Source: Candidatus Poseidoniia archaeon (lineage in GTDB: Archaea > Thermoplasmatota > Poseidoniia > MGIII > CG-Epi1). Taken from it: DNA of 64,000 nt. The notes under the pieces were generated by a model, which had not been told where the DNA came from, made no database searches, and worked only from the letters and a program-made list of their open reading frames with translations. The stretch is taken from the NCBI GenBank assembly GCA_030748895.1, contig JASMLC010000008.1, forward strand, positions 6,453-70,452, written 5' to 3'. The translations under genes and the position numbers were made by a program. Below, one piece after another: positions 1 through 64,000 of the stretch (within the stretch, counting starts at the first letter, position 1; every line of letters begins with the position of its first letter).

Positions 1-2
1 TA

Positions 3-13
3 GCTTAATTAGC
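3..13 (+). promoter_or_regulatory. TATA-like promoter for the ccm/rtcB operon
   Basis: The A/T island GCTTAATTAGC stands alone in GC-rich sequence, 19-29 nt upstream of the GTG at 32. This is the spacing seen before most units in this window and implies a leaderless transcript. The window edge hides what lies further upstream. Confidence 0.45.
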
Positions 14-31
14 GGTGCAGGGTCGCGCGGC

Positions 32-730
32 GTGATGAAGTCGCACTCGATTACCGGCGCGCTCGGCGCGACGGGGTTCGTGCTGGTGCTGCTGACACTC
101 TGGCAGGGGTTGCTGGTCATGCCACCGGCGCGCTTCTTCACCGCGCCCAACGCGCAGCGGCTCTTCTACCTGCACGTCCCGTCAGGGCTGATGGCCTACC
201 TGGCGTTCATGCTCGTCGTCGCCGGCAGCGGCTGGTGGCTCTGGAAACGCACCCCGCAAAGCGACCGGCTGGCACGCTGCGCTGCCGAGCTGGGCATCGT
301 CTTCGGCGCGATGTCGCTCGCGTCGGGGACGTTCTGGATGCGCGCCGAATGGGGGGCCGACATCGTGATGCGCTTCTTCAGCGACATGCGGCTGGCGACC
401 ACGCTCGCAATGTGGCTGCTGCTCGTGGCATACGTCGCGTGGCGGCGGCAGCCCGATTCGGAAGCGGTGCGCCGCGGTGCGGCCATCGTCGGGATGCTCG
501 GCGTCATCTCGGTGCCGTTGTCGTATCTTTCGTCGCGCTTCCTGCGCTCCGACCATCCCGTGATTGTCGGCACCGACGACCAGGACGCGCTCGCGCCCGA
601 AATGCGGCTGGTGCTCTACGCGGGGCTGCTGGGATTCCTGCTGCTCTTCGTCGCGCTGCTGCGCACGCGGCTAGAGCTGGAACGGCTCGAGGAGGAGCTG
701 CTCGCAGCACGGCTGGAGGGCGCCGCATGA
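32..730 (+). CDS. ccmC: CcmC-like cytochrome c maturation membrane protein
   Basis: This is a 232-residue protein with about six membrane spans. It resembles CcmC, the membrane component that loads heme onto CcmE during cytochrome c maturation. The conserved FYLHVP segment (residues 46-51) with a heme-ligand-type His is present, as is a second-half MRLATTLAMW segment. The tryptophan-rich WGxWWxWD heme-handling motif is largely lost: the WG is followed by a stretch with two Phe where Trp would be expected. Translation starts at GTG 32, with ATG 35 as the alternative. It overlaps the next gene by 4 nt, and ccmE follows, which supports the assignment. A divergent CcmC/CcmF-family role other than canonical CcmC is possible. 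Confidence 0.75.
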   Translation: MMKSHSITGALGATGFVLVLLTLWQGLLVMPPARFFTAPNAQRLFYLHVPSGLMAYLAFMLVVAGSGWWLWKRTPQSDRLARCAAELGIVFGAMSLASGTFWMRAEWGADIVMRFFSDMRLATTLAMWLLLVAYVAWRRQPDSEAVRRGAAIVGMLGVISVPLSYLSSRFLRSDHPVIVGTDDQDALAPEMRLVLYAGLLGFLLLFVALLRTRLELERLEEELLAARLEGAA

Positions 731-1254
731 GCGGTGCCCGCATCGCGGTGGCGCTGCTAGTGGCATTGCTGATAATGCCGTCCGCGGCTGCCGAGACGGT
801 GACGCTCACCGACGGGGACGCCAGCGTGGCAGTTAGCTACGACCCGGTCTTCCGCACCGGCGAGGCGTGGTTCATCGACCTTGTGGTCGAGAACGGCGAC
901 GGCTACACGGTCGAGGCAGAGTTCGCCGGCGCCGAGCCGCGCTCGAAAGCGCTGCCGGCCGCTGGCGAAGCCAGCTTCTCGTTCCCCGGCGCGACCTTCC
1001 ACGGCGAGGCGTTCAACGTCCCGCTCGAGCTGCGGCTGCTCCGCGACGGCAGCACCGTCGCCAGCACGACCGTCGAGATTGACGTCAGCGTCCCGCCTGC
1101 GGAGGACCTGCTCTGGCTCTGGGGCGGGATGACCGTTTTCTGGCTCGGCATCGCCGCTTACGCGGGCTGGCTTCACCGACGGCAGGCGGAGCTGCGGCGG
1201 CAGCTGGAAAGCCATATTGCTGCCGCCCCTGCTGGAGGGAAAGATGGAGAGTGA
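727..1254 (+). CDS. Secreted membrane-anchored protein with CcmD-like C-terminus
   Basis: This is a 175-residue protein of no recognised family. It has an N-terminal signal peptide (about residues 1-20), a beta-rich extracytoplasmic domain of about 110 residues, one membrane span near residues 130-152, and a short basic tail with LHRRQAELRRQLE. A single span followed by a basic helical tail is the architecture of CcmD, the small Ccm subunit that helps release heme-loaded CcmE from the CcmABC complex. Its place between ccmC and ccmE supports a Ccm role. The extra extracytoplasmic domain is not found in bacterial CcmD, so the function is inferred from position and topology only. Confidence 0.5.
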   Translation: MSGARIAVALLVALLIMPSAAAETVTLTDGDASVAVSYDPVFRTGEAWFIDLVVENGDGYTVEAEFAGAEPRSKALPAAGEASFSFPGATFHGEAFNVPLELRLLRDGSTVASTTVEIDVSVPPAEDLLWLWGGMTVFWLGIAAYAGWLHRRQAELRRQLESHIAAAPAGGKDGE

Positions 1255-1645
1255 ACGACGCACGCGGCAGCCGCTGCCGACATGGGCCAAAGGGCTGCTG
1301 GCGCTTGCGATTCTCGTCGCGACTGGTGCGGTCGCGTTCTACTCGGTCGACGAGCAGGTTGACTACGTTTCAGTCGAGACTGCAATCAGCGGCAGCTACG
1401 ACGCGGGCGAGCGCGTGCAGGTCCACGGCAATGTGCTAAACTGGACGCGTGAAGATATTGAACTGGTCGAGGGCGACTACACGCTGCGCGTCGAGCTGAA
1501 CGGGGTGCTCATTCCCGACACCTTCGCCGAGGACAAGGGCGCCACGATTACCGGCACGCTGGCCGAGGTTGACGGTGAACTTGTGCTGCGCGCCGAACTC
1601 ATCCAGATGGGGTGCCCTTCAAAATACGAGCCGGCCGAGGCATGA
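1244..1645 (+). CDS. ccmE: Cytochrome c maturation heme chaperone CcmE, CXXXY type
   Basis: This 133-residue protein carries heme across the membrane surface for attachment to apocytochrome c. It has one N-terminal span (about 14-32) and an OB-fold domain with the family's VHGNVLN and GxLPDxF-like (GVLIPDTF) segments. The usual heme-binding HXXXY is replaced by C124-P-S-K-Y128. This cysteine variant is known from some archaea and sulfate reducers whose Ccm systems lack CcmH. ATG 1244 was chosen because GGAGGG lies just upstream. A TTG at 1217 would add nine residues. It overlaps the preceding gene by 11 nt and rtcB by 4 nt. Confidence 0.85.
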   Translation: MESERRTRQPLPTWAKGLLALAILVATGAVAFYSVDEQVDYVSVETAISGSYDAGERVQVHGNVLNWTREDIELVEGDYTLRVELNGVLIPDTFAEDKGATITGTLAEVDGELVLRAELIQMGCPSKYEPAEA

Positions 1646-3123
1646 GGGACCAGCCTTTCCCGTGGCTGCTAAAGCAGAATAAAGGCAAACTGCCGCTGCA
1701 GCTGCGTCCCGCCGGCGATGGCGTCTTCGAGCTGCCGCAGCAGGGCAGCATGCGCGTCCCCGGCCGCATCTATTCGACGCCCGAACTGCTGGCACATCCC
1801 GGAATGGACTCGGCGCTGGAGCAGGTCGCCAACGTCGCGACACTGCCGGGAATCGTCGACGCCAGCCTGGCGATGCCGGACATCCACTGGGGCTACGGCT
1901 TCCCCATCGGGGGCGTCGCCGCCTTCGATGCAAACGAAGGCGGCGTCGTTTCGCCGGGCGGGGTCGGCTTCGACATCAACTGCGGCGTGCGGCTGCTGCG
2001 CACCGACCTTGAACTGGGCGACGTCCAGCCGCGTCAGAGGGAACTGGTTGACGAGCTTTTCAAGCGCGTTCCCGCCGGGCTGGGGTCGAAAAGCACGCTG
2101 GCGCTCTCGAACCGCGAGCTGGATTCCGTGCTCGAGCGCGGCGCGCAGTGGGCCGCTGAAGAGGGGTATCTCTGGGACCGCGACGTCGAGGTGCTCGAGG
2201 AGCGCGGGGCGCTCGACGTGGCGCAGCCGGAGCAGGTTTCGGATTTCGCGCGCAAGCGCGGCCGCAAGCAGGTCGGCTCGCTCGGCAGCGGCAACCACTT
2301 CCTTGAATTACAGGTCGTCGAGGAAATATTCGACGACGCGGCCGCAAAGGCGTTCGGGCTGCGCGAGGGACAGGTGGCGGTAATGATGCACACCGGCTCG
2401 CGTGGTTGCGGCCACCAGGTATGCCAGGACCATCTCGAGTGCGTCATGGACGCATCAAAGGAGGCCGGCATCGAGCTGGCCGACCGGCAGCTGGCATGCG
2501 CACCGCTCGAATCCCGGGCGGCGCGCAACTACGTCGGCGCGATGTCGGCGGCCGCCAACTACGCCTGGGCCAACCGCTCGATGATTACGCACTTCACCCG
2601 TCAGGCGTTCACGCAGGTCTTCGGCACCGAGGCGGAAGCGCTCGGGCTGGAGACGGTCTACGACGTCGCGCACAACATCGCCAAGCTCGAGCAGCACGGC
2701 GGCCGCGAAGTGTGCATCCACCGCAAGGGCGCCACGCGCGCGTTCGCCCCCGGCTCGGACGAAATCCCGGCGCAATACCGCGACGTCGGCCAGCCGGTGC
2801 TGGTGCCGGGCGACATGGGCAGCGCGTCGTGGGTGCTGGCGGGCGCCGAGGGCGCGATGCGCGACACCTTCGGCTCGGCCTGCCATGGCGCCGGCCGCGC
2901 GATGGGGCGCAAGGCGGCGGCGCGCAAGTTCGACTCGAAGCGGCTAATCCGGGATTTATGGCAGAAACAGCGCGTCTACGTCCGCGCCCGTTCACCGCGC
3001 GTCGCGGCTGAGGAGGCGCCGGGCGCCTACAAGGACGTCTCGCAGGTGGTCGAAGTCTGCCACCAGGCAGGGCTGGCGCGCAAGGTGGCACGCATGCGGC
3101 CGCTCGGCGTCGTGAAGGGCTGA
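1642..3123 (+). CDS. rtcB: RNA-splicing ligase RtcB
   Basis: This 493-residue GTP- and Mn-dependent ligase joins tRNA exon halves after intron excision and can repair RNA with 2',3'-cyclic phosphate ends. Family signatures are MPDIHWGYGFPIGG (78-91), GVGFDINCGVRLL with metal-binding Cys114, GSGNHFLE near 215, the HTGSRGCGH metal site starting at His250, and SACHGAGR with the histidine that takes GMP (His413). The start is the ATG overlapping the ccmE stop (ATGA); a GTG at 1612 would add 10 residues. No archease gene lies nearby. fen1 follows one base after the stop, so the two are probably co-transcribed. Confidence 0.95.
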   Translation: MRDQPFPWLLKQNKGKLPLQLRPAGDGVFELPQQGSMRVPGRIYSTPELLAHPGMDSALEQVANVATLPGIVDASLAMPDIHWGYGFPIGGVAAFDANEGGVVSPGGVGFDINCGVRLLRTDLELGDVQPRQRELVDELFKRVPAGLGSKSTLALSNRELDSVLERGAQWAAEEGYLWDRDVEVLEERGALDVAQPEQVSDFARKRGRKQVGSLGSGNHFLELQVVEEIFDDAAAKAFGLREGQVAVMMHTGSRGCGHQVCQDHLECVMDASKEAGIELADRQLACAPLESRAARNYVGAMSAAANYAWANRSMITHFTRQAFTQVFGTEAEALGLETVYDVAHNIAKLEQHGGREVCIHRKGATRAFAPGSDEIPAQYRDVGQPVLVPGDMGSASWVLAGAEGAMRDTFGSACHGAGRAMGRKAAARKFDSKRLIRDLWQKQRVYVRARSPRVAAEEAPGAYKDVSQVVEVCHQAGLARKVARMRPLGVVKG

Positions 3124-3124
3124 A

Positions 3125-4141
3125 ATGGGCATCAAGCTCGGCTCGATTATCCCGGCGCAGCCCATCGAGCTGGCGCAGCTGCGCGGGCAACGGCTGGCGG
3201 TCGATGGCTACAACCTGCTCTACCAGTTTCTGGCGTCAATCCGGCAGCGCGACGGGATGCCGCTCGCCGACGCGCAGGGCAACACGACATCGCACCTGTC
3301 GGGGCTGCTGTTCCGGCTCTCGGCGCTCGCTGCGGAAGGGCTGCGCTTCTGCCTGATTTTCGACGGCAAGCCGCACGCGCTCAAGAAGCGCGTGCTCGAC
3401 GAGCGGCGCGACCGCAAGGTCAAGGCGCAGGCGGAGTGGGAAGCGGCACTCGCCGCGGGCGACCTGGTCAAGGCGCGCACCAAGGCGCAGCAGACTTCAC
3501 GGCTGACGCCCGAGATGGTCGCCGAGGCGCAGGAGCTGCTCGACGCGCTCGGGCTGCCGTGGGTCACCGCGCCTTCGGAGGGCGAAGCGCAAGCGGCGGC
3601 GATGATGGCGGCGGGCGTGGTCGACGCGGCGGTCTCGCAGGATTTTGATACACTGCTCTTCGGGGCGCCGCGGCTGCTGCGCAACCTGACCGTCTCGGGG
3701 CGGCGCAAGCTCCCCGGCCGGCAGGCGTGGGTCGCGGTGACGCCGGAGGAGCTGACGCTGGCTGGCGCGCTGGAGGAGACGCTGCTCACGCGTGAACAGC
3801 TGGTCGACATGGCCATCCTGATGGGGACCGACTTCAACCCCGGCATCCACGGCATCGGCCCTAAAAAGGGGCTGAAACTGCTGCGCGAGCACGGCCGCGC
3901 CGAGCCGGCGCTGGCGAAGCTGGGGCACGAGGTCGAGAACCTTGACGAGCTGCGGCAGCTCTTCCTGAACCACCCGTCGGTCGAGTTCGCGCCGACGTGG
4001 GGCGAGCCGCGCCGCGGACGCGTCATGGAGCTGCTCTGCGACCGCCACGGCTTCTCGCGAGCGCGAGTCAGTACCGCGCTCGAAAAATTCGCGCAGCCGC
4101 CCCCGCCCATGGGCCAGCAGGCGACACTGGGCGATTTCTGA
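3125..4141 (+). CDS. fen: Flap endonuclease 1
   Basis: This 338-residue structure-specific nuclease removes 5' flaps during Okazaki fragment maturation and repair. The XPG-N block includes Asp27 and Asp80 (FDGKPHALKKR). The XPG-I block has PSEGEAQAA (E152, E154) and SQDFD (D173, D175). A helix-hairpin-helix follows Asp236 (GTDFNPGIHGIGPKKG). The last eight residues, QQATLGDF, form a PCNA-interacting PIP box. All the expected acidic metal ligands are present, and the length is usual for archaeal FEN1. It sits between rtcB and comA. Confidence 0.96.
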   Translation: MGIKLGSIIPAQPIELAQLRGQRLAVDGYNLLYQFLASIRQRDGMPLADAQGNTTSHLSGLLFRLSALAAEGLRFCLIFDGKPHALKKRVLDERRDRKVKAQAEWEAALAAGDLVKARTKAQQTSRLTPEMVAEAQELLDALGLPWVTAPSEGEAQAAAMMAAGVVDAAVSQDFDTLLFGAPRLLRNLTVSGRRKLPGRQAWVAVTPEELTLAGALEETLLTREQLVDMAILMGTDFNPGIHGIGPKKGLKLLREHGRAEPALAKLGHEVENLDELRQLFLNHPSVEFAPTWGEPRRGRVMELLCDRHGFSRARVSTALEKFAQPPPPMGQQATLGDF

Positions 4142-4142
4142 A

Positions 4143-4151
4143 GATTTTAAG
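4143..4151 (+). promoter_or_regulatory. TATA-like promoter for comA-comB
   Basis: GATTTTAAG lies immediately after the fen1 stop, about 25-33 nt before the GTG of comA. This suggests comA-comB can be transcribed independently of the upstream operon. Confidence 0.5.
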
Positions 4152-4175
4152 TAGTTCGAGGCGGTCGCACGAGCC

Positions 4176-5006
4176 GTGAGCGAGAAAGCGTTCGAGTTCC
4201 TGCCGATGCCGGAGCGCAGCGCGAAGCCGCGCCGGACCGGGCTGACGATGGTCATCGACACCGGGCTCGGCTACCGCTACACCGAGGATTTGCTCGAAAT
4301 CTGCGCCGACTACATCGACCTGTGGAAACTGGGCTGGGCGACAACGCAACTCCAGCCGCTTGACATCGTGCGGCGTAAGGTCGAGCTGCTGCGGTCGCAC
4401 AACATCTCGGTCTGCAACGGCGGCACTCTGCTGGAGCTTTCCGAGCATCAGCAGAAGGCGTCCGAGCTCTTCGCCGAGCTGCGCGAAATGGGCGCCGACG
4501 CGACCGAAATCTCGAGCGGCAGTCTCGATATCGAGCCAAATCGCGTTTGCGAGCTGATAGCGGAGGCGCGCGAGGCGGGGCTGAAGCCGTTCTGCGAAGT
4601 GGGGCGCAAGCTCCCCGGACGCGACCTGGCGGCCAGCGAATACAATGCGCAGCTGAAGCAGTTCCTGGCGGCGGGCGCCGAGAAAGTCATCGTCGAGGCG
4701 CGCGAGTCGGGCGCCAGCGTCGGGCTGATGGACGACGCGGGCGAGGTGCAGCTGGCGCGTATGCAGGCGGCGCTCGCCGGCGTCGATGCCGAAAACGTCA
4801 TCTTCGAGGCGCCGCGCAAGTCGCAGCAAGTCTTCTTCCTGCGCGAGTTCGGCCCCGAGACGAGCCTTGGGAATATCGCGCCGACCGACGTGATTTCGGT
4901 CGAGACGCTGCGGCGCGGGCTGCGCGGCGACACCGTCGAGGATTTCTACACCGTCATCGGCGAGCGGCACCTTGCCGCGAGCGGCCGGGGAAAGCCCGGG
5001 AAATGA
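4176..5006 (+). CDS. comA: Phosphosulfolactate synthase (ComA family)
   Basis: This 276-residue TIM-barrel enzyme would add sulfite to phosphoenolpyruvate to give phosphosulfolactate, the first committed step of coenzyme M (or sulfolactate) synthesis. Family landmarks are GLTMVIDTGLG near residue 22, KLGWATTQL (51-59), EISSGSLDI near 111, CEVGRKLPG, and the C-terminal GNIAPTDVISVETL and GLRGDT. The start is GTG 4176, placed by the TATA box and by alignment to the family N-terminus. comB follows after 7 nt. Non-methanogens also carry this family, so the product may be sulfolactate rather than CoM. Confidence 0.88.
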   Translation: MSEKAFEFLPMPERSAKPRRTGLTMVIDTGLGYRYTEDLLEICADYIDLWKLGWATTQLQPLDIVRRKVELLRSHNISVCNGGTLLELSEHQQKASELFAELREMGADATEISSGSLDIEPNRVCELIAEAREAGLKPFCEVGRKLPGRDLAASEYNAQLKQFLAAGAEKVIVEARESGASVGLMDDAGEVQLARMQAALAGVDAENVIFEAPRKSQQVFFLREFGPETSLGNIAPTDVISVETLRRGLRGDTVEDFYTVIGERHLAASGRGKPGK

Positions 5007-5013
5007 GGCGCTG

Positions 5014-5691
5014 ATGCGCATCGCCATCGAGCAGGGGCTGCCCGGCGCCGAAGCGGCGGCGGCACGCGGCGACGCGGTGGTCATTATCGACGTCATCCGC
5101 GCTTCGACCACTTACGCCACGGCGCTCGCCGGCGGCGCGGCGCGCATCGTCCCCTGCGCCAGCCGCGCGCATCTCGAGGAGCTGCGGAGCCGCTACCCCG
5201 ACGCGTTGCGGTCGGGCGAGCGCGAATGCCGCCGCATCGCCGGCTACGAACTCGGGTCGTCGCCGACCGAGATGGCTGCCGCCGACCTGCGCGAGCGGAC
5301 GCTGCTCTCGACGACGACCAACGGCTCGCGCATGGTCGTCGCGGCCGCCGGCGCGCCGGTCGTGCTGATGGGCGGTTTCTGCAACGCCCGCGCCGTTGCA
5401 CGCTTTTTACGGGTGCGAGGCGACGATGTCGCGCTGGTCTGCTCGGGGCGGCTCGGCGAACCGGTCATCGAGGACTGGCTCGGCGCCAGCTGGCTGGCGC
5501 ACCTGCTCGACGGCAGCGGCAGCGATTTCGAGCTGTCGCAGGACGAAATCCGCGAGCGCTGCCGCGCTTCGCCCAGCCACGCTGCGCTCGTGGCGGCGGG
5601 ACTGGAACGTGACTTCGAGCGCTGCATGGCGTTCGACGCGTTCGACGTGGTGCCGCTGCTCGACGGCGACGGGTTCGTGGCGGCAGACTAG
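5014..5691 (+). CDS. comB: 2-phosphosulfolactate phosphatase (ComB family)
   Basis: This 225-residue protein would dephosphorylate 2-phosphosulfolactate to sulfolactate, the step after ComA. Matching family features are IDVIRASTTYATAL (25-38), the GYELGSSPTEM segment, TTTNGSRMV (about 105-113) and a C-terminal SPSHAALVAAG. ATG 5014 was chosen because the protein then begins at the conserved N-terminal strand; an upstream in-frame ATG at 4972 would overlap comA. Tight pairing with comA strongly supports the role. Its stop region overlaps the 3' end of the convergent NOB1 gene by 4 nt. Confidence 0.87.
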   Translation: MRIAIEQGLPGAEAAAARGDAVVIIDVIRASTTYATALAGGAARIVPCASRAHLEELRSRYPDALRSGERECRRIAGYELGSSPTEMAAADLRERTLLSTTTNGSRMVVAAAGAPVVLMGGFCNARAVARFLRVRGDDVALVCSGRLGEPVIEDWLGASWLAHLLDGSGSDFELSQDEIRERCRASPSHAALVAAGLERDFERCMAFDAFDVVPLLDGDGFVAAD

Positions 5692-6146
5692 CGCCGCGTC
5701 CGCCGCAGCTCGCTGCTACAAGTCGGGCACTCGCCGTGCTGGTCGTCCCATTTCTGCCGGCAGCCGCTGCAGATCCAGCGCCAGCGCAACTGCTTGGCGA
5801 TGCCGACGGTCTCAACCGGCAGCCACGCGATGCCCATGGCGGCGGCGACGTTCTGCATCGCGAAGTCGTCGGTGATAAGCGTCGCATCGCGCTCGAGCGC
5901 CAGCGCCAGCAGCTGCGCATCGACGGGGGAGAGCACGCCCGCGTCGCCCGTTTCCTGCGCGGCGGCGGCGACGCGCTCCTGCGCCGGCGCGTCAGCAGAC
6001 GCAATCTGCATCCCGGCCGCGGCGAGCTGCGCGTGGTATTCGCGGCTGCGGCGGTTCACCAGCTCCTGCTCGACGCCGGGCGCCGTCAGCAGCTCGCCTT
6101 GCGGGTGGCGGCGGGTGAAGAACGCGACACTGTCGAGCACGAACAC
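5688..6146 (-). CDS. nob1: Ribosome maturation endonuclease NOB1
   Basis: This 152-residue protein is a PIN-domain RNase followed by a zinc ribbon, the layout of archaeal NOB1, which cleaves the 3' end of pre-16S rRNA. Acidic PIN residues are Asp5 (FVLDSVAFF), Glu27, Asp76 (SPVDAQLLALA) and Asp93-Asp94 (LITDDFA). The zinc ribbon uses C126-x2-C129 and C140-x2-C143. Start GTG 6146 was chosen because the family begins at this strand and a TATA-like box lies 21-28 nt upstream. An open frame continues upstream to 6284 but without family similarity. Confidence 0.88.
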   Translation of the reverse strand: MFVLDSVAFFTRRHPQGELLTAPGVEQELVNRRSREYHAQLAAAGMQIASADAPAQERVAAAAQETGDAGVLSPVDAQLLALALERDATLITDDFAMQNVAAAMGIAWLPVETVGIAKQLRWRWICSGCRQKWDDQHGECPTCSSELRRTRR

Positions 6147-6166
6147 CGTGCGCCAGCGCCGAGGCG

Positions 6167-6174
6167 GATATGAA
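6167..6174 (-). promoter_or_regulatory. TATA-like promoter for nob1
   Basis: Read on the minus strand this is TTCATATC, centred about 24 nt upstream of the GTG of nob1. The spacing fits a leaderless transcript. Confidence 0.45.
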
Positions 6175-6220
6175 GCGCACCCCCGGCAGGCGCGGCCGCC
6201 AATTTGCAAATCGTAAGGAT

Positions 6221-6228
6221 GATATACT
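6221..6228 (+). promoter_or_regulatory. TATA-like promoter for the glmU-like/glmS operon
   Basis: GATATACT lies 20-27 nt upstream of ATG 6248 in the divergent intergenic region shared with nob1. Confidence 0.5.
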
Positions 6229-6247
6229 CCCCCACGTGCGGCGGCGC

Positions 6248-7423
6248 ATGCGTGCCGTAATCCTGACGGCCGGCGAAGCCGCACGGTTGCGGAGCTGGAC
6301 CGCCAGTCGCCCCAAGGGGATGCTGCCGCTCGCCAACCGCACCATTCTGGAGCATCTTGTCGCCGGGCTGCGCGACGCGGGCGTGCGGCAGGTGACGCTA
6401 GTCGTGGGGCATGGCGCCGAGAGCGTCATGAGCCTGTTCGGCGATGGCGGTCGCCATGGCGTCGCGGTCGAATATGCGCGGCAGCAGGAGCTGACCGGCA
6501 CGCTTGACGCGCTACGGCTCGGCGCCGCGGCTGCCCCCGACGAGGAACTGCTGGTCGTGCCGGGCGACAACTACGTTGCGCCGCAGGGATTTGTAGCGCT
6601 GCTCAAGGAGCAGGGCGAGGCACTGCTCGCGAGCGAGGCGCTGCGCTGGTCCAAGTGGGGCGGGCTCGAGCTGGAGGGCGACGCGGTGCGGCTCAGCTAC
6701 GAAGAGCCGGACGCCGTCGGGCGACTACATTTCACCGGCATCGCGCGGCTCGCGCCGGCGACCGTCGCCAAGCTTGCAAAAAGCAAGGAGCGGCACATCG
6801 GCAAGGCGCTACAGCCGCTACTCGCCGACGGCACCACGCAGCCGGCGGTCGCGATGGCCGAGGCGTGGCACAACATCGTCTATCCGTGGGATATGGTGGG
6901 CGGCAACCAGGTCGCGCTGCGCTACCTGCCGCAGGAGCTGGCGGGGACCTGCGAAGCGGGCGTCATGATTCGCGGTGCGGTCGCCATCGGCGACGGGACG
7001 CGCGTCGCCGCCGGCTGCTACCTGCAGGGGCCGCTCGCGATTGGCAGCGGCTGCCGCATCGGCCCCGGCACCGTGCTGGGTCCGTCGACCGCCATCGGCG
7101 GCGGGGTCGAAATCGGCGCGCATTGCGAAATCGCCGACACGCTCGTAATGGATTCGGTCTCGGTCGGCAGCTATACCCACTTGCAGGCGTGCGTCGTCGG
7201 CGAAGCGAGCGAACTCGGCTCACACGTCGTCGCGCTCCCCGGCCCCGAAGAGGCTACTTACCTGCAGTCGCAGCACTCCGTGGTCGACCGCGGCGCGATG
7301 GTCGGCGACGGCTGTCGTATCGGCGACCGCGTGGTGCTGCAGGGCGGCTGCGTGCTCTCGCGCGGCGCCGTCGTGAACGACGGCGCCGCGGTCGACGGCG
7401 AATTCCCACCGGAGGCCGCCTGA
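6248..7423 (+). CDS. Bifunctional sugar-1-phosphate nucleotidylyltransferase/acyltransferase (GlmU-like)
   Basis: This 391-residue protein has an N-terminal nucleotidyltransferase domain (AVILTAGEAARLRSWT, RPKGMLPLANRTIL, VVPGDNYV) and a C-terminal left-handed beta-helix of hexapeptide repeats (about residues 240-380, e.g. IGDGTRVAAGCYLQG, IGPGTVLG, IGDRVVLQGG). This is the layout of archaeal enzymes that acetylate glucosamine-1-P and couple it to UTP. The adjacent glmS makes glucosamine-6-P, so the likely product is UDP-GlcNAc for glycans. The glycine-rich loop is degenerate (TAGEAARLR rather than GGxGxRLR). A glucose-1-P thymidylyltransferase role cannot be excluded. Confidence 0.82.
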   Translation: MRAVILTAGEAARLRSWTASRPKGMLPLANRTILEHLVAGLRDAGVRQVTLVVGHGAESVMSLFGDGGRHGVAVEYARQQELTGTLDALRLGAAAAPDEELLVVPGDNYVAPQGFVALLKEQGEALLASEALRWSKWGGLELEGDAVRLSYEEPDAVGRLHFTGIARLAPATVAKLAKSKERHIGKALQPLLADGTTQPAVAMAEAWHNIVYPWDMVGGNQVALRYLPQELAGTCEAGVMIRGAVAIGDGTRVAAGCYLQGPLAIGSGCRIGPGTVLGPSTAIGGGVEIGAHCEIADTLVMDSVSVGSYTHLQACVVGEASELGSHVVALPGPEEATYLQSQHSVVDRGAMVGDGCRIGDRVVLQGGCVLSRGAVVNDGAAVDGEFPPEAA

Positions 7424-9240
7424 TGTGCGGCATCGTCGGCTACGCCGGGAGCGGCGACGCGCCGCAAATCCTGATTGAGGCGCTGAAGCAGCTCGAATAC
7501 CGCGGCTACGACTCGGCCGGCATCGCGGTGCAGGAAAACGGGGGGCTTGCCGTCCACAAGAAACAGGGGCGCATCGCGGTAATGGAGGAAACGCTGCCCA
7601 AGCTGGCGGCAACGGTCGGCATCGGCCACACCCGCTGGGCAACCCACGGCGAGCCGTCCGACGCCAACGCGCACCCGCATCTCGACGCCAGTGGCGACAT
7701 CGCCGTCATCCACAACGGGACGCTCGAGAACTACGCCGACCTGCGCTCCAGCATGGAGGCGACCGGCATCGAGTTCAGCTCCGGGACCGATACAGAGGTG
7801 CTGCCGCACCTTATTGCGCGCCATTACAACGGCGACCTGCTCACGGCCGTGCGGGCGGCGCTTGGAGAGGTAACCGGCGCGTACGCGATTGCGGTGCTGC
7901 ACGCGGCGCACCCCGGCGAAATCGTCGCGGCGCGCAACGAGTCGCCGCTGGTGGTCGGCTTCGGCGAAGGGGAGAATTTCCTGGCCAGCGACGCGCCGGC
8001 GATTGTGAAATACACGCAGCGCGTCGCGTATGTTCGCAACGGCGAACTGGTGCGGCTGACAGCCGACAGCGTTGATATCAGCGACATGGCGGGCACCACG
8101 CGCGAGCCCGAAATCGAGGAGCTGGAGTGGGCGGTCGAGGATGCCGAACAGGGGGGCTACGCGCACTTTATGCTCAAGGAAATCTTCGAGCAGCCCCGCG
8201 CATTGCAGGAATCGCTGCTGCCGTCGCTCGCCGAGGCGATTGTCGACGGACTCGACCTGAACTGGCGCATCGGCTCGATTTCAATCGTGGCGTGCGGCAC
8301 TTCGTTCCACGCCGGACTGGTCGGCAAATACGTCATCGAGCAGCTGACTGCTATCCCGGTCAACGTCTACCACGCTTCCGAATTCCGCTATTCACCGCCG
8401 GTGCAGAACGTCGGCGGAATGCTCTCGGCGCGGCCGCTGGTGATGCTGATTTCACAGAGTGGGGAGACGGCCGACACGCTCGCCGCCGCCCGCGTGGCGC
8501 GGCAGCAGGGGTCGCACACGGTCGCCATCTGCAACGTTGGCGGCAGCAGTCTGGCGCGCGAAGTTGACGGTATCCTGCTGACGCGCGCCGGCCCGGAGAT
8601 TGGCGTCGCGGCGACGAAAACTTTCATGGTACAGATGCAGGCGCTCTACATGCTGGCGGTGCATCTCGCCTATTCTCGCAAGAGCATGGACCTGCCGCAG
8701 CTACGGCGCTGGGAGCAGGAGCTGCGGCGGCTGCCACACTATGTGGGTCAGGTGCTCGAGCGCCGCTCCGCCATCAGCAAGCTGGCGGGGACGCTCCAGT
8801 CGGCCAGTTCCATCTTCTTCATCGGCCGCAACCTGAGCTATCCCATCGCGCTGGAGGGGGCGTTGAAGCTGAAAGAGATTTCGTATCTCCACGCTGAAGG
8901 ATACCCGGCCGGCGAGCTGAAGCACGGGCCGCTGGCGCTGCTATCGCCAGAGACGCCGGTCGTCGCCATCATGAACTCCGACCACACCCACGCCAAGCTG
9001 GTCTCCAATATCGAGGAAGTGGCGGCGCGCAAGGCGCCGCTGCTGCTGGTCGCGCAGGAGGGCGACGCGGATACGCAGCGGCTTGCGGAGAATATTATCA
9101 CGGTCCCGGCGACCGACCCCGTATTGCTGCCGTTCACTGCCGGGGTTGCGCTGCAGCTGCTCGCTTACCACGTTGCCGACGCGCTGGGATGCGAAATCGA
9201 CAAGCCGCGCAACCTTGCCAAGTCGGTAACTGTCGAGTAA
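7423..9240 (+). CDS. glmS: Glutamine-fructose-6-phosphate aminotransferase
   Basis: This 605-residue enzyme makes glucosamine-6-phosphate from fructose-6-P and glutamine. The start MCGIVGYAG exposes the catalytic Cys2 after Met removal. The glutaminase domain also shows HTRWATHG and a glutamine-site GTDTEV. Two SIS domains follow, with [17 protein letters not shown] and, near the C-terminus, the [15 protein letters not shown] segment. The gene ends with [13 protein letters not shown], the classical GlmS tail. Its ATG overlaps the upstream stop and is preceded by GGAGG. The in-frame extension upstream of 7423 is a shadow of the GlmU-like gene. Confidence 0.96.
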
Positions 9241-9251
9241 GGCGCGCGCGT

Positions 9252-12200
9252 TCAGCGCCACCTTTTCCGGCGCGCGACGACCGCCAGTGCCGCAACTCCC
9301 ACTAGTAGCGGCAGCGCCGGCAGCCCCTGCCCGGAATCGCCGCCGCCCGGCGCGGGCGGCGGCGGCGGCGCGGAGCCGTTGGCGAGCGCCCAGTCGTCCC
9401 AGAAGAGGATGGAGTAATAGCTCGCGACCGCAGTCGAGTCGAGGATGAGGCCGATTTCGCGATTCCAGGCGCCGCCCCCGACGCCCCAGTTGATGCTCCC
9501 CACCAGCGTCCAGCGGTCGTCGACGACCAGCGCCTTGTTGTGGATGCGAGTGAATTCGTCGCCGCGGTAGTAGCGCACCGCGACGCCCGCTTCCTGCAAG
9601 GCGAGGAATCCCTGCCGGTTGTTGTCGGCGACTTCCTGCTTAGTGCCATCGAGCATTACCGTCACCGCGACGCCACGTTCGTGGGCGGCGAGCAGCGCTT
9701 CGAGGTAGGGGCTCTCGCCGGTCGACCACCATGTTGTCAGGTGGTGCTGCTGGACCAGGATGCGGCTCTCTGCACGCGTCAGCAGCCCCATGACTGTGGA
9801 GTTGTGCAGTGTGTTGTCGGGGCCGGCCACCAGCTGCACTTCGAAGAGCTGCTCCAGCTCGAGCGGCGGGCGCGGCGCGACCGCCGCTTCGCGGATGTAC
9901 GGCTCGACCGGCGTGAAATCGGCTGGCGCGGTGGCGGTGTCGAAGGCAACGACGTCGCCCCATGCAGTGTCGAAATCGGTTTCGAAAATCGCGGTAAGCG
10001 ACGACGCGAGGCTGTCGGATTCGACGACGACGCCCCAGCCGCGGTTGCCGCTGCCTTCGGTGGGGATGCCGGTCGAGCCCCAGTTCTCCGACATTACCGC
10101 CGTATAGCGACCGTCGACGACAAGATACTTGGCGTGGATGTAGGGGTAGCGCGTCGGCTCGTCGCCGACGCGCAACATCAGCCGCACGTCGACGCCGCCC
10201 GCGACCAGTTGCGCAGCGTGGTAACGGTAATGACTGGCAAAGCCGGCGACCGGCGAGCCTTCCAGCAGCACTCGCACCTGCACACCGCGGTCGCGCGCAG
10301 CGAGCAGCTCGTCGACCAGCGCGGTGTGGTTCAGGTAATAGAGGCTCAGGTCGATGCTGCTCTCGGCGTCCTGTAAAAGGTCGCGCAGCACGTCGAAGGT
10401 CGAATCGGGCGACGCGAAGGCGGTAATCGCCCGCGCAGCGTGCAGACTGCTCGCGAAGTCGCTCTGCCCCGGGCGCAGCTGGCGGTAGCTGGCCCAGTCG
10501 GCGGCGCTGTCGGTGTCGCGGTAGCCCGCGCCGGAAGCGTTGTTGCGGTGCAGGTAGCGCCCTTCGCCCGGCAGCTCCGCCGTGGCGCCGCTCCATCCCG
10601 CCGGCAAGGCGGTGTCGCCCCCTGTTATTTCGCCCCACGCCACCGCGTCAGCGAGCACGCCGCGCCGGTCGCGCAGCTCGACGATATCGCCGAGGTTGCG
10701 CAGGTAAAACGGACTGCCTTCGAGCGCCGGGACTCCGCTGCCGTCAGGGAGCATCTGGAAGTCGGGCCACGCGTGGTGCGAGGCGAAGAAGGCGGTCGCG
10801 TTTTGCGCCAGCACCAGCCGCTCGCCCGCAGCGAGCAGCGTGCCCCGCGGCAGGCAGAGCTGGTCGCCCGCGTCGCCCAGCAACCAGCCGCCGACGTCCT
10901 GCGCCGGGCCGGTGTTGAAAATCGAAATCGCTTCGTCAGCTTCACCGGTCAGCCACGGGTCAAACCAGACCCACTCCAGCAGCACGCCGTGGCCGCCGCT
11001 CGCGGGCGGCGTGTGCCCTAGGTCGAGCCGCGCCGTCGCGCCGGCCGCGACGCTGACCGGCAGCCATTCGCCGGTCGGCAGCCGCACAGTGTAATCGCCG
11101 GGCGGGGCCGCCAGCCGGTAGCGCCCCCAGTCGCAGCCGGCGCCCCATGAACCCGGTTGCGACAGGTTGGCGGCGACGAGCCCGCTGGTGTTGCGCAGCT
11201 CGACTCGCAGCACAGAGTGGGGGGCGCTGCTGTTGCCAACGTAGCCGACGACGCTGCCCCACGCGGGCGGAATGGCGAAAGCGGTAGTTTTCAGCTCGAT
11301 GAAATCCGCAGTATCGGCAGCGTTGCGCACCTTGATTTTCAGGTAGCTGCCGGCCGGCAGCTCCGAGTCGAGCCGTAGCCAGAGCGTGCCTTCCCAGCCG
11401 AGGCTACCGTTCAGCGCCAGCGGCTGGTAGCTGTTGCGCCATTCGCTGCCGTCCCACGGCTGCGAGCGCATCGAGCCGTTGCCGTAGAACCACGCCATGA
11501 TTTCGTAGTCGGTGCCGGGAACGCCCTGAAAGCGCACCTTGAGCGGCAGCAGCGTCCCCGCCCCGCCGGCAATCGCCTGCGGCAGTTCGAGCAGCTCGAG
11601 CGCCGCTTCGGGCAACGGCTCGCCCAGCTCGAACAACGTCGTCTCGCCCGCGACGATTTCGACCTGCTGTTCCAGCACGCCCGCCACCACCAGCCGGTAG
11701 CTCCCGGGCGGTGCCGCCAGCGTCAGGTTGCCGGCGTCGCCCACCGCGGGCCACGGCAGCGGCAACGTCAGCGTCCGCGCCACCAGCGTCGCGTCGTCCC
11801 ACAGGCTCGCCTGTCGGGAACCGTTAGCGGGGCCAAGCGCGCCGGCGAGCCAGCCCCACTCGCTCGCGAGCGGCAGGGCCGTGCTGGCGTTCGCCACCAG
11901 CTCCCCGGAATCGTATGCGGCGGCCGCCAGCTGCAGGTCGCCTGACAGGGCTTCCGTGAGCCGCAGCCAGATGGCTTCGCGCCAGGTGCCGTTGCCGTCG
12001 AGCGTCGCGTCGAGCGCGTCAGCCCAGTCGCTGCCGTTCCAGAGCTGTGAGCGTGAAGCGTTGGATTCCCGCAAGGCGATTTCCAGCCGCAGCTCCGCGC
12101 CGGCATCGCCGTGAAGGCGAAGCTCGACCGGGAAGAGCGTCCCCGTTTCCGGCACGATTTGCACGGGACGCTCGAGCAGCGACAGCGTCAGCCCGGCATC

Positions 12201-12884
12201 GTAGCCGAGCGTCGTCTCGGTGGTTTGCCCGTTCACGACGGTGACCGTCCGCTCGGCACTGCCGTCGGCCATGCGCAGCGTGTAGTCGCCTGCCGGGGCT
12301 GCGAGCCGGAAAAAGCCGGCATCGCCCTGCGACTGCCACGGCTGCGCCTCGGTCAGGTTGCCGGCCGCGAGCGTCCCGGAAGCGCGGAGCTCGACGTGCG
12401 CGTCCTCCCACGCACTGTCGCCGTCGCCGGCGTAGCCCTGCACCCAGCCGAAGCTGGCGGCGACGGGGATGTCATCGACGCGGTCCTCGCCGTAATCGCT
12501 GGTGGTGTTGGTGTCGCGCACCTTCGCCTTGAGGTAGCTGCCGGCCGGCAGCTCCTCCTTGAGGCGCAGCCAGATAATACCGCTCCACTCGCCGTTGCCG
12601 TCGAGGAAAATCGCGAAATAGTTGACCCGGAACCAGCCCTCGCCATCCCACCCCTCCGAAGGCCAGCTGGCGGAGCCGGAGTGGTAGAACCACGCTGCCA
12701 CCTCGTAGTTGCGGCCGAACTCGCCCGCGACCGAGACGGCTACCGGGATTATGGTCCCGGCAGCGCCGGCGACCGGCGCCGGGTATTCACTAATCTCGAT
12801 GGTCGGGTCAGCCCGCGCCCCCGCACCGGGCGGCTGCCACGGCAGCAGCAACAGGACGAGCAGCAGGGCCAGCACACGGCGCAC
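9252..12884 (-). CDS. Secreted phospholipase D-like protein with lamin-tail domain and triple N-terminal repeat
   Basis: This 1210-residue exported protein has a signal peptide (about 1-26) and three related beta-rich repeats of about 190 residues, each containing an IWLRL/LWLRL stretch and often LPAGSYLKxKV. A lamin-tail (LTD) domain lies near 635-760, followed by two PLD catalytic blocks: HAKYLVVD near 917 and HNKALVVD near 1113, both complete HxKxxxxD motifs followed by SENWG and SINWG. The C-terminus is a Gly/Pro-rich linker, a hydrophobic span (LPALPLLVGVAALAVV) and a basic tail, like archaeosortase-type anchors. Likely substrates are phospholipids or extracellular nucleic acid. LTD-PLD fusions are often extracellular nucleases. 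Start GTG 12884 gives the signal peptide. Confidence 0.8.
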   Translation of the reverse strand: MRRVLALLLVLLLLPWQPPGAGARADPTIEISEYPAPVAGAAGTIIPVAVSVAGEFGRNYEVAAWFYHSGSASWPSEGWDGEGWFRVNYFAIFLDGNGEWSGIIWLRLKEELPAGSYLKAKVRDTNTTSDYGEDRVDDIPVAASFGWVQGYAGDGDSAWEDAHVELRASGTLAAGNLTEAQPWQSQGDAGFFRLAAPAGDYTLRMADGSAERTVTVVNGQTTETTLGYDAGLTLSLLERPVQIVPETGTLFPVELRLHGDAGAELRLEIALRESNASRSQLWNGSDWADALDATLDGNGTWREAIWLRLTEALSGDLQLAAAAYDSGELVANASTALPLASEWGWLAGALGPANGSRQASLWDDATLVARTLTLPLPWPAVGDAGNLTLAAPPGSYRLVVAGVLEQQVEIVAGETTLFELGEPLPEAALELLELPQAIAGGAGTLLPLKVRFQGVPGTDYEIMAWFYGNGSMRSQPWDGSEWRNSYQPLALNGSLGWEGTLWLRLDSELPAGSYLKIKVRNAADTADFIELKTTAFAIPPAWGSVVGYVGNSSAPHSVLRVELRNTSGLVAANLSQPGSWGAGCDWGRYRLAAPPGDYTVRLPTGEWLPVSVAAGATARLDLGHTPPASGGHGVLLEWVWFDPWLTGEADEAISIFNTGPAQDVGGWLLGDAGDQLCLPRGTLLAAGERLVLAQNATAFFASHHAWPDFQMLPDGSGVPALEGSPFYLRNLGDIVELRDRRGVLADAVAWGEITGGDTALPAGWSGATAELPGEGRYLHRNNASGAGYRDTDSAADWASYRQLRPGQSDFASSLHAARAITAFASPDSTFDVLRDLLQDAESSIDLSLYYLNHTALVDELLAARDRGVQVRVLLEGSPVAGFASHYRYHAAQLVAGGVDVRLMLRVGDEPTRYPYIHAKYLVVDGRYTAVMSENWGSTGIPTEGSGNRGWGVVVESDSLASSLTAIFETDFDTAWGDVVAFDTATAPADFTPVEPYIREAAVAPRPPLELEQLFEVQLVAGPDNTLHNSTVMGLLTRAESRILVQQHHLTTWWSTGESPYLEALLAAHERGVAVTVMLDGTKQEVADNNRQGFLALQEAGVAVRYYRGDEFTRIHNKALVVDDRWTLVGSINWGVGGGAWNREIGLILDSTAVASYYSILFWDDWALANGSAPPPPPAPGGGDSGQGLPALPLLVGVAALAVVARRKRWR

Positions 12885-12900
12885 GCCCCCGAATATGCGC

Positions 12901-12910
12901 GCTAATTAAC
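12901..12910 (-). promoter_or_regulatory. TATA-like promoter for the PLD-like gene
   Basis: On the minus strand GTTAATTAGC lies 17-26 nt upstream of GTG 12884, within a GC-rich spacer after rpl40e. Confidence 0.4.
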
Positions 12911-12942
12911 TGGTCGCCCGCCGCACCGAGCAGGGCACCGGC

Positions 12943-13092
12943 CTACTTCCCGCGCGACTCTCGTGCCTTGGACCGCAGGTCACTCGAGTTGCACTTGCGA
13001 CAGCGAACCGCCTTGGTAGCATTGCGAGCGTTGCACTTCATACAGATTTTCTTGTTGAAAAGGCGTGCCTCTGCTTCCGGAAACCGGGCCAT
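12943..13092 (-). CDS. rpl40e: 50S ribosomal protein L40e
   Basis: This 49-residue zinc-ribbon ribosomal protein begins [20 protein letters not shown]. It has two CxxC pairs, C17/C20 and C31/C34, spaced as in archaeal L40e, and a basic tail ending SKARESRGK. It was found by reading the minus strand directly because it is very short. A TATA-like CTTTTATC 21-28 nt upstream supports the ATG at 13092. It stands between the secreted PLD-like gene and a divergent membrane protein gene. Confidence 0.93.
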
Positions 13093-13112
13093 GCCGCGCC
13101 GTAGCAGAGGGG

Positions 13113-13120
13113 GATAAAAG
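13113..13120 (-). promoter_or_regulatory. TATA-like promoter for rpl40e
   Basis: GATAAAAG on the plus strand reads CTTTTATC towards rpl40e and is centred about 24 nt upstream of its ATG. Confidence 0.5.
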
Positions 13121-13141
13121 CGGTTTCGCCGAACACCAACT

Positions 13142-13150
13142 GTTTAAAAC
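13142..13150 (+). promoter_or_regulatory. TATA-like promoter for the 13171 gene
   Basis: GTTTAAAAC lies 21-29 nt upstream of the GTG at 13171 in the divergent spacer shared with rpl40e. Confidence 0.5.
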
Positions 13151-13170
13151 CACGCCGACACGGTCGCGCC

Positions 13171-14565
13171 GTGCGGGCAATCACGAGCCTTCTGCTGCTG
13201 GCGCTGGCGCTGGCGCCGGCAGCCGGTGCCGCAGGCGACACAACACTGGAGGCCAGCCTTGAATTCAGCAGCCAGCAACAAGGCGTAATTCAGCTCGAAC
13301 TGGCGTGGCCGGAAGGCCCCTATCCACCAGACGGGCTGGACTGGGAGGGGCTGCGCGAGCAATATCTGGACCCGGAATTCTCCCTCTCGGGCGAGCCAAA
13401 TGCAGAGGCGGTCCTGCGCTACCTGACCGCGCCAATGCCGGGCGGCAACGGCACGACCAGCCTTGCGGCAGCCATCCTCGGCAGCGACGCGGTGGACTCG
13501 GCTAGCGTCAGCGCACTTTCGGCAGAACGGGGAAACCTGCAACTCACGATTCAGTTCCGCCTCGCAGATAACGCAATGCTCCACCCGCTAATGTTTGTCA
13601 GCCAGTTGAATAACGCCAGCGCGCTCGAGGCAGAACTGGCCATTAGCTATCCACCCAATGTAAGGCTGGAAACCAACGAATTCGTGCTGGACCACCTGCG
13701 CACCCCGCTGGGAGGCAGGCTGGGCATCGGCCTGCTGGCGAGCGATACGGCCAGCTACGACCCGGCCGAGGGCGAAATCGTCATCAGCGAGGTACCGCAG
13801 TGGGCTGACGGCCGCGTCATGGCGGTGGCGGTGGTGCTACAGCTGCTGCTGATTGTTGCCATCAGCTACCGCTACGGGAGCAGCCTGCTGCGGCCGCTGC
13901 TCTTCGGAGTGATGGCACTATTCGCCTACCTCTTCGTCTCATTCCCCTTCTCGACCGGGCTCTGCTACGCGATTATCCTGTTCGGGCTGGCGCGGCAGTA
14001 CGTCGGCGCCCTCGCCTCAGAGGAGTTGCGGCGCGACATGGATGGCTTCGTCGACACGCTGCTGACGCGGCCGCGCGGCGTCGCGGCCGCGGCCGGGGGC
14101 GGAGCGGCGCTGGAGGAGCTGCGGACATCGCGGAACCCACTGGCGCGACTGTTCCCGTTCAAGGTCCAGGAACTGTTCCTGATTTACGATGACGGACGGC
14201 TGATTTCGCACGCGACGCTGCACGGGTCGCGGATGGTCGATTCGGAAATAGTCAGCTCGATGCTCACCGCTATCGGCGACTTCATCAAGGATTCGTTTCG
14301 CGCCGATGACAAAGGCAACCTTGAAAACCTCAAATACGGCAACATCAACCTCTACGTCCAGCGACGGGAACCGCTCTACCTCGCGGGAGTCATCTCGGGG
14401 ACCGCGCCCGACGATTTCGGTACGCTGATGAAGGAATACCTCGATGAGCTGTGGGGCGAATATGGCTACGTAATCGGCCGTAGCTGGAACGGTGACACCA
14501 GCAGCCTCGGTGACATACGGGGCGACCTGTCTGAATTCATCCACTACTGGTCCTCATCGCGCTGA
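13171..14565 (+). CDS. Membrane protein with C-terminal roadblock/longin-like module
   Basis: This 464-residue protein has a signal peptide (about 1-22) and a beta-rich extracytoplasmic half of about 190 residues. A cluster of spans follows near 212-282, then a cytoplasmic segment ending in a module of about 130 residues (about 330-460) containing VQELFLIYDDGRLISHATL, VDSEIVSSMLTAIGDFIKD and WNGDTSS. The module is repeated as a separate protein in the next gene. It resembles roadblock/longin-type folds found in archaeal sensory proteins, although I cannot name the family with certainty. Extracellular sensing coupled to a cytoplasmic module is a reasonable inference. The start is GTG 13171, fixed by the signal peptide and TATA spacing. 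Confidence 0.6.
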   Translation: MRAITSLLLLALALAPAAGAAGDTTLEASLEFSSQQQGVIQLELAWPEGPYPPDGLDWEGLREQYLDPEFSLSGEPNAEAVLRYLTAPMPGGNGTTSLAAAILGSDAVDSASVSALSAERGNLQLTIQFRLADNAMLHPLMFVSQLNNASALEAELAISYPPNVRLETNEFVLDHLRTPLGGRLGIGLLASDTASYDPAEGEIVISEVPQWADGRVMAVAVVLQLLLIVAISYRYGSSLLRPLLFGVMALFAYLFVSFPFSTGLCYAIILFGLARQYVGALASEELRRDMDGFVDTLLTRPRGVAAAAGGGAALEELRTSRNPLARLFPFKVQELFLIYDDGRLISHATLHGSRMVDSEIVSSMLTAIGDFIKDSFRADDKGNLENLKYGNINLYVQRREPLYLAGVISGTAPDDFGTLMKEYLDELWGEYGYVIGRSWNGDTSSLGDIRGDLSEFIHYWSSSR

Positions 14566-14572
14566 GTCACCC

Positions 14573-14582
14573 TTTTATATAC
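14573..14582 (+). promoter_or_regulatory. TATA-like promoter for the 14604 gene
   Basis: TTTTATATAC-type A/T island located 22-31 nt upstream of ATG 14604, right after the preceding stop codon. The stand-alone module therefore has its own promoter. Confidence 0.5.
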
Positions 14583-14603
14583 CTGAAACCGTCAGAGCCC
14601 CTG

Positions 14604-15020
14604 ATGGAAGAGGACGAAGACCTCGACTGGCAACTGCAGGAACTGTTCCTGCTGTTCGATGACGGGCGGCTTCTGGCGCACGCATCGCTACAGGAAGACC
14701 AGTCCGTCGACAGCGAAATCGTGGGCTCGATGCTGACTGCTGTCAGCGACTTCGTGGGCGACTCTTTCTCGACGCGCGACGGGGTGCTCGAGCACCTGCG
14801 CGCCAGCGACCTCAACGTAATGCTCCAGCGCTCAAGCCCGCTGATGCTGGCCGGTATCGTTTCCGGCACGCCGCCGGCAGGATTCGGGCAGGAGTTGCAG
14901 GGCGTTGTCAAGGAAATGCGCGAGAGTTACAGTTACCTGGTTGATGAGCAGTGGAATGGAAGCACTTCACTGCTTGACTGTGTCCGGGAGGAGCTGAAAG
15001 CGTTCCTGTGTCGAGACTAA
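14604..15020 (+). CDS. Stand-alone roadblock/longin-like module protein
   Basis: This 138-residue soluble protein is homologous along its whole length to the C-terminal module of the preceding gene. Shared segments are LQELFLLFDDGRLLAHASL, VDSEIVGSMLTAVSDFVGDSF, LAGIVSGTPP and EQWNGSTSLLD. It has no signal peptide or membrane span, so it is presumably cytoplasmic. It may dimerise with the membrane-bound copy, as roadblock and longin folds commonly pair, or the two may act separately. The pair probably arose by duplication. No catalytic residues are evident. Function unknown. Confidence 0.6.
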   Translation: MEEDEDLDWQLQELFLLFDDGRLLAHASLQEDQSVDSEIVGSMLTAVSDFVGDSFSTRDGVLEHLRASDLNVMLQRSSPLMLAGIVSGTPPAGFGQELQGVVKEMRESYSYLVDEQWNGSTSLLDCVREELKAFLCRD

Positions 15021-15074
15021 CTAACCCACCCTTTTCAGCTATGGCATTCCCCTCGGAAGCGTGTCGCGAGGAAA

Positions 15075-15083
15075 CCTTAATTG
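15075..15083 (+). promoter_or_regulatory. A/T island, possible promoter of the CNNM gene
   Basis: CCTTAATTG lies about 59-67 nt before ATG 15142. This is further than usual here and would leave a leader of about 35 nt containing a GAGGGGG Shine-Dalgarno-like run at 15128-15134. Confidence 0.3.
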
Positions 15084-15141
15084 AGTAACCGAATAAGTTT
15101 CGATACCGGCCGCAGGAAATGCCCTGCGAGGGGGCGACAGG

Positions 15142-16242
15142 ATGCTTGAGCTCGGGACGGAACTGGCGTCCGTCTCATGGTCCCAGGTAGCATTCTTCCT
15201 GCTGCTGGCGCTGGGAATCTCGTTCCTCTGCTCGCTGCTCGAGGCAGTGCTGCTATCCGCCAACTGGACCTACATCGAGAAACTGGCCCGGGAAGGGCGC
15301 AGCAGCGGGCCGCTGCTGCGCCGCTTCAAGGAGGAAATCGACGCCCCGCTGGCGGCAATCCTGACACTGAACACCGTCGCGCACACCGTCGGCGCGGCCG
15401 GGGTCGGCGCGCAGTTCTACGAAAGCGGCGGCAACTGGCTGGCGGCAGCCTCGATTATCATGACGCTGCTCATCCTGATATTCTCGGAAATCATCCCGAA
15501 AACCATCGGCGCCACCTACTGGCGGCAGCTGGCGACGCCTTCCGCGCACGCCATCCGCTGGATGGTGTTGCTCACCTGGCCAGCAGTCGTAATCCTGCAG
15601 AAATTTTCGCGCTCAATCTCGACCAACGGCGCACAGCCCGAGATGACGCGCGAGGAAATGATTGCCGTCGCTGAACTGGGCGAGGACCAGGGGACGCTAG
15701 ACAAGGGCGAGACACGCGTTATCCGGAACCTGCTGACGCTCGATAATATCCACGCCGAGGACGTCATGACTCCCAGCACAGTCATGCTCACCTTCCAGCA
15801 GTCGCAAACCGTTGCGCAGGTAGTCGAGGCGCACTCGCCGCTCCCCTTCTCGCGCATCCCGGTCACCGACTCCGGGCTGGACGATGTAGTCGGCTTCGTG
15901 CTGCGCAGCCGGTTGATGGAGGCTTACGGCGGCAACGATAGCGAATCCCCGTTAGGCGACCTGCTCCAGCCGCTGCACAGCGTGGGGCCAGAGGACAGCG
16001 TCTCCGACCTGCTCGACGAGTTCATCGCCCGGCGCGAGCACGCCTTCCTCGTCGTGGATGAATACGGCACCACGCAGGGGCTGATTACGCTCGAAGACGC
16101 TGTGGAAACGCTATTGGGAGTGGAAATCGTCGACGAATCCGACTCGGTCGAGGACATGCGCCAGCTGGCGCGCGAGTTGTGGGAGAAGCGGCAGCGGCGG
16201 CGCGAGGTCAGCCAGTCCGCTGCTGGCCGACCCACTCGCTGA
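15142..16242 (+). CDS. CNNM/CorC-family transporter-like protein (DUF21 plus CBS pair)
   Basis: This 366-residue integral membrane protein belongs to the family associated with Mg2+ or other divalent-cation efflux, formerly called hemolysin-like. The CNNM (DUF21) domain with about four spans occupies residues 1-165 and contains LCSLLEAVLLS, LTLNTVAHTVGAAGVG and FSEIIPKTIGA. Two CBS domains follow (about 190-330): DVMTPSTVMLTF opens the first, and the second ends with VVDEYGTTQGLITLEDAVE. CBS pairs usually bind adenine nucleotides. The CorC_HlyC C-terminal domain is absent, replaced by a short basic tail. Its 3' end overlaps the convergent RND gene by 35 bp. Confidence 0.88.
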   Translation: MLELGTELASVSWSQVAFFLLLALGISFLCSLLEAVLLSANWTYIEKLAREGRSSGPLLRRFKEEIDAPLAAILTLNTVAHTVGAAGVGAQFYESGGNWLAAASIIMTLLILIFSEIIPKTIGATYWRQLATPSAHAIRWMVLLTWPAVVILQKFSRSISTNGAQPEMTREEMIAVAELGEDQGTLDKGETRVIRNLLTLDNIHAEDVMTPSTVMLTFQQSQTVAQVVEAHSPLPFSRIPVTDSGLDDVVGFVLRSRLMEAYGGNDSESPLGDLLQPLHSVGPEDSVSDLLDEFIARREHAFLVVDEYGTTQGLITLEDAVETLLGVEIVDESDSVEDMRQLARELWEKRQRRREVSQSAAGRPTR

Positions 16243-19075
16243 GCCGGTTCCCGGCCCACACCAGACTAGGCAGCACCAGAATTGCAATGGCAACCGAATA
16301 GACAATCGTCGCAGCAGTGATGATGCCGAAGTTGCGTACCAGCGGCATCGGGCTCAACAACAGCACCGCGAAACCAGCTACGGTCGTCAGCCCCGAAATC
16401 AGCAGCGCCGCACCAGTCTGGTGTATCGTATTCTCCAGCGCCGCCTGCTCACCCCGGTGTTGCGATTCCTCGCGATACCGTTCGACGATGTGGATAGCAT
16501 AATCAATGCCGAGACCAACCGTGAGCGCAGTGACCATCACCGTCATCACGTTGAGTGTGATTCCCAGCGCCGCCATCGTGCCCATAATCCAGATGGCAGC
16601 CAGGATTACCGGCAGGATATTGAGCAGTCCCAGCCCCGCATGGCGGTAGATGCCGACCAGCAGTACCGCCGCCAGGAATAGCGCCACTAGCGTCGAGGCA
16701 AGCTGGGTGTTCTGGATGGCATTGACCGTCGTAATCGTCAGGATATGGCCTCCGGTGAAGGACACCTCTGCCCCAGGGAAGCCGTCCTCCGGGACATCTT
16801 CGTGCAGCTGCACCAGCAACTGCTCCAGCCCCTCGTTATCCAGTTCGTTATTGCGCGTCGGCCCGACGAAAATGCGGACCACCGCCGCATCATACTCATC
16901 GGCAGTGTTACGGTGCAGGAGCTGCTGCGCCTGTTCGGCGTAGGTGGCGCCCAGGAAGACGTCCGCCACGTCGAGGTCGCGCTGCCACAAGTAGTCAAAA
17001 AGTTCCTCGATGTCGCCGTCGCTGGTCTGGCTGAAGCTGACAGCCTCATGCGTCAGGTTGAAGCTGTGGCGCAGCGACTGGACAAAGAGGAAGTCGCCAC
17101 TGCGGACCGCGATGTTCTCGACCAGCGCGTCATCACGCGTGTCATTGACGTGCGTGAACCGCAGGTGAGCTCGTGCGGCGCTTTCGGGGATAGTGACTGT
17201 GAAGGCGAAGCTGTCGGCAGTAGGTGAGCCGCTCCATGTATCTGCCTGATAGCTGACCGTGCCGCTCTGCATGCCAGTCGCGTTAAGCCAGGTGACGCTC
17301 ACCTCGAGTGTCAGGAGCGCCGGCGTGCCGGGGTGGTCGGTGGTCCATGCCACCTGCATTGTTTCGCGGGCAGGGCATGAGAAGGGGGCCGTCACCTGCC
17401 ATTCATGAGTCAGGTTGTTCCCGCTGGAAACCGAATATGACTCGGCGTCAATTGCTGTCTGCACCAGTGTCTGGATTGAATCTGCACGCGGTTCGGCACC
17501 CACCTGAATTATATAGGTGTCGTCGACAAAACCATATTCGCCTGCTCCGTCACCAAATTGCAGCTGACTCAGGTCGTCAAGGAATTCGCGGTAGGTCAGG
17601 TTGCCCTCAATCAGGATTTGCGACTGGGCGTAGCTGGCGCCACGGAAGTCGGTCTGGATGGAGCTGGCCGTGGACATTATTGGCAGGTCGTCCGAAAGGA
17701 AATCCTCGATTGAGAATGAAGTATCTAACTTGGTAGACCCCGCCAGCGCCACCAGCGTAATCACCGCGACCGACGCCAGGATTGTGAGCGGCCGCTGCTC
17801 GACTGCCATCGCCGCCCGGGCGATAGTCGCCTCGACCAGCTCGGGAGTATCATGCAGCGCGGCGGGAGTCGCACCGCGTGAGTCAAGCCATAATCGCAGC
17901 GATGAGTGGAAAAAGACCGTTAGCAGGAACGCAGCGGCAATGCCGAAGGCGCAAATGAGGCTGAAGTCCCGCACCGGCCCTACTCCGGCGGTAATGCCGG
18001 AGAGGAAGGCAATTACGGTAGTCAGCATCGCCAGCGTCAGCGCGCGTCCCGTGTGCTGTAACGATACTTCCATCGCGCCCGGGACCGAGCGGCCCAGATG
18101 CAGCTCCTCCTGATAGCGTCGACTGAGGTGGACCGCAAAGTCGATACCGAGGCCGACGACCAGCGGCATCACCGCCACATCGATGGCGGTCAGCTGGATT
18201 CCGACCAGCCCGGTAAAAGCGAACGTCCAGGTAACTGCCAGCGCCAGCGTCAGCAACGGCAGCAGGACGTAGGACCAGTGGCGGAAGCTGAACCAGAGCA
18301 GCAGCACTGTCATCACCAGCATCCCGGCGCCCATCATCAGGTTGGTCAGGCGGGTTGACTCGTCGACATCGTGCGCCAGCAGGTCCACCGAAAACGGCTC
18401 TGCTTCCAGCTCGGTTGCGTAGTCATTCCACTCCATCGCCAGCTCGCGCAGCTCGATTCCCACCTGCTTCTTCTGGTCGTTATCGAGCCCCGGTTCCATG
18501 TAGGCCAGAATGAGCGCTGCGGTTGCGTTCGGGCCGGGGCGGCACACGCCCTCCTCAGGGAACCAGAAACCGGTCCAGTCAAGGTCACGATGGACCAGTA
18601 CGTCAGTCACGAAATCAACGTCGGCGACAGAGTAGTTGCCGCCCTCGAGCGACCCCAGCGAATCATGCACCTGTTCCCAGGGACAGGCGTCCTGGCTCAC
18701 CGCGTCGAGCGACCTCCCACTATCGGCGAGCGCCTGGTCGAAGAAAGCGGCTACCGATACGACATTGGTGACGCCTGAAATTCGCTCCACACGCTGGTGC
18801 AGGTCGAGCATCTCGAGCAGCGCCGGTATCGTCAGGACGTTGTTCCGACCGCCGGCCGGTATCAGGTAGAGCTGCGCCACCTTGGATTCCTGTCCGAACA
18901 GCTCCTCGGTCCGTTCGTGATTAGCGACCGCCGGCGAATCAGGCAGGAACGCCTCGACGTCAGTGCTGAAGGAAACGTCCTGCAGGAACGGTGCCAGCAG
19001 CAGGGTAATCACGATGGTTGCCGCGACAATCTCGCGCGGGCGTTCGAGCGGCAGCCGAGCGGCACGGTCGAGCAT
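16208..19075 (-). CDS. RND superfamily exporter (HAE3/MMPL type)
   Basis: This 955-residue protein has two homologous halves, each with one span, a large extracytoplasmic domain and a five-helix sterol-sensing-like block. Diagnostic segments are VMPLVVGLGIDFAVHLSRRYQEE in half one and TALTVGLGIDYAIHIVERY in half two. The family exports lipids or hydrophobic compounds. Archaeal members' substrates are mostly unknown. ATG 19075 was chosen because the N-terminal span follows normally and a TATA-like box lies 23-31 nt upstream. The longer open frame to 19381 merely translates the 75-bp tandem repeat. The neighbouring cis-prenyltransferase hints at envelope lipid traffic. Confidence 0.85.
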   Translation of the reverse strand: MLDRAARLPLERPREIVAATIVITLLLAPFLQDVSFSTDVEAFLPDSPAVANHERTEELFGQESKVAQLYLIPAGGRNNVLTIPALLEMLDLHQRVERISGVTNVVSVAAFFDQALADSGRSLDAVSQDACPWEQVHDSLGSLEGGNYSVADVDFVTDVLVHRDLDWTGFWFPEEGVCRPGPNATAALILAYMEPGLDNDQKKQVGIELRELAMEWNDYATELEAEPFSVDLLAHDVDESTRLTNLMMGAGMLVMTVLLLWFSFRHWSYVLLPLLTLALAVTWTFAFTGLVGIQLTAIDVAVMPLVVGLGIDFAVHLSRRYQEELHLGRSVPGAMEVSLQHTGRALTLAMLTTVIAFLSGITAGVGPVRDFSLICAFGIAAAFLLTVFFHSSLRLWLDSRGATPAALHDTPELVEATIARAAMAVEQRPLTILASVAVITLVALAGSTKLDTSFSIEDFLSDDLPIMSTASSIQTDFRGASYAQSQILIEGNLTYREFLDDLSQLQFGDGAGEYGFVDDTYIIQVGAEPRADSIQTLVQTAIDAESYSVSSGNNLTHEWQVTAPFSCPARETMQVAWTTDHPGTPALLTLEVSVTWLNATGMQSGTVSYQADTWSGSPTADSFAFTVTIPESAARAHLRFTHVNDTRDDALVENIAVRSGDFLFVQSLRHSFNLTHEAVSFSQTSDGDIEELFDYLWQRDLDVADVFLGATYAEQAQQLLHRNTADEYDAAVVRIFVGPTRNNELDNEGLEQLLVQLHEDVPEDGFPGAEVSFTGGHILTITTVNAIQNTQLASTLVALFLAAVLLVGIYRHAGLGLLNILPVILAAIWIMGTMAALGITLNVMTVMVTALTVGLGIDYAIHIVERYREESQHRGEQAALENTIHQTGAALLISGLTTVAGFAVLLLSPMPLVRNFGIITAATIVYSVAIAILVLPSLVWAGNRLSEWVGQQRTG

Positions 19076-19097
19076 CGCCGCCGGCAGGCCGGCGTGG

Positions 19098-19106
19098 CTA
19101 ATAAGC
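19098..19106 (-). promoter_or_regulatory. TATA-like promoter for the RND gene
   Basis: The minus strand reads GCTTATTAG, 23-31 nt upstream of ATG 19075. It lies just outside the tandem repeat and supports the shorter start. Confidence 0.45.
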
Positions 19107-19112
19107 GTGTTC

Positions 19113-19272
19113 AGCGGCCGCGACGCCGTGCTGTGTAACAAGCGGTGACGCCAGGCTGCGCCGATGAGTGACCGGAGGGAGCGAATTAGCGGCCGCGACG
19201 CCGTGCTGTGTAACAAGCGGTGACGCCAGGCTGCGCCGATGAGCGACCGGAGGGAGCGAATTAGCGGCCGCG
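19113..19272. repeat. 75-bp tandem repeat (2.1 copies), family R2
   Basis: Two copies (19113-19187 and 19188-19262) differ at about one base, and a partial third copy begins at 19263 with AGCGGCCGCG. The unit begins AGCGGCCGCGACGCCGTGCT and ends CGGAGGGAGCGAATT. The repeat supplies the TAA stop of uppS at 19261-19263 and fills the space up to the RND promoter. A diverged copy lies at 49651-49762. Confidence 0.92.
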
Positions 19273-20040
19273 CCGTCGCTGCCGCTGCTGGTAGGCACGG
19301 ATGGCGCGCAGGAAGTCCACCTTGCGCAGCGCCGGCCAGTAGACGTCGGCAAAGTAGAACTCCGAGTAGGCGAGCTGCCACAGCAGGAAATTGCTGACCC
19401 GCTCCTCGCCCGAGGTGCGCAGGATCAGGTCGGGGTCGGGCAGGTCGCCGGTGTAGAGGTGGCGCGAGACCATTTCGGTATCAATCTCGTCGGGCGCCAG
19501 TTCTCCTGCCTGCACCTTGCGTGCCAGCTGGCGCATCGCCTGGATGATTTCCTGGCGGCCACCGTAGGCGACGGCGATGTTGTAGCGGTAATCTTTGTAG
19601 TGCGCCGTCTTTTCCTCGGCGTACGCGATTGCATCGCGCACCCGCTCCGGCAGCAGCTCGCGGTGCCCCAGCGCGCAGACCCGCACGCGGCTGCCGTGGA
19701 TACGGGGGTCGTCGCCCACCTGCCGGAACGCGTCGGCGAAGAGATTCATTAGCGTCTCGAGCTCTTCCTTCGGGCGGTCGAGGTTCTCGGTCGAAAAGGC
19801 GTAGACCGTCAGGACGCGAATGCCCAGTTCCTGGCACCACTCCATCATCTCCTCCAGCTTGCCACGCCCGCGCAGATGGCCTTCGAACGGCGCGAGGCCA
19901 AGCTGCTCGGCGAAGCGGCGGTTGCCGTCCATGATGACCGCCAGATGGTGCGGCAGCGGCTCCTTACGCAGGTTGCGCACCAGTCGTTTCTGGTAGAGCG
20001 AATAGACCGGCCCCAGCAGTCGCCCCAGCCTGAAGAACAC
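19261..20040 (-). CDS. uppS: cis-Prenyltransferase (undecaprenyl/dolichyl diphosphate synthase family)
   Basis: This 259-residue enzyme condenses isopentenyl diphosphate in cis to make polyprenyl diphosphates, in archaea the dolichol-type carriers for glycosylation. Signatures are HLAVIMDGNRRFAEQLG with the catalytic Asp, HLRGRGKLEEMMEWCQELG, LTVYAFSTEN, and the substrate-binding DPDLILRTSGEERVSNFLLWQLAYSEFYF. Start GTG 20040 matches the family N-terminus and sits 24.5 nt from a shared symmetric TATA box. The frame is open upstream to 20481 but there overlaps the divergent methyltransferase gene. The stop codon lies inside the R2 repeat, so the Arg-rich last residues may have been altered by it. 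Confidence 0.93.
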   Translation of the reverse strand: MFFRLGRLLGPVYSLYQKRLVRNLRKEPLPHHLAVIMDGNRRFAEQLGLAPFEGHLRGRGKLEEMMEWCQELGIRVLTVYAFSTENLDRPKEELETLMNLFADAFRQVGDDPRIHGSRVRVCALGHRELLPERVRDAIAYAEEKTAHYKDYRYNIAVAYGGRQEIIQAMRQLARKVQAGELAPDEIDTEMVSRHLYTGDLPDPDLILRTSGEERVSNFLLWQLAYSEFYFADVYWPALRKVDFLRAIRAYQQRQRRRGR

Positions 20041-20060
20041 GGCGCGGCACCTTCGCGACC

Positions 20061-20068
20061 CATATATG
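20061..20068. promoter_or_regulatory. Shared bidirectional TATA box (CATATATG)
   Basis: This perfect 8-bp palindrome is centred at 20064.5, exactly 24.5 nt from the uppS GTG (20040) on one side and from the methyltransferase ATG (20089) on the other. One TATA box probably serves both directions. Confidence 0.6.
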
Positions 20069-20088
20069 AAGCCGGCCGCTCCCGCCAC

Positions 20089-21129
20089 ATGGCAGGCGAG
20101 TGGGTCTTCGAGCTGGGCGGCGAGCAGCCGCAACTGGCGCACGCCGAGCTCGATGAACTGCTGACGGCGGCCGGCTGTGCGCCCGCTTTCACCGAGGCAG
20201 ACGGCCTGCGGCTGCGCTGCACCCTCGCACAGCCGCCACCGACCGGGCTGCTGGCGCGGCTGGGGATGGTGCGCAGCGGCGGCGAATTCGCCGCCGCTGG
20301 CTCGCTGACGGAGCTGGAAACGGCGGCGGTCGCCATCGACTTGGGCGGCGCGCGTTTTGCGGTGCGCTGCGCGCCCGGTGCGCTCAACCCGCAGGCGGTC
20401 AACCGGCGGCTCGGTGCCGCGCTGGCGAAGCACGGCCGCGTCGACCTCGAGCAGCCTGAAATCACGGTGCGCGTTTTCCAAGGCGACGCGCTCGAGTTAA
20501 TGCTCGAGCGCGAGCCGACCGGCTACCGCCGCTGCCTCGAACATCACCTGAACCGGCGGCCGCGCTTTGCGCCGGTCTCGCTGCCGCCACGGCTGGCGCG
20601 TGCGATGGTAAATCTGGCGCTCCCGTCAGGCGCTGCGGCAGGCGCTGCGGCAGGCGCCGAAGGCGATACTGCAGTCGCGGCCCCAACAGGCGACGGGCAA
20701 CTGCTCGACCCGTTCTGCGGCACCGGGGGGTTGCTGATTGAGGCGGCCGACTGCGGGCTGGCGGCGAGCGGCGGCGACTTCGACGGCGAGATGGTCGCCG
20801 CGACGCGCGAAAACCTGCAGCACTTTGGCTTCGCTGCGGAACTGGAGCAGGGCGACGCGGCCGCCGTGGTGCAGCGCGTGCGGCCGGCGGCAATCGCGAC
20901 CGACCCGCCCTACGGCCGCTCCGCGTCGACCGCGCGCGAGCCGCTCAGTGAGCTGCTCGCGCGCTTCGGCGCCGCCTGCGCGGAGGCGCTGCCGGCCGGC
21001 GGGCGGCTGGTGCTGGCGCTGCCCGATCCGGCGCTGCTGCCGCAGGCGGGCTTCAGCGAGCTGTTCCGCTGCGAGTGGTATGTCCACGGGTCGCTGACGC
21101 GGCACCTGCTGCTGCTCGAGCGCGACTAG
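20089..21129 (+). CDS. Trm11/TrmG10-like tRNA guanosine N2-methyltransferase
   Basis: This 346-residue protein has an N-terminal THUMP-like region (about 1-150) and a Rossmann methyltransferase domain. The fold's motifs are present: LLDPFCGTGGLLIEAA (AdoMet loop) and ATDPPYGRSAS, the catalytic DPPY motif of N2-guanosine methylases. The usual target of this family is G10 of tRNA. An Ala/Gly-rich insert of about 22 residues (AAGAAAGAEGDTAVAAPTG), coded by dispersed element R1, lies just before the DPFCGTGG motif where relatives have a short loop. ATG 20089 fits the TATA spacing. The 3' end overlaps the convergent PKD gene by 4 nt. Confidence 0.86.
   Translation: MAGEWVFELGGEQPQLAHAELDELLTAAGCAPAFTEADGLRLRCTLAQPPPTGLLARLGMVRSGGEFAAAGSLTELETAAVAIDLGGARFAVRCAPGALNPQAVNRRLGAALAKHGRVDLEQPEITVRVFQGDALELMLEREPTGYRRCLEHHLNRRPRFAPVSLPPRLARAMVNLALPSGAAAGAAAGAEGDTAVAAPTGDGQLLDPFCGTGGLLIEAADCGLAASGGDFDGEMVAATRENLQHFGFAAELEQGDAAAVVQRVRPAAIATDPPYGRSASTAREPLSELLARFGAACAEALPAGGRLVLALPDPALLPQAGFSELFRCEWYVHGSLTRHLLLLERD
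20622..20697 (+). repeat. Dispersed hairpin element R1, copy A (inside the methyltransferase gene)
   Basis: This copy starts CCCGTCAGGCGCTGCGG and ends CCCCAACAGGCGACGGG, giving CCCGTC/GACGGG inverted ends. It carries a 12-bp internal duplication (CAGGCGCTGCGG). The core GCAGTCGCGGCCCCAACAGG is shared with the copies at 28475 and 49528, and more weakly with the one at 23063. It is read through in frame. Confidence 0.85.
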
Positions 21130-21851
21130 TACTCGACGCGAATCGAGAGCTCGTAGGACATCGCGCCCGCGGTAGCCTCGATACGCCAGATCCAGTCACC
21201 AACACTATCGACCTGCCCACCAGAGAACTCCACTGAGAAACTGCCCTCGTTGTAGGTGTTGTTGAAAATCTCATCGCCGGTACCGTTGAAGACGGAAATG
21301 CTCACCTCCGAAGTGGTGAGGGTGCGCTCGTCAGTCAGGTTCCAGCCCAGCTCTACCCGCGTGCTATCGGCCTCGACCGGGAACTGCTGCTCTTCGGAGT
21401 TGCAGCCGCCCCCAGTAAGCTGGCACTGGACACCGCCCGAGCGTTCATCAGTGTAGGCGCTCGAGTCGCTGGAAACCGTCACCTGCACGATATCTGAATC
21501 AGTCGCGTTGGCAGGGTCGCTGACGGTGAGGGTTACCGAGTAGCTACCCTCCGCTTCCCAAGTGTAGGTGGTCATCAGTCCCGAAGAAGTATTGCCGTCG
21601 CCGAAATCCCAGTTGTAGACTAGCGGGTCACCGTCGGAATCGCTTGAGAGGTGACCCGATAGTGAAAGTTCCTCGCCAACCCCGACCTTACCGTTGGCCG
21701 GCTCCATCACAATCCTGGCGGTGGGGGTGTGGTTGACCTGTTCCTCCTCGTCGCCATCGTCAGCCTCGAGGACAAGGAACCAGTATCCTGCGCCAGCGCC
21801 AGCGCCGGCGACGAGGAGCAGCAGCAGGATTATCAGGCTCAGCTTCTTCAC
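21126..21851 (-). CDS. Membrane-anchored PKD-domain protein
   Basis: This 241-residue protein starts with a hydrophobic anchor (about 4-27) followed by an acidic linker. One PKD domain (about 42-128) is marked by NWDFGDGNTSSG, TYTWEAEGSYSVTLTVSD. A second beta-sandwich domain (about 130-241) contains a probable disulfide pair (VQCQLTGGGCNS). PKD domains usually mediate surface adhesion or serve as spacers. No enzyme domain is attached, so it is probably a cell-surface protein. Start GTG 21851 is followed by a TATA box at the right spacing and yields the signal anchor directly. Confidence 0.75.
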   Translation of the reverse strand: MKKLSLIILLLLLVAGAGAGAGYWFLVLEADDGDEEEQVNHTPTARIVMEPANGKVGVGEELSLSGHLSSDSDGDPLVYNWDFGDGNTSSGLMTTYTWEAEGSYSVTLTVSDPANATDSDIVQVTVSSDSSAYTDERSGGVQCQLTGGGCNSEEQQFPVEADSTRVELGWNLTDERTLTTSEVSISVFNGTGDEIFNNTYNEGSFSVEFSGGQVDSVGDWIWRIEATAGAMSYELSIRVEY

Positions 21852-21874
21852 GTGATTGTGCGACTATACCCCGG

Positions 21875-21882
21875 CTATATAG
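21875..21882 (-). promoter_or_regulatory. TATA box for the PKD gene
   Basis: CTATATAG is palindromic and lies 24-31 nt upstream of GTG 21851 on the minus strand. Confidence 0.55.
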
Positions 21883-21924
21883 AATTGTCACCCCCGACGG
21901 GAGGACTGCGTTCCTGAAGGAAAG

Positions 21925-21934
21925 CATATAAATA
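21925..21934 (+). promoter_or_regulatory. Strong TATA box for the ribosomal/RNAP operon
   Basis: CATATAAATA is the best TATA match in the window. It lies 46-55 nt before the TTG of rps13, leaving a leader of about 25 nt with the Shine-Dalgarno sequence GGGAGGA (21969-21975). It is the likely promoter for S13-S4-S11-Rpo3 and possibly the tRNA. Confidence 0.65.
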
Positions 21935-21979
21935 GGGGTCTAGACTGCCGCCAACTCCTGAGTCCTCAGGGAGGAATAT

Positions 21980-22438
21980 TTGGCCGAAGATAGCGAATTC
22001 AAATACATAGTCCGCATTGCAGAAACGGACATCCCCGGAGAGCAGAAGCTGGCGTATGCGTTGCCCTCCATCAAAGGCATTGGGCAGCGCATCAGCAACG
22101 CGCTGATTAGCCAGCTGAAACTTAACCCTGCGCGACCGGCTGGAGAGCTGGATGACGAGGACGTCGCCCGACTGGAAGAGGCCATTCGCAGCGCTGCCGG
22201 AAGCGTCCCGGCCTGGCTCACGAACCGGCAACGGGACTATGACTCGGGCGAGGACATGCATCAGGTAAGCATAGAGCTGAAGATGACACAGGAAGAAGAC
22301 ATTAATCGACTAAAGAAAATCAAGTGCTATCGCGGCGTACGGCACGCCTCGGGGCATAAGGTCCGCGGCCAGCGCACATACTCCAACGGACGACATGGTC
22401 TGGCTCTGGGCGTCAGCCGCAAGAAGATTAGTAAGTAG
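21980..22438 (+). CDS. rps13: 30S ribosomal protein S13
   Basis: This 152-residue small-subunit head protein contacts tRNA and the large subunit. Archaeal S13 features are YIVRIAETDIPGEQKLAYAL at the N-terminus, the helix-hairpin-helix IKGIGQRISNAL, and the basic C-terminus with KKIKCYRGVRHASGHKVRGQ and TYSNGR. The start is TTG 21980, with GGGAGGA six bases upstream. It heads the conserved archaeal order S13-S4-S11-RNAP subunit D, and the next ATG is 4 nt past its stop. Confidence 0.96.
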   Translation: MAEDSEFKYIVRIAETDIPGEQKLAYALPSIKGIGQRISNALISQLKLNPARPAGELDDEDVARLEEAIRSAAGSVPAWLTNRQRDYDSGEDMHQVSIELKMTQEEDINRLKKIKCYRGVRHASGHKVRGQRTYSNGRHGLALGVSRKKISK

Positions 22439-22442
22439 AATT

Positions 22443-23234
22443 ATGGGCGACCCGAGATTTCCCCGCAAGCATTACGATACTCCATCGCACCCCTGGCAGA
22501 AGGAGCGCATCGAGAAGGAGAGTGCGCTGGTCCACCAGTACGGACTCAAGAACAAGCGCGAAATCTGGAAGGCCGGTACAAGGGTGCGGCAGATGCGACA
22601 GCAGGCACGAAAACTCACCGCCACCGCCTCGGAGCAGGCGCAGAAGGAACGCAGGCTGTTGCTCGGCCGACTAGACCGGCTCGGACTGCTCGACCGCGGT
22701 TCCGACCTGGAGGACGTGCTGCGCATGGATGTCGAAAAGCTGCTTGACCGGCGACTACAAACGCAAGTTTACCTGCAGGGACTCGCTTCTACACCGAAAC
22801 AGTCACGGCAACTGATTACGCACGGCCACATCACCATCGATGGCGCCGTAGCACGGGTTCCCGGCATGCTGGTCACCCGCATGCAGGAGAAGCAGATTGC
22901 CTACTTCAGCGGCTCGCCGCTCATGAGCGACCTCCACCCGGTCCGGCCCAAGCCGCGCACCGACGCCGATTTCGACACAGAGCCGGCAGAGGACGAGGCA
23001 CCAGCGGCCCCGGCAGCGGAAGAGAAGGCTAAAGCCTCCGACGAGAAACAGGCGGAAGCACCGGCAGGCGCCGGAAGCGATGCCGCAGTCGCGACCTCAA
23101 CCGACGAGGCGAAGCCAAAGGCGAAGAAGACTGCTGCTAAAAAGAAGGAAAAACCCGCTGCAAAGGCTGAAAAATCAGCGGCTAAAAAATCAGCTAAACC
23201 TGCCCCGAAGGCCGCCAGCGAGGAGAAGAAATGA
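22443..23234 (+). CDS. rps4: 30S ribosomal protein S4 with long Ala/Lys-rich tail
   Basis: This 263-residue primary 16S rRNA-binding protein begins [20 protein letters not shown], typical of archaeal S4. An S4 RNA-binding domain with [17 protein letters not shown] and [11 protein letters not shown] lies at about 105-150. From about residue 172 to the end is a low-complexity tail of acidic/Ala then Lys/Ala repeats ([18 protein letters not shown]), making it clearly longer than the usual 170-190 residues. Part of the tail ([13 protein letters not shown]) is encoded by a copy of dispersed element R1. Start ATG 22443 follows the S13 stop. The frame upstream to 22395 is S13 shadow. Confidence 0.95.
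23063..23105 (+). repeat. Dispersed element R1, copy D (diverged, inside rps4)
   Basis: The stretch beginning GGCAGGCGCCGGAAGCGATG and continuing CCGCAGTCGCGACCTCAAC matches the R1 core with a few substitutions, in the same orientation and reading frame as copy A. It is the weakest of the four copies. Confidence 0.6.
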
Positions 23235-23620
23235 GCAGTGAACGCTGGGCCGTAGCGCACATCTTTGCGTCGCATAACAACGTCATTATCACCGTCACCG
23301 ACGCCACGGGCGCGGAGACCATCGCCAAGTGCTCGGGCGGCATGGTCGTCCGGGCACAGCGCGAGGAATCGCGCCCCCACGCGGCGATGCTTGCCGCCAA
23401 CCAAGTCGCCGACACCCTCAAGGAGCGCGGTATCGGGCAGGTACAGGTGCGGCTACGCGGCGCTGGCGGCAAGCGGGGCGGCAACCCCGGACCGGGCGCA
23501 CAGGCAGCCATCCGGGCGCTGACGCGCGCCGGCATCCTGATTACGCGCATCGACGACGTTACGCCGATTCCGCACGACGGCGGTAAGCCTAAAGGCGGGC
23601 GCCGTGGGCGGAGGGTCTGA
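23231..23620 (+). CDS. rps11: 30S ribosomal protein S11
   Basis: This 129-residue platform protein is near the mRNA exit. It shows the canonical S11 pattern: [70 protein letters not shown] and a C-terminal GGRRGRRV. Its ATG overlaps the rps4 stop (ATGA) and its stop overlaps the rpoD start, so translation is coupled within the operon. Confidence 0.97.
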
Positions 23621-24471
23621 TGAAGCTTAACGTCAGGGAACTCCGCGCCGATTACACCCTGCTCGAGTTCGAGGAGGTGAACTACTCGTTCCTCAACTCG
23701 CTGCGCCGTTCGCTGATCGCGATGGTGCCCTGCCTCGGAATCCACGAGGTCGACTTCCACATGGGGGCACTCGGCTCCTGGACTGACGAGGAAGGCGAAG
23801 AGCGCGAGTATGAATCCATCAGCGCCATGTTCAACGAAATCGTGGCGCACCGGCTGGGTATGCTGCCGGTCCCGACCGACTCAGCGACCATCGCTGCCTT
23901 TGGCGCGGCGCTGGACGACCCGGAGCAGCAGCCGGAAATCATGTATTCGCTCCACAAGCAGGGACCCTGCACAGTCTACTCGGGCGACCTGGAGCCGGTC
24001 AACGGCGACAAGTCACTCGCGATTCCCGACCCGCACATTCCCATCGTCAAACTGGGCGAGGGACAGGCCATTCTGGTCTACGCCCGCGCCATCATCGGTA
24101 CCGGCTCCCGGCACGCCAAATGGCAGGCTGCCGTTGCGCCTCGCTTCTACGAAGCGCAAACCGTGAAAATCAGTGGCAGCCGCGCCAAGGAGCTGGTTGA
24201 GACTGCCGGCACCGGCGGCTTCAAGAAAAGCGGTAAGGCTCAGGTCCTCAAAGACCCGGCCAAAGCGTACCAGGCCATCCGCAACCTGCGGCGGTACCAC
24301 GACGACCCCAAGGCCGAGGAGGCCATTGAGGTCGAAACGCTGACCGACCACTACCTCTTCGAGTTCGAGACCAACGGTGCCGTGAGCGCCAAACTGGCGC
24401 TGGAGCAAGCCCTTAAAGCACTCGATTCGCACTGCGCCGAGTTCGTTGCCGGCCTCGAAGCGGCAGCCTGA
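23620..24471 (+). CDS. rpoD: DNA-directed RNA polymerase subunit D (Rpo3)
   Basis: This 283-residue assembly-platform subunit of archaeal RNA polymerase corresponds to Rpb3/alpha. N-terminal features are SFLNSLRRSLIAMVPCLGIHEVDF and MFNEIVAHRLGMLPVPTD. The insert domain contains PHIPIVKLGEGQ and a following GTGSRHAKWQAA. The C-terminal dimerisation helix ends in a short Ala tail. No 4Fe-4S-type cysteine cluster is seen in the insert domain. Its TGA is followed directly, with no spacer, by tRNA-Leu. The usual downstream partner L18e is not present. Confidence 0.95.
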   Translation: MKLNVRELRADYTLLEFEEVNYSFLNSLRRSLIAMVPCLGIHEVDFHMGALGSWTDEEGEEREYESISAMFNEIVAHRLGMLPVPTDSATIAAFGAALDDPEQQPEIMYSLHKQGPCTVYSGDLEPVNGDKSLAIPDPHIPIVKLGEGQAILVYARAIIGTGSRHAKWQAAVAPRFYEAQTVKISGSRAKELVETAGTGGFKKSGKAQVLKDPAKAYQAIRNLRRYHDDPKAEEAIEVETLTDHYLFEFETNGAVSAKLALEQALKALDSHCAEFVAGLEAAA

Positions 24472-24559
24472 GCGGGGGTCGCATAGCATGGCCAATTGCG
24501 CCAGGTTGAGGGCCTGGTCCTTTAGAGGTACGAGGGTTCAAATCCCTCCCCCCGCACCA
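24472..24559 (+). tRNA. tRNA-Leu(GAG) with encoded CCA
   Basis: Acceptor stem GCGGGGG/CCCCCGC (24472-24478 and 24549-24555) carries discriminator A and an encoded CCA at 24557-24559. Anticodon stem CCAGG/CCTGG (24501-24505 and 24513-24517) frames loop TTGAGGG, giving anticodon GAG at 24508-24510. The T arm is GAGGG-TTCAAAT-CCCTC. The variable region of about 14 nt can form a CCT/AGG arm, as expected for a class II leucine tRNA. The gene begins at the base after the rpoD stop. Confidence 0.92.
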
Positions 24560-24591
24560 CCATCACAATGTTGTTTTTGGTCAAGGTTTTA

Positions 24592-24624
24592 CAGCGGCTG
24601 GGCGGAGCGCAGCCGCTGAAAAAA
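24592..24624 (+). terminator. Hairpin followed by A-tract downstream of tRNA-Leu
   Basis: A perfect 9-bp inverted repeat CAGCGGCTG/CAGCCGCTG with a 9-nt loop is followed by six A on the plus strand. It lies between the tRNA and its duplicated 3' end. It may terminate or process the tRNA transcript, or be a leftover structure of an integrated element. Confidence 0.4.
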
Positions 24625-24629
24625 GCTTG

Positions 24630-24663
24630 GTTTGAATCCGGCCCCCCGCACCATCATCACAAT
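24630..24663 (+). repeat. Duplicated 3' end of tRNA-Leu (att-like)
   Basis: This 34-bp stretch matches 24536-24569, the tRNA T-loop to 10 nt past CCA, at 29 of 34 positions. The segment starting CCCCCCGCACCA and ending CATCACAAT is identical except for one base. The copies are 94 bp apart in direct orientation. No other tRNA arms are present, so this is not a second tRNA. Confidence 0.8.
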
Positions 24664-24666
24664 AAT

Positions 24667-26442
24667 TTACTTTATATCTATATCGTGCAGAGAAACTATC
24701 TCGTACTTACCACCCGGCAATAACTTCTCGACCGCCTCGCGGGACTGCCCGAAGGCACTGGCTAACTGCGCCACCAGCGCCTTGCGCTCGGTGAAGCCGG
24801 GCTTCAGCGTGACCCAGCGGCTGGCGTGCGCCTGCACCGCCGCGGGCGGGCCAGCCATCAGCTTCGGCGCGCCGTCACGCTCGATTTCGCCGAGCGCCAG
24901 CTCAACCGCCAGATTGCGATGCCACTTGCGCCGGCCGCGGACCATGAACGCCCCCTTGGGCAGGAATTCTCCCGCCGGCGCCGTCTTCGAAACCTGGTCG
25001 CTCTCGACCCAGTAAGCGTGCCCGGAGGCGACGCCGGCAGCCCAGGCACGCGAGCAGGCGAGGCTGAAGCGGCACGCCTCTTCCATCGCCGCTGCCGAGG
25101 GTGGCTCCGTGCCGTGCTTGACGACGACGCTGGGCGCACCGTGGATATCGGCGTGCGCGTAGCGGTCGCCCGCCTTGAGGTAGCGTTTGACGATGCGGTC
25201 GTTGGATGTAGCGTCGCGGCCGGCTACCGCAATCTCGCCGCTGGAGGCGATGAACCAGCGGTAGCGCTCGAACCACTCCTGCGGTGCGGTCGGCTTCGCA
25301 ACCTTGCGCTTGCGCGGTCGCGGCACCGCCGCCAGCTCGCGCGCGCGCAGTGCCTTGCGCTCGAGCCGCTTTGCGGCGTCGAAGAGCCACGAAGCGTTCG
25401 ACTCAGCCGGGAGCGCCGCCTCCAGCTCCAGCTCGCGCCCCTCCAGCTCAATCTTCAGCCGGCCGCGGTAGTCTGGCTCGCCCGCTACCAGCGCCTCCGC
25501 TACCTCGGCAGCGTGCGCGAAGAGCAGTTCGCCGTCGCTGCGCAACTGCTCCGCCTCGGCCAGGAACTGTTCCGCCGCTTCGCGCTGCTTTGCTTCACGG
25601 CGCTCATCAGCGTTCGGCGGCGTGACTGGCTCCGGGCGCAGTTCACGGAAGGCGGCAATCGCTGCGTCGAAGGTATCGAAGTCGCGGCGGTCGTCGAACC
25701 CCTCGAGTAGGAACGGCGAGACGGTCGCCGGCTCGCCGTCGCGGAAAAAGATAGTGGGCTGCCGCTCGCCATCAAGCAGGCTGCGGACGCGCTGCCATAG
25801 CGTCGCCATGCTTGCGGCGGGCAGCTTTGCGGCGCGCGTCCCCGTAAGGCCACGCGCAGCGGTTTCGGCCAGGTCGCCGCCCAGGTTACACTCAACCGCC
25901 AGCGCCGGCACCAGCTCGCGCTTCGACGCGGCCAGCTGTTCAGCGAACTGCGTCTCGCTCGCCGCAAATGGGTCGCAAGGCGACGGCGGCGGGAGATAGA
26001 CTTCGCCGGGCCCCAGCGTACGATGGCGGAACTCCTGCCGTCGCAACGCCTGCACGATATTGCCATCCTCGCAGAGCAGCGCGTTGCCGCGGTGGAACAG
26101 CTCGAGCAGCAGCACCGGCCGAGCCTCGCCCGCCGCGAAGCGCAGCTCCAGGATGCGGTCCGCCCCGAGTTGCGCTATCGACTCGAGCCGCGCCTTACGG
26201 ATATGCCGTCGCAGTTCTGTAATGAAACCGCCGGTCGTCGGGGCGCCGACCGGCGCGTCACCCAGCCAGGCCCAGCCCTGCAAATCAACCAGCAGGTGCA
26301 GCGTCCCCTGCTGGCGGTGGCGTAGCTTGAGGTGCAGCAGGTTGGCTTCGGGGCGCTGGACTTGCTCGACACGCGCGCCAACTAGTGACTGCCAGCTCTC
26401 AACAAGTGCCCGCAGGTCGGGGCTGCTGAGCGCCTTCTTCAT
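24667..26442 (-). CDS. rqcH: RqcH/NFACT-family ribosome quality control factor
   Basis: This 591-residue protein has the NFACT layout: NFACT-N domain (about 1-240, with LHLKLRHRQQGTLHLLVDLQ-like strands), a helix-hairpin/coiled-coil middle (about 285-400), and an NFACT-R domain with YRWFIASSGEIAVAGRDATSNDRIVKRYL, HADIHGAPSVVVKHG and SGHAYWVE. Homologues bind obstructed large subunits and, in bacteria and archaea, add alanine tails to stalled chains. ATG 26442 was selected because GGGAGGCG precedes it and it is the expected N-terminus. It lies 13 nt after the upstream CARDB gene, so it is probably co-transcribed with it. Confidence 0.92.
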   Translation of the reverse strand: MKKALSSPDLRALVESWQSLVGARVEQVQRPEANLLHLKLRHRQQGTLHLLVDLQGWAWLGDAPVGAPTTGGFITELRRHIRKARLESIAQLGADRILELRFAAGEARPVLLLELFHRGNALLCEDGNIVQALRRQEFRHRTLGPGEVYLPPPSPCDPFAASETQFAEQLAASKRELVPALAVECNLGGDLAETAARGLTGTRAAKLPAASMATLWQRVRSLLDGERQPTIFFRDGEPATVSPFLLEGFDDRRDFDTFDAAIAAFRELRPEPVTPPNADERREAKQREAAEQFLAEAEQLRSDGELLFAHAAEVAEALVAGEPDYRGRLKIELEGRELELEAALPAESNASWLFDAAKRLERKALRARELAAVPRPRKRKVAKPTAPQEWFERYRWFIASSGEIAVAGRDATSNDRIVKRYLKAGDRYAHADIHGAPSVVVKHGTEPPSAAAMEEACRFSLACSRAWAAGVASGHAYWVESDQVSKTAPAGEFLPKGAFMVRGRRKWHRNLAVELALGEIERDGAPKLMAGPPAAVQAHASRWVTLKPGFTERKALVAQLASAFGQSREAVEKLLPGGKYEIVSLHDIDIK

Positions 26443-26455
26443 CGCCTCCCGCAGC

Positions 26456-27847
26456 CTACTCTTCGTCTTCGCTGCGGTAATAGCGCGAGAGCAGCACCGC
26501 CGCACCGACCGAGGCGGTCAACGCGGTGAAGCCTAGATAGAACGACGGGTTTGCCGTCTTGATGCGCACTACCTTGAAAGTGGTCGAGGCCTCGTTGTTA
26601 GTCTCGTCGCTCTCCGTGATAGCCTTGTCCCCAGGCTTGCTGCCATCGAGGTTGTTATACTGGTCAACCATCACCTTCACCGGCAGGCCGGTTTCGCTAT
26701 CACTGTGGGGGCGGTTGGGCTTGTAGCTGACTGATACTGTCTCCTCTTCGCCATGGTCGAGTGAACTTACGTACTGGACCGTGCCGACAGTTGACCCGTC
26801 GACAGTGAACCATACGTCCACGTTCGTGGCGCTGTTTCCAGCCGTATCCATGCTTCCACCATTGTTCCGTACCTTGGCAGTTATCGTCACGAGCTGTGAA
26901 TTGCCACGAGCGGTAATCCAGGCCGAGGTGTGAGAGAAGGAAATGTCAGTCGCCTTGATTTCAAGGTCGGGTTCCGGGAGAACTACTGAAAATGTGGCGC
27001 TGTCGGAAGCCCCGTTGCTCGAAGTCGCTGAAATCGTCACGGTGTAGGTAGCGGGAGCGGCTCCCGAGGACGGCGTGATGGTTATCTCGCCTGTGTGACT
27101 GTGGGTTGCGACAGTGTTGCTCTGGCCCTTGATTTCGAGGCCGTTGCTCAATCCAGTGGTCAAGGTCCAGGCGTGGGCCGTGGTTGAAACCGAGAAGTCG
27201 TAGGTGTCATCATTCCAGCCGGTGTTGGTTACCGTGTAACGCCAGACCGTCGTTTCACCCTGATACACCTTGTTGGTGCTGGCCGTCGAGGTTGATTCTG
27301 CGGTCACATCAACCGTGTAGGCATTGACTGCTGTTATGGTGATATCAATAGAGTTGGTTGCATTATTGGAACCTGCCGGGTCGCCCGCATTGTCATCTCC
27401 GTCCACAGTCATGTAGCGGGGGTCACTCTTGCCGTAAACCGTTATGGTGTTCGAGGTACCACCAGTACATGCTCCGATACAGACAACGCTCAGGTAGGCC
27501 GTAGCGGTGCCGCCCTTGGCCACGTCAATTGACTGGCCGGGAAGCTCGTTTCCAGAGGAATCCGAGAAGACGTAGGGCCAGTCCGTACCGGACAGCCAGC
27601 TGCCGTAGAGTTTGACGGTCTGGTAGTTGTAGGTGTTGTCGCTACTAGTGAGGGTCAGGGTGAAGGTCACTGATTCGCCCGCGAGGACGTTACCCGTAGA
27701 AGCGCTGGAAGCCAGAGTTATCGGCGAGGCCGCACTCACCGTGCTGGTTAGCGCCAGCGTAGTGAAGAGCAGTGCGCCTGCAATGAGCGCAACAAGCATA
27801 CGGCGGCCGCCGTTCGCATTCGGTTCTACTGGTTTCATAGCCATCAT
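26456..27847 (-). CDS. Secreted CARDB-type surface protein with C-terminal anchor
   Basis: This 463-residue Ser/Thr-rich exported protein has an N-terminal signal peptide (about 15-40) and several beta-sandwich domains. A C-terminal CARDB-like domain runs about 298-425, with VTITAKVRNNGGS and the terminal ESDETNNEAS typical of CARDB adhesion domains. The C-terminal span SFYLGFTALTASVGAAVLLS is followed by an acidic tail. It is likely an abundant cell-surface or S-layer-associated protein. The leader carries GGAGG 10 nt before the first ATG, unlike the leaderless neighbours. ATGs at 27844 and 27838 are alternatives. Base composition is less GC-rich than adjacent housekeeping genes. Confidence 0.75.
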   Translation of the reverse strand: MMAMKPVEPNANGGRRMLVALIAGALLFTTLALTSTVSAASPITLASSASTGNVLAGESVTFTLTLTSSDNTYNYQTVKLYGSWLSGTDWPYVFSDSSGNELPGQSIDVAKGGTATAYLSVVCIGACTGGTSNTITVYGKSDPRYMTVDGDDNAGDPAGSNNATNSIDITITAVNAYTVDVTAESTSTASTNKVYQGETTVWRYTVTNTGWNDDTYDFSVSTTAHAWTLTTGLSNGLEIKGQSNTVATHSHTGEITITPSSGAAPATYTVTISATSSNGASDSATFSVVLPEPDLEIKATDISFSHTSAWITARGNSQLVTITAKVRNNGGSMDTAGNSATNVDVWFTVDGSTVGTVQYVSSLDHGEEETVSVSYKPNRPHSDSETGLPVKVMVDQYNNLDGSKPGDKAITESDETNNEASTTFKVVRIKTANPSFYLGFTALTASVGAAVLLSRYYRSEDEE

Positions 27848-27892
27848 CTCACTTCGTCCTCCTCGGGGGAGGTACTCCTCGACGGAATCCCC

Positions 27893-27903
27893 GTTTTATA
27901 AAC
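27893..27903 (-). promoter_or_regulatory. TATA box for the CARDB gene/rqcH unit
   Basis: The minus strand reads GTTTATAAAAC, a strong TATA element 46-56 nt upstream of ATG 27847. This implies a leader of about 25 nt that holds the GGAGG ribosome-binding site. Confidence 0.6.
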
Positions 27904-27934
27904 CTTTGGTAATATTATCGTCGGTAACCGGTGT

Positions 27935-27943
27935 GATTAAAAC
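27935..27943 (+). promoter_or_regulatory. TATA-like promoter for the PGI/PMI gene
   Basis: GATTAAAAC lies 21-29 nt before the GTG at 27964, in the divergent spacer opposite the CARDB promoter. Confidence 0.5.
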
Positions 27944-27963
27944 CTTGGGCTGGCTGGAGGCGC

Positions 27964-28998
27964 GTGGCAGCTACGAATTCTATCGAAACTGACATGCAAC
28001 GCTTTGGCGCGCTGTTCGCCGCCGCGACCGACGCCAGCGAGGACGCGCAGCCGCTTGCGGCCGGCAGCGTTATCGTCGCTGGCATGGGCGGCTCGGGCAT
28101 CGCCGGCCGGCTGGCGCAGGCGCTCGCGGAGCGGTGCGGTGGGCTGCGCGTCAGCGCCTGGAGCGACTACGGGCTGCCGGCATGGGCCGACGGCAGCGAG
28201 CGGCTCATCGCGGTTTCGTATTCGGGCAACACCGCCGAGACGCTCTCAGGCGTCGAGCGCGCCATCGAGCTGGGATGCGGCTGGGAGGCGATTACTACCG
28301 GCGGCCGCCTCGCCGCACTGGGGCGGGAGTATGGCGCGCCCGTGACCGCCATCGAGCCGGGGCACCAGCCGCGCGCCGCGCTGCCGCTGCTGCTGGTGCC
28401 GCTGCTGCAGCGGCTGCCGATTGCCGGGATTGCGGCGCAACTGACCGAAGCGGGGGAAGTGCTTGGCGCCGCGGTATCGCCTGTTGGGGCCGCGACTGCG
28501 GCATCGCCTCCGGCGCCGGCCGCAGCGCCTGACGGGGGCGAGAGCGGCGCCACCGCCAGCCCCGCCGCGATTGCGGCGCAGCTCGCCGGCAAGCTGCCGT
28601 TCATCTATGGTGCCGGCGGCCTCGCGACGGTGGCGTACCGCTGGCGCTGCCAGATTGCGGAGAACGCCAAGCAACTGGCGGTGCACCACGCGCTGCCCGA
28701 GCTGGACCACAACGAGATTGTCGGCTGGGCCTCCCCGCCTCCGAACGCGGTCGTCGTCGCGCTGCGCGAGCCGGACGAGCCGGCCCGCGTCGCGGCGCGC
28801 TGGAAAGCGACGCGCGCGGCGGCGTGGCGCGACGTCCCGGTCATCGAGTGCCGGGCACGTGGCGAAAGCCCGCTGGCGCGCTGGCTCTCGCTGGTGCATC
28901 TGGGAGACACGGTCTCGGTGGAGCTGGCGCACCTCAACGGGGTGGAGCCGACCCCGGTGAGGGTGATTGAGGAGCTGAAGCGGAGGCTGGATGACTGA
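27964..28998 (+). CDS. Bifunctional phosphoglucose/phosphomannose isomerase
   Basis: This 344-residue SIS-fold enzyme interconverts fructose-6-P with glucose-6-P and mannose-6-P. SIS motifs are VAGMGGSGIAG (38-48) and VSYSGNTAET. The PGI/PMI catalytic region has ENAKQLAVHHALPELDHNEI, with the expected Glu near 233 and His near 250. An insert rich in Ala, Pro and Gly (about residues 171-200, including SPVGAATAASPPAPAAAP) separates the two SIS domains and coincides with dispersed element R1 in reverse orientation. Start is GTG 27964. Its stop overlaps the ATG of carS. It feeds sugar phosphates to the GlmS route and central metabolism. Confidence 0.9.
   Translation: MAATNSIETDMQRFGALFAAATDASEDAQPLAAGSVIVAGMGGSGIAGRLAQALAERCGGLRVSAWSDYGLPAWADGSERLIAVSYSGNTAETLSGVERAIELGCGWEAITTGGRLAALGREYGAPVTAIEPGHQPRAALPLLLVPLLQRLPIAGIAAQLTEAGEVLGAAVSPVGAATAASPPAPAAAPDGGESGATASPAAIAAQLAGKLPFIYGAGGLATVAYRWRCQIAENAKQLAVHHALPELDHNEIVGWASPPPNAVVVALREPDEPARVAARWKATRAAAWRDVPVIECRARGESPLARWLSLVHLGDTVSVELAHLNGVEPTPVRVIEELKRRLDD
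28475..28536 (-). repeat. Dispersed hairpin element R1, copy B (inside the PGI/PMI gene, reversed)
   Basis: On the minus strand it starts CCCGTCAGGCGCTGCGG and ends CCCCAACAGGCGATA, matching copy A apart from lacking its 12-bp duplication. CTGCGGC and GCCGCAG form a 7-bp stem within it. It is translated in frame although reversed relative to copy A. Confidence 0.85.
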
Positions 28999-29588
28999 TG
29001 ACGGTAGTGGCAATCACTCCATTGGGGATCGTTCTAGTCACTGTTTGGCACATGCTGCCAGCTTACCTTGCTAACACAATCGCGTCCATAGTTGGCGGTG
29101 GGGCACCTATAGATTATGGGCGCAACTGGAGAGATGGGCGACGTATCCTGGGTGACGGGAAAACCTGGCGTGGGCTCGTTGGCGGTACACTTGGAGGCCT
29201 GCTGGTGGGTCATTTTCAAATAACCACTGGCTCAAGTTTCTTCAGCGGCTATGTCTCATGGGGTTCTTCACCCTACCTGATTTTCTTCCTGCTCGCCTTT
29301 GGAGCGCTGGTGGGAGACATGGCGGCGTCGTTCATTAAACGACGGCAGGGGCAGGAGCGCGGCGCCAAATCGCCACTGCTCGATATGTATGATTTCATAA
29401 TCGGTGCGCTGGTCATGACTGGGTTGTTCGGAGGGGACTGGCTTGATTACTGGCTTTTCGGTGGCCGGTTTTCCTATGGTTGGGTGCCCCTCATCACTAT
29501 CGCAACTATCGTCATCGCCACCCCTATTCTGCACCGTAGCGTCAATATTCTCGGTTACAAGCTCGGGGTGAAACAGGTGCCGTGGTAG
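28998..29588 (+). CDS. carS: CDP-archaeol synthase
   Basis: This 196-residue membrane protein of the CarS (formerly DUF46) family activates digeranylgeranylglyceryl phosphate with CTP to give CDP-archaeol, the branch point for archaeal polar lipids. About five spans are visible. Family landmarks are DGRRILGDGKTWRGLVGG, LLAFGALVGDMAASFIKRR and LLDMYDFIIGAL. The ATG overlaps the preceding stop. Base composition is noticeably less GC-rich than neighbours (more AT in third positions), which may reflect membrane-protein codons or foreign origin. A palindromic terminator follows. Confidence 0.93.
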   Translation: MTVVAITPLGIVLVTVWHMLPAYLANTIASIVGGGAPIDYGRNWRDGRRILGDGKTWRGLVGGTLGGLLVGHFQITTGSSFFSGYVSWGSSPYLIFFLLAFGALVGDMAASFIKRRQGQERGAKSPLLDMYDFIIGALVMTGLFGGDWLDYWLFGGRFSYGWVPLITIATIVIATPILHRSVNILGYKLGVKQVPW

Positions 29589-29590
29589 CG

Positions 29591-29613
29591 GCGCACCGAT
29601 TCAGTCGGTGCGC
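29591..29613. terminator. Bidirectional terminator hairpin between carS and srp19
   Basis: GCGCACCGA/TCGGTGCGC is a perfect 9-bp inverted repeat with a 5-nt loop, starting 2 nt after the carS stop and overlapping the srp19 stop. It sits where two convergent genes meet. Confidence 0.5.
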
Positions 29614-29888
29614 CGCGCTGCCTTTAATTTGGCGCCGAGCTGGTGCAGCAGCTCCGCCTTCGCGCCGCCGTAGGCGAGCCGTAGGCGTCCCCGCCCGGCG
29701 GCCCAGTGCGCGGGATGGCTCGCCTCTTCCGCCGTGGGCGCCAGCCCCATGGACTTCGCGAGCGTCGCCAGCTCTTCGGTCGTGGGCGACTTGACGCACT
29801 CGGCGACCGGCAGGCGCCGGCCGGCGGAACGCGCCAGCCGGCTATCAAAATATTCGGGGTAAATGACGAGCGGCCGCCGGTCGCCCAT
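29601..29888 (-). CDS. srp19: Signal recognition particle protein SRP19
   Basis: This 95-residue RNA-binding protein binds 7S RNA helices 6 and 8 and promotes SRP54 assembly. It begins MGDRRPLVIYPEYFDSRLAR, then AGRRLPVAECVKSPTTEELA and a GRGRLRLAYGGAKAELL segment, matching archaeal SRP19 in order and length. It starts 1 nt after the stop of rps8e on the same strand, an ordinary archaeal pairing. No tail after the basic ARRTD end. Confidence 0.88.
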   Translation of the reverse strand: MGDRRPLVIYPEYFDSRLARSAGRRLPVAECVKSPTTEELATLAKSMGLAPTAEEASHPAHWAAGRGRLRLAYGGAKAELLHQLGAKLKAARRTD

Positions 29889-29889
29889 T

Positions 29890-30273
29890 TCAGTCGGCTA
29901 TCAGGACTGCGCTGATGACGCCGTGCTGTCCCGGTCGCGAGGTGACGCGGGCGCGGCCCGCCTCGGTCTCGATGACCGCGCCGCGAGTAACGATATTCTG
30001 TCGCACGTAGTGCGGGTTTGCCGAATTTTCGACGACGTCCAGTATTTTCGACTGCGTGGTCTTGCCCTTGGCGGAGTCGGTGACTGTCGCGATTTCGTCG
30101 CGCAGCAACCGCACCTTGCGGGTGCCGCCGCGAGCACGGGCAAATTTCTGTCGCCGCTCACCGACGCGGGTCAGCTGCAGCTCGCGCCCGATTTCGGCGC
30201 GGCGCTTACCGCGGTGGGCGTGGCGGCGGCCGCCGGTTGGCTTGCGTTTTGAACGTCCCTGCCAGAGTGCCAT
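29890..30273 (-). CDS. rps8e: 30S ribosomal protein S8e
   Basis: This 127-residue archaeal/eukaryotic ribosomal protein begins MALWQGRSKRKPTGGRRHAH, the classical S8e N-terminus, and continues with RVGERRQKFARARGGTRKVRL, the VTDSAKGKTTQSKI segment and ENSANPHYVRQNIVTRGAVI, ending in RVTSRPGQHGVISAVLI. ATG 30273 was chosen on this basis; the frame is open far upstream but runs antisense to the next gene. A TATA-like box lies 28-36 nt upstream. srp19 follows. Confidence 0.96.
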   Translation of the reverse strand: MALWQGRSKRKPTGGRRHAHRGKRRAEIGRELQLTRVGERRQKFARARGGTRKVRLLRDEIATVTDSAKGKTTQSKILDVVENSANPHYVRQNIVTRGAVIETEAGRARVTSRPGQHGVISAVLIAD

Positions 30274-30300
30274 AGTAGGAATTCGCGCACGAGCACCCCC

Positions 30301-30309
30301 TATTAAAGG
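30301..30309 (-). promoter_or_regulatory. TATA-like promoter for rps8e-srp19
   Basis: The minus strand reads CTTTAATAG about 28-36 nt upstream of ATG 30273. Confidence 0.45.
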
Positions 30310-30323
30310 TTCAACCCCCGGAA

Positions 30324-30331
30324 GCTTATAG
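30324..30331 (+). promoter_or_regulatory. TATA-like promoter for the 30353 gene
   Basis: GCTTATAG lies 22-29 nt upstream of GTG 30353. Confidence 0.5.
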
Positions 30332-30352
30332 TCCCGTCTTCGATGGCGCGGC

Positions 30353-31765
30353 GTGAAACGGGGAGTCCTCCTGCTGGCACTGCTGTTGCTGGCGCCATTG
30401 GCAAGCGCCTTCGGTGCGCCGGTCGAGCAGGATGTAGGCCGCACCATCACGGCATGGGATGTCGCCACCGAAACCGGCGTGACCGTGAGCGGTGACGTGG
30501 GCGGCAACCTGTTGCTCTTCGCCCCGGGCGAAGCGGAGCCGGAAAGCGAGCAGCTTGACGAAAATCCCATCGACGACGTGGCTATCTCGGCCGACGGCGA
30601 GCGCTTCGTCGCGATTTCGGGCAAGTTCCTGACGCTTTACGGCCGGACGGGAGGACCGCTCTCGCACCACGATTTCGCGGGTGAAATTCCACTGGCGGCC
30701 GCCATCTCGCCCTCCGGCGATTACTACGCCGCCGTTTACGACAGCGGCAATATCCGGCTCTGGTGGTTCCTGAACAAGGACGATGTTCGACAGAAATGGG
30801 AGTTCCCGGACAGTGAATTCGACTACTCGGAGGAACAGCGTGAGGAGGTGCGGCGCGGCCTCAACGCGACCTCGCTGCTGGAGATGAGCAGCGACTACAT
30901 CGCCGTGGCCGGCAAGGGCAAGCTCTACGTGGTGCTGCGCAACGACGGCAGCCTGAAGCAGGCCTACCCGCTCGACGGCGCCGCGCAGCAGCTCGAAATC
31001 TCCGACGATGGCAGCACCCTCTGCCTCGCCACGCAGGGGTCGCTCTCGACCTACCTTTTCAGCGGCGGCAGCGAACGCAGCTGGCGCTTCGAATCCCCCG
31101 AGCAGGACTCGGTCCACGCCATCGGGCTAGCGCCTGACGGTGGCCTGGCGGCGGTCCTGCACGGCAGCGCGCCGCAGGTGGTGACCGGGTTCACCCCCGA
31201 CTCAAGCCAGCCAGCGTGGGAGTTCGAGCTGGAGGCGACACTGATTGAACCGGTGTTGGCCGTTTCCGACAGCCGCGTCGCGGTCGCCGGCCTGGGGCTG
31301 GGCGAGCCCGACCTGCTGCTGCTCTCGGCTAGCGGCAAGCTGCTCGCCAGCACCACCGACACGGGCGCGAGCAGCGTGCTATTCGGCGGCGGGCGCGTTA
31401 TCACCAGCAGCGGCAACTCGCTCGCGAGCTACGCCCTGCCGGCAGCCGGAGGCGACAGCGGCGGCTTCGAGCTACCGGTCGACGCGCGCACGCTCGGCTT
31501 CGCGGTCGCGGCGCTGCTGCTTGTGGCGGGGGCAGTCGGTACAGTCTTCTACCTCGATATCGACCTGCCCTTCGGTGGCGGTAGCCTGCCGCCCGTCGCG
31601 CCCCCATCAGGCGGCGCTCCGCTAAAGGTCAAGCCGGTTGCGGCAGCCGGGACTGCGACCATCGCCTGCCCCGGCTGCGGGGCGCGAATGAAGGTGCCGA
31701 AGCTGGGGCGCGCGCAGAAGGTGAAGTGCGGCGAGTGCGGGCTGGCCGGCATGGCGGAAATATAG
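30353..31765 (+). CDS. Exported beta-propeller protein with membrane span and cytoplasmic zinc ribbon
   Basis: This 470-residue protein has a signal peptide (about 1-20) and a WD40/PQQ-like propeller (about 25-370) made of repeated blocks such as AISADGERFVAISG, AISPSGDYYAAVYD, EISDDGSTLCLATQG and GLAPDGGLAAVLHG. A span follows at about 380-402, then a Pro/Gly linker and a C-terminal zinc ribbon with CPGCGARMKVPKLGRAQKVKC and CGECG. The topology places the propeller outside and the ribbon inside the cell. Family unknown; a sensor or scaffold role is conceivable. Start is GTG 30353, fixed by the signal peptide and TATA spacing. Confidence 0.65.
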   Translation: MKRGVLLLALLLLAPLASAFGAPVEQDVGRTITAWDVATETGVTVSGDVGGNLLLFAPGEAEPESEQLDENPIDDVAISADGERFVAISGKFLTLYGRTGGPLSHHDFAGEIPLAAAISPSGDYYAAVYDSGNIRLWWFLNKDDVRQKWEFPDSEFDYSEEQREEVRRGLNATSLLEMSSDYIAVAGKGKLYVVLRNDGSLKQAYPLDGAAQQLEISDDGSTLCLATQGSLSTYLFSGGSERSWRFESPEQDSVHAIGLAPDGGLAAVLHGSAPQVVTGFTPDSSQPAWEFELEATLIEPVLAVSDSRVAVAGLGLGEPDLLLLSASGKLLASTTDTGASSVLFGGGRVITSSGNSLASYALPAAGGDSGGFELPVDARTLGFAVAALLLVAGAVGTVFYLDIDLPFGGGSLPPVAPPSGGAPLKVKPVAAAGTATIACPGCGARMKVPKLGRAQKVKCGECGLAGMAEI

Positions 31766-31774
31766 CAGGATAGA

Positions 31775-31783
31775 CTTTAATAG
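31775..31783 (+). promoter_or_regulatory. TATA-like promoter for the PRTase/lysS unit
   Basis: CTTTAATAG lies 22-30 nt upstream of GTG 31805. Confidence 0.5.
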
Positions 31784-31804
31784 CAGCGAAGCGGGTCGAA
31801 GCGC

Positions 31805-32401
31805 GTGTCAATAGAATCATTATCTGAACGCGCCGACGAGTTACGCGAGAAAGGGCTCTCGACGCGCGAAATTTGTCAGGAGCTGCATCTGTCGCGGGCG
31901 ACGGTCGAATGGCTGCTCGCAAAGCAGGCCTCGGAACCGGGAGAGCGGCCGCCGGCCGACGTCAAGGCGGGCTGGCGCACCATCGGCGTTTCAGGCTTCC
32001 GGATGCGCGCTACCGCTGAAATCATGGCCGACATTATCCTCGAGGAGCAGGAAAAGCACGACTTCGATGTAGAAGTCGTCGCCGGCGTGATGGCGAACGG
32101 AGTCCCACTCGGCACGCTCATCTCGGAACTGCTCGAGGTTGACTTTGCGATGGTACGGCCGTCGCGGGAAGATACCTCCATCGACTTCGCATCCAACTTC
32201 GCCGGCCTCAAAGATAAGCAAGTGGTAATCATCGATGATGTCGTCAGCTCCGGCACCACCTCGCGCGAGGTCATCGAGTTCATAAAACAGGAAGGCGGCG
32301 AGCCGGTGCTGGTGATTGTAGTTATCAACAAGCGAGCCGAAAATGAGCTGGACGGCGTCCCGCTGCGTGCGCTGGTTCGCGCGCGGCCCGTCGGCACCTG
32401 A
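31805..32401 (+). CDS. HTH-phosphoribosyltransferase, GfcR/PyrE-like regulator
   Basis: This 198-residue protein joins an N-terminal helix-turn-helix (about 10-42, LREKGLSTREICQELHLSRATVEWL) to a type I phosphoribosyltransferase domain. The PRPP-binding motif is VVIIDDVVSSGTTSRE. The domain order is that of archaeal GfcR, a regulator of sugar metabolism in haloarchaea, annotated as orotate phosphoribosyltransferase-like. The PRTase domain probably senses a metabolite rather than making OMP. It is followed without a gap by lysS. Its targets cannot be read from the sequence. Confidence 0.8.
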   Translation: MSIESLSERADELREKGLSTREICQELHLSRATVEWLLAKQASEPGERPPADVKAGWRTIGVSGFRMRATAEIMADIILEEQEKHDFDVEVVAGVMANGVPLGTLISELLEVDFAMVRPSREDTSIDFASNFAGLKDKQVVIIDDVVSSGTTSREVIEFIKQEGGEPVLVIVVINKRAENELDGVPLRALVRARPVGT

Positions 32402-33931
32402 ATGCACTGGGCGGATGTTGCCGCCGCACGACTTCTGGAGCGCGGCGACCGCCACGTAATCTCTTCAGGAATCACCCCGTCGGGACCCATCCACGTCGGG
32501 AGCATGCGCGAAATCCTGACCGCCGACGCGGTAGCACGCGCGGTGCGCGACGCTGGCGGCGAGGCGGAGCTGGTCTACGTGGCGGACACAGCCGACCCGT
32601 TGCGCAAAGTCTACCCGTTCCTCGACGAGAGCTACGCCGAATGGGTCGGCCACCCGCTGGCGGAAATCCCCGCCCCTGAAGGGGACGGTAGCTACGCCGA
32701 CCATTTCCTCGAGCCGTTTTTCGACGCGCTGCGCGAAGTCGGAGTGGCACCGCGAGTGGTCGACAACCACGCCGCCTACCGCGAGGGGCGCTTCGCCGAC
32801 TGCACCCGCGCCGCGGTCGAGAACGCGGCGGGCGCGCGCGAAATCCTCGAGCGCGTCAGCGGGCGGCAGCTGCCGCGCGACTGGTTCCCGTGGACCTGCC
32901 GCGACAGCGACGGGCGGCTGGTCAACGGCCGCGTCACCGAATGCAAGTGGCCCATACTGGAATTCGAGAACGCCGCGGGCGAGATTGTGCAGAACAACCT
33001 CGCGAAGGGCGAAGGGAAGCTGCCGTGGCGGCTCGACTGGCCCGCCAAATGGAGCTGGCTCGGCGTCAGCTTCGAAGCGTTCGGAAAGGACCACGCCACT
33101 CGCGGCGGCAGCTTTGATACCGGTCGCGAGATAATCGAAGCCATCTACGGCGGCAGCGCCCCCGACCACCTCGTTTACGAATGGATTCACCTCAAGGACA
33201 GTGGCGCGATGCACTCCTCGACCGGCGTAGCCGTTTCGGCGGCCGAGATGCTGCGCATCGCCCCGCCCGAAGCGCTGCGCTGGCTGGTACTGAAGCCACA
33301 GCCGCAGCGGCACATCGACTTCGACCCCGGGCTGGGAGTCCTGAATCTTGTCGACGACTACGACCGCGCCGGGCAGGCGCGCTTCGCCGGCGACACCAGC
33401 GACGACAGAAACGACTACACCCGCGCGTGGGAGCTGTCGCAAGTCGCGGAAATACCGAAGGCGCTGCCGGCGGTCCCGTATCGCCACTTGGTGACGCTGG
33501 CCCAGTCGCGCCCCGGGCTTGACGGCATTGTCGAGACGTTGCAGCAAACGGGCGAGCTGGAGGACGTCTCCGCCAGCGACCGCGAATGGCTCGCCAAGCG
33601 GCTGGAGTGCCTCGAGAACTGGCTTGCCGGCCCGGCGCCCGACGCGGTGCGCTTCACGTTGCAGGAGCGGCCGCCGCAGCTCAAGCTCGGGAAGGGCGAG
33701 CGCAATGCGCTCGCCACGCTGGCGGGGCTGCTCGCGGAAGCGGAGTGGCAGCCGCAGCCGCTACACGACCTGTTCTACGCGGCGCAGGCAACGAGCGGCC
33801 TGCCGGCGAAGGCTCTCTTCGAGCTTGTGTACCGCGTGCTGCTCGGCCAGTCGCGCGGGCCGCGGCTCGGCTTCTTCCTCGCGACGCTCGACCGCGAGTG
33901 GGTCGTCGCGCGGCTGCGCAGCTATTCGTAA
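32402..33931 (+). CDS. lysS: Lysyl-tRNA synthetase, class I
   Basis: This 509-residue enzyme charges tRNA-Lys. It is the class I form found in many archaea. The Rossmann HIGH-type motif is PSGPIHVGSMRE (26-37). Substrate-pocket segments include YVADTADPLRKVYPF and FEAFGKDHATRGGSFDTGR. The C-terminal alpha-helical anticodon-binding region is complete. The KMSKS-equivalent loop reads SGAMHSSTG (about 267-275) and lacks the usual lysine of KMSSS. The ATG starts one base after the preceding TGA. The 3' end overlaps the convergent VanZ gene by 10 nt. Confidence 0.92.
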   Translation: MHWADVAAARLLERGDRHVISSGITPSGPIHVGSMREILTADAVARAVRDAGGEAELVYVADTADPLRKVYPFLDESYAEWVGHPLAEIPAPEGDGSYADHFLEPFFDALREVGVAPRVVDNHAAYREGRFADCTRAAVENAAGAREILERVSGRQLPRDWFPWTCRDSDGRLVNGRVTECKWPILEFENAAGEIVQNNLAKGEGKLPWRLDWPAKWSWLGVSFEAFGKDHATRGGSFDTGREIIEAIYGGSAPDHLVYEWIHLKDSGAMHSSTGVAVSAAEMLRIAPPEALRWLVLKPQPQRHIDFDPGLGVLNLVDDYDRAGQARFAGDTSDDRNDYTRAWELSQVAEIPKALPAVPYRHLVTLAQSRPGLDGIVETLQQTGELEDVSASDREWLAKRLECLENWLAGPAPDAVRFTLQERPPQLKLGKGERNALATLAGLLAEAEWQPQPLHDLFYAAQATSGLPAKALFELVYRVLLGQSRGPRLGFFLATLDREWVVARLRSYS

Positions 33932-34281
33932 CGACTGAAAGCGAAGCTGCCGAGCGCAACGCCCGCCGCATCGGCCAGCCAGTCGCCCAATTCCGCGTCG
34001 CGCCCCGGCACCAGCGACTGGTGCAGCTCGTCGAGCGCGCCGTAGCTGGCGCCAAGCGCGAGCACGAAGAACGCCGGCGCGACGACTGGCAGCGGGTGGT
34101 GGCGCGCGACCGCGTTCCGCAGCAGCGCGCCGAGCAACGCGAACTCCACCAGGTGGTCCAGCTTGTCCGCCAGCGGCAGCCCGCTCGCGGTCGCCAGGCC
34201 GCCGACCGCCGACTGGTGGCTCAGCAGGGCAATCAGCGCCATCCAGCCCAGCGCGAGCGCCCACGCCAGTCGCGGACTCAA
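33922..34281 (-). CDS. VanZ-like membrane protein
   Basis: This 119-residue protein has four predicted spans and VanZ-family landmarks: LADKLDHLVEFALLGALL in the second helix and the characteristic SYGALDELHQSLVPGRDAELGDWLADAAG near the third and fourth. VanZ proteins were first noted for teicoplanin resistance. In organisms without peptidoglycan the role is unknown. The start is TTG 34281, in a TTGA overlap with the stop of the upstream metalloprotease gene. No alternative ATG gives the first helix. Confidence 0.8.
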   Translation of the reverse strand: MSPRLAWALALGWMALIALLSHQSAVGGLATASGLPLADKLDHLVEFALLGALLRNAVARHHPLPVVAPAFFVLALGASYGALDELHQSLVPGRDAELGDWLADAAGVALGSFAFSRYE

Positions 34282-35012
34282 AGTTTGCCCTCGCGCATAT
34301 CGCGCAGGTCATCGAGGTCGTCGCTGTCGAACTGGTTGGGCGGTTCGCCCGCCAGCTGCGTTCCGAGGTCGACAGATTCCACGGCCCAGTACATCACCGA
34401 ATCCTCGTTGTTCGAGTGGCCGGGATGGTCGGCGTCCTCGTGGTCGTGCGGCGACTTGTAGCCGATATTGACCAGCGCGACGAGGTGGCCATATTCGTGG
34501 ACCAGCACCGCCTTCTCGACGTCCTGCGCCGAGACTAGCAGGAACGCGGCGTCCTCGACCTGCTCCTTGAAGATGACGATGGATGAGCCGCGATAGGCGA
34601 CCCCCAGCGCATCCGGGTTATCGGCGTATTCGCCGTTCAGGTAGAGCAGGTGGATGACGAACGTACCGTCCCCCTTGTGGCGCGTCCGCTCGCGGTCCTC
34701 GAGTGCGACGACCTCATCGAGCGTGTAGGAATCGTCGTCGCTGCTGAACGCATGCTGCTGCACGCTCACCGCCGATTTCCCGGTCGTCTCCGAGATGCGC
34801 TGCTTCAGCAGGTCCAGCGCGCCGCTGTCGGGGGCGTTGCCCTCGACATAGCTGATTTCGAGCAGCAGCTCGCCGTACGGGTCATCGCGCAGGATTTCGT
34901 AGCGGCACGCGCCAGTCGAGGGGGCGCAGTCGAACGGCCCCAGCTGCGAATCGTGCAGGCAGCCCGCCAGCGGCAGCAGCAGCGCCATCGCCAGCGCCAG
35001 CTTCAGCTTCAC
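34278..35012 (-). CDS. Lipoprotein zinc metalloprotease-like protein
   Basis: This 244-residue protein has a lipobox-type signal peptide ending LPLAGC (Cys18) and probably sits on the outer face of the membrane. The motif VHEYGHLVALVNIG near 168-181 gives HExxH. A His-rich stretch HDHEDADHPGHSNNEDSVMYW follows with candidate third zinc ligands and a Met-turn-like SVMY. This resembles metzincin architecture but the spacing is not the standard HExxHxxGxxH. Likely a secreted protease, although the family is unassigned. Start GTG 35012 gives the signal peptide and fits the TATA spacing. VanZ is translationally coupled downstream. Confidence 0.68.
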   Translation of the reverse strand: MKLKLALAMALLLPLAGCLHDSQLGPFDCAPSTGACRYEILRDDPYGELLLEISYVEGNAPDSGALDLLKQRISETTGKSAVSVQQHAFSSDDDSYTLDEVVALEDRERTRHKGDGTFVIHLLYLNGEYADNPDALGVAYRGSSIVIFKEQVEDAAFLLVSAQDVEKAVLVHEYGHLVALVNIGYKSPHDHEDADHPGHSNNEDSVMYWAVESVDLGTQLAGEPPNQFDSDDLDDLRDMREGKL

Positions 35013-35111
35013 GCGGTGCGAGCGGCGGGGGATTTTAGCGGCTGCGGCGCACCGGCCGCAGGCCGGGGTGACGCCAAGCCGCGCCGCGGAGCAGCGGCTG
35101 CGGCAGTCCCA
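35013..35111. other. GC-rich spacer with inverted and dispersed repeat fragments
   Basis: This 99-bp spacer holds a TATA-like GATTTTAG (35031-35038) for the metalloprotease gene, two copies of AGCGGCTGCGG, a hairpin-forming CCGGCCGCAGGCCGG, and GGTGACGCCAAGCCGCGCCG, which resembles part of repeat R2. The end, CAGTCCCATCAGGCG, is reminiscent of an R1 edge. It may be a degraded composite of the two repeat families. Confidence 0.35.
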
Positions 35112-36137
35112 TCAGGCGTCGCGCAGGAACCGCAGGTAGAGTTCGTAAACCCTCCGCACCGACGCCAGCGAGACCCACTCCCCGGGCGCGTGCAGGTTGC
35201 CGCCTTCGGGACCGAGGATGGCGGTCGGCGCGACGGTGGCGAGGAAGTTGAAGTCGCCGACCGATGACGAATCGCCGGGCGGGTGGCCGCTCAGCGCCAG
35301 CAGCCGCTCGACCGACGGTGTGCGCTCGGCCGCGTACGCTTCGGGCGGCGGCGTCGGCCGCTCCGCCTCCGCGACCGCCAACCGTGGGTCGAGCTGTCTC
35401 AGCGCCTCGCGGGCGGCGTCGCGCGACTCGCCCGGCGCGAGATGGCGGTCGACGACCAGCAGCGCGTCCTGCGGGTGGCTCAGCCCGCGGGCGCGTGACG
35501 TGAACTCCAGCACAACCTGGCTGCCCGTGACCGCCATCGCTTCGATTTCGAGTGCGATTCCGGCCATGCGCGCCAGCGCACTCTCGCCCTCGCGCGTAGC
35601 GTGGCCGCCTTCAGTCTCGAGCGCAAGGCGGAAAACTGCGCGGCCGGGCGCCGACAGCACGACTCGCTCGCCGCTCGGCTCGGGCACCAGCACCAGCTCG
35701 GGCGCCAGTTCGCGCAGCCGCGGCAGCGCAGCGTTCACCCCGCGGCACCAACCTTCCTCGTCACAGGTCAGCAGCAGCGAGAGCGGCCGCTGGCCGCTCT
35801 CGCCAGCGCAGGCGCGGAACGTTTCGACCGCAATCGCAAGCCCCGCCTGCATGTCGGCGGCGCCGAGGCCGACGAGGTTGCCGCCTTCGCGGCGCGGTGC
35901 GTGCGGCGCTTCCCAGCCGGGGGCGGGCGGCACCGTGTCGAGGTGCGCGCAGAGCAGGAGCGGGGCGCCGTCGCCGGGGGCGTGGCACCAGAGATTCACG
36001 GTGCCGCCCTCCACAGGCTGTAGCTCCGACTCCCAGTCGGAAAGGTAATCGGCGAGGAACTTTGCTTTCGCAGTCTCGTCGCCCATCACCGATGGAATCG
36101 CGACCAGTTGCTCGAGCAGCCGCTCCAGTTCAGGCAA
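35112..36137 (-). CDS. M20-family metallopeptidase/deacylase
   Basis: This 341-residue zinc hydrolase belongs to the ArgE/DapE/CPG2 superfamily. Metal-site segments are LLLCAHLDTVPP, GLGAADMQAGLA, the general-base pair in TCDEEGWCRGV, a VPEPSG ligand and the C-terminal GPEGGNLHAPGEWV. The domain order is catalytic, dimerisation insert, catalytic. The substrate is unassigned; candidates are N-acyl amino acids (ArgE/LysK-type deacylation) or small peptides. The start is TTG 36137, which overlaps birA by 8 nt. It is the last gene of the DP2-birA-M20 operon. Confidence 0.85.
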   Translation of the reverse strand: MPELERLLEQLVAIPSVMGDETAKAKFLADYLSDWESELQPVEGGTVNLWCHAPGDGAPLLLCAHLDTVPPAPGWEAPHAPRREGGNLVGLGAADMQAGLAIAVETFRACAGESGQRPLSLLLTCDEEGWCRGVNAALPRLRELAPELVLVPEPSGERVVLSAPGRAVFRLALETEGGHATREGESALARMAGIALEIEAMAVTGSQVVLEFTSRARGLSHPQDALLVVDRHLAPGESRDAAREALRQLDPRLAVAEAERPTPPPEAYAAERTPSVERLLALSGHPPGDSSSVGDFNFLATVAPTAILGPEGGNLHAPGEWVSLASVRRVYELYLRFLRDA

Positions 36138-36789
36138 GGCTCACCTCCTCCGCGTGCAGCCGCTCGGTCCCGTCGGCGGTGCGCACCTCCAGCGCGCCGT
36201 CGGCGCCGATGGCGAGCGCGGTGCCGCGGCCGCCCTCCCACGCGACCGGCTGCCCCAGCAGCTGCTCATGCACACGGTAGCGCGCCAGGAACTCCGGCGC
36301 CGGCAGCCGCGCCAGCTCGCGCAGCCGCGCGATAATGGCGGTCGCGAGCGGCTCCAGCCACGCCTGCCAATCGGCGGCGGGCGGCAGGCTGCCGCCCACC
36401 GCCTCCAGCGTCGTCGCACCAGCCAGTGGCGGCTCGCCCTCCAGGTTGAGGCCGATGCCGGCCACTGCCAAATCGCCTTCGGCTTCGCAAAGCACGCCCC
36501 CCAGCTTGCCGTCCGCGCAGAGCAGGTCGTTGGGCCACTTCAGCCCGATGCGTTCCGGGCAGTGCGGCTGTAACACATCGCGCGCCGCGAGACCGGCACG
36601 GAGCGGCAGGAGCGGGTCGTTTTCCACGACGACCGACATATAAAGTCCCCCGACAGGCGATTCCCAGCTGCGGCCGTGGCGTCCGCGGCCGACGACCTGC
36701 TCACGTGCGACCACCGCATCCCAGCACGCGAGTCGCTGCGCGAGCGCCCGGCGATTGGTTGAATCGACGCTCTCCAGCCAGTAAATCAC
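36130..36789 (-). CDS. birA: Biotin-protein ligase
   Basis: This 219-residue enzyme activates biotin with ATP and attaches it to a carboxylase biotin-carrier lysine. The family signature GRGRHGRSWESP (about 34-45) binds biotinyl-AMP, KWPNDLL (84-90) holds the catalytic lysine, and LGGVLCEAEGD and VAGIGLNL follow. The small C-terminal SH3-like domain is present (GTALAIGADGALEV). There is no N-terminal DNA-binding domain, so it is a monofunctional ligase. Start GTG 36789 overlaps the DP2 stop (GTGA). No biotin carrier protein is encoded in the window. Confidence 0.92.
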   Translation of the reverse strand: MIYWLESVDSTNRRALAQRLACWDAVVAREQVVGRGRHGRSWESPVGGLYMSVVVENDPLLPLRAGLAARDVLQPHCPERIGLKWPNDLLCADGKLGGVLCEAEGDLAVAGIGLNLEGEPPLAGATTLEAVGGSLPPAADWQAWLEPLATAIIARLRELARLPAPEFLARYRVHEQLLGQPVAWEGGRGTALAIGADGALEVRTADGTERLHAEEVSLA

Positions 36790-39700
36790 ATGAACGCCCC
36801 GAGGCTGGTCTGCTGGATTTCCTCGTTCTCCAGCGTGTCCTCGATGGACTGAAATATCAGTTCCAGCCGCTGCTTGAGGAACGGCCGCGCCTCGTAGCGC
36901 TGCGCCATTTCATGCGCCATGATGCGGTACTTCGAGACCGAGGCGCGCGAGATGTTGAGCAGCAGCCCGCCACCGCACTTGAGGCAGGTCTCGCGCAGCG
37001 GCGGCCGCCGGTACTTGGCGGTGCACTTCTTGCAGCGCACTCCTTGCGACGCGAAGGCGCGCAAGTTTCCCACGAGGTCGCGCATCAGGTGCTTCTCGAT
37101 AGTTCGCTCGGCGACATACGTAGCGTCGGAAGCGCGCAGGCGCTGCGCCAGCTCGAGGGTCGCCTGCGACTTCTCTAGCATCGTCCCCAGCACGACGTAG
37201 CGTGATTCGTGCGGCCCGTCGTTCAGGTCGCTGGTGGAATGGGTGAAGCCGAATCCCTCGTACTGGGCCGGAGTTTCCAGCCGGTCGGCGACCATATCGA
37301 GGCGCTCGCGCAGCGTGGCGGGATGGTCACCGCGGGCAGCAGCCTGGTAAAATTCGAGCGGCAGCTGCGATTCGAGGTCGATGTTGTGCGCCTCATTATC
37401 AATCTCGGTCGGGTCGATGCGGGTGCCCAGCACCCGCGGAATGTCCATCGTACCTCCACGAGTAGTGGGAAGGAAGTGTTCCGAGAAATTGAGCAACCCA
37501 TCGAGCAACAGCATCACCGAGTCTTCATCGCCGTCGCAGTTACGTCGCTTGGCGGCATGCATGAACGGATGCCCGTACTGCACCTTGGCATGGGTGAAAC
37601 CGATGAGTCGCGCCAGCACCCCGGCCGAGGTGTGCGGGCTGAGGCAGATGAGCAGCTGGCCGATGAGGTCTTCCGGCTGCGCCGCGTCCGGCAGGTTGTA
37701 GAAGCGGTCGCAGCCGTAGAGCTGCTTCAGTTCGTCATCGACGAAGCGGGCGACCCCCAGCAGCCAGTCACTGGCGCGGCGCGAGATGATGAGGTCCTGC
37801 ACCCGCAGCTCGAGTAGCTGGGCTCCGTCGCGCAGTTCTGCGCCCTCAACATCGTGTGTGTAGCCCAGCTCGTGCGCCTTCTCGACGCTGAGGCCGATTT
37901 CGGCCGGGCGGAAGTGAGTCAGCGGCAGGTTCATCATGTCGTAGCGCAGCGTCCCGTCCTTGAACACCCGCAGGTCGTAACGTGCGCGCAGCAGCCCCTT
38001 CTCCAGCGCCTCGGGGGTGCGGCTGGCAGACATCATCGAGCGGACGCCCTTCACCGGTGGCAGCACACCGATTCCGGCGTTGCGCTGTGCAGATTCGACC
38101 TCGGTGCGCAGGTCAACCTCGCGCCGCTTCGCCTGCTCTTTCACCACCGTCCGCTGGCCGCAATGGTGGACCGCGACCGTCTCGTTGCTGCACGTGCGGC
38201 AGTAGCGCAGCTCCGCCTCCAGCTCGACCCCCTTGCCGGGGCGGCCCAGCTGGCTCTGTGACGGCTGCGATTCCAGCGCCTTGTTGAGCATGCGCTGCGG
38301 GCCGCCCGCCGGTCCGACGGGGAAGAGTACGTGCGGCGGCGGCTTCATGCGGCGCACGTCCGCCTTCTCGGGGCGACCCATGCTGGCGCCGAGCCGCGTC
38401 GGGGCGCGGGCGCGGATTTCGACGCCGGCAGCGGCGGAGACCTGCGCCAGCACGTCATCACCTTCGGCGTCCGCATCGCCGAGGCTGTGGAGTAGCGCGG
38501 CGGCCTCGTGGCAGACGCGCAACGCTTCGCCAGCGGGCGCGAACGGGACGCCCAGCGTCAACAGCAGCGGCTGCGCCTCCGCCGGAAACAGGAAGCTATC
38601 ACCGTCGCGGCTGCCATCCGCCGCGAGCTGGCGCAACTGCGCCAGCTCGTCGAGGCTGAGGTCGTGCCACAGGAAGGTGTGCGCGGGGTGGAGCGGGACG
38701 CTGTACTGCTGCGAAAGCGCGAGCGCCGCGGCGAAGTCCGGAACACCGCCAGGCGGTTCACCGCCGGCAGCGCGCAGCTCCGCTTCCCACCACTCGGCGC
38801 ACCAGCCGCCGGGAACGAGCGCGTGGTTGTTCTCGAGGAACTCGCCCGGCGGAATCAGCACTTCGCCCACGTCAATGATTTCACGGATGCGGGGCGCGAC
38901 CGCCTCGGCCTCGTCGCGGCTGGAGAGGCGGACGCAACTGCCGTCGTCAAGCAGCACCAGCGGCCCCTCGATGGAATCGCACGGCGTGACCGCCGCCGCC
39001 TTACCGGGGAGCTGGATTTTGAGCTGGGTACCGATGGCCGTGAAGCTGTCAAGCGCGACCATCGTCGCCGGATTCAGCGCGACCGCCGCGAGGCCCGTAA
39101 GCCGCGTGCGGCCGTAGCGCAGGCGGAAGCCACCCGGGCGGTCCGGGAACGCGAAAATTGGGCGGCCAACGAGCACGTCCCTGAGGTACTTGTATTCGCC
39201 CGCGCCCGCCTTTTCCTGCTTCTGCTCGGCGTACGAGCGCAGGAAATCCCAGCCGTCAATCTCGAGCCGCTCGACATGCTTGAGCACTTTGGCCGCCTTG
39301 AGGCAGAGCCCCTCGGCAATCACCAGCGCCGCGCCGCCGCGCAGCCGGTTGGTCTCGACGCGCGGCAGGTCGCGGTTGCCCGCCACCTCGAGGCGCTCGG
39401 TCGGCTCGCCGGTGATGCAGACCGGACAGGCGCGCACAATTGCGTCAATCTCGTCGCCCGACGGGAGGTATTGCAGGTTGACCGCGCGCTTGTAGAGCGG
39501 GATTTCCTCCTTGTAGCGCTCGACCTCAGCCGACGTGGGGATGTAGGCGTCGAGCCCCAGCTCGCGTCGCACCACGTCCGCTATCAGCACCGAAAGCGCC
39601 TGCGCAGTGCCACCGGCGGCGCGAATCGGGCCGGCGTAATAAATGGCGGCACAGCGGGTCGAGTTGTGGTTCTCCATCGTCGCGACGCGCACCACTCCCT

Positions 39701-40061
39701 CGGTCGGCGCGACCAGCACGCCTTCGGTGAGGATTGAGAGCGAGGTGCGCACCGCCTGCTCGAGCGCCTTCTCGACCCCCAGCTCGTCGCGCAGTTCGCC
39801 GGCGAGCTCGCGCGCCACCAGCAGCGCCGCGGTCTGCCGGTCGTGCTTCGCAATCACCTCGCGGATGCGCGGCGCGATGCCCTCCGGGCCGACCTGAGCC
39901 TCGACCCGCTCGGCGAGGTCGCGCGCGCGCGGGATTTCGGCTTCATCCTCGAGGTCGTAGCCCGCCTTGCGGGCGCGCCCCACCAGCTCGTAGCACGCCT
40001 CGGCGCGCGCCTCCAGCGCTTCGAAGTAAGCCTCCATTTCCGGCGACGCGACGGCTGCCAC
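36786..40061 (-). CDS. polC: DNA polymerase D large catalytic subunit DP2
   Basis: This 1091-residue protein is the polymerising subunit of the euryarchaeal replicative polymerase. The active-site region contains KRRNCDGDEDSVMLLLDG (about 842-860) with the paired catalytic aspartates. A first zinc-binding region has CRTCSNETVAVHHC (about 619-633). A second, near 1007-1028, has CKKCTAKYRR and CLKCGG. The last residues, QQTSLGAFM, resemble a PCNA-binding PIP box, like that of FEN1 here. No intein is inserted. GTG 40061 was chosen with TATA-like CTTAAG 21-26 nt upstream; ATG 40037 is an alternative. The DP1 subunit is not in the window. Confidence 0.96.
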   Translation of the reverse strand: MAAVASPEMEAYFEALEARAEACYELVGRARKAGYDLEDEAEIPRARDLAERVEAQVGPEGIAPRIREVIAKHDRQTAALLVARELAGELRDELGVEKALEQAVRTSLSILTEGVLVAPTEGVVRVATMENHNSTRCAAIYYAGPIRAAGGTAQALSVLIADVVRRELGLDAYIPTSAEVERYKEEIPLYKRAVNLQYLPSGDEIDAIVRACPVCITGEPTERLEVAGNRDLPRVETNRLRGGAALVIAEGLCLKAAKVLKHVERLEIDGWDFLRSYAEQKQEKAGAGEYKYLRDVLVGRPIFAFPDRPGGFRLRYGRTRLTGLAAVALNPATMVALDSFTAIGTQLKIQLPGKAAAVTPCDSIEGPLVLLDDGSCVRLSSRDEAEAVAPRIREIIDVGEVLIPPGEFLENNHALVPGGWCAEWWEAELRAAGGEPPGGVPDFAAALALSQQYSVPLHPAHTFLWHDLSLDELAQLRQLAADGSRDGDSFLFPAEAQPLLLTLGVPFAPAGEALRVCHEAAALLHSLGDADAEGDDVLAQVSAAAGVEIRARAPTRLGASMGRPEKADVRRMKPPPHVLFPVGPAGGPQRMLNKALESQPSQSQLGRPGKGVELEAELRYCRTCSNETVAVHHCGQRTVVKEQAKRREVDLRTEVESAQRNAGIGVLPPVKGVRSMMSASRTPEALEKGLLRARYDLRVFKDGTLRYDMMNLPLTHFRPAEIGLSVEKAHELGYTHDVEGAELRDGAQLLELRVQDLIISRRASDWLLGVARFVDDELKQLYGCDRFYNLPDAAQPEDLIGQLLICLSPHTSAGVLARLIGFTHAKVQYGHPFMHAAKRRNCDGDEDSVMLLLDGLLNFSEHFLPTTRGGTMDIPRVLGTRIDPTEIDNEAHNIDLESQLPLEFYQAAARGDHPATLRERLDMVADRLETPAQYEGFGFTHSTSDLNDGPHESRYVVLGTMLEKSQATLELAQRLRASDATYVAERTIEKHLMRDLVGNLRAFASQGVRCKKCTAKYRRPPLRETCLKCGGGLLLNISRASVSKYRIMAHEMAQRYEARPFLKQRLELIFQSIEDTLENEEIQQTSLGAFM

Positions 40062-40081
40062 ACAGTCCCATCCCGCCGCGG

Positions 40082-40087
40082 CTTAAG
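40082..40087 (-). promoter_or_regulatory. TATA-like promoter for the DP2 operon
   Basis: CTTAAG in GC-rich surroundings lies 21-26 nt upstream of GTG 40061. Confidence 0.4.
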
Positions 40088-40089
40088 CG

Positions 40090-41598
40090 CTATGCGCCAT
40101 AGGAGTCAATCCAGATGGTGCGGTAGGCGTCCGCGGCGCTGCGCATGCCGAGGCGGTAGATGCCGTAGCCGCAGGCGGCGAAGAGCGCTCCGGCGACCAG
40201 CCCGAGGCCGTAGCGCGTCCCGTCGGGCAGGTCATACATCAGCATCACCGCCGCCGGGAGCAGCGCCAGCAGCGCCGACATGAACGCCGAGGCGCCGATG
40301 AGCATGAACTGCGTCAGCACGTCGGGATTGCCACGGTCGTGCTCGTCAAAACTGGCGAAAGCTGCGCCGGCCCACAAGCCGAGGCCGGCGTTGGCGAGCG
40401 TCAACGCAATGGCGATTTCGCCGAAGAAGAGCGTCACCTGCCACGGGAAGTGGGCCGCCAGCGGCAGCGGCAGCCAGACTAGCACGATGCCGGGCAGCGC
40501 CAGCAACAGCAGCCCCAGCCCCTTGCCCTGCATCACCGTGCGCGAATCGACCGGTAGCCCCTTCAGCACCCACAGCCGACGACCCTCGATGCCGAGCAGC
40601 GCCGCGCCGACAAGGGTGCATTGCAGCAGCGCCGCCATGTAGAGCGCCAGCGCGAGGAGTCCCGGATAGTAATGGTGCGGCGCGAGGTCGCCCACCTCCT
40701 CGCCGGGGGTGCCGGTCTGGAAATACCAGAAGAGCAGGATGGCCGAAATCGAGAGCGTCGAGAGCGTTGCGGTGAGGAAATCGCGCTCGCGGATGGCCGA
40801 AGTGATTTCCTTGCGTGCCACCGCGGCGACGCGCCGGCCGACGAGTCGCCGCAGCCAGCGCAGCTCCATCACGCGCCACTTGAGCGTGCGGCCGGTCGCC
40901 AGCCGCTGCGCCGCGACCGCGTCGAGGTATAGTCCCTCAGCCAGCCAGAGGTAGCCCAGCAGCAGCAGCAGCGCGCCGGCGGAGACCTGCTGCACCAGCG
41001 CCGGCTCGTCATGCGCGTAGCTGGCGAGATACATCAGCAACATCAGTAGCGGCGCCAGCGTCGCGAGATAGCGCAGCTTGCGCGAGAGCGGCTGCAGGTT
41101 GCCGAGCACCGAGAAGAGGAAGCCGCAGAGCGGTGCCAGCAGCGCGAACAGCGCCAGCAGCGTCCAGAACGGCGCCGGAATCGCGAGCGGAATAGAGGCG
41201 CCCCAGCGCACCAGCAGGGAGAGCGCGACCCCCAGCGCGACCAGCGCCGTCGCGCTGAGCGCGATGGCGCCAAACTGCCCCAGCATCACGCTGCGCGTAG
41301 CCACCGGCTGCGTCAGGTGCAGGTCCACCTCGCGGGCGCGCAGCGCATGTCGCTGCGTCATCCCGGCCGACCGCAGCAGCAGCAGCACGAACAGCAGCAG
41401 CAGAATCGTACCGTATCCCTCGTCGGGGAACTGCTCGGGCCGCGTCGCAACAAAGGCGGTGACGCGTACGCCCACCAGTACCATCAGCAGCGCCAGCGCA
41501 GCCATCACGACGGTCGCCAGCGGACGCCGCCCGACCGAGCGCGCGAAGCGGCGCCAGCCGCTGCGCAGCTCCGCCCGGCAGACCGCGGCGGCGCTCAC
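40090..41598 (-). CDS. ABC-2-type multi-span membrane protein
   Basis: This 502-residue integral membrane protein has about 12-14 spans in two blocks separated by a cytoplasmic loop with LRRLVGRRVAAVARKEITSAIRERDFL. The N-terminal soluble segment, the ARKE entry into a second block, and the GLPVDSRTVMQGK segment are typical of ABC-2 exporter permeases in which two halves are fused. No ATPase gene is adjacent on either side, so the partner must be elsewhere. Start GTG 41598 overlaps the stop of the small upstream gene (GTGA); a longer frame to 41667 is unsupported. Confidence 0.65.
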   Translation of the reverse strand: MSAAAVCRAELRSGWRRFARSVGRRPLATVVMAALALLMVLVGVRVTAFVATRPEQFPDEGYGTILLLLFVLLLLRSAGMTQRHALRAREVDLHLTQPVATRSVMLGQFGAIALSATALVALGVALSLLVRWGASIPLAIPAPFWTLLALFALLAPLCGFLFSVLGNLQPLSRKLRYLATLAPLLMLLMYLASYAHDEPALVQQVSAGALLLLLGYLWLAEGLYLDAVAAQRLATGRTLKWRVMELRWLRRLVGRRVAAVARKEITSAIRERDFLTATLSTLSISAILLFWYFQTGTPGEEVGDLAPHHYYPGLLALALYMAALLQCTLVGAALLGIEGRRLWVLKGLPVDSRTVMQGKGLGLLLLALPGIVLVWLPLPLAAHFPWQVTLFFGEIAIALTLANAGLGLWAGAAFASFDEHDRGNPDVLTQFMLIGASAFMSALLALLPAAVMLMYDLPDGTRYGLGLVAGALFAACGYGIYRLGMRSAADAYRTIWIDSYGA

Positions 41599-41834
41599 CC
41601 GCCCATCCGGTCCAGCCGCCGCGTCTCGCGCGACGCGCGCCGGAAAGCGCGGTAATGCTCGCGGCACAACTTCACGCGCCGTCCGCCCTCCAGCGCCAGC
41701 TCGGGCAGCGCCTCCGCCACGCGCGAGCGCGGCTGCGACCGCTGCGGCGAGCCGTCGCAGCCTTCGACCGCGCAGCCGCCGCCGCTCGCGGCGGCGGGAG
41801 CGGCAGCAGATTCGGGGACTTCACGGCGGCGCAT
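41595..41834 (-). CDS. Small zinc-finger-like protein
   Basis: This 79-residue protein has a Ala/Ser-rich N-terminus, then CAVEGCDGSPQ and, further on, KLCREHYRAFRRASRE, giving C-x4-C and C-x2-H pairs that could hold one zinc. The basic C-terminal helix could contact nucleic acid. ATG 41834 was selected because a TATA-like ATAACTTAAAG lies 19-29 nt upstream; the frame is open to 41900. It is translationally coupled to the ABC-2 permease. Function unknown. Confidence 0.6.
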   Translation of the reverse strand: MRRREVPESAAAPAAASGGGCAVEGCDGSPQRSQPRSRVAEALPELALEGGRRVKLCREHYRAFRRASRETRRLDRMGG

Positions 41835-41852
41835 GGTGGGCCAGCGAACAGG

Positions 41853-41863
41853 ATAACTTAAAG
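41853..41863 (-). promoter_or_regulatory. TATA-like promoter for the zinc-finger/ABC-2 permease unit
   Basis: The minus strand reads CTTTAAGTTAT, 19-29 nt upstream of ATG 41834. Confidence 0.5.
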
Positions 41864-41868
41864 CAAAC

Positions 41869-42234
41869 TCATCCCGAATCGAGGCCGCCCGCGTGCGCAT
41901 CGAGATGGCCGCAGCCGGGGCAGAGGCCGTCCTCCAGCAAGGGCGTGTCGCACTCGGGGCACCAGCCGGGCGACCCCTCGGGGGCTGCTTCCACGACCCA
42001 CTGTGCCGCGAGCAGGCAGCCGATGGCGCCGACGACCATCACTGCCTTGAGCGCAAGCGGCAGCCAGCCGCCCGCCGGGAGCAGCAGCGCGTCGACGAAC
42101 AGTAGCAGCCCGCAGGCGATGACTGAGAAGGTCCACTTCGCGTGCGGGCCGGGGCGGTAATTGTAGAGGTACGCGACCGCAAGCAGAAGCAGAATCAGCA
42201 GCTGGCTGTAGCAGACGAGCGCCTCGAACTCCAC
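41869..42234 (-). CDS. Small membrane protein with C-terminal zinc ribbon
   Basis: This 121-residue protein has about three spans (residues 5-22, 33-52 and 58-80) followed by a cytoplasmic zinc ribbon, PGWCPECDTPLLEDGLCPGCGH, with two CxxC pairs. Archaea have many such membrane-tethered ribbons of unknown role. The N-terminal MEFEALVCYSQLLIL favours ATG 42234, and a TATA-like box lies at 42256-42262. No enzymatic motif seen. Confidence 0.65.
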   Translation of the reverse strand: MEFEALVCYSQLLILLLLAVAYLYNYRPGPHAKWTFSVIACGLLLFVDALLLPAGGWLPLALKAVMVVGAIGCLLAAQWVVEAAPEGSPGWCPECDTPLLEDGLCPGCGHLDAHAGGLDSG

Positions 42235-42255
42235 GCCCTTTGAACAGGGAGGGGG

Positions 42256-42262
42256 ACTTTAA
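42256..42262 (-). promoter_or_regulatory. TATA-like promoter for the 42234 gene
   Basis: The minus strand reads TTAAAGT within GATTAAAGTCCC, 22-28 nt upstream of ATG 42234. Confidence 0.4.
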
Positions 42263-42325
42263 TCTCACCGTGCCCTCCCCGCGACGGCAGGGGACGTACC
42301 ACCGGCAGCTGGAAACGAGATAATA

Positions 42326-42718
42326 ATGGGACTGGACGAAGGAAGGTGGCTGAGTGGCGAAATCGCTTCCCGCCTGCTGCGAGAGTGGGTCAGCGCGGTC
42401 GAGAGCGGCGACCCGCGCCGGGTGGCCAGCCTCTATGCCGAGGATGCGTTGCTGCTGGGGACTTTCTCCGCCGCTGAACGCGTTGGCCCGGGAGCGATAC
42501 TCGCGTACTTCGAGGAGCTGCTGGAAGCGGCTGTCGGGGTGGAAATCGTTTCCGAGCAACCGTTCTGCGGGAGCGAATTCGCCTCCAGTTGCGGCCTCTA
42601 CAATTTCATTCTGGGAGGCAAAGTCGTCGAGGCAAGGTACTCGTTTGTATTTGTGAAGGAGGGCAACGACTGGAAAATCAGGTCACACCACTCCTCGCTT
42701 GTGCCAGAATCAGCGTGA
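42326..42718 (+). CDS. SnoaL/NTF2-like (CaMKII association domain-like) protein
   Basis: This 130-residue single-domain protein has an NTF2-like fold. The pattern LREWVSAVESGDPRRVASLYAEDALLLGT, VGPGAILAYFEELL, and a C-terminal strand pair ending DWKIRSHHSSLVPE matches the SnoaL/DUF4440/CaMKII-association group. Members act as small-molecule enzymes or as association domains. No conserved catalytic set can be assigned here. It stands alone between divergent and convergent neighbours. Start is ATG 42326; no clear TATA box was found. Confidence 0.75.
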   Translation: MGLDEGRWLSGEIASRLLREWVSAVESGDPRRVASLYAEDALLLGTFSAAERVGPGAILAYFEELLEAAVGVEIVSEQPFCGSEFASSCGLYNFILGGKVVEARYSFVFVKEGNDWKIRSHHSSLVPESA

Positions 42719-42750
42719 TGGGTAAAACGTGACTATGCTGCGCGTCCGGG

Positions 42751-43332
42751 TCAGGGGGCTGCCCGGTTGGAAGTGTGGCGGAAACAGCTGACGAGATGGT
42801 CGTCGACCATGCCCGCGGCCTGCATCATAGCGTAGCAGGTGGTCGGGCCGATGAAGGTGAATCCGAGCTTCTTGAGGGCTTTGCTCATCCCGGTGCTCGC
42901 CTCGGTAGTGGCAGGGAGGTCCTCCATTCTCTCACGATGGTTAACCACCGGCCCGCCGTCGACGAATGACCAGAGGAATTCGCTGAAGGCGTCCTCGTCG
43001 GCGCCGAAATGCTCGACGAAAACCCTGGCGTTGTTGATGGCGGACTTGATCTTGGCACGATTGCGGATGATGCCTGCATCCGTCACGAGGCGCTCGATAT
43101 CTTCCGCGCCGTACGCGGCGACCCGGGCGGGGTCGAAACCGTCGAAGGCCCGCCGGTAGTTCTCGCGCTTCCTGAGAATCGTAATCCATGAGAGCCCGGC
43201 TTGCGCGCCCTCGAGGATAATCTTCTCGAACAGGCGCCGCCCATCGCGGTTGGGCGTGCCCCATTCCGTATCGTGGTAGGCAAGGTAGAGCGGGTCGTTG
43301 CCCGCCCATGGGCAGCGATTCGGCTCGTTCAT
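42751..43332 (-). CDS. tag: DNA-3-methyladenine glycosylase I
   Basis: This 193-residue base-excision enzyme removes 3-methyladenine from alkylated DNA. It begins MNEPNRCPWAGNDPLYLAYH and continues DTEWGTP, giving zinc ligands Cys7 and His20. The other two ligands are in DDHLVSCFRH (His179, Cys183), the HxxxC spacing of Tag. Other family segments are LEGAQAGLSWITILRKRENYR and GFTFIGPTTCYAMMQAAG. ATG 43332 is preferred; ATG 43344, preceded by CAGGG, would add four residues. It follows the BNR lipoprotein gene by 19 nt. Tag is mainly bacterial, so acquisition by transfer is likely. Confidence 0.92.
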   Translation of the reverse strand: MNEPNRCPWAGNDPLYLAYHDTEWGTPNRDGRRLFEKIILEGAQAGLSWITILRKRENYRRAFDGFDPARVAAYGAEDIERLVTDAGIIRNRAKIKSAINNARVFVEHFGADEDAFSEFLWSFVDGGPVVNHRERMEDLPATTEASTGMSKALKKLGFTFIGPTTCYAMMQAAGMVDDHLVSCFRHTSNRAAP

Positions 43333-43351
43333 GGTGCTGCCCATCCCTGCT

Positions 43352-44866
43352 TCAAACCAGCGGAGGCAGTTCGCCCACCGCTTCGTAGAGGCTCGGCCCG
43401 CTGCCCAGGTAGTAGACTGAACCCAGACGACTGCGGGAATCCTCAGGCTGCGGATCATCCTTGGTGGCGCATTCACCCGTGCAGCCGTCGGCGAAAGCGA
43501 TGTAGACGCGCCCTTCCCTATCGATATGGAGGTCGTTGAAATCGAGCAGATTCCGGTTGGAGCCGCCGATGTCGCGGCAATCTCCGCTGTTCAGGCAGAT
43601 GCTGCCGACCTGGACAGGGTCTGCGGATACGCGCACCGTGTGGAACACGGGGTTCGGATCCAGCGCATTCAGGCTGTAGGTGACGTAGAGGTAGTAACTG
43701 ACGTTGGAATTGGCGTAGTGGGCATTGCCATCCCATGGATTATCGTCTATGTCGGGTTGGTTCAATTCACTCGCGTCCTCACTCCCTAGGTAAGTAATCG
43801 CAATTCTTCCGGGATCCCCTGCATCAACCTGAGGGAATACTGACGAGATGACTGCGCTCGGGCTGATCCGAATGCTAGTCTGTTCCCATGACTCCCCTGA
43901 ATCAGTACTCCTCGACATGTAGACGCCTTCGTCGGCCCCGGTCCAGATGTGGTATGCATTGGATTCGGTGTCGGTGGCAACCTCCGAATTTTTGCGTGGA
44001 TAGGGCGTACCTACATCCTCACCCATGGTTCGATCAACCCAAGACAAACCATTGTCATCGGAAACGATGACTGTGGGTGTTTCGACTCTGGGGGTCACAT
44101 ATACCGTTCCATCCGGTGCAGAAGTGATGGCTCCATGGAGTCCACCATTGGTGGTGGCCAAACCGTAGATTTGTCCGCCTGCGTCAAATGTAGCACCTCC
44201 ATCAAAACTGGTGTAGCAGAAGATTCCAGCGAGTTTGTTGTAACAATAGTATACGGCTTGGTCATAGTAAGCTTGGGACACTTGGCCGCCGATACCGTAT
44301 CCACTGCTCGTCCAAGGGCCCGTTGCCAGTTTGATGTGATCATTAATCGGAGTCGTACCAGAGTCGTGCATATTGCCCTCCCAAGTTTCTCCATCATCAT
44401 CGCTCCAGCATATCCAAGACGTCTCCAGACCCTGCATCTGCACGTTGAATATCCGATCAGTCACAGGATCAACCCACCCCCACGGGTCATTGGTCTGGAA
44501 CGCGCATAAAGGACCCGTCACGTCCTCCCATGATTGGCCATGGTCGCAAGAACGCATGACCTTCTCAAACGCGATGAAAAAGATGCAGCCGCTCGAGGTG
44601 ATGCCGATGCTCGGCTCAGCCCCGTTCTCGCCCACGTCGCTGAAGACGAAGCTGAGCGGCAGGGGCAGTTCATCGACCGCCAGGCCATCGGACCCAGTGA
44701 CGAAGACCCCGTCCGGCAGCGGCGGCTCCTCGGGCGGAGGCGGCGGTGGCGTGGGGGACTGGAGGCAGCCCGAGAGGCCACTTGCCGAGACCAGAAGGAA
44801 GGCTATCGCCAGCCGCATGAACTGCACCTGAAATCGCATCGGTGAGTCCACTGGGGAGACCGTCAT
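43352..44866 (-). CDS. BNR/Asp-box beta-propeller lipoprotein (sialidase-like)
   Basis: This 504-residue exported protein has a lipobox (SGLSGC, about residues 29-34) followed by a Pro-rich linker. At least five Asp boxes of the form SxDxGxxW appear: SCDHGQSW, SDDDGETW, SFDGGATF, SDDNGLSW and STDSGESW. This indicates a sialidase-type propeller on the cell surface. No Arg triad of a true sialidase is recognisable, so binding or another glycan activity is equally possible. The middle of the gene is visibly AT-richer than its neighbours, consistent with recent acquisition. In-frame starts at 44866, 44839 and 44818 are all possible. Confidence 0.72.
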   Translation of the reverse strand: MTVSPVDSPMRFQVQFMRLAIAFLLVSASGLSGCLQSPTPPPPPPEEPPLPDGVFVTGSDGLAVDELPLPLSFVFSDVGENGAEPSIGITSSGCIFFIAFEKVMRSCDHGQSWEDVTGPLCAFQTNDPWGWVDPVTDRIFNVQMQGLETSWICWSDDDGETWEGNMHDSGTTPINDHIKLATGPWTSSGYGIGGQVSQAYYDQAVYYCYNKLAGIFCYTSFDGGATFDAGGQIYGLATTNGGLHGAITSAPDGTVYVTPRVETPTVIVSDDNGLSWVDRTMGEDVGTPYPRKNSEVATDTESNAYHIWTGADEGVYMSRSTDSGESWEQTSIRISPSAVISSVFPQVDAGDPGRIAITYLGSEDASELNQPDIDDNPWDGNAHYANSNVSYYLYVTYSLNALDPNPVFHTVRVSADPVQVGSICLNSGDCRDIGGSNRNLLDFNDLHIDREGRVYIAFADGCTGECATKDDPQPEDSRSRLGSVYYLGSGPSLYEAVGELPPLV

Positions 44867-44891
44867 AACAGTTTGCTGGAATTTTCCGCTC

Positions 44892-46076
44892 CTAATCCAG
44901 CGTAATCGACGGCATCAGCGGGCGCGTCGCGAAGCCCTTGAGTGCGAAGTTGGAGCCTTCGCCGACGCGGCAGACAAAGAGGTCGCGATGGTGCCGGGAG
45001 AGGCCGAATTCGTCGAAGCAGGCGACGCCGCCGCACACTTCCATCGCCAGCGTCAGCAGGTCGCTGGCGCGGCGCGAGCACTCGACCTTGACCTTCGCGG
45101 CCGACTCGCGGTCAAGCGTGCCCGCGTCGTAGCGCCGGCAGAGGTCGACGAGCCAGGTCAGCCCCTGCTCGAGCGCGATGTCCATGTCAAGCACGACGTC
45201 CTGCACGCGCTGGTAGCGGCCGAGCGGGCCGCCCATGATTTCGCGCTCCTGCGCGTATTCGCGGACGCGGTCGAGTGCGCAAGCCAGCGACGCCAGCGAA
45301 AGCGCGGCGATGAAGAGCCGGCCGCCGTTGAGCGTCTGCGCCATCACCCGGAAGCCTGCGTTCAGGTCGCCGAGCAGGTCGCCTTCGGAAACGCGCACGT
45401 TGTCAAGCATGATTGAGCCGGTCGAGGACTGCTCCCAGAGGTCCTTGCCCGCCATCTCCTGGTAATGGACGCCGTCGGCGTCCATCGGGACGATGAAGCA
45501 GCTCGAGCGGTGGCCCGGCTTCCCGTCGGGGGCAGTCAGTGCATTGACGATAACGTGCGACGCCCACATCGCGTTGGTAGACCAGCACTTCTCGCCGCGG
45601 ATGACCCAGCCGTCGCTGTCGCGCGTCGCGCTGACCTGCGGGTTGGCGGCGTCGGTGCCGCGCGCCGGCTCCGAGAGGCCGAATACGAACATGCGCTTGC
45701 CCGCCGCTAGGTCGGGGAGGTGCGCCGCCTTCTGTGCTTCCGTGCCGCAGAGCTGCAGTGGCTTGGCGCCGAGTGAGAGCGCGGCGCCCGGCGTGATGGC
45801 CAGCGACTGCGACTGGTAGCCGAGCGCGAGGCCCATCAGCAGCAGGTCCAGCTGCGAGCCGCCCTGCCCGCCGTATTCTTCGGAAACGGTAATGCCAAAC
45901 AGCCCCATTTCGGCCATCTGCGCGATGGCGTCGTCGGGAATCAGCGCGTGGCCGCGCTCCCACTCCAACCAGCGCGGCGCGATGGCGTCGTCGACGAAGT
46001 CATGCATCGCACGGTGGAACGTGAGCTGGTCGTCATCGACCAGCCGTTGCAGGTAGTGGTCAATCTGCCGCGCCAT
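44892..46076 (-). CDS. Acyl-CoA dehydrogenase
   Basis: This 394-residue FAD enzyme oxidises acyl-CoA to enoyl-CoA in fatty- or amino-acid degradation. Family features are MGLFGITVSEEYGGQGGS, FGLSEPARGTDAANPQ, GEKCWSTNAMWASHVIVNA, NGGRLFIAALSLA, and the C-terminal catalytic-base region CRVGEGSNFALKGF, where the Glu lies in the YEGT-equivalent position. Chain-length preference cannot be read. It stands alone, without the electron-transfer flavoprotein genes. ATG 46076 has a TATA-like box 21-29 nt upstream. Confidence 0.9.
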   Translation of the reverse strand: MARQIDHYLQRLVDDDQLTFHRAMHDFVDDAIAPRWLEWERGHALIPDDAIAQMAEMGLFGITVSEEYGGQGGSQLDLLLMGLALGYQSQSLAITPGAALSLGAKPLQLCGTEAQKAAHLPDLAAGKRMFVFGLSEPARGTDAANPQVSATRDSDGWVIRGEKCWSTNAMWASHVIVNALTAPDGKPGHRSSCFIVPMDADGVHYQEMAGKDLWEQSSTGSIMLDNVRVSEGDLLGDLNAGFRVMAQTLNGGRLFIAALSLASLACALDRVREYAQEREIMGGPLGRYQRVQDVVLDMDIALEQGLTWLVDLCRRYDAGTLDRESAAKVKVECSRRASDLLTLAMEVCGGVACFDEFGLSRHHRDLFVCRVGEGSNFALKGFATRPLMPSITLD

Positions 46077-46096
46077 CGGTCGGGCACCGCCGCGCG

Positions 46097-46105
46097 GTTT
46101 TAAAG
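46097..46105 (-). promoter_or_regulatory. TATA-like promoter for the acyl-CoA dehydrogenase
   Basis: The minus strand reads CTTTAAAAC, 21-29 nt upstream of ATG 46076, immediately after the MFS stop. Confidence 0.5.
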
Positions 46106-46107
46106 GC

Positions 46108-47649
46108 TCAACGGGAACGGCCTATTGCGCCACGGGGCGGCTCGGGCTCATAGTCGGCCAGCAGCTCGGGCGGCCAGTCGCGCGGCGCGTCGTCGACCCC
46201 TTGCAGGATGATGTAGCCGACGATGGTGAAGAGGAACAGCGCGGCGACTGCTGCCGGCCGCCCCCAGCCGAGCGTGTCGACAATCAGCGCCCACATCACC
46301 GGGCCGATGATGGTTGCGAAGCGGCCGACCATCGAGTAGAGCCCGTAGAACTGCCCCACGAGGCGCGGCGGTGTCAGCCGCAGCATGTAGGGGCGGTCAG
46401 CCGCCCATGTGCCGCTCAGCGCGATGCCGGCGGTCGCCGCGCCGACCCACAGGATGGCGGTCGGCAGGTCAAAGAGGGCGACGCCGATTATCATCGTGAA
46501 GTTGAAGAACCAGGTCCAGAGGACGAGGTTGAGACTGGTTTTCGGGCCGAGCCAGTCAACCACCCAGCCCCAGCCGAAGCCGCCTAGAATCGAGGTGCCG
46601 ATACCGATGAGCAGGAAATACTGCACCTGCTGCGTGCTGAAGTCGAACTCGCCGGTGATGTAAATTCCCATAAAGACGATGAGCGTGTTCACCGCGTCGG
46701 TATAGAACATCCGCCCGATGAGGAAACGTCCCAGCCCCGGGAACTGCTTGACACGGCGCACCGTGTCGCGCACCTGCCGGAACGCGCCGCCGATGAATTT
46801 CAACTGGAAGTTGCGTTTCAGCAGCGGCGCGGTCCGCGCGCGCAGGTACGCGCCGCCCGCGATGATGGCGGCGACTAGCAGCGCCAGCGAATAGTCGCCG
46901 CCGAGCAGCCACGCGTTCAGCAGCAGCAGCAGCGCTGCCAGCAGCCAGAGCGAGGGCCAGAAGTCGTCGGTTTCGGTCTCGCGCACGAAGACGAAGCAGG
47001 GGATCGAGAACATCAGGAACAGCAGCGCCGAGACCTGGAACATACCGACGTAGCCGATAATCCCCAGCAGCAGGATTCCGGCGCCGACGCCGAGGAAGCT
47101 GCCGACATACCCGAGGCCGATGCCGACCCCGCCCACGCGGCCGCGGTTCGCGTCAGTCGAGACGACCGGCAGCAGCGAATCGTAGAATATCAGTCCCGCC
47201 TGATAGAAGTAGTTCGCGACGACGAAAATCCCGAGCGAGAGCAGCAGCCGGTCGTCGCGCGCCAGCCCGCCGTCGTAGCCCAGCAGCGCGGTGAAGGCAA
47301 CACAGACCAGCGTCGTCACGACCAGGAACGGCATCCGCCGCTTGGCCTGGTCGGAAAGCGCGCCCAGCACCGGCGCGGTCAGGAAAATCAGCAGCATCGA
47401 GATTGAATTAGCGTAGCCGTAGTGCGAGTCGCTACCGCCCATCTCCAGCACGATCCACAACCCGAAGTAGAGCGAGACTATGTTGAGCGAGAAAACGGTG
47501 TTGGCAAGGTCGTAGAGCGACCATGAAATCAGCGGCAGCCACCCCACCTTGGCGGTCAGCGGCTCGACCGGGCGCGGCATTTCGCGCAGTTTGCGCGCCC
47601 GCTCCCGCAGGGCCCGGCCGCGCTGGCGCAGCCGCTCGCGCCGATTCAC
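46108..47649 (-). CDS. UMF1-family MFS transporter (second of a pair)
   Basis: This 513-residue 12-span permease has a basic cytoplasmic N-terminus (RERLRQRGRALRERARK) and the UMF1 opening ISWSLYDLANTVFSLNIVSLYF, plus PVLGALSDQAKRRMPFL, the MFS loop 2-3. UMF1 transporters are related to eukaryotic vacuolar Atg22 amino-acid effluxers. The substrate here is unknown. Start GTG 47649 overlaps the stop of the other UMF1 gene (GTGA), so both are translated together and might form a pair or transport related substrates. Confidence 0.82.
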   Translation of the reverse strand: MNRRERLRQRGRALRERARKLREMPRPVEPLTAKVGWLPLISWSLYDLANTVFSLNIVSLYFGLWIVLEMGGSDSHYGYANSISMLLIFLTAPVLGALSDQAKRRMPFLVVTTLVCVAFTALLGYDGGLARDDRLLLSLGIFVVANYFYQAGLIFYDSLLPVVSTDANRGRVGGVGIGLGYVGSFLGVGAGILLLGIIGYVGMFQVSALLFLMFSIPCFVFVRETETDDFWPSLWLLAALLLLLNAWLLGGDYSLALLVAAIIAGGAYLRARTAPLLKRNFQLKFIGGAFRQVRDTVRRVKQFPGLGRFLIGRMFYTDAVNTLIVFMGIYITGEFDFSTQQVQYFLLIGIGTSILGGFGWGWVVDWLGPKTSLNLVLWTWFFNFTMIIGVALFDLPTAILWVGAATAGIALSGTWAADRPYMLRLTPPRLVGQFYGLYSMVGRFATIIGPVMWALIVDTLGWGRPAAVAALFLFTIVGYIILQGVDDAPRDWPPELLADYEPEPPRGAIGRSR

Positions 47650-49478
47650 CCTGCGTTTCCGCGCTTCCGCTCGTCTTCGACAGCCGCGACGCGGATGCCA
47701 GCGTCGACGTCAATCCGCTGGAGCAGCACGGCTCCGATGACCACCAGCACACCGAGGCTCAGGACCGCGGTACGGCTGTCGAACAGGCCCGTGACGAGCA
47801 CGTAGATTAGTGGCCCGAGGAAAGCGGCGATTCGGCCGAAAAAGCCGAAAAAGCCGAAGAATTCGGCCGAGCGCGTCTGCGGCACCATCTGGCCGAAGAT
47901 GGAGCGCGCCAAGCCTTGCGAGCCGCCGAGGAGCAGTCCCGCCAGCAGCCCCAGGAAAAGCCACTGCAACGAAATACCGAAGCCGAGCGGCGCCCAGAAA
48001 TTATCGCGCAGGAAGCTCGGGAAAGCGTCGATAGCGCCGTCACCGAGCGAAGTGGGATGGTCTTCCCCGAGCGCGGTCTGCCCATCGAGCAGCCCGCCAC
48101 TAACAGAAGCCGAGAAGTGGCCGTCGCCGCCAATCGCGGCGAGGAACGCGGTCGCGCGTTCTTCGTTGGCGGAGCCGGTCGCGTCGGCTGATATTTCGCC
48201 TTCGACGTCGAGCGGCAGGATGTCCGCCCATTCGGCCTTGAACGCCTGGTCGGCGTCCGATTCCCCGAGCGAGACGCCGCCCAACGCGGTGACTTCATAG
48301 CCGGATTCGTCCCAGTCGAACTGGAAGTCATACTCGTCGTGCTCCGCCAGCTCGAGCGGCGCGAAGCCGACCGCGCCGAAGATGATGACGACCCAACCCA
48401 CCAGTGCCACGGTGAGTGCGGTCTTGGTCGAGGTCGAACCGGCGAGCCGCGTGAAGAGCATCGCCGACGGGGCGGCGACAAATTGCACCAGCAGGATGAC
48501 CGCCATGTTGAGCACCAGCGGGATTCCCAGAACCCCTGCGCCAAAAGCACCGGCGAGGGAGGTCACGGAGTTGATGCCGTCGATGAAGAAGAAGTAGGCC
48601 ACGATGTACATGGCGAGCACCCGGAAGCGGCTGACTTCACCAAGGGTCTTGCGCACTTCGGTCAGCGCCAGCCGCGTGGCAGAGCCGAAGGTGAGATTGC
48701 GCACCGGGTCGGGGATGTGTGGCTCGGGCACCCAGTTAATCGTAATCAGCGCGAAGCCGTACCACCACAGCCCCGAACTGGCGAGTGCCACCGGGACAAC
48801 CCAGCCGAGCATGTTCCCGTCGGCGTCGACCAGGATGCTGACCATCGCCAGGTGGATCGCGAGCAGGATGCCGCCGCCGAAATAGCCATAGGCAAAGGCA
48901 CGGTTGGAGATATCGTCCATCTGCACCGGCCCGCCCCGGTGCGCCACTTCGTAATCGGCGCTGGCGCGCTCGCCCAGATAGGGCAGCATCGCATTGTAGA
49001 AGATGGTCGCTGAAAGCAGCCCCATATTCGCCAGAACGTAGAAAACAAAAAGCCAGATGAAACCCCAGTGTGCCGACAGGAAGTAGGCGCCCGCCAGCAA
49101 CACCGTCGCGCCAGCGCCAGCCCAGGTCAGGTACTTCGTAAGCTTCATCTTGATTTCGGCGCGGTCGGCGATGACTCCCATACCGGGGCCGACCAGCGCG
49201 ATGATAATCGCCGAGAGGAACGTCGCCCAGGCCCACATTGAGTCGCCCGTAAACGTGAAGCCAGCCAGCGTCAGCTCGCTGCCGTACGCGTGCTTGAAGA
49301 GCGTGACGAAGTAGACCGGCAGGATGGCGACGACGATGCTGGTCTCGAAGGCAGACTTGGCCCAGTCGTAGTAGCACCAGCCGCGAATCGCCTTCCGCTC
49401 ACCGTCCGGAAGGTCGCCAATGTTGCTCTCCAGCCCGAAAATCTGTCCTATCCTGTCGTTGCTGCCCATGGCTACCAC
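47646..49478 (-). CDS. UMF1-family MFS transporter with large extracytoplasmic insert
   Basis: This 610-residue permease opens with KAIRGWCYYDWAKSAFETSIVVAILP, the UMF1 signature, and has about 12 spans. A soluble acidic insert of about 115 residues (about 388-500, including FQFDWDESGYEVTALGG and ANEERATAFLAAIGGDGH) interrupts the second half between spans. This is unusual for MFS proteins and may bind a ligand on the outer face. Start GTG 49478 is favoured by a TATA-like box about 24-30 nt upstream; ATG 49469 is an alternative. The downstream UMF1 gene is coupled by 4 nt. Confidence 0.8.
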   Translation of the reverse strand: MVAMGSNDRIGQIFGLESNIGDLPDGERKAIRGWCYYDWAKSAFETSIVVAILPVYFVTLFKHAYGSELTLAGFTFTGDSMWAWATFLSAIIIALVGPGMGVIADRAEIKMKLTKYLTWAGAGATVLLAGAYFLSAHWGFIWLFVFYVLANMGLLSATIFYNAMLPYLGERASADYEVAHRGGPVQMDDISNRAFAYGYFGGGILLAIHLAMVSILVDADGNMLGWVVPVALASSGLWWYGFALITINWVPEPHIPDPVRNLTFGSATRLALTEVRKTLGEVSRFRVLAMYIVAYFFFIDGINSVTSLAGAFGAGVLGIPLVLNMAVILLVQFVAAPSAMLFTRLAGSTSTKTALTVALVGWVVIIFGAVGFAPLELAEHDEYDFQFDWDESGYEVTALGGVSLGESDADQAFKAEWADILPLDVEGEISADATGSANEERATAFLAAIGGDGHFSASVSGGLLDGQTALGEDHPTSLGDGAIDAFPSFLRDNFWAPLGFGISLQWLFLGLLAGLLLGGSQGLARSIFGQMVPQTRSAEFFGFFGFFGRIAAFLGPLIYVLVTGLFDSRTAVLSLGVLVVIGAVLLQRIDVDAGIRVAAVEDERKRGNAG

Positions 49479-49501
49479 ACCAGCGGGGCGAGAGCGTCCC
49501 G

Positions 49502-49508
49502 CTAAAAA
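49502..49508 (-). promoter_or_regulatory. TATA-like promoter for the UMF1 pair
   Basis: The plus strand CTAAAAA (49502-49508) reads TTTTTAG towards the genes, 24-30 nt upstream of GTG 49478. It lies at one end of a repeat-bearing spacer. Confidence 0.4.
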
Positions 49509-49527
49509 CCGCTACCCTGCGCTGCCA

Positions 49528-49578
49528 GTCGCCTGTTGGGGCCGCGACTGCGGCATCGCTCTGGCGCGCCGCAGCACC
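49528..49578 (-). repeat. Dispersed hairpin element R1, copy C (intergenic)
   Basis: On the minus strand it carries GCGATGCCGCAGTCGCGGCC followed by CCAACAGGCGAC, identical to copy B over the core. CTGCGGC and GCCGCAG form a 7-bp stem. This is the only R1 copy found outside a coding region. Confidence 0.85.
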
Positions 49579-49650
49579 TTGCGGGTATCCGTAAGACGAC
49601 CCGCGGACGGCGCGCCGGAAGTGATGTCGTGTGGCGGCGCTGCTGCGTCA

Positions 49651-49762
49651 GCTCTCTCCGGTCGCTGACTTCGCGGGCGCAGCCTGGCGTCAGTCCCTGA
49701 CGCCGTGGCGCAGTCTGGCGTCACCGCTTGTTTCACAGCGCGGCGACGCGGCTGCTACGGCC
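49651..49762 (-). repeat. Diverged copy of repeat R2, expanded
   Basis: This region matches the reverse complement of the 75-bp unit at 19188-19262 (CTCCGGTCGCT, GCGCAGCCTGGCGTCA, CCGCTTGTTTCACAGC). It carries an internal insertion of about 31 bp that duplicates CGCAGTCTGGCGTCA and creates a GGCGTCA/TGACGCC hairpin. It overlaps the stop codon of guaAA, as the other copy overlaps that of uppS. Confidence 0.7.
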
Positions 49763-50345
49763 GCCACGCTTGCGCGTGTTCAAGGAAATTGGTGAAGAGC
49801 TCGGCACCGTATTCCGAATGCTCGACTTCGGGATGGTACTGCACCCCCGCGTACGGCAGCTTCCGGTGCTGCATCGCCTGCACCACGCAGTCGTCGCTCG
49901 ATGCCAGGATGTCGAACCCGTCGGGCAGCCGCGTCACTTCGTCGTTATGGCTCTCCCAGGCGGTGAACTCGTCGGGCAGCCCCGCCATCAGCCAGCCCCG
50001 CTCGGCGACCGAGACCAGCGCCGCGCCGAACTCCGGCACGCGCGCAGGGCCGGCGGCACCGCCGAAGTGGGCCGCCATGTACTGGTGGCCGACGCAGATG
50101 CCGAGAATCGGCCAGTGCGCGGCGTCGAGGTACTCCGCCGTAAGGCCGAGCGCGTCCGCTTCCGACTCGATGCGCGGCGCACCGCCCGAGAGCACCAGCG
50201 CGCGAAAGCGCTCCAGTTCCGAGGGGGGCGTCGTGTTCGGCACGATTTCGGCCGCGCAGCCGAGGTAGTTCAGCACGCGCCATTCGCGGTGCGTCCACTG
50301 GCCGCCGTTGTCGATGACCGCGACTGCCATCCCGGAGAAGCTCAC
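49755..50345 (-). CDS. guaAA: GMP synthase glutamine amidotransferase subunit
   Basis: This 196-residue class I glutaminase supplies ammonia to the separate archaeal GMP synthase ATPase subunit. Catalytic residues are Cys84 in LGICVGHQYM and His171/Glu173 in VQYHPEVEHSEYG. The early AVIDNGGQWTHREWRVLNYLG is typical of GuaAA. Start GTG 50345 has a TATA-like box 23-30 nt upstream; ATG 50330 matches the usual family N-terminus and is a close alternative. The stop codon lies in repeat R2. The ATP-pyrophosphatase partner is not in the window. Confidence 0.9.
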   Translation of the reverse strand: MSFSGMAVAVIDNGGQWTHREWRVLNYLGCAAEIVPNTTPPSELERFRALVLSGGAPRIESEADALGLTAEYLDAAHWPILGICVGHQYMAAHFGGAAGPARVPEFGAALVSVAERGWLMAGLPDEFTAWESHNDEVTRLPDGFDILASSDDCVVQAMQHRKLPYAGVQYHPEVEHSEYGAELFTNFLEHAQAWRP

Positions 50346-50367
50346 GGCCGGCGGCAGGTGGCGGCCG

Positions 50368-50375
50368 CTAAAAGG
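50368..50375 (-). promoter_or_regulatory. TATA-like promoter for guaAA
   Basis: The minus strand reads CCTTTTAG, 23-30 nt upstream of GTG 50345. It lies 16 nt beyond the HicA stop. Confidence 0.45.
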
Positions 50376-50390
50376 CTGGCGGGAGGCGGC

Positions 50391-50622
50391 TCAAATGTGG
50401 TGTACAAATTCAGCGGCGTCTACTTTCGCCAGCCGCAGCACGCCCCGCAGGGGTCCCCCGTTTCAGCTCGCGGTGCAGCGGCACGACGGTGCCTACCTTG
50501 CCTTGCGGAGTCTCGCGCGAGAGCCGCACATGGCTGCCGCGCTGGCCGGTAACGCTGAAGCCGAAATGGCGGCAGAGAATCTTCACGACCTTTTCGCCGG
50601 AGACCGGCTTAAGCCGCGGCAC
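50391..50622 (-). pseudogene. hicA: HicA-family mRNA interferase toxin, frameshifted
   Basis: The first part reads PRLKPVSGEKVVKILCRHFGF and GSHVRLSRE, a clear HicA double-stranded-RNA-binding fold with the catalytic His in GSHVRL. After ELKRGT the frame departs into PAGRAAAGESRRR and stops at 50410. In the adjacent frame the expected HicA ending RGVLRLAKVDAAEFVHHI runs to a stop at 50391. One extra base in the run of four G at 50450-50453 explains this. Either the toxin is inactivated or the base is a sequencing error. Start GTG 50622 overlaps hicB by 14 nt. Confidence 0.8.
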
Positions 50623-50827
50623 CCGCTCCCTCCGAAACGGAGAAAGTGGCAATCACCGGAGGCTCGAACTCCTGCATCGGGAATTCCTCGAGGTAGAGTT
50701 CGGTCGCCTCCTTCAGGTTGGCGAGCGCCTCATCTACCGTATCCCCCTGGCTCACCGTCCCGACTTCGGGACACTCGGCTACGAAGACGCCTTCCTCACG
50801 GTGCAGCACCGCCGTCAGCTCCGCCAT
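50609..50827 (-). CDS. hicB: HicB-family antitoxin
   Basis: This 72-residue protein has the partial RNase-H-like fold of HicB antitoxins: LTAVLHREEGVFVAECPEVG, VSQGDTVDEALANLKEATELYLEE, and a short C-terminal extension without an obvious DNA-binding domain. It lies upstream of and overlaps hicA, the reverse of the commonest hicA-hicB order. Being too short for a ribbon-helix-helix or HTH tail, it probably neutralises the toxin without autoregulating through its own DNA-binding domain. Confidence 0.85.
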   Translation of the reverse strand: MAELTAVLHREEGVFVAECPEVGTVSQGDTVDEALANLKEATELYLEEFPMQEFEPPVIATFSVSEGAGAAA

Positions 50828-51031
50828 GCTTCCCGGCTACCGCCCGCTCATATTAAAGTGCTGCCGGACCAACGTCCGGTCCACCGGCGGGAGCAGGTTG
50901 CCCCGGGCGGGAATTGAGGTAAATAACTGTGAGCTCTCCTCCGAAGCCCGAGGCGAGTCGATGGGGGCAGGGGTAATGATAAACGCTGCGGCGGCGCCAA
51001 GCATGCGCGACTTCCGTGCTGCCGCGCCGCG

Positions 51032-52003
51032 CTAGCCTGCCGCTTCCGGGTTGAGGCAGGTCATCAGCGCATCCCCGCGGCAGCGCGCCAGCACGTTATC
51101 GACCGCGATATTGCCCATCGCCGTGCGGGTCTCCAGACTGGCGGAAGCGATGTGCGGGACGATGACGACGTTGTCCATCTGCGCCAGTTCGGGTTCCATC
51201 GCCGGCTCGCGCTCGTAGACATCGAGCGCCACACCGGCGATTTCGCCCGCTTTCAGCGCCTTGACGAGCACCTTTTCGTTCACCACCGGGCCGCGGCTGA
51301 CGTTAATCAGGAATGCGCTGCGCTTCATCTCGCGCAGCTCGCGCGTGTCGATGAGATGGTGCGACTTCTTGTCGTAGAAGGGGTGCAGCGAAACGAAGTC
51401 GCTCTGGCGCAGCAGCGTGTACATGTCCACATATTCTGCGCCGACCTCCTCCGCGTACGGCTTCGGCTCCAGGTCGCTGTAAAGGATACGCATGCCGAAG
51501 CCGCGCGCGCGTTGCGCCAGCGCGAAGCCGATGCGACCCAGCCCGACGATGCCCAGCGTCTTATGGTGGACGTCGGTGCCCATCAGCAGCGTCGGCGCCC
51601 ATCCCTCGTATTTGCCGTCGCGCATGTAACGGTCGGCCTCGACGATGCGCCGCGCGACCGCCATCAGCAGCGCCCAGGTCAGGTCGGCGGTCGAGTCGTC
51701 GAGCACGCCGGGGGTGTTGGTGACCGGGATTCCGCGTTTGGTCGCCGCCGGGACGTCGATGTTGTTGTAGCCAACGGCGTAGTTGGCAATCAGCTTCAGC
51801 TCGGAATTGCACTCCATCAGCGCCGAATCGACCGGGTCGACCAGCTGGCTCAGCAGGATGTCGCACCACGCCGTGCCTTCCTCAAGTTCGTCGCGCGTCA
51901 GCGCGCGGTCCTCCGGGTTGACCCGCAGCTCGGTGATTTCATTCGCCTTCTCGAGCCGGCCCATCACCGTCTCCGGCAGCCGCCGCGTGACGAACACCTT
52001 CAT
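51032..52003 (-). CDS. D-2-hydroxyacid dehydrogenase (glyoxylate/hydroxypyruvate reductase type)
   Basis: This 323-residue NAD(P)-dependent enzyme has the NAD motif GIVGLGRIGFALA (about 148-160), NYAVGYNNIDVPAATKRGIPVTNTPGVL in the substrate domain, and the catalytic Arg in INVSRGPVVNE and His in VPHIASAS. It reduces hydroxypyruvate or glyoxylate to D-glycerate or glycolate. The upstream gene is glycerate kinase, 24 nt away, which points to glycerate as product or substrate. A TATA-like TAATTAAG overlapping the kinase stop could give it its own transcript. Confidence 0.88.
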   Translation of the reverse strand: MKVFVTRRLPETVMGRLEKANEITELRVNPEDRALTRDELEEGTAWCDILLSQLVDPVDSALMECNSELKLIANYAVGYNNIDVPAATKRGIPVTNTPGVLDDSTADLTWALLMAVARRIVEADRYMRDGKYEGWAPTLLMGTDVHHKTLGIVGLGRIGFALAQRARGFGMRILYSDLEPKPYAEEVGAEYVDMYTLLRQSDFVSLHPFYDKKSHHLIDTRELREMKRSAFLINVSRGPVVNEKVLVKALKAGEIAGVALDVYEREPAMEPELAQMDNVVIVPHIASASLETRTAMGNIAVDNVLARCRGDALMTCLNPEAAG

Positions 52004-52022
52004 GCGAAGCCAGCGGCGGCCG

Positions 52023-52030
52023 CTTAATTA
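52023..52030 (-). promoter_or_regulatory. TATA-like promoter for the hydroxyacid dehydrogenase
   Basis: The minus strand reads TAATTAAG, 20-27 nt upstream of ATG 52003, and overlaps the stop codon of the glycerate kinase gene. Confidence 0.4.
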
Positions 52031-53299
52031 CCTGTCGACCAGCCCGATGACGATGTCCATGACGTTGGTGCCGGTCAGCCCCGGCCGGAACAGCGCGCCG
52101 GTCGGCGCCAGGAAACCATGCGAGTCGTTGGCGTCGAGCGCCGCCCGTGCGCCAGCGACCGGCGTCCCGCCGTCCACCCACGCGCCGGCGGCGTCGGTCG
52201 GCCCGTCTTGCCCGTCGGTCCCGGCAGCGAGCAATCCGGTGCCGGCACTACCAGCCAGCTCAATTGCAGCCGCGAGCGCTAGTTCCTGCGAGCGACCACC
52301 GCGACCGTCCCCGGTAACGGCCACGGTCGTCTCGCCGCCCCAGAGCAGGCAGCGGCATCCGCGCTCGCCCGTAATGTGGCGCGCAATGTGCTTTCCAGCG
52401 CCGCGCGCCTCGCCCTCCAGCGCATCGGTGACGATGCCCGCCGCGTAGCCGCGCGCGGCGGCCGTGGCGGCCGCCGCCTCGAGCGCGATGCGGTTCGACC
52501 CGATGACCGCCGTGCGGGTTTTCGGCGGCTCGACGGCGGGCGTCTCTTCGAGTTCGCCCGCGGCGCCGCGCTCGAGGTGCGCCGCGACCGCCGACGGCAG
52601 CTCGACGCCAAGCCGCGCGACGATGGCAAGGCAGTCACCGTAAGTCGAGGAATCACCCACTGTCGGCCCCGAAGCGATGTCGGGCAACGGGTCGCCGATG
52701 ACGTCCGAGATGGCGAGCGCGACGACCGTCGCCGGCGCAGCGAGCTGCGCCAGCCGGCCCCCCTTCAGCTCCGAGAGGTGGCGCCGCACCGCATTCAGCT
52801 CGCTGATGGTCGCCCCCGCGCTGGTGAGCGCGCGCGTCGTCGCCAGCTTCTGCTCGAGCGTGATTCCTGCTGCCGGCAGCGGCAGCAGCGCCGAGCCGCC
52901 GCCCGAGATGAGCACCAGCAACAGCTCGTCCGCGGACGCCTCCACAGCGAGGTCATTGATGCGTTCGGCCGCCTCCATTGCCGCCTCGTCGGGCAGGTTG
53001 TCGGCGGCGCCCGGGTGGAACGCGGTGACGCCGTCGCACGGCGCCGTCCCGACAGGGACGCTCGCAATGCCGACGACGATGTGCTCGCCGAGGATGGTCT
53101 CGGCCGCGCGCACCATTCCCGGCGCCGCCTTGCCGAACGCGGCGAGCCTGACGTTGCGGTCCAGCTGCCATTCCAGCTCGATGGCGGGGAACCAGAGCCG
53201 GTCGCCGTCGCGCTGCAAATGCCCTGAAAGTAGCACCTCTGGCTGCACCGCCGCGACCGCCGCGTGGAAGATGGCTTCAGCGTCGTCGCGCGGCGTCAT
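52028..53299 (-). CDS. gck: Glycerate 2-kinase (MOFRL family)
   Basis: This 423-residue kinase of the GckA/MOFRL family phosphorylates D-glycerate to 2-phosphoglycerate, as in other archaea. Conserved segments are AFGKAAPGMVRAAE, VLISGGGSALLPLP, LSELKGGRLAQLA, ISDVIGDPLPDIASGPT, LLWGGETTVAVTGDGRGGRSQELAL and AAGTDGQDGPTDAAGAW. ATG 53299 was chosen because TTTAAG lies 22-27 nt upstream, as in other leaderless genes here; ATG 53314 is possible. With the adjacent dehydrogenase it links hydroxypyruvate or glyoxylate to glycolysis. Confidence 0.93.
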   Translation of the reverse strand: MTPRDDAEAIFHAAVAAVQPEVLLSGHLQRDGDRLWFPAIELEWQLDRNVRLAAFGKAAPGMVRAAETILGEHIVVGIASVPVGTAPCDGVTAFHPGAADNLPDEAAMEAAERINDLAVEASADELLLVLISGGGSALLPLPAAGITLEQKLATTRALTSAGATISELNAVRRHLSELKGGRLAQLAAPATVVALAISDVIGDPLPDIASGPTVGDSSTYGDCLAIVARLGVELPSAVAAHLERGAAGELEETPAVEPPKTRTAVIGSNRIALEAAAATAAARGYAAGIVTDALEGEARGAGKHIARHITGERGCRCLLWGGETTVAVTGDGRGGRSQELALAAAIELAGSAGTGLLAAGTDGQDGPTDAAGAWVDGGTPVAGARAALDANDSHGFLAPTGALFRPGLTGTNVMDIVIGLVDR

Positions 53300-53320
53300 G
53301 GCGCGCGGAACCATCGCGGG

Positions 53321-53326
53321 TTTAAG
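53321..53326 (-). promoter_or_regulatory. TATA-like promoter for glycerate kinase
   Basis: TTTAAG (CTTAAA on the minus strand) lies 22-27 nt upstream of ATG 53299, in the 53-bp gap after the HAD gene. Confidence 0.4.
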
Positions 53327-53352
53327 CGGCTGCGGGCGCGGTGCAGGTGTAA

Positions 53353-54003
53353 TTACAGGTGCGACGCGAGCTCCGCCAGGCTGCGCAGGTCGCCGCCCCC
53401 GTCGCGTGCGACAAGCAGCGCGCGCATCCCGGCTGCGCGCGCTGGCACAACGTCGCCGTGCGGGTCGTCTCCGACGTAGAGTACCGCGTCGGGCGTGCAG
53501 CCAAGCTCGCGGCAGACGGCGTCGAAGAACTGCCGCGCCGGCTTGCGCCACCCCAGCCCGGCCGCGTGCAGCACCGGCCGCACCGCGTCGAGCTCCGTGT
53601 GGCCGCCAATGATGCCCCCGAGCCGCGCGTCAAAGTTGGACGCGATCGCCGCGCGCAGCCCGCGGTCGGCGACGGCGGAGACCCCCGCTGCAACGTCGCC
53701 GTAGAGGCACCAGCTTTGCGCCGCGGCAAAGTTGGCCCAGAGCGAGTCGAACGTCGCCGCGGGGTCGCTGACATCAGTTAGCGTCGCGGCGACGACGCGT
53801 CGCCACCACGCCTGCTCGTCGTCCGCCGAGGTGCGGTCGCCGCGCGGCCGCACCACGCTCCCGAAGGCGACAGACAGCCGCTCGCGCACCACCTTCTCGG
53901 AGAGCCGTGAGCCGTAGCGCCGGCCGATTTCGTGGTAGGCGAGCGGCACGCCGGGGCAGGGATACATCAGCGTCCCGACCGCGTCGAAGACGACCCACTC
54001 CAT
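53353..54003 (-). CDS. HAD-superfamily hydrolase (phosphatase)
   Basis: This 216-residue HAD-IA hydrolase has motif I VFDAVGTLMYP with the nucleophilic Asp but Val where many phosphatases have the second Asp. A helical cap covers about 15-95, motif II is AIASNFDAR, motif III is the Lys in WRKPARQFFDAV, and motif IV is LYVGDDPHGDVVPAR. The FDAVGT form occurs in a known subgroup of HAD-IA enzymes. Its place before glycerate kinase suggests a phosphoglycolate- or phosphoglycerate-type substrate, but this is inference. ATG 54003 fits the TATA spacing better than TTG 54012. Confidence 0.8.
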   Translation of the reverse strand: MEWVVFDAVGTLMYPCPGVPLAYHEIGRRYGSRLSEKVVRERLSVAFGSVVRPRGDRTSADDEQAWWRRVVAATLTDVSDPAATFDSLWANFAAAQSWCLYGDVAAGVSAVADRGLRAAIASNFDARLGGIIGGHTELDAVRPVLHAAGLGWRKPARQFFDAVCRELGCTPDAVLYVGDDPHGDVVPARAAGMRALLVARDGGGDLRSLAELASHL

Positions 54004-54015
54004 GCACGGCAAGCG

Positions 54016-54037
54016 GCGGCCGGCTTAAACCGGCCGC
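54016..54037 (-). promoter_or_regulatory. Palindrome-flanked TATA-like promoter
   Basis: GCGGCCGG-CTTAAA-CCGGCCGC: a perfect 8-bp inverted repeat encloses the only A/T island, 21-26 nt upstream of ATG 54003. The palindrome overlaps where TBP/TFB would bind and may be an operator or simply a hairpin. Confidence 0.45.
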
Positions 54038-54064
54038 GGGGGCGGGCGGGGGTGGCGTATTTTT

Positions 54065-54557
54065 GTGGAGATTACGGCATACCACAGCAACCCGCTGGAC
54101 ACGGACAGCGATGATGACGGCCTGGATGACGGGGTAGAGGTTAATACCTACGGCACCAGCCCCATGATAATGGACTCCGACGGCGACGGTCTCGATGACG
54201 GCGATGAGGTCGCCTACCACACCGACCCGGCTGACAGAGATTCGGACAACGATGGAGTCGTAGATTTCATCGACAAGTAGCCTTGACGTCACTTTCAACC
54301 TTGCCACCGGGCTGTGGTATGGTGATGATGGCGACTATCCCGATACGTCGTGCAGCTGCGGCGCCAGCGACAGCAACGGCATGGGCTTTTCCAGAGGGGA
54401 TGGCAGCGACAAAAACGACGCCGCCATCTGGTTTGACGTCAGGGTCGCCGACGTAGATGGTTCCGGGCCGAGGGACGATGACGGGCTGAGCCACTGGGCG
54501 GAGAGAATCGAATGGGGCACTGACCCAAAGAACAGCAACAGCGACGGAGAGGGATAG
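54065..54557 (+). pseudogene. Remnant of a calcium-binding (thrombospondin type 3 repeat) surface protein
   Basis: The first fragment (54065-54280) encodes TSP3-type repeats: NPLDTDSDDDGLDDGVEV, GTSPMIMDSDGDGLDDGDEV and DPADRDSDNDGVVDFIDK, each with the DxDxDGxxD calcium pattern. It has no proper start; the frame is open upstream without a signal peptide. The second fragment (open from 54264 to 54557) is in the +1 frame and encodes LDVTFNLATGLWYGDDGDYP and DDDGLSHWAERIEWGTDPKN, also repeat-like. The two pieces look like the frameshifted 3' part of a large secreted protein. This fills most of the only gene-poor stretch (54004-54567). Confidence 0.6.
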
Positions 54558-54567
54558 ATTCCCGCCC

Positions 54568-55407
54568 CTACTCCACCTGCCGCGCCAGGAACTGCCGCGA
54601 GAAGATGGTCTGCGCAATCGCCCACAGCGCGAAGAAGACCATCACCGAGAGCGCGCGGCCGTAAATCGTGTTAAACTCGATGGAGTTATGGAACCGCGGG
54701 GGGAGGGCGTTACCGAGCAGGTCGTGGAAGCCGAACGCCGCCACGGTGAGGAGGGTCGTGAAGCCGAGCGTCAGCAGCAGCATCATGCCGAACCAGTTCA
54801 GCACCGAGCCGAACTCGCCCGAGTAGTTCATGATGCGCGCCAGCCGCGCGTAGCGCAGGTGGCCGTAGGCGAGCTCTATGTAGAGCATGAAGCAGAAGAT
54901 GAAGCCGAGGATGGCGAAGATGGCGCTGACGTCGTTCCCCGCGAGGTTGAGCGGCTGCACCAGCACCAGCAGCGCGCCGATGGCGATGGTCGGCAGCGAG
55001 TTGCGCCAGATGCCGAAGGTGCCGGCGAGCAACGGCAGCGCCAGCCAGCCGAAGTTAGCGAGCGCGTGCAGCGGCTCGGGCGCGAGCGGCGAGCGGCCGG
55101 TCAGCGAGAGCCACGCCAGCAGGAACGGCAGCAGCGCCAGCGTCCCGCCCACCCAGTAGCCGTAGCCGCGCTCGTCGGCCAGCACCAGCATGCCGCCCAG
55201 CAGCAGCCCCAGCATGATACCACCCGCGACCGTCTCGGCCGTGGCGACGAAAATCGGGTCGAGGCCAAATGAGCCGAGCACCACGTTGAGCGCCTGCGTC
55301 AGCAGCGAATCGGCGCCAGCCGAGACGACGAATCCGAGCCAGGCGCACGCCGCCAGCGCCGCGGTCGCGAGCACCTGCATAGCGAACAGACGCGGATGCG
55401 CAATCAC
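54568..55407 (-). CDS. Multi-span membrane protein of the MoxR/DUF58 operon
   Basis: This 279-residue protein has seven or eight predicted spans and no soluble domain. Loop segments such as ELAYGHLRYARLARIMNYSGEFGSVLNWFG and a C-terminal IFSRQFLARQVE can be recognised, but no family is known to me. Start GTG 55407 overlaps the DUF58 stop (GTGA), making it the last gene of a five-gene operon. In bacteria, comparable clusters end with small membrane or VWA proteins. Here this protein takes that position. Confidence 0.6.
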   Translation of the reverse strand: MIAHPRLFAMQVLATAALAACAWLGFVVSAGADSLLTQALNVVLGSFGLDPIFVATAETVAGGIMLGLLLGGMLVLADERGYGYWVGGTLALLPFLLAWLSLTGRSPLAPEPLHALANFGWLALPLLAGTFGIWRNSLPTIAIGALLVLVQPLNLAGNDVSAIFAILGFIFCFMLYIELAYGHLRYARLARIMNYSGEFGSVLNWFGMMLLLTLGFTTLLTVAAFGFHDLLGNALPPRFHNSIEFNTIYGRALSVMVFFALWAIAQTIFSRQFLARQVE

Positions 55408-56651
55408 TTGACTACCTCCTGTAGCGCCGGCCCCAGCACCGAATCCGGGTCCCAGCGCAGGGCGCGCGCGCCGAGCGAGCGCGCCTCGGAGATGTTGTTG
55501 TCGAGTTCGGCCGAGGCGGTGAAGTAGACCGCCGGCGAGATGATGCGCGACTCCCGGTCGAACTCGAGCGTGTCGGGCGCGATGAGCGTCAGCTTGAAGC
55601 CGTGCGCGGTGATTTCGCGCAACGCGGCGTGCACCGTCGGGTCCTGCTCGAGGGTCGAGATGACGATGACCGGCGAGCGCGGGGTGAAGTTGCGCAGCTC
55701 GCCAACGACCGTGTGCAGCCCCAGGGCACCGGCCGGCCGCACCTCGGAGAGCTTCGTCAGCAGCCGGTAGAGGTGCCGCTCGCCACTGTCGACGCCGATG
55801 GACTCGACCGCCTCGCCGTAAATCGTGAGGCCGACGCGATTACGGGTGTGCAGGAAGTAGTCGACCAGCGCCGCCGCCGCGCGGCAGCCGTAGTTGAGCG
55901 GGTTGTGGACCGGCGTGCCGGTGCCGGCAATCTCGCGCGCGTCGAGCACCAGCATCACGTCGCTGATGTCCTCGCGCTCGAACTGGTTGACCATCAGCTT
56001 GCGCGTGCGGCCAAAGACGCGCCAGTTGATGTTCTTGAAATCGTCGCCGGGATGGTATTCGCGAATCGAGTAGAACTCGCCGCTGGTCCCGATGCGCCGA
56101 ATCGGCATCGCGCCCTGGTACATCTTGGGAAAGTCGCTCGAAAGGTCAAGCCCCTCCAGCGCTTCGATTTTCGGGAAAACGACCAGCGTCGACTCCGAGT
56201 CGACGTCCGACTCGTAGTAGAACAGGAACGACGGATTGTAGAGCCGCAGCCGCGGCTTGCCCAGCTGGTACTGCCCGCGCAGGTGGCACTCGAGGCGGTA
56301 ATGCGCCAGCAGCGCCTCGTTACGGTGCAGTCGCACGATGGTGTGGTTAAGCCCCCCCGCCAGCTCTACCTCGTGCGGCAGCTGGTCGTAGATTTCGAGA
56401 AATCCAATGGAGCGGCCGCGATTCTGGATTACCAGCTCCACCTCCACCTCCTGCCCTTCGAAAATCTGCGAGTCGGAGAAGCGGCGGGTGATGTTGACGC
56501 TGACCGGGCTCGTGTTGACGAGGCTGTGGACCGCGACAAAGCCGAGCAGCGTGATGCCGAGCAGCAACAGCTGCAGGTTGTTGATGAAAGGCGCGAAGAG
56601 CACCAGGATAGTGCCGAGGCCGGTGTAGGTTACCGCCTTACGGGTCCACAT
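55404..56651 (-). CDS. DUF58-domain protein
   Basis: This 415-residue protein has two N-terminal spans (about 10-45), a beta-sandwich linker, and a DUF58 domain (about 185-300) with the family hallmark REYHPGDDFKNINWRVFGRTRKLMVNQFE. A von Willebrand A-like fold follows (VMLVLDAREIAG, with an incomplete MIDAS). DUF58 proteins are regular partners of MoxR ATPases and may bind or present substrates to them. The start is ATG 56651, directly after the moxR stop. It is co-transcribed with moxR and the transglutaminase-type gene. Confidence 0.9.
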   Translation of the reverse strand: MWTRKAVTYTGLGTILVLFAPFINNLQLLLLGITLLGFVAVHSLVNTSPVSVNITRRFSDSQIFEGQEVEVELVIQNRGRSIGFLEIYDQLPHEVELAGGLNHTIVRLHRNEALLAHYRLECHLRGQYQLGKPRLRLYNPSFLFYYESDVDSESTLVVFPKIEALEGLDLSSDFPKMYQGAMPIRRIGTSGEFYSIREYHPGDDFKNINWRVFGRTRKLMVNQFEREDISDVMLVLDAREIAGTGTPVHNPLNYGCRAAAALVDYFLHTRNRVGLTIYGEAVESIGVDSGERHLYRLLTKLSEVRPAGALGLHTVVGELRNFTPRSPVIVISTLEQDPTVHAALREITAHGFKLTLIAPDTLEFDRESRIISPAVYFTASAELDNNISEARSLGARALRWDPDSVLGPALQEVVK

Positions 56652-57629
56652 CTACTCGTCTTCGACCTTAACGGCCGGGACATCGACCGCGGTCAGGAGC
56701 TCCGCCAGCACCTGTTCCGGCTTGACGCCGCGGATGCGCGCCTCCGGCTTCAGGATAATCCTGTGCGCCAGCACCGGGATGACCGAGCGCTTGACGTCGT
56801 CGGGAACCACGTAGTCGCGTCCCGAGAGCAGCGCCAGCGCACGCGAAAGCTTGAACAGTCCCAGTGAACCGCGCGGGCTCGAGCCGACCGCGACGCGCGG
56901 GTCGCCGCGGGTACCCTGCACGAGGCTCACCATGTACTGCATTATTTCCTGCTTGACGAAGACTTCCTCGACAGCACGATGCATCGCCACCACCTGCCCC
57001 GGCGATGAAATGCTCTCCACCTCGAAGGCGTCATGCTTGCGCTCGGCGCGGGCGGCCAGGATGGCGGTCTCGACCTCCTCGTCGGGATATCCCACGGATA
57101 GCTTGACGAGGAAGCGGTCCATCTGCGCCTCCGGCAACGGATAAGTTCCCTCATACTCGATGGGATTCTGCGTCGCCAGCACGATAAATGGCCGCTCGAG
57201 CACGTGCGTTGTGCCCTCGATGGTTATCTGCTTTTCCTGCATCGCCTCCAGCAACGCAGCCTGCGTCTTGGGCGGCGCACGGTTGATTTCGTCTGCCAGC
57301 AGCAGGTTGCAGAAAATCGGCCCTTCGCGGAACGTGAACTTGTTCTTCTCAGGATCGAAAAAATAGGAACCGGTGATGTCGGCCGGCAGCAGGTCGGGGG
57401 TGAACTGGATACGCTTGAACTTGCACCCCAGGGTGTCGGCGAGGGTGTTTGACATCAGCGTCTTCGCCAGCCCGGGGAAATCCTCGAAGAGAATGTTGCC
57501 GTTGGCCAGCACCGCCGCCATTAGCAGCTCGATATTCTGCTGCTTGCCCAGTACGACCTTGCCCACCTCGGCCTGAATTACGTCGGCCAGCTTGCCGGTC
57601 TCCTCGATTGAAAGTTTGGTTTTGCTCAT
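56652..57629 (-). CDS. moxR: MoxR-family AAA+ ATPase
   Basis: This 325-residue chaperone-like ATPase has Walker A FEDFPGLAKTLMSNTLA (first Gly replaced by the family-like Asp/Phe), Walker B CNLLLADEINRAPPKTQAALLEAMQE, sensor 1 IVLATQNPIEYEGTYPLPEAQMDRF, and a lid domain with SPRGSLGLFKLSRALALLSGRDYV. MoxR proteins help fold or activate VWA and metal-containing partners. ATG 57629 overlaps the upstream stop (ATGA); GTG 57638 is a weaker alternative. DUF58 follows at once. Confidence 0.94.
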   Translation of the reverse strand: MSKTKLSIEETGKLADVIQAEVGKVVLGKQQNIELLMAAVLANGNILFEDFPGLAKTLMSNTLADTLGCKFKRIQFTPDLLPADITGSYFFDPEKNKFTFREGPIFCNLLLADEINRAPPKTQAALLEAMQEKQITIEGTTHVLERPFIVLATQNPIEYEGTYPLPEAQMDRFLVKLSVGYPDEEVETAILAARAERKHDAFEVESISSPGQVVAMHRAVEEVFVKQEIMQYMVSLVQGTRGDPRVAVGSSPRGSLGLFKLSRALALLSGRDYVVPDDVKRSVIPVLAHRIILKPEARIRGVKPEQVLAELLTAVDVPAVKVEDE

Positions 57630-58915
57630 GTGGACCACGCCTCTATCTTCTGTGCCAGCACGCGGATGTCCTCTTCCTTTACCGAATCGGGCCGGAACAG
57701 GAGCGCACTCAGCCCGGCATCCAGCAGGATGTTATAACGCTTGACCAGTTCCGTCGCCAGCGCCAGCCGTTCCTCGGGAGCGAGGTCATCCAGTTCGTAG
57801 AGCTGGTGCCGCAGCCGCATCCGCTCCAGCAGCAACTGTTGTAGTTGCGCGATGGAGGGATTCCCCAAGCCGCGCCATGGACGCGGCCGGTGGATATCAA
57901 AAAAATGGCGCCAGCGTAGCGGTTCCGGCTGCCGCAGCGCGACCATCAGTGTCGCGAGGATGACTACCACAAGTACGTTGAGCCGGATGGCCTGGATAAT
58001 GAGCGTCTGCCCCGAGAGCAGGAAGTAGAAACCGATGGCGGCCTGGAACAGGCTGGCGCCGAAGGTGTCCTGCGTGTGGCGCGACTCGTCGAAGAGCACG
58101 GTCCCCCCGTCGGGTAGCAGCTCTGCCACGAGATCGAGCATGAACTCGGCGTTGTCCTCGCGCTCCCACATGCGGTTGATGGCGAGCGAGGAGTCACCAA
58201 TGAAGACCGCCTGCCCCAGCTCGTCGCCCTCCTTGCGCAGCCCGCACCAGACCCCGACCGGGAATCCGGCCGGCCCTGCGACGTCGTCCTCGGGAGTGAT
58301 GACGCCGTCGTCGTCAAGGTCGATATACGAATTAGCCGAACTGGAGATAATCACGCTCTCGGTCAGCTCGATGCCGGCGCCCCAGAGCGGGCTGGTGACC
58401 GGCTGGCGCGTCCGCAGCGCGGTCGGCTCGTTGAGCAGCAGCGTGTAGCTGCCGCCGCCGAGCGAGGCGCGCACCTCGACCATCGAGACGTTACCCTGAT
58501 AGTTCTGGTCCCAAAGCCGGTGGCCGGTATAGCTGGCGGTGAACAAGTCAGCTATCGAGTTCGAGAAGTCGAAATCGCCCAGCACCAGCACCCGCCCCCC
58601 CTGCTCGAGGTAGCTGGCGAGCACCTCGACCTCGAGCGCCGAGTAGGGCGACTCGGTACCGGCGATGACCACCAGCGTCTGGTCGTGTACGGTGATGTCG
58701 TTGATGACCGCCGGATTCGACAGGATGGCGGTAACTTCGTAGCCCTCTTCCTCGAGCGATTCGCGGAAGAGCGAGACGTCATTCCAGTCCTCACCATAGG
58801 CCGAGAGCTGCGGCGGTCGCGAAACGACGCCCTGGAACAGCGGAAATAGCAGGAAACTACAGAGCAGGACTGTCACCAGCAGGATGGCGAGTCCCGCCCG
58901 GCTGGAGAGGCGCAT
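57626..58915 (-). CDS. DUF4350-like membrane protein
   Basis: This 429-residue protein has an N-terminal span (about 7-28) and an extracytoplasmic Rossmann-like domain (GATase-like, LVVIAGTESPYSALEVEVLASYLEQG, VLVLGDFDFSNSIADL, AVFIGDSSLAINRMW). A second membrane segment near 283-323 precedes a cytoplasmic helical tail. This is the layout of DUF4350 proteins that accompany MoxR and DUF4129 proteins. It carries a calcium-like DLDDDGVITPEDD insert. It lies 3 nt after the transglutaminase gene and overlaps moxR. Role in the system unknown. Confidence 0.8.
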   Translation of the reverse strand: MRLSSRAGLAILLVTVLLCSFLLFPLFQGVVSRPPQLSAYGEDWNDVSLFRESLEEEGYEVTAILSNPAVINDITVHDQTLVVIAGTESPYSALEVEVLASYLEQGGRVLVLGDFDFSNSIADLFTASYTGHRLWDQNYQGNVSMVEVRASLGGGSYTLLLNEPTALRTRQPVTSPLWGAGIELTESVIISSSANSYIDLDDDGVITPEDDVAGPAGFPVGVWCGLRKEGDELGQAVFIGDSSLAINRMWEREDNAEFMLDLVAELLPDGGTVLFDESRHTQDTFGASLFQAAIGFYFLLSGQTLIIQAIRLNVLVVVILATLMVALRQPEPLRWRHFFDIHRPRPWRGLGNPSIAQLQQLLLERMRLRHQLYELDDLAPEERLALATELVKRYNILLDAGLSALLFRPDSVKEEDIRVLAQKIEAWST

Positions 58916-58918
58916 GCT

Positions 58919-61900
58919 TCAGCTTGCTTCCTGCATCAGCGTTTCGAGGCTCTCGAGGATTGCGCGCAGCGAGCCGATGGCCGATGTGCGGTCCTCGCCC
59001 TGCTGGTCAGTCGTAGAGTAGTCTGCCGCCTCGTATAGCGACGTCAGCCGCTCGATGGAGGCGTGGTCCAGTGGTACCGCCTCGCGCAGCGCGTCGCGGA
59101 ACTCGCGCACGGTCTCGAAGTTGCGCCGCAGGTAGCCGTGCCCCTGTAGGACGCGCGACATCTCGCGGTATGAGCAGATAATCGCCTCGCGGTAGTCCGC
59201 GTTCTCCTCGAGCGCGGTCGCGGTGGCGGTCAGTACTTTCCTGATGGCACGGATGTGGCGCGTCGAATACCAGTGGTAGCCGTAGGCAGTTCCGCCCGCG
59301 GCAGCGACCGCCAGCGCGACCAGCATCCAGAGCAGGTAGTTCGGCACCTCGGGCGGCGCGCGCCAGGTGATGGCCGCCTCGGCCGAGTTGCTGAGGTGAA
59401 ATTCGTCGCCCTGATAGGTCACCCGCACGAAGAACGGCTGGGTGGCGTTGCCGTCGAACTCGGCGCTGAAGCGGGCGGTTCCGTTGGCATCGGTGACCGC
59501 AAGCAGCGTCATCCCCGACGGCTCGAGGCTCACCAGCAGCGGCGCGTCGGCGAGCGGCGTGCCGTCCTCGAGGGTCAGCGTAATCTGCCCACTGAATTGC
59601 TGGCCCGACTCGAGCGAGGCGGGGAGGTCGAGTTGCGTCAGCGTTCCCGCCTTCGCGCGCAGCGAAGCAACGGTCGAGTTGCCGTAGTAATCCTGGCTGC
59701 CGGCGAAGGTGACGATGACGTTGTAGTCGCCGACCTCGAGCGAGAACGGCAACAGTAGCGGAATCGCGAAATTGCCCTCCGCGTCGGAAATCGCGGCGCC
59801 TTCGGGGCCGTCCGGCAGCGCCGCGCGCAGGATGAGTCCCGGCACTGGCCGACCGGCGCGGTCGACGATGCTGCCTTCGATGAAAGTCGTAAGGTTCAGG
59901 ACGCCCTCGGCCGGCGCGACCGTCAGGTGCGTAGTGTGGTAGACCTGCACCTGCTGCGAAGCCGAAGAGGGGAGGAACCAGCCGCTGCCGGCGAACTGCA
60001 CCGTCAGCGTGTTCTGCCCTGCGAGCAAGTCGGTCGGGACCGCGAAGTTGTAGTTGTAGGAACCGTCGCTTCCGGTCGCGAGCGTGGCGACCGGCAGGCC
60101 GCCGAAGTAGAACTCGATGTCGCCCTGTAACACCGCGCCGAGGTCGTCGGTGAGGTCGCCGCTGACGTGGAAACTCTCGCCCACCAGCACCGCGTCGCCC
60201 GCCGACAGCGTCAGCTGCGTCGGGCTGACGACGGTAAGCGGATGCGGCGTGCTGCCGGAGAGGTAGTAGTCGCGGCCGCCGAAACTCCAGGTTGCCGTCA
60301 GCGGGCCGAGCTGTTGCGACGCCGGCAGCGTCAGGTCTATCGAGACCGTGCCGTCGCCCGCCGTCATCAGCTCGTGCGGGTTGCCGCGCAGCGTGAGCGT
60401 CACCATTTCGCCCCCGAGCGGAGCGCCAAGGTCATCGAACAGCGTCGCCTCCAGAGTGAATTCGAGCACGCGCTGCACCTCCAGCGGCTCAAGCGCGAAA
60501 CTGGTCGCAGCGACGATGTCGCCGGTTACGGCACCGGTCGAGGGGAGGTAGAAGTAGCTGCCAGCGAAACTGGCGCTGAAAGTATGCGGGCCGAGCATCG
60601 TCGCTTCCGGAACGGTAAAGTTGAACGGCAGCGCGCCGAACTCGACCGAGGCGGTCGCGCCAGCCGGTTCGTCGTCGAAGCTCCACGCAATTTCCTCGTC
60701 CGGCAGCCCCGCGCCGGAGGAGTCGCGCAGCCAGCCGGTGACGGCGGTGGTGGCGTTGCGGAAGCCCTGCTCCCAGATTAACTCGATGGTCGTGTAGCGC
60801 TGCACCGTGACCGTGCCCGAATCGGAAGTGCCGCGCAGCCAGTTCTGGTCGCTGGACGCGAGCGTCAGCGTGAAGTTGCCGACCGGTGCGTCGGGAGGCA
60901 GCGCGAAGCTGCCGCTGAACTCGCCGTTCACCACTTCGACGCTTGTGCGCGTAATTCCGTTCCAGAGCACCGCAAGGGTGCGGTCGAGTGGTTCGTCGAG
61001 GTCGCTGCGCACCGTCCCCGAGTAGGTGACGTTACTGCCTGCCACGACCACCGGCGAGAACGTTTCGAGTGTCGTAATCGCGCGGCCCCAGAGCGGCCAC
61101 GGCTGCTCCAGCTCGGCCGGCATATACCAGCCGAAACCGTCGAAGGTGAGCCGTACTGCGACCTCGCCGACCGGGTGCTCCGCGTCCCCGCAAGGCCATG
61201 CGGGGTCGCAAGCGATGGCGAAACTGCCGTTGGCGTCGCCCTCGAAGTTGGTCAGGTAATCCTCATTCCAGAACAGGTTCAGCGCCAAGTCCTCGACTGG
61301 CTCGCCGCGGTCGTCGTGGAGCGTGCCGTTGAACCATACCTGCTCGCCGCGCACCAGCTGCTGCTGCTCGAGCGTGATAACCATATCGCTCACGACGGTG
61401 AACTGCGCCGTTATTTCGGTCGAGTCGTAGTAGGGCGCGGTCGCGTTGTCGAAGAGCGCGCGCACCTCGGTCTCGCCGAGCAGTTGCGCGTTGGGTACCG
61501 TAAAGTCGCTCTCGTAGTCACCACTGGCGCCGGTGGTCGCCGCGGGCGGCTGGTTGGGCGCGTCGGGCCAGTCGAAACTGATTTCGATGCCGGCGACCGG
61601 AAGCGAGCCGCTGTCACGCGCGTCGCCCACTAGCGCGATAATCTCGCCGCGCCGCACTTCCTGCCCCTCCAGATCGAGGAGCACCGTACGGTGGAGCCAG
61701 ACAGTCGTGGAATTGGCGACCGCGGCGTTGGTGCCGTCACGGCCATAATCCAGTTCGAGCGCGTGTGCGCCGACACCCAAGTAAGAGGTGTCGGGCACGT
61801 AGGAGAAGGAGAAAACGCCGTCAGCCGCCTCGACGCGCACAAAGACGCCGTCCAGCAACAGACTGAGGCTGCCGGCCAGCGGGGTACCGTTGTCCATCGC

Positions 61901-64000
61901 GAGACTGCCGTCAACCTGCACGCTGTCACCAGGGTAGAAATGGCGGCCCGCGACAGCCAGTTCAAGGACTGTCTGCTGCAGGACGTCTACATCAGCCGAG
62001 GCGGATGAGCTCGCATGGAGTGTGTTGCCGGCATAGCTGGCACCCCAGCCAGCCGGGCCAAGTGCATGTGTAATCGGAAGCTGGTGTTCGAACGCGAAAT
62101 CACCGTCCGCCTCAGTCGTCGTGCTGCCGATAGTTGCACCCTCCCAAAGCAGATTAACCGTCTCATCCGCCAGTGGCTCACCAAGGTGGTCAACCAGCCG
62201 CCCCTCGAGTGTTACAGGGCCGTTGCGAATCGTGTCGGGCAGCGCGTCCAGCGCAATACTGCTCAGGCCGAGCAGTGTCAGCGTCAGCGAGACCCGCTCC
62301 TCGGGGAGGGTCGAATTATCGGGGTCATCGGGGTAGAAAATAACCAGCACCGTGTAGCTGCCGGCCGGCAGATGGATTGGCGCCGTCGCCTCAAGCGACC
62401 AGGTCGTCGCCTGCACTGCGGTGCTGGCGAGCAGATTACCGTCCAGCTCCACCGTGATGGTGCCGTTGTCAATTGCCGCCTCGATGATAGTGCCGTTGAC
62501 CCAGAAGTCATCGCCAACCGTGACCGTATCGGGGTCGAGCCACGCTTCCAGTTCGACCGAAGATTCCAGGATGCGCAGGTCTGTAGTCTCAACCGTAGAG
62601 TAGCGATATGTCGAGCCTGCGAACAGAACATCGATATGGTAGTTATTAGCTGCTGTTGGCTGGCCTGTCTCGGGGACCATCCAGCTAGCAACGAAATTGC
62701 CGAATTCATCTGTTTGAGTGGTACCCATCTCGTCACAGCGATAACGCTGCCATCCTGTTGGATTGCAACGCACAGTGCCTGGCTTTGATCCACCCCAAGT
62801 TGGTTCCCAGACCTCGAACGCCAGAGTCTCTCCCGATGCCGCTATTCCGCCGATGTCGAGCAGGCTGCCGGTAACGACCAGCTCCTGCCCCTTGCCAACT
62901 GAGGCTGGTGCATCTACGGTGAGCACAGTATCGGTGGAGACTTCGACATCCTCGGGACCATCGATACCGATAAAACCGCTCTCATAGGAAGCGGCATAAA
63001 TTTCGTTCCACCCCGGCAGTGCCGCGAGGAAGCCAGTGGCGTTGAAATCGAAGTCACCAGTGGCATTGGTAATACCGGTACCAATCTCGAACGCTGGCTC
63101 GGCGTGGTTCTCGTCCCACATCCCGCCACCGACTGAAAAGCCGTCGATTCGCGTCCCGTTGCGGTCCTCGACATAGCCCCAGAGGCGGAACAACTCGCCC
63201 TTGTCGGCAGCCGAAGGCGCGACGCCCTCGAGCACGACTGTGACCTGCTCGCCGGTCATGTTGTCGATATCATTCGGGTCGAACTCGTCGAAGTTGAACT
63301 CATCGCCCCCCTCGTCGCTGTCGGGGCGGTCGAGGGTGGTGCTCGAGCCGGTGCCGCCGAGGTTGATGCGCTTCCAGTGACTGTCAGAGTAGGTCTGGTT
63401 GTCCACGGGCACGTAGACTTCGACGAAGGCGTGCGCCTCGTTCGAGACGTAGCGCGTCGGCAGCCCCAGCACGTTGGCCGTGACGAAGAAGCCGAAAGAG
63501 CGGTGGCGGCAGGCGCCGATGCCGTTGATGCAGATAGACTGGTAGACATCGTAGGGCGGCTCGGGGTCGGGGACATCGCCGTCGCCCTCGCGGAAGTTAG
63601 AGAAATACCAGGTGAGGTTGGTGACCAGTTTCTCGAGGTTGGTCTCCATCGTACCGTTCTCGGGCCAGAGCCAGTAGAGCGGCGCGTTGGCCGGCTCGGT
63701 CCCGTTCTTCAATTGCAGGAACTGCTTCACCTTCTCCTCGACCTCGGACTGCCCGGTGATGGGGCGAATCGCCTCCGGGGGCAGGTCGGCGGTGGTGAGC
63801 GTGTCGGGGACGGGGCGGTTGAAGTAGGAACCATTGGTTCCCATGCGGTAGCGCAGGTCTATGCTCGCGCCCTCACTACCGCGGATGTAGTAGTTGTCGG
63901 CACCATCCTTGTAGAAGTAGATTTCGAGGCCGGTCCGGTTGGCGTCGTAGTCGATGATGTCGGCGTCGGGCGAGACCGAGGGAATCGGCGTGTAGATCTC
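58919..64000 (-). CDS. Giant transglutaminase-like/DUF4129 surface protein (5' end outside window)
   Basis: The open frame runs from the stop at 58919 through the window edge (1693 codons visible) and is not started by the ATG at 63844, since the coding frame continues upstream to base 64000. Counted from that ATG, a transglutaminase-like domain has catalytic-type Cys112 (GACRHRSFGFF) and His139 (NEAHAFVEVYV). A dozen or so Ig-like/carboxypeptidase-regulatory-like repeats of about 90 residues follow, each with a TTLEG/GxLxDDxGxPL rhythm. A span near 1500-1520 precedes a cytoplasmic DUF4129 domain with YREAIICSYREMSRVL and TVREFRDALRE. It is probably an extracellular protease or crosslinker anchored in the membrane. 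Confidence 0.85.
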   Translation of the reverse strand, partial: EIYTPIPSVSPDADIIDYDANRTGLEIYFYKDGADNYYIRGSEGASIDLRYRMGTNGSYFNRPVPDTLTTADLPPEAIRPITGQSEVEEKVKQFLQLKNGTEPANAPLYWLWPENGTMETNLEKLVTNLTWYFSNFREGDGDVPDPEPPYDVYQSICINGIGACRHRSFGFFVTANVLGLPTRYVSNEAHAFVEVYVPVDNQTYSDSHWKRINLGGTGSSTTLDRPDSDEGGDEFNFDEFDPNDIDNMTGEQVTVVLEGVAPSAADKGELFRLWGYVEDRNGTRIDGFSVGGGMWDENHAEPAFEIGTGITNATGDFDFNATGFLAALPGWNEIYAASYESGFIGIDGPEDVEVSTDTVLTVDAPASVGKGQELVVTGSLLDIGGIAASGETLAFEVWEPTWGGSKPGTVRCNPTGWQRYRCDEMGTTQTDEFGNFVASWMVPETGQPTAANNYHIDVLFAGSTYRYSTVETTDLRILESSVELEAWLDPDTVTVGDDFWVNGTIIEAAIDNGTITVELDGNLLASTAVQATTWSLEATAPIHLPAGSYTVLVIFYPDDPDNSTLPEERVSLTLTLLGLSSIALDALPDTIRNGPVTLEGRLVDHLGEPLADETVNLLWEGATIGSTTTEADGDFAFEHQLPITHALGPAGWGASYAGNTLHASSSASADVDVLQQTVLELAVAGRHFYPGDSVQVDGSLAMDNGTPLAGSLSLLLDGVFVRVEAADGVFSFSYVPDTSYLGVGAHALELDYGRDGTNAAVANSTTVWLHRTVLLDLEGQEVRRGEIIALVGDARDSGSLPVAGIEISFDWPDAPNQPPAATTGASGDYESDFTVPNAQLLGETEVRALFDNATAPYYDSTEITAQFTVVSDMVITLEQQQLVRGEQVWFNGTLHDDRGEPVEDLALNLFWNEDYLTNFEGDANGSFAIACDPAWPCGDAEHPVGEVAVRLTFDGFGWYMPAELEQPWPLWGRAITTLETFSPVVVAGSNVTYSGTVRSDLDEPLDRTLAVLWNGITRTSVEVVNGEFSGSFALPPDAPVGNFTLTLASSDQNWLRGTSDSGTVTVQRYTTIELIWEQGFRNATTAVTGWLRDSSGAGLPDEEIAWSFDDEPAGATASVEFGALPFNFTVPEATMLGPHTFSASFAGSYFYLPSTGAVTGDIVAATSFALEPLEVQRVLEFTLEATLFDDLGAPLGGEMVTLTLRGNPHELMTAGDGTVSIDLTLPASQQLGPLTATWSFGGRDYYLSGSTPHPLTVVSPTQLTLSAGDAVLVGESFHVSGDLTDDLGAVLQGDIEFYFGGLPVATLATGSDGSYNYNFAVPTDLLAGQNTLTVQFAGSGWFLPSSASQQVQVYHTTHLTVAPAEGVLNLTTFIEGSIVDRAGRPVPGLILRAALPDGPEGAAISDAEGNFAIPLLLPFSLEVGDYNVIVTFAGSQDYYGNSTVASLRAKAGTLTQLDLPASLESGQQFSGQITLTLEDGTPLADAPLLVSLEPSGMTLLAVTDANGTARFSAEFDGNATQPFFVRVTYQGDEFHLSNSAEAAITWRAPPEVPNYLLWMLVALAVAAAGGTAYGYHWYSTRHIRAIRKVLTATATALEENADYREAIICSYREMSRVLQGHGYLRRNFETVREFRDALREAVPLDHASIERLTSLYEAADYSTTDQQGEDRTSAIGSLRAILESLETLMQEAS

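Follow-up and report, generated by a model that had tools for sequence, protein, structure and literature searches.

The stretch of DNA analysed here, referred to as the window, comprises 64,000 nucleotides (C8:6453-70452) of the genome of a Marine Group III archaeon, an assembly of 1.41 Mb in 72 contigs. Within it, uppS, encoding polyprenyl diphosphate synthase (19261-20001, minus strand), borders a tandem repeat at 19113-19272, for which TRF reports a period of 75, 2.1 copies and 98% matches. The repeat consists of two units of 75 bp arranged head-to-tail on the plus strand downstream of uppS, unit 1 at 19113-19187, with a palindromic core at 19113-19161, and unit 2 at 19188-19262; the two are identical at 74 of 75 positions, differing by a single base, which agrees with the near-identical pair described in an earlier note on this DNA. 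The placement of the uppS TAA stop inside the repeat unit was also correct, as the tail end of unit 2 supplies two of its bases.

Two further claims of that note, that a partial third copy follows and that the end of uppS has been replaced, do not hold. The bases at 19263-19272 read AGCGGCCGCG, or CGCGGCCGCT in the sense of the gene, and because congeners carry nearly identical last codons immediately 5' of their own TGA, this segment belongs to the original end of uppS, the insertion target, and not to the element. The coding sequence is intact and the protein end VDFLRAIRAYQQRQRRRGR* is retained without truncation, the sole change being that of the stop from TGA to TAA. The old uppS end happens to resemble the end of the element itself, which is CGCGGCTGCT in other copies.

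A diverged copy of the element lies at 49648-49757 on the minus strand, at the stop of guaAA, which encodes the glutamine amidotransferase subunit of GMP synthase (49755-50345, minus strand). In a whole-genome search it matched the uppS unit on the opposite strand over 51 bp with 90% identity (E = 1.3e-13). Its head end provides the TAG stop of guaAA, which sits at the element edge, and a duplicate of TGACGCCAGGCTGCGCC inside the element adds a hairpin in which the second TGACGCCAGGCTGCGCC pairs with the preceding CGGCGTCAG, bearing out the diverged partner with a gene stop and a hairpin-making duplication that had been proposed. A third, diverged copy in the window (35034-35085, plus strand; E = 0.006) lies about 24 bp past the stop of a gene for an M20 peptidase (35112-36137, minus strand).

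The guaAA copy is adjoined at 49529-49585 (plus strand) by a member of a separate repeat family, as had been noted for the spacer at 49.5-49.8 kb. This second family, about 58 bp long (TCGCCTGTTGGGGCCGCGACTGCGGCATCGCC...) and present in about ten copies in the genome, also occurs in the window at 20636-20693, 23051-23107 and 28477-28534. Three of those in the window are in-frame parts of genes for an RlmL-like methyltransferase, an S4-domain protein and phosphoglucose isomerase, which makes this archaeal family RPE-like in its intragenic placement. Two species (G000 C6:72142-72173, L186; G002 C34:15726-15757, L173) share a copy of it at an apparently identical site with similar flanks, and that insertion would therefore predate the split of the species. 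Additionally, 81 bp in another congener (L171, G003 C24:764-844) are identical to window positions 28465-28545, while other loci compared are about 70-76% alike; a cross-binned contig or a recent transfer is a possible source of this identity.

Distribution and structure of the element

Taken as DNA and covariance-model search matches in a draft, the census of the genome comprises seven units at six loci, plus the weaker copy beside the M20 peptidase gene. The best loci are uppS (two units), guaAA, C2:79979-80067 and C2:75375-75439, and copies at unrelated loci match with E values of 1e-9 to 1e-13. Two diverged copies, C1:69101 and C3:30434, gave E values of 0.003 and 0.02 with a first covariance model that contained neither, and about 2e-6 with a second model that included both. 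One copy was found in a congener (G001 C66:9559; E 3e-6 with a model that did not contain it). The copy number stands at about 6-9 loci in 1.4 Mb. Directly after the diverged copy on C1 comes another degenerate hairpin, built in a similar way, AGCAGCCGC-TGGCC...GGCCA...GGTTGCGC (L082 1570-1650; C1, about 69170-69250).

Beyond the genus, nothing convincing was detected in the family or class among 60 genomes searched by DNA and 25 searched by covariance model. The exact element pattern had no match in GTDB genome contigs, an Rfam search returned only noise, and a search of plasmids and phages gave no match to the element. In viral contigs a 20-mer match fell inside an unrelated long reading frame and was taken as chance, and a stricter pattern gave zero matches there.

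The core of the element is a two-tier palindrome, composed of GCAGCC, an inner stem, a variable loop, the other inner stem, a CA bulge and GGCTGC, and a tail of about 25 bp comes after the core. Over the seven cores compared, pairing holds in 91% of the cells and drops to 17-49% when the partners are slid by 1-3 columns, and in this palindromic, hairpin-forming character the element matches REPs. The folding z-scores are -4.8 for the C2:75375 core and -3.3 for guaAA, with a modest -1.7 for the uppS core. By reading, the inner stems vary among copies (TCGCCGC/GCGGTGA, TGTC/GACA and TGTC/GGCA); many shuffles reach at least the column-wise covariation observed, and compensatory changes are almost absent from the stems. 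A palindrome is present, and selection on RNA structure is without evidence.

In several copies, stop codons read outward from both ends of the element, the head offering TAGC(A/G)GCC and the tail, when entered from the gene, T|AAT. A stop codon interrupted by an insertion is thus immediately replaced by another. The head ends are TTAGCGGCC at uppS, GTAGCAGCC at guaAA, TAGCGCAGCAGCC at C2:80015 and GCAGCAGCC at C2:75375; only guaAA has a GTAG head, and the GTAG (or GT(A/G)G) signature of the REP superfamily is thus not a property of the element. An integron attC site was also considered and dropped, since by reading the unit has no GTTRRRY partner site.

Empty sites and position relative to genes

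The element is absent from every congener in which the site could be read, namely from three at uppS (G002, G003 and G004), one at guaAA (G004), two at the zinc-ribbon locus (G001 and G002) and three at the S8/MGMT locus (G002, G003 and G004); in G003 and G005 the region downstream of guaAA is diverged and contains no element. Its absence from the same junctions in relatives shows that these copies represent lineage-specific insertions.

The individual sites reveal what each insertion changed. In its three readable congeners, uppS ends in ...RRRG(R/L) TGA and is followed about 35 bp on by an MMPL transporter gene, while in the genome studied here the element lies between the T and the GA, yielding TAA and a protein end like that in G004 and G003. 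At C2:80015, genes for an S8 protease and MGMT, which in G003 and G004 converge and share some 18 bp at their 3' ends, are separated by the element, the protease stop having passed from TAG to TAA and MGMT ending at the head TAG. The copy at C2:75375 (L050 2379-2432) comes after the TGA of a gene for a beta-propeller/zinc-ribbon protein, and the last 24 bp or so of this gene are near-perfectly repeated on the far side of the element; G001 and G002 have neither the element nor this repeat. For guaAA, G004 has the end WEG* and a spacer of about 57 bp, as compared with WRP* and a TAG at the element head here, where the spacer is about 250 bp longer and is filled by the element and the second repeat. 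The flanking duplications are unequal, being about 10 bp at uppS and about 24 bp at the zinc-ribbon gene, with none clear elsewhere.

These comparisons also bear on whether the repeat could be an artefact of assembly or binning. The draft is in 72 contigs, and a tandem of 75 bp is prone to being collapsed or expanded in error; however, one base distinguishes the tandem units, single diverged copies stand at independent loci on two contigs, and the congeners align on both flanks, which makes an artefact highly improbable.

The genome-wide search that had been proposed recovered further copies, and at six of the eight loci (those of this genome and the one in G001) the element is situated 0-24 bp after a stop codon. 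The distance is 0 at uppS, guaAA and both sides of S8/MGMT, and 0-1 bp at the zinc-ribbon gene; measured to the element core, it is about 24 bp for the M20 peptidase and 17-20 bp for EF1-beta in G001. The location within about 20 bp of gene 3' ends and the element-supplied stop are both features of REPs. The diverged copy on C1 lies between divergent genes and that on C3 in the spacer that separates prefoldin from a DHH gene, and at none of the eight loci does the element interrupt a gene. Its orientation is mixed, guaAA and MGMT reading into the head and uppS, S8, zinc ribbon and EF1-beta into the tail.

Placement of this kind would also be expected of an RNA device at gene 3' ends, whose hairpin terminates transcription or shields the 3' ends of mRNAs and which is kept at the genes that gain from it, and several copies do fold as stable hairpins. 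Archaeal termination, however, relies on U-tracts, and a hairpin is not strictly necessary for it (PMC8716108), and no U-tract of four or more was found: the longest T run is 2 at uppS and 3 at guaAA, and no T4 occurs within 260 bp after the uppS stop. Lacking a U-tract and occurring in both orientations relative to genes, the element does not look like an archaeal terminator. It is also absent in congeners, its stems show almost no covariation, and two of the diverged copies are found ahead of gene starts or in the gap between divergent genes. The role in termination or mRNA stability suggested in the earlier note is therefore unsupported, and we regard such a device as improbable.

Alternatively, the insertion machinery may recognise a sequence or structure at stop codons. 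Three reconstructed insertion points follow CT (GCCGCT|GA, CGCGACT|AG and CACT|), all four well-conserved loci of the genome lie 0-1 bp from a stop, and stop codons read out of both element ends. With empty spacers of about 35, 57 and 46 bp at three loci, the rough chance of all three insertions falling within 3 bp is about 1e-3. Nevertheless, the loci are only a handful, the pattern was noticed first and tested afterwards, and what remains of these short spacers is taken up by promoters and starts, so that the pattern could result from selection alone. Active targeting thus appears unlikely, if slightly less so than the RNA device. Of the suggestion that the element targets or forms gene 3' ends, the association with them stands, the empty sites showing insertion, while active stop targeting is inseparable from survival bias with eight loci.

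Relationship to known elements and biological meaning

Bacterial REPs are found mostly between convergent or unidirectional genes, less than 20 bp from 3' ends, and the termini of GTAG REPs often give flanking genes a TAG stop (PMC3733652); archaea are named in that article solely in its reference list. The present element resembles the GTAG-/CGTC-tagged REPs (PMC3733652) and the RAYT-linked REPs (PMC2817692) in being a short palindrome near 3' ends, with TAG-supplying termini and an arrangement in clusters or dimers. It differs from them in its archaeal host, in its two-tier stem with a CA bulge and a tail of about 25 bp, in the unconserved GTAG head, and in its occupancy of about 6-9 loci, whereas bacterial REPs usually exceed 100 copies per genome (PMC2817692). 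The search for a parent insertion sequence covered PF01797, and no Y1/IS200 (RAYT) transposase of this family was found in the six genomes of the genus, which are drafts 64-97% complete, with a control search matching 5 of 14 named genomes. The placement is REP-like, but the GTAG head, the RAYT gene and the high copy number do not agree; the element is therefore classed as REP/MITE-like and kept apart from the RAYT-REP family.

Archaeal MITEs, for example those of Sulfolobus and Halobacterium (reviewed in PMC10969869), are likewise small, non-autonomous and interspersed, with inverted repeats and empty sites in relatives. Typical MITEs share their terminal inverted repeats with an autonomous IS and have a target duplication of constant length; the present element has no known parent insertion sequence and no target duplication of fixed length at the loci compared, and measures only 65-110 bp. 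A DDE transposon differs in the same respect, as the flanking duplications here are not of one length. Rickettsia palindromic elements are also palindromic and enter gene ends or reading frames, although they lie in frame within genes and the present element lies after stops.

Taken together, the 75-bp unit is probably a copy of a low-copy, non-autonomous, palindromic REP/MITE-like mobile element whose insertions at gene 3' ends do little harm. Against this reading stand the failure of the PF01797 search to find a mobilising enzyme, the low copy number, the unequal flanking duplications and the modest fold at uppS. The element would move through recognition of its hairpin by an enzyme encoded elsewhere. 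Insertions may initially have been spread more widely, those at 3' ends surviving because they break neither gene nor promoter, and the element would have no required function at these genes. The tandem at uppS may be a later product, formed when the end of the element and the uppS target resembling it served as the limits of a duplication.

A more far-reaching version, which we consider improbable, is an archaeal mobile element built to enter stop codons, in which the reaction selects stops, the ends rewrite them and the element can multiply in a genome densely packed with genes while leaving these intact; stop-codon targeting, if shown, would be a new insertion strategy. The REP/MITE-like reading extends the REP-like pattern, in which short palindromes lie by stop codons and supply the stop, to Marine Group III archaea, here in one genome of about 1.4 Mb, where sharp empty sites in relatives reveal the effect of insertion on the stop codon.

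Follow-up and report, generated by a model that had tools for sequence, protein, structure and literature searches.

A short dispersed repeat carried in frame in unrelated genes of a Poseidoniia archaeon

The 64,000-nucleotide stretch of DNA analysed here (the window) carries four copies of a short repeat, R1, three within genes and one between genes. Copy A is a 60-bp unit (20628-20687, minus strand) in the gene of a THUMP/RMKL-like tRNA (guanine-10) methyltransferase (19876-21129, plus strand; PF01170; PDB 5e71 and 6zxv), and copy B is a 48-bp unit (28483-28530, plus strand) in the PGI/PMI gene (27964-28998, plus strand; PF10432; PDB 1tzb), between the regions coding for the two SIS domains. 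Copy C is an intergenic unit of 45 bp (49535-49579, plus strand), and copy D (about 23049-23107, minus strand) is a diverged copy in the low-complexity tail of rpS4 (22395-23234, plus strand). Copies A and B are 91% identical over 58 bp, and matches were also obtained between A and C, D and B, and A and D. These pairwise matches, along with a profile search of the genome, confirmed all four copies proposed in an initial sequence-only reading, whose statements on their orientation, their in-frame position and their placement at domain boundaries were also found to be right.

BLAST searches of the whole 1.41-Mb genome (a 72-contig draft, 97% complete) with copy A retrieved further R1 loci with E values of 1e-7 to 1e-21, far above chance. 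Ten copies were used to build a sequence-only profile, which, with E < 1e-5 as the cut-off for counted copies, yielded 11 copies at 10 loci, the weaker matches being GC-rich coding noise. Besides copies A-D, contig C17 has two loci, contigs C9, C6 and C14 have one each, and C7 has two units in tandem. R1 is found in frame at six loci, namely the genes of the tRNA methyltransferase, PGI/PMI, CysRS, a CysRS-like protein, ThiI and an unnamed protein on C7, which contains two 48-bp units in tandem; the remaining loci are copy D and three intergenic ones. For recent insertions, the identity between copies within the genome is 93-95% by BLAST. The solo motif GCGCCTNNCGGGG was also tried as a finder of more copies and discarded, its matches being ordinary coding sites, mostly unoccupied.

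Empty orthologous sites were found in related genomes for six genic loci. In the methyltransferase orthologues of three relatives of the same genus (G002, G003 and G004) exactly the 60 bp of copy A are missing, and its excision from the window leaves TCGAGCAGTTGCCCGTCGCCT^GACGGGAGCGCC, a sequence with a single mismatch to G002 and G004, where the flanks of the target site, CTCCCGTC (20620-20627) and AGGCGACGGG (20688-20697), are uninterrupted. Excision from the methyltransferase, ThiI or C7 gene restores the empty site of the relatives, to which the joined flanks are identical except for 1-2 mismatches in about 37 bp. The PGI insert (copy B) is absent in four relatives (G002, G004, G005 and contig C15 of G003), that of CysRS in G001, G003, G004 and G005, and that of the CysRS-like protein in G002, G004 and G005. 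The C7 gene of G001 and G002 is without the 2x48-bp insert, and the 27-bp insert of ThiI occurs in G002 but not in G001. Copy D is absent from rpS4 of G002, and the intergenic region orthologous to that of copy C measures only a few tens of bases in G004 and is without R1. A clean CGCCT target is not apparent in the CysRS relatives. Judging from the presence/absence pattern, the methyltransferase, PGI, CysRS and CysRS-like inserts were gained in this lineage; in the case of ThiI and the C7 gene, the relatives may instead have lost the insert through deletion between flanking GCCT repeats. That R1 is a real dispersed insertion is almost certain. The initial proposal of a small dispersed element tolerated in frame is borne out by the further copies across the genome and by the insert-free host genes of the relatives, and neither of the outcomes named beforehand as fatal to it, the same insert in distant orthologues or a lack of further copies, was encountered.

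The 48-bp unit, GTTGRGGCCGCGACTGCGGCATCGCCTNCGGCGCCTGCCGCAGCGCCT, starts with GTTGRGG and ends with GCAGCGCCT, its last bases being CGCCT. On its 5' side there is always CGCCT or a one-base variant, and on its 3' side GACGGG, TGCGG or a close variant, the target form being (R)(T/G)CGCCT^(GA/TG)CGGGG. Insert-free relatives already have the right flank and, for the methyltransferase gene, all of the 20-bp target, so that these sequences belong to the target and not to the element, correcting the previous identification of CCCGTC/GACGGG as the ends of copy A. The tag beside the unit is CGTC in copies A and B, C7 and ThiI, and CGCA in C17, C9, copy C and the copy at locus L010. The unit is made up of segments of 27 + 9 + 12 bp bounded by internal GCCT motifs, and the copies, with lengths of 27, 48, 60 (48 + 12) and 96 bp (2x48), end on these GCCT joints; thus, copy A consists of the 48-bp unit and an extra 12-bp CCGCAGCGCCTG module. 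The 36-bp L010 copy has lost 12 bp between GCGGC repeats, and in the C7 gene of G001 and G002 the CTGCCGCAGCGCCTGACGGGG tail is already there. A locus-specific target duplication, as in MITEs, was also looked at, and CGCCT was found on both sides of R1, near-identical at all loci. The two ends (GTTGGGG at the start) are not inverted copies of each other, so that R1 is without terminal inverted repeats.

R1 had initially been described as a hairpin element, and a 7-bp stem with a 16-nt loop does occur in most copies, with the exception of the ThiI copy, which is without the second arm. The DNA folding z-scores of the copies that were folded range from -1.9 to +0.5, values that are ordinary for their composition, and no compensatory changes or covariation in the stem were found among the copies. 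By taking into account these folding energies, the lack of compensatory changes and the missing arm of the ThiI copy, palindromy is not the defining property of R1, and a conserved hairpin is not supported. The methyltransferase target is itself a small hairpin, CCCGTC-GCCT-GACGGG, also in the relatives without the insert.

The reading frame is conserved in genes only. The six genic inserts with defined ends measure 60, 48, 48, 48, 96 and 27 bp, all multiples of three, and two of the four intergenic lengths (45, 36, 47 and 28 bp) are not, namely 47 and 28. In genes, only one forward frame (fwd 1, PVGAATAASPAAPAAAPDG) and one reverse frame (rev 0, GAAAGAAGDAAVAAPTGD) are used, encoding Pro/Ala/Ser or Ala/Gly inserts; the frames that are not used, some of them open, would yield Arg-rich peptides, Cys/Trp peptides or a stop codon. 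The phase of the target motif may partly set the frame, so that frame use is not independent proof of selection. Alignment gaps with respect to known structures place the PGI/PMI insert between the SIS domains (PDB 1tzb), the methyltransferase insert directly ahead of the methyltransferase domain of TrmG10 (PDB 5e71) and the CysRS insert between the catalytic and DALR domains (PDB 1li5). CysRS (C17) and its CysRS-like paralogue (C9), the latter without DALR_2 and CysS_C domain matches, carry R1 at the corresponding linker. In ThiI (C6; L008 1480-1550), the linker including the 27-bp insert is as long as the unrelated-looking linker of G003-G005, to which it bears a faint similarity.

R1 is restricted to one genus. 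Within it, G002 carries the ThiI copy and the orthologue of the C14 copy, G001 a private intergenic copy, and contig C24 of G003 a PGI copy that is 100% identical to copy B. Among 84,980 genomes, the R1 core was found in two drafts only, both of the same genus ('Euryarchaeota archaeon' NP106 and ARS43), and profile and sequence searches of the other genera of the family gave no convincing copy. Weak matches in G003:C6, G005:C7 and at G002:C34:35405 were rejected as ordinary coding sequence. A viral source of R1 was also rejected, since no relative was found in the viral_contigs set. Draft G003 has two PGI/PMI genes (C15 and C24), of which the C24 gene is 100% identical to that of the window; contig C24 probably comes from a strain of the window's species.

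The dispersal of R1, its precise insertion at sites that are empty in relatives, the similarity of its targets, its modular lengths ending at GCCT and the conservation of the frame in genes only are best accounted for by a very short non-autonomous element of one genus, copied at CGCCT/GCCT microhomology, of which only the harmless insertions survive, a statement that, taken as a whole, is given a probability of about 0.5. Copying would use the CGCCT microhomology common to the unit end and the target, and may proceed by template switching or ectopic conversion in replication or repair; the internal GCCT repeats would generate the 27-, 48-, 60- and 2x48-bp versions; and genic copies would survive only at domain boundaries and in a host frame that makes them inert linkers of Pro/Ala/Ser or Ala/Gly. 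Microhomology copying is the simplest account because CGCCT is common to unit end and target and lengths change at internal GCCT motifs. Alone, it leaves the repeated spread of one particular sequence unexplained, and the five-base CGCCT repeats flanking the unit may just as well represent target duplications or a recombinase core.

The main rival to microhomology copying is an enzyme acting in trans, so that R1 would be a MITE- or REP-like sequence moved by a transposase or a recombinase, be it of HUH, IS110-like, tyrosine/serine or DDE type, with CGCCT^nnCGGGG as its recognition site and with CGCCT left on either side of the unit. Enzyme-driven transposition typically gives exact sequence-specific junctions and repeated recent insertions such as these, the copies being 93-95% identical, and the CGTC-tagged REPs are likewise without known transposase (PMC3733652). 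However, a survey of the draft genomes of the genus for the Y1 and IS110 families matched neither a Y1 transposase (Y1_Tnp, PF01797, IS200/IS605 or RAYT type) nor an IS110-type one (Transposase_20, PF02371) in any of six genomes, with the positive controls matched in both cases; terminal inverted repeats are missing and length varies by internal modules; viral contigs hold no relative of R1 and the 84,980 genomes only the two same-genus records; and R2, a second repeat described below, which is likewise missing from relatives, arranged in tandem and joined at a motif that it shares with its target, speaks for a general process in this genome rather than for a single dedicated enzyme. By taking into account both sets of data, an enzyme in trans is a tentative possibility, short of even odds. 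It is rather unlikely that R1 was born in the genus from native linker DNA, such as the ThiI linker, which may be close to the origin of R1, or the tail of the C7 gene, and multiplied without transposase, through copying directed by microhomology between GCCT motifs; if true, a selfish coding micro-element would be seen in the course of its birth, with the intermediate lengths still visible.

Two further explanations deny dispersal or the repeats themselves. Tandem expansion within native linkers, made alike by Ala/Gly/Pro codon bias, would be consistent with the two tandem 48-bp units of the C7 locus, with the tail already found there in G001 and G002, and with the many weak profile matches that are GC-rich coding noise. 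Stretches of 48-60 bp with 91-95% identity are, however, found in unrelated genes, in both orientations and also between genes, the empty sites are clean with no seed unit, and other genes read identical DNA on the opposite strand, making this explanation very improbable. Assembly or binning artefacts deserve even less credit: the genome is a 72-contig draft and assemblers may be confused by repeats, but the copies lie deep within long contigs with intact frames, and the PGI copy in G003:C24, identical to that of the window, and the ThiI copy in G002 come from separate assemblies.

Among known systems, the Rickettsia palindromic elements (RPEs), which measure about 105-150 bp and have terminal inverted repeats as well as long stem-loops (PMC2229807, PMC10969869), are like R1 in that they are short, dispersed and without known transposase, and lie both in frame within many unrelated conserved genes and between genes. 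The likeness to RPEs that had been pointed out holds for in-frame dispersal in unrelated genes (the six genic loci with empty sites, and rpS4), and fails for the size (27-60 bp, or 96 bp in tandem), the terminal inverted repeat and the strong long stem-loop, the R1 hairpin being weak and non-covarying. CGTC-tagged REPs (Di Nocera 2013; PMC3733652) are also short, without dedicated transposase and sometimes intragenic, and CGTC adjoins the unit on the reverse strand of some R1 copies. However, CGTC is target-derived in R1, with CGCA instead in about half of the copies, and the AT-started stems of 8-9 bp and the CCA tail of that family (PMC3733652) are not found in R1; its classification as a CGTC-tagged REP was rejected on the non-invariant tag, the 7-bp stem and the missing CCA tail. 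Archaeal MITEs (Sulfolobus and others) are similarly small, non-autonomous and dispersed, but R1 lacks their terminal inverted repeats, no parent transposon was found, and its CGCCT flanks are constant whereas the target duplications of MITEs are variable.

The belief that there is no archaeal counterpart has to be abandoned in view of the palindromic coding repeats of Methanocaldococcus jannaschii (Suyama, Lathe and Bork 2005, as cited in PMC2996958 and PMC2229807). As described in these citing papers, they share with R1 an archaeal host, coding potential and fusion into protein genes, and differ from it in lineage, R1 being not clearly palindromic and having a defined target. Since R1 departs from RPEs in size and palindrome, and from CGTC-tagged REPs in tag and stem, it is assigned to neither. 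R1 works like an RPE, its best functional analogue, and represents a new, smaller and modular form of this kind of repeat. Protein-coding selfish repeats are, thus, not peculiar to Rickettsia. R1 is relevant to the way in which essential enzymes acquire new linkers, and the sister genomes supply exact before/after sites, so that the insertion rule, the modular growth and the frame filter are directly testable.

The second dispersed repeat, R2, is found in the window at 19113-19262, as two 75-bp tandem units that are absent in G002, G003 and G004, and at 49707-49757. Its site is a native AGCGGCCGCG motif of the target, which is also the start of the R2 unit, with a junction pattern as in R1. 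The 50-bp copy, 90% identical, lies in the same intergenic region as copy C of R1. Short insertions cluster in this region (49500-49755), a hot spot that exceeds its G004 counterpart by about 200 bp and contains R1, R2 and GGCGCAGCCTGGCGTCA repeats.
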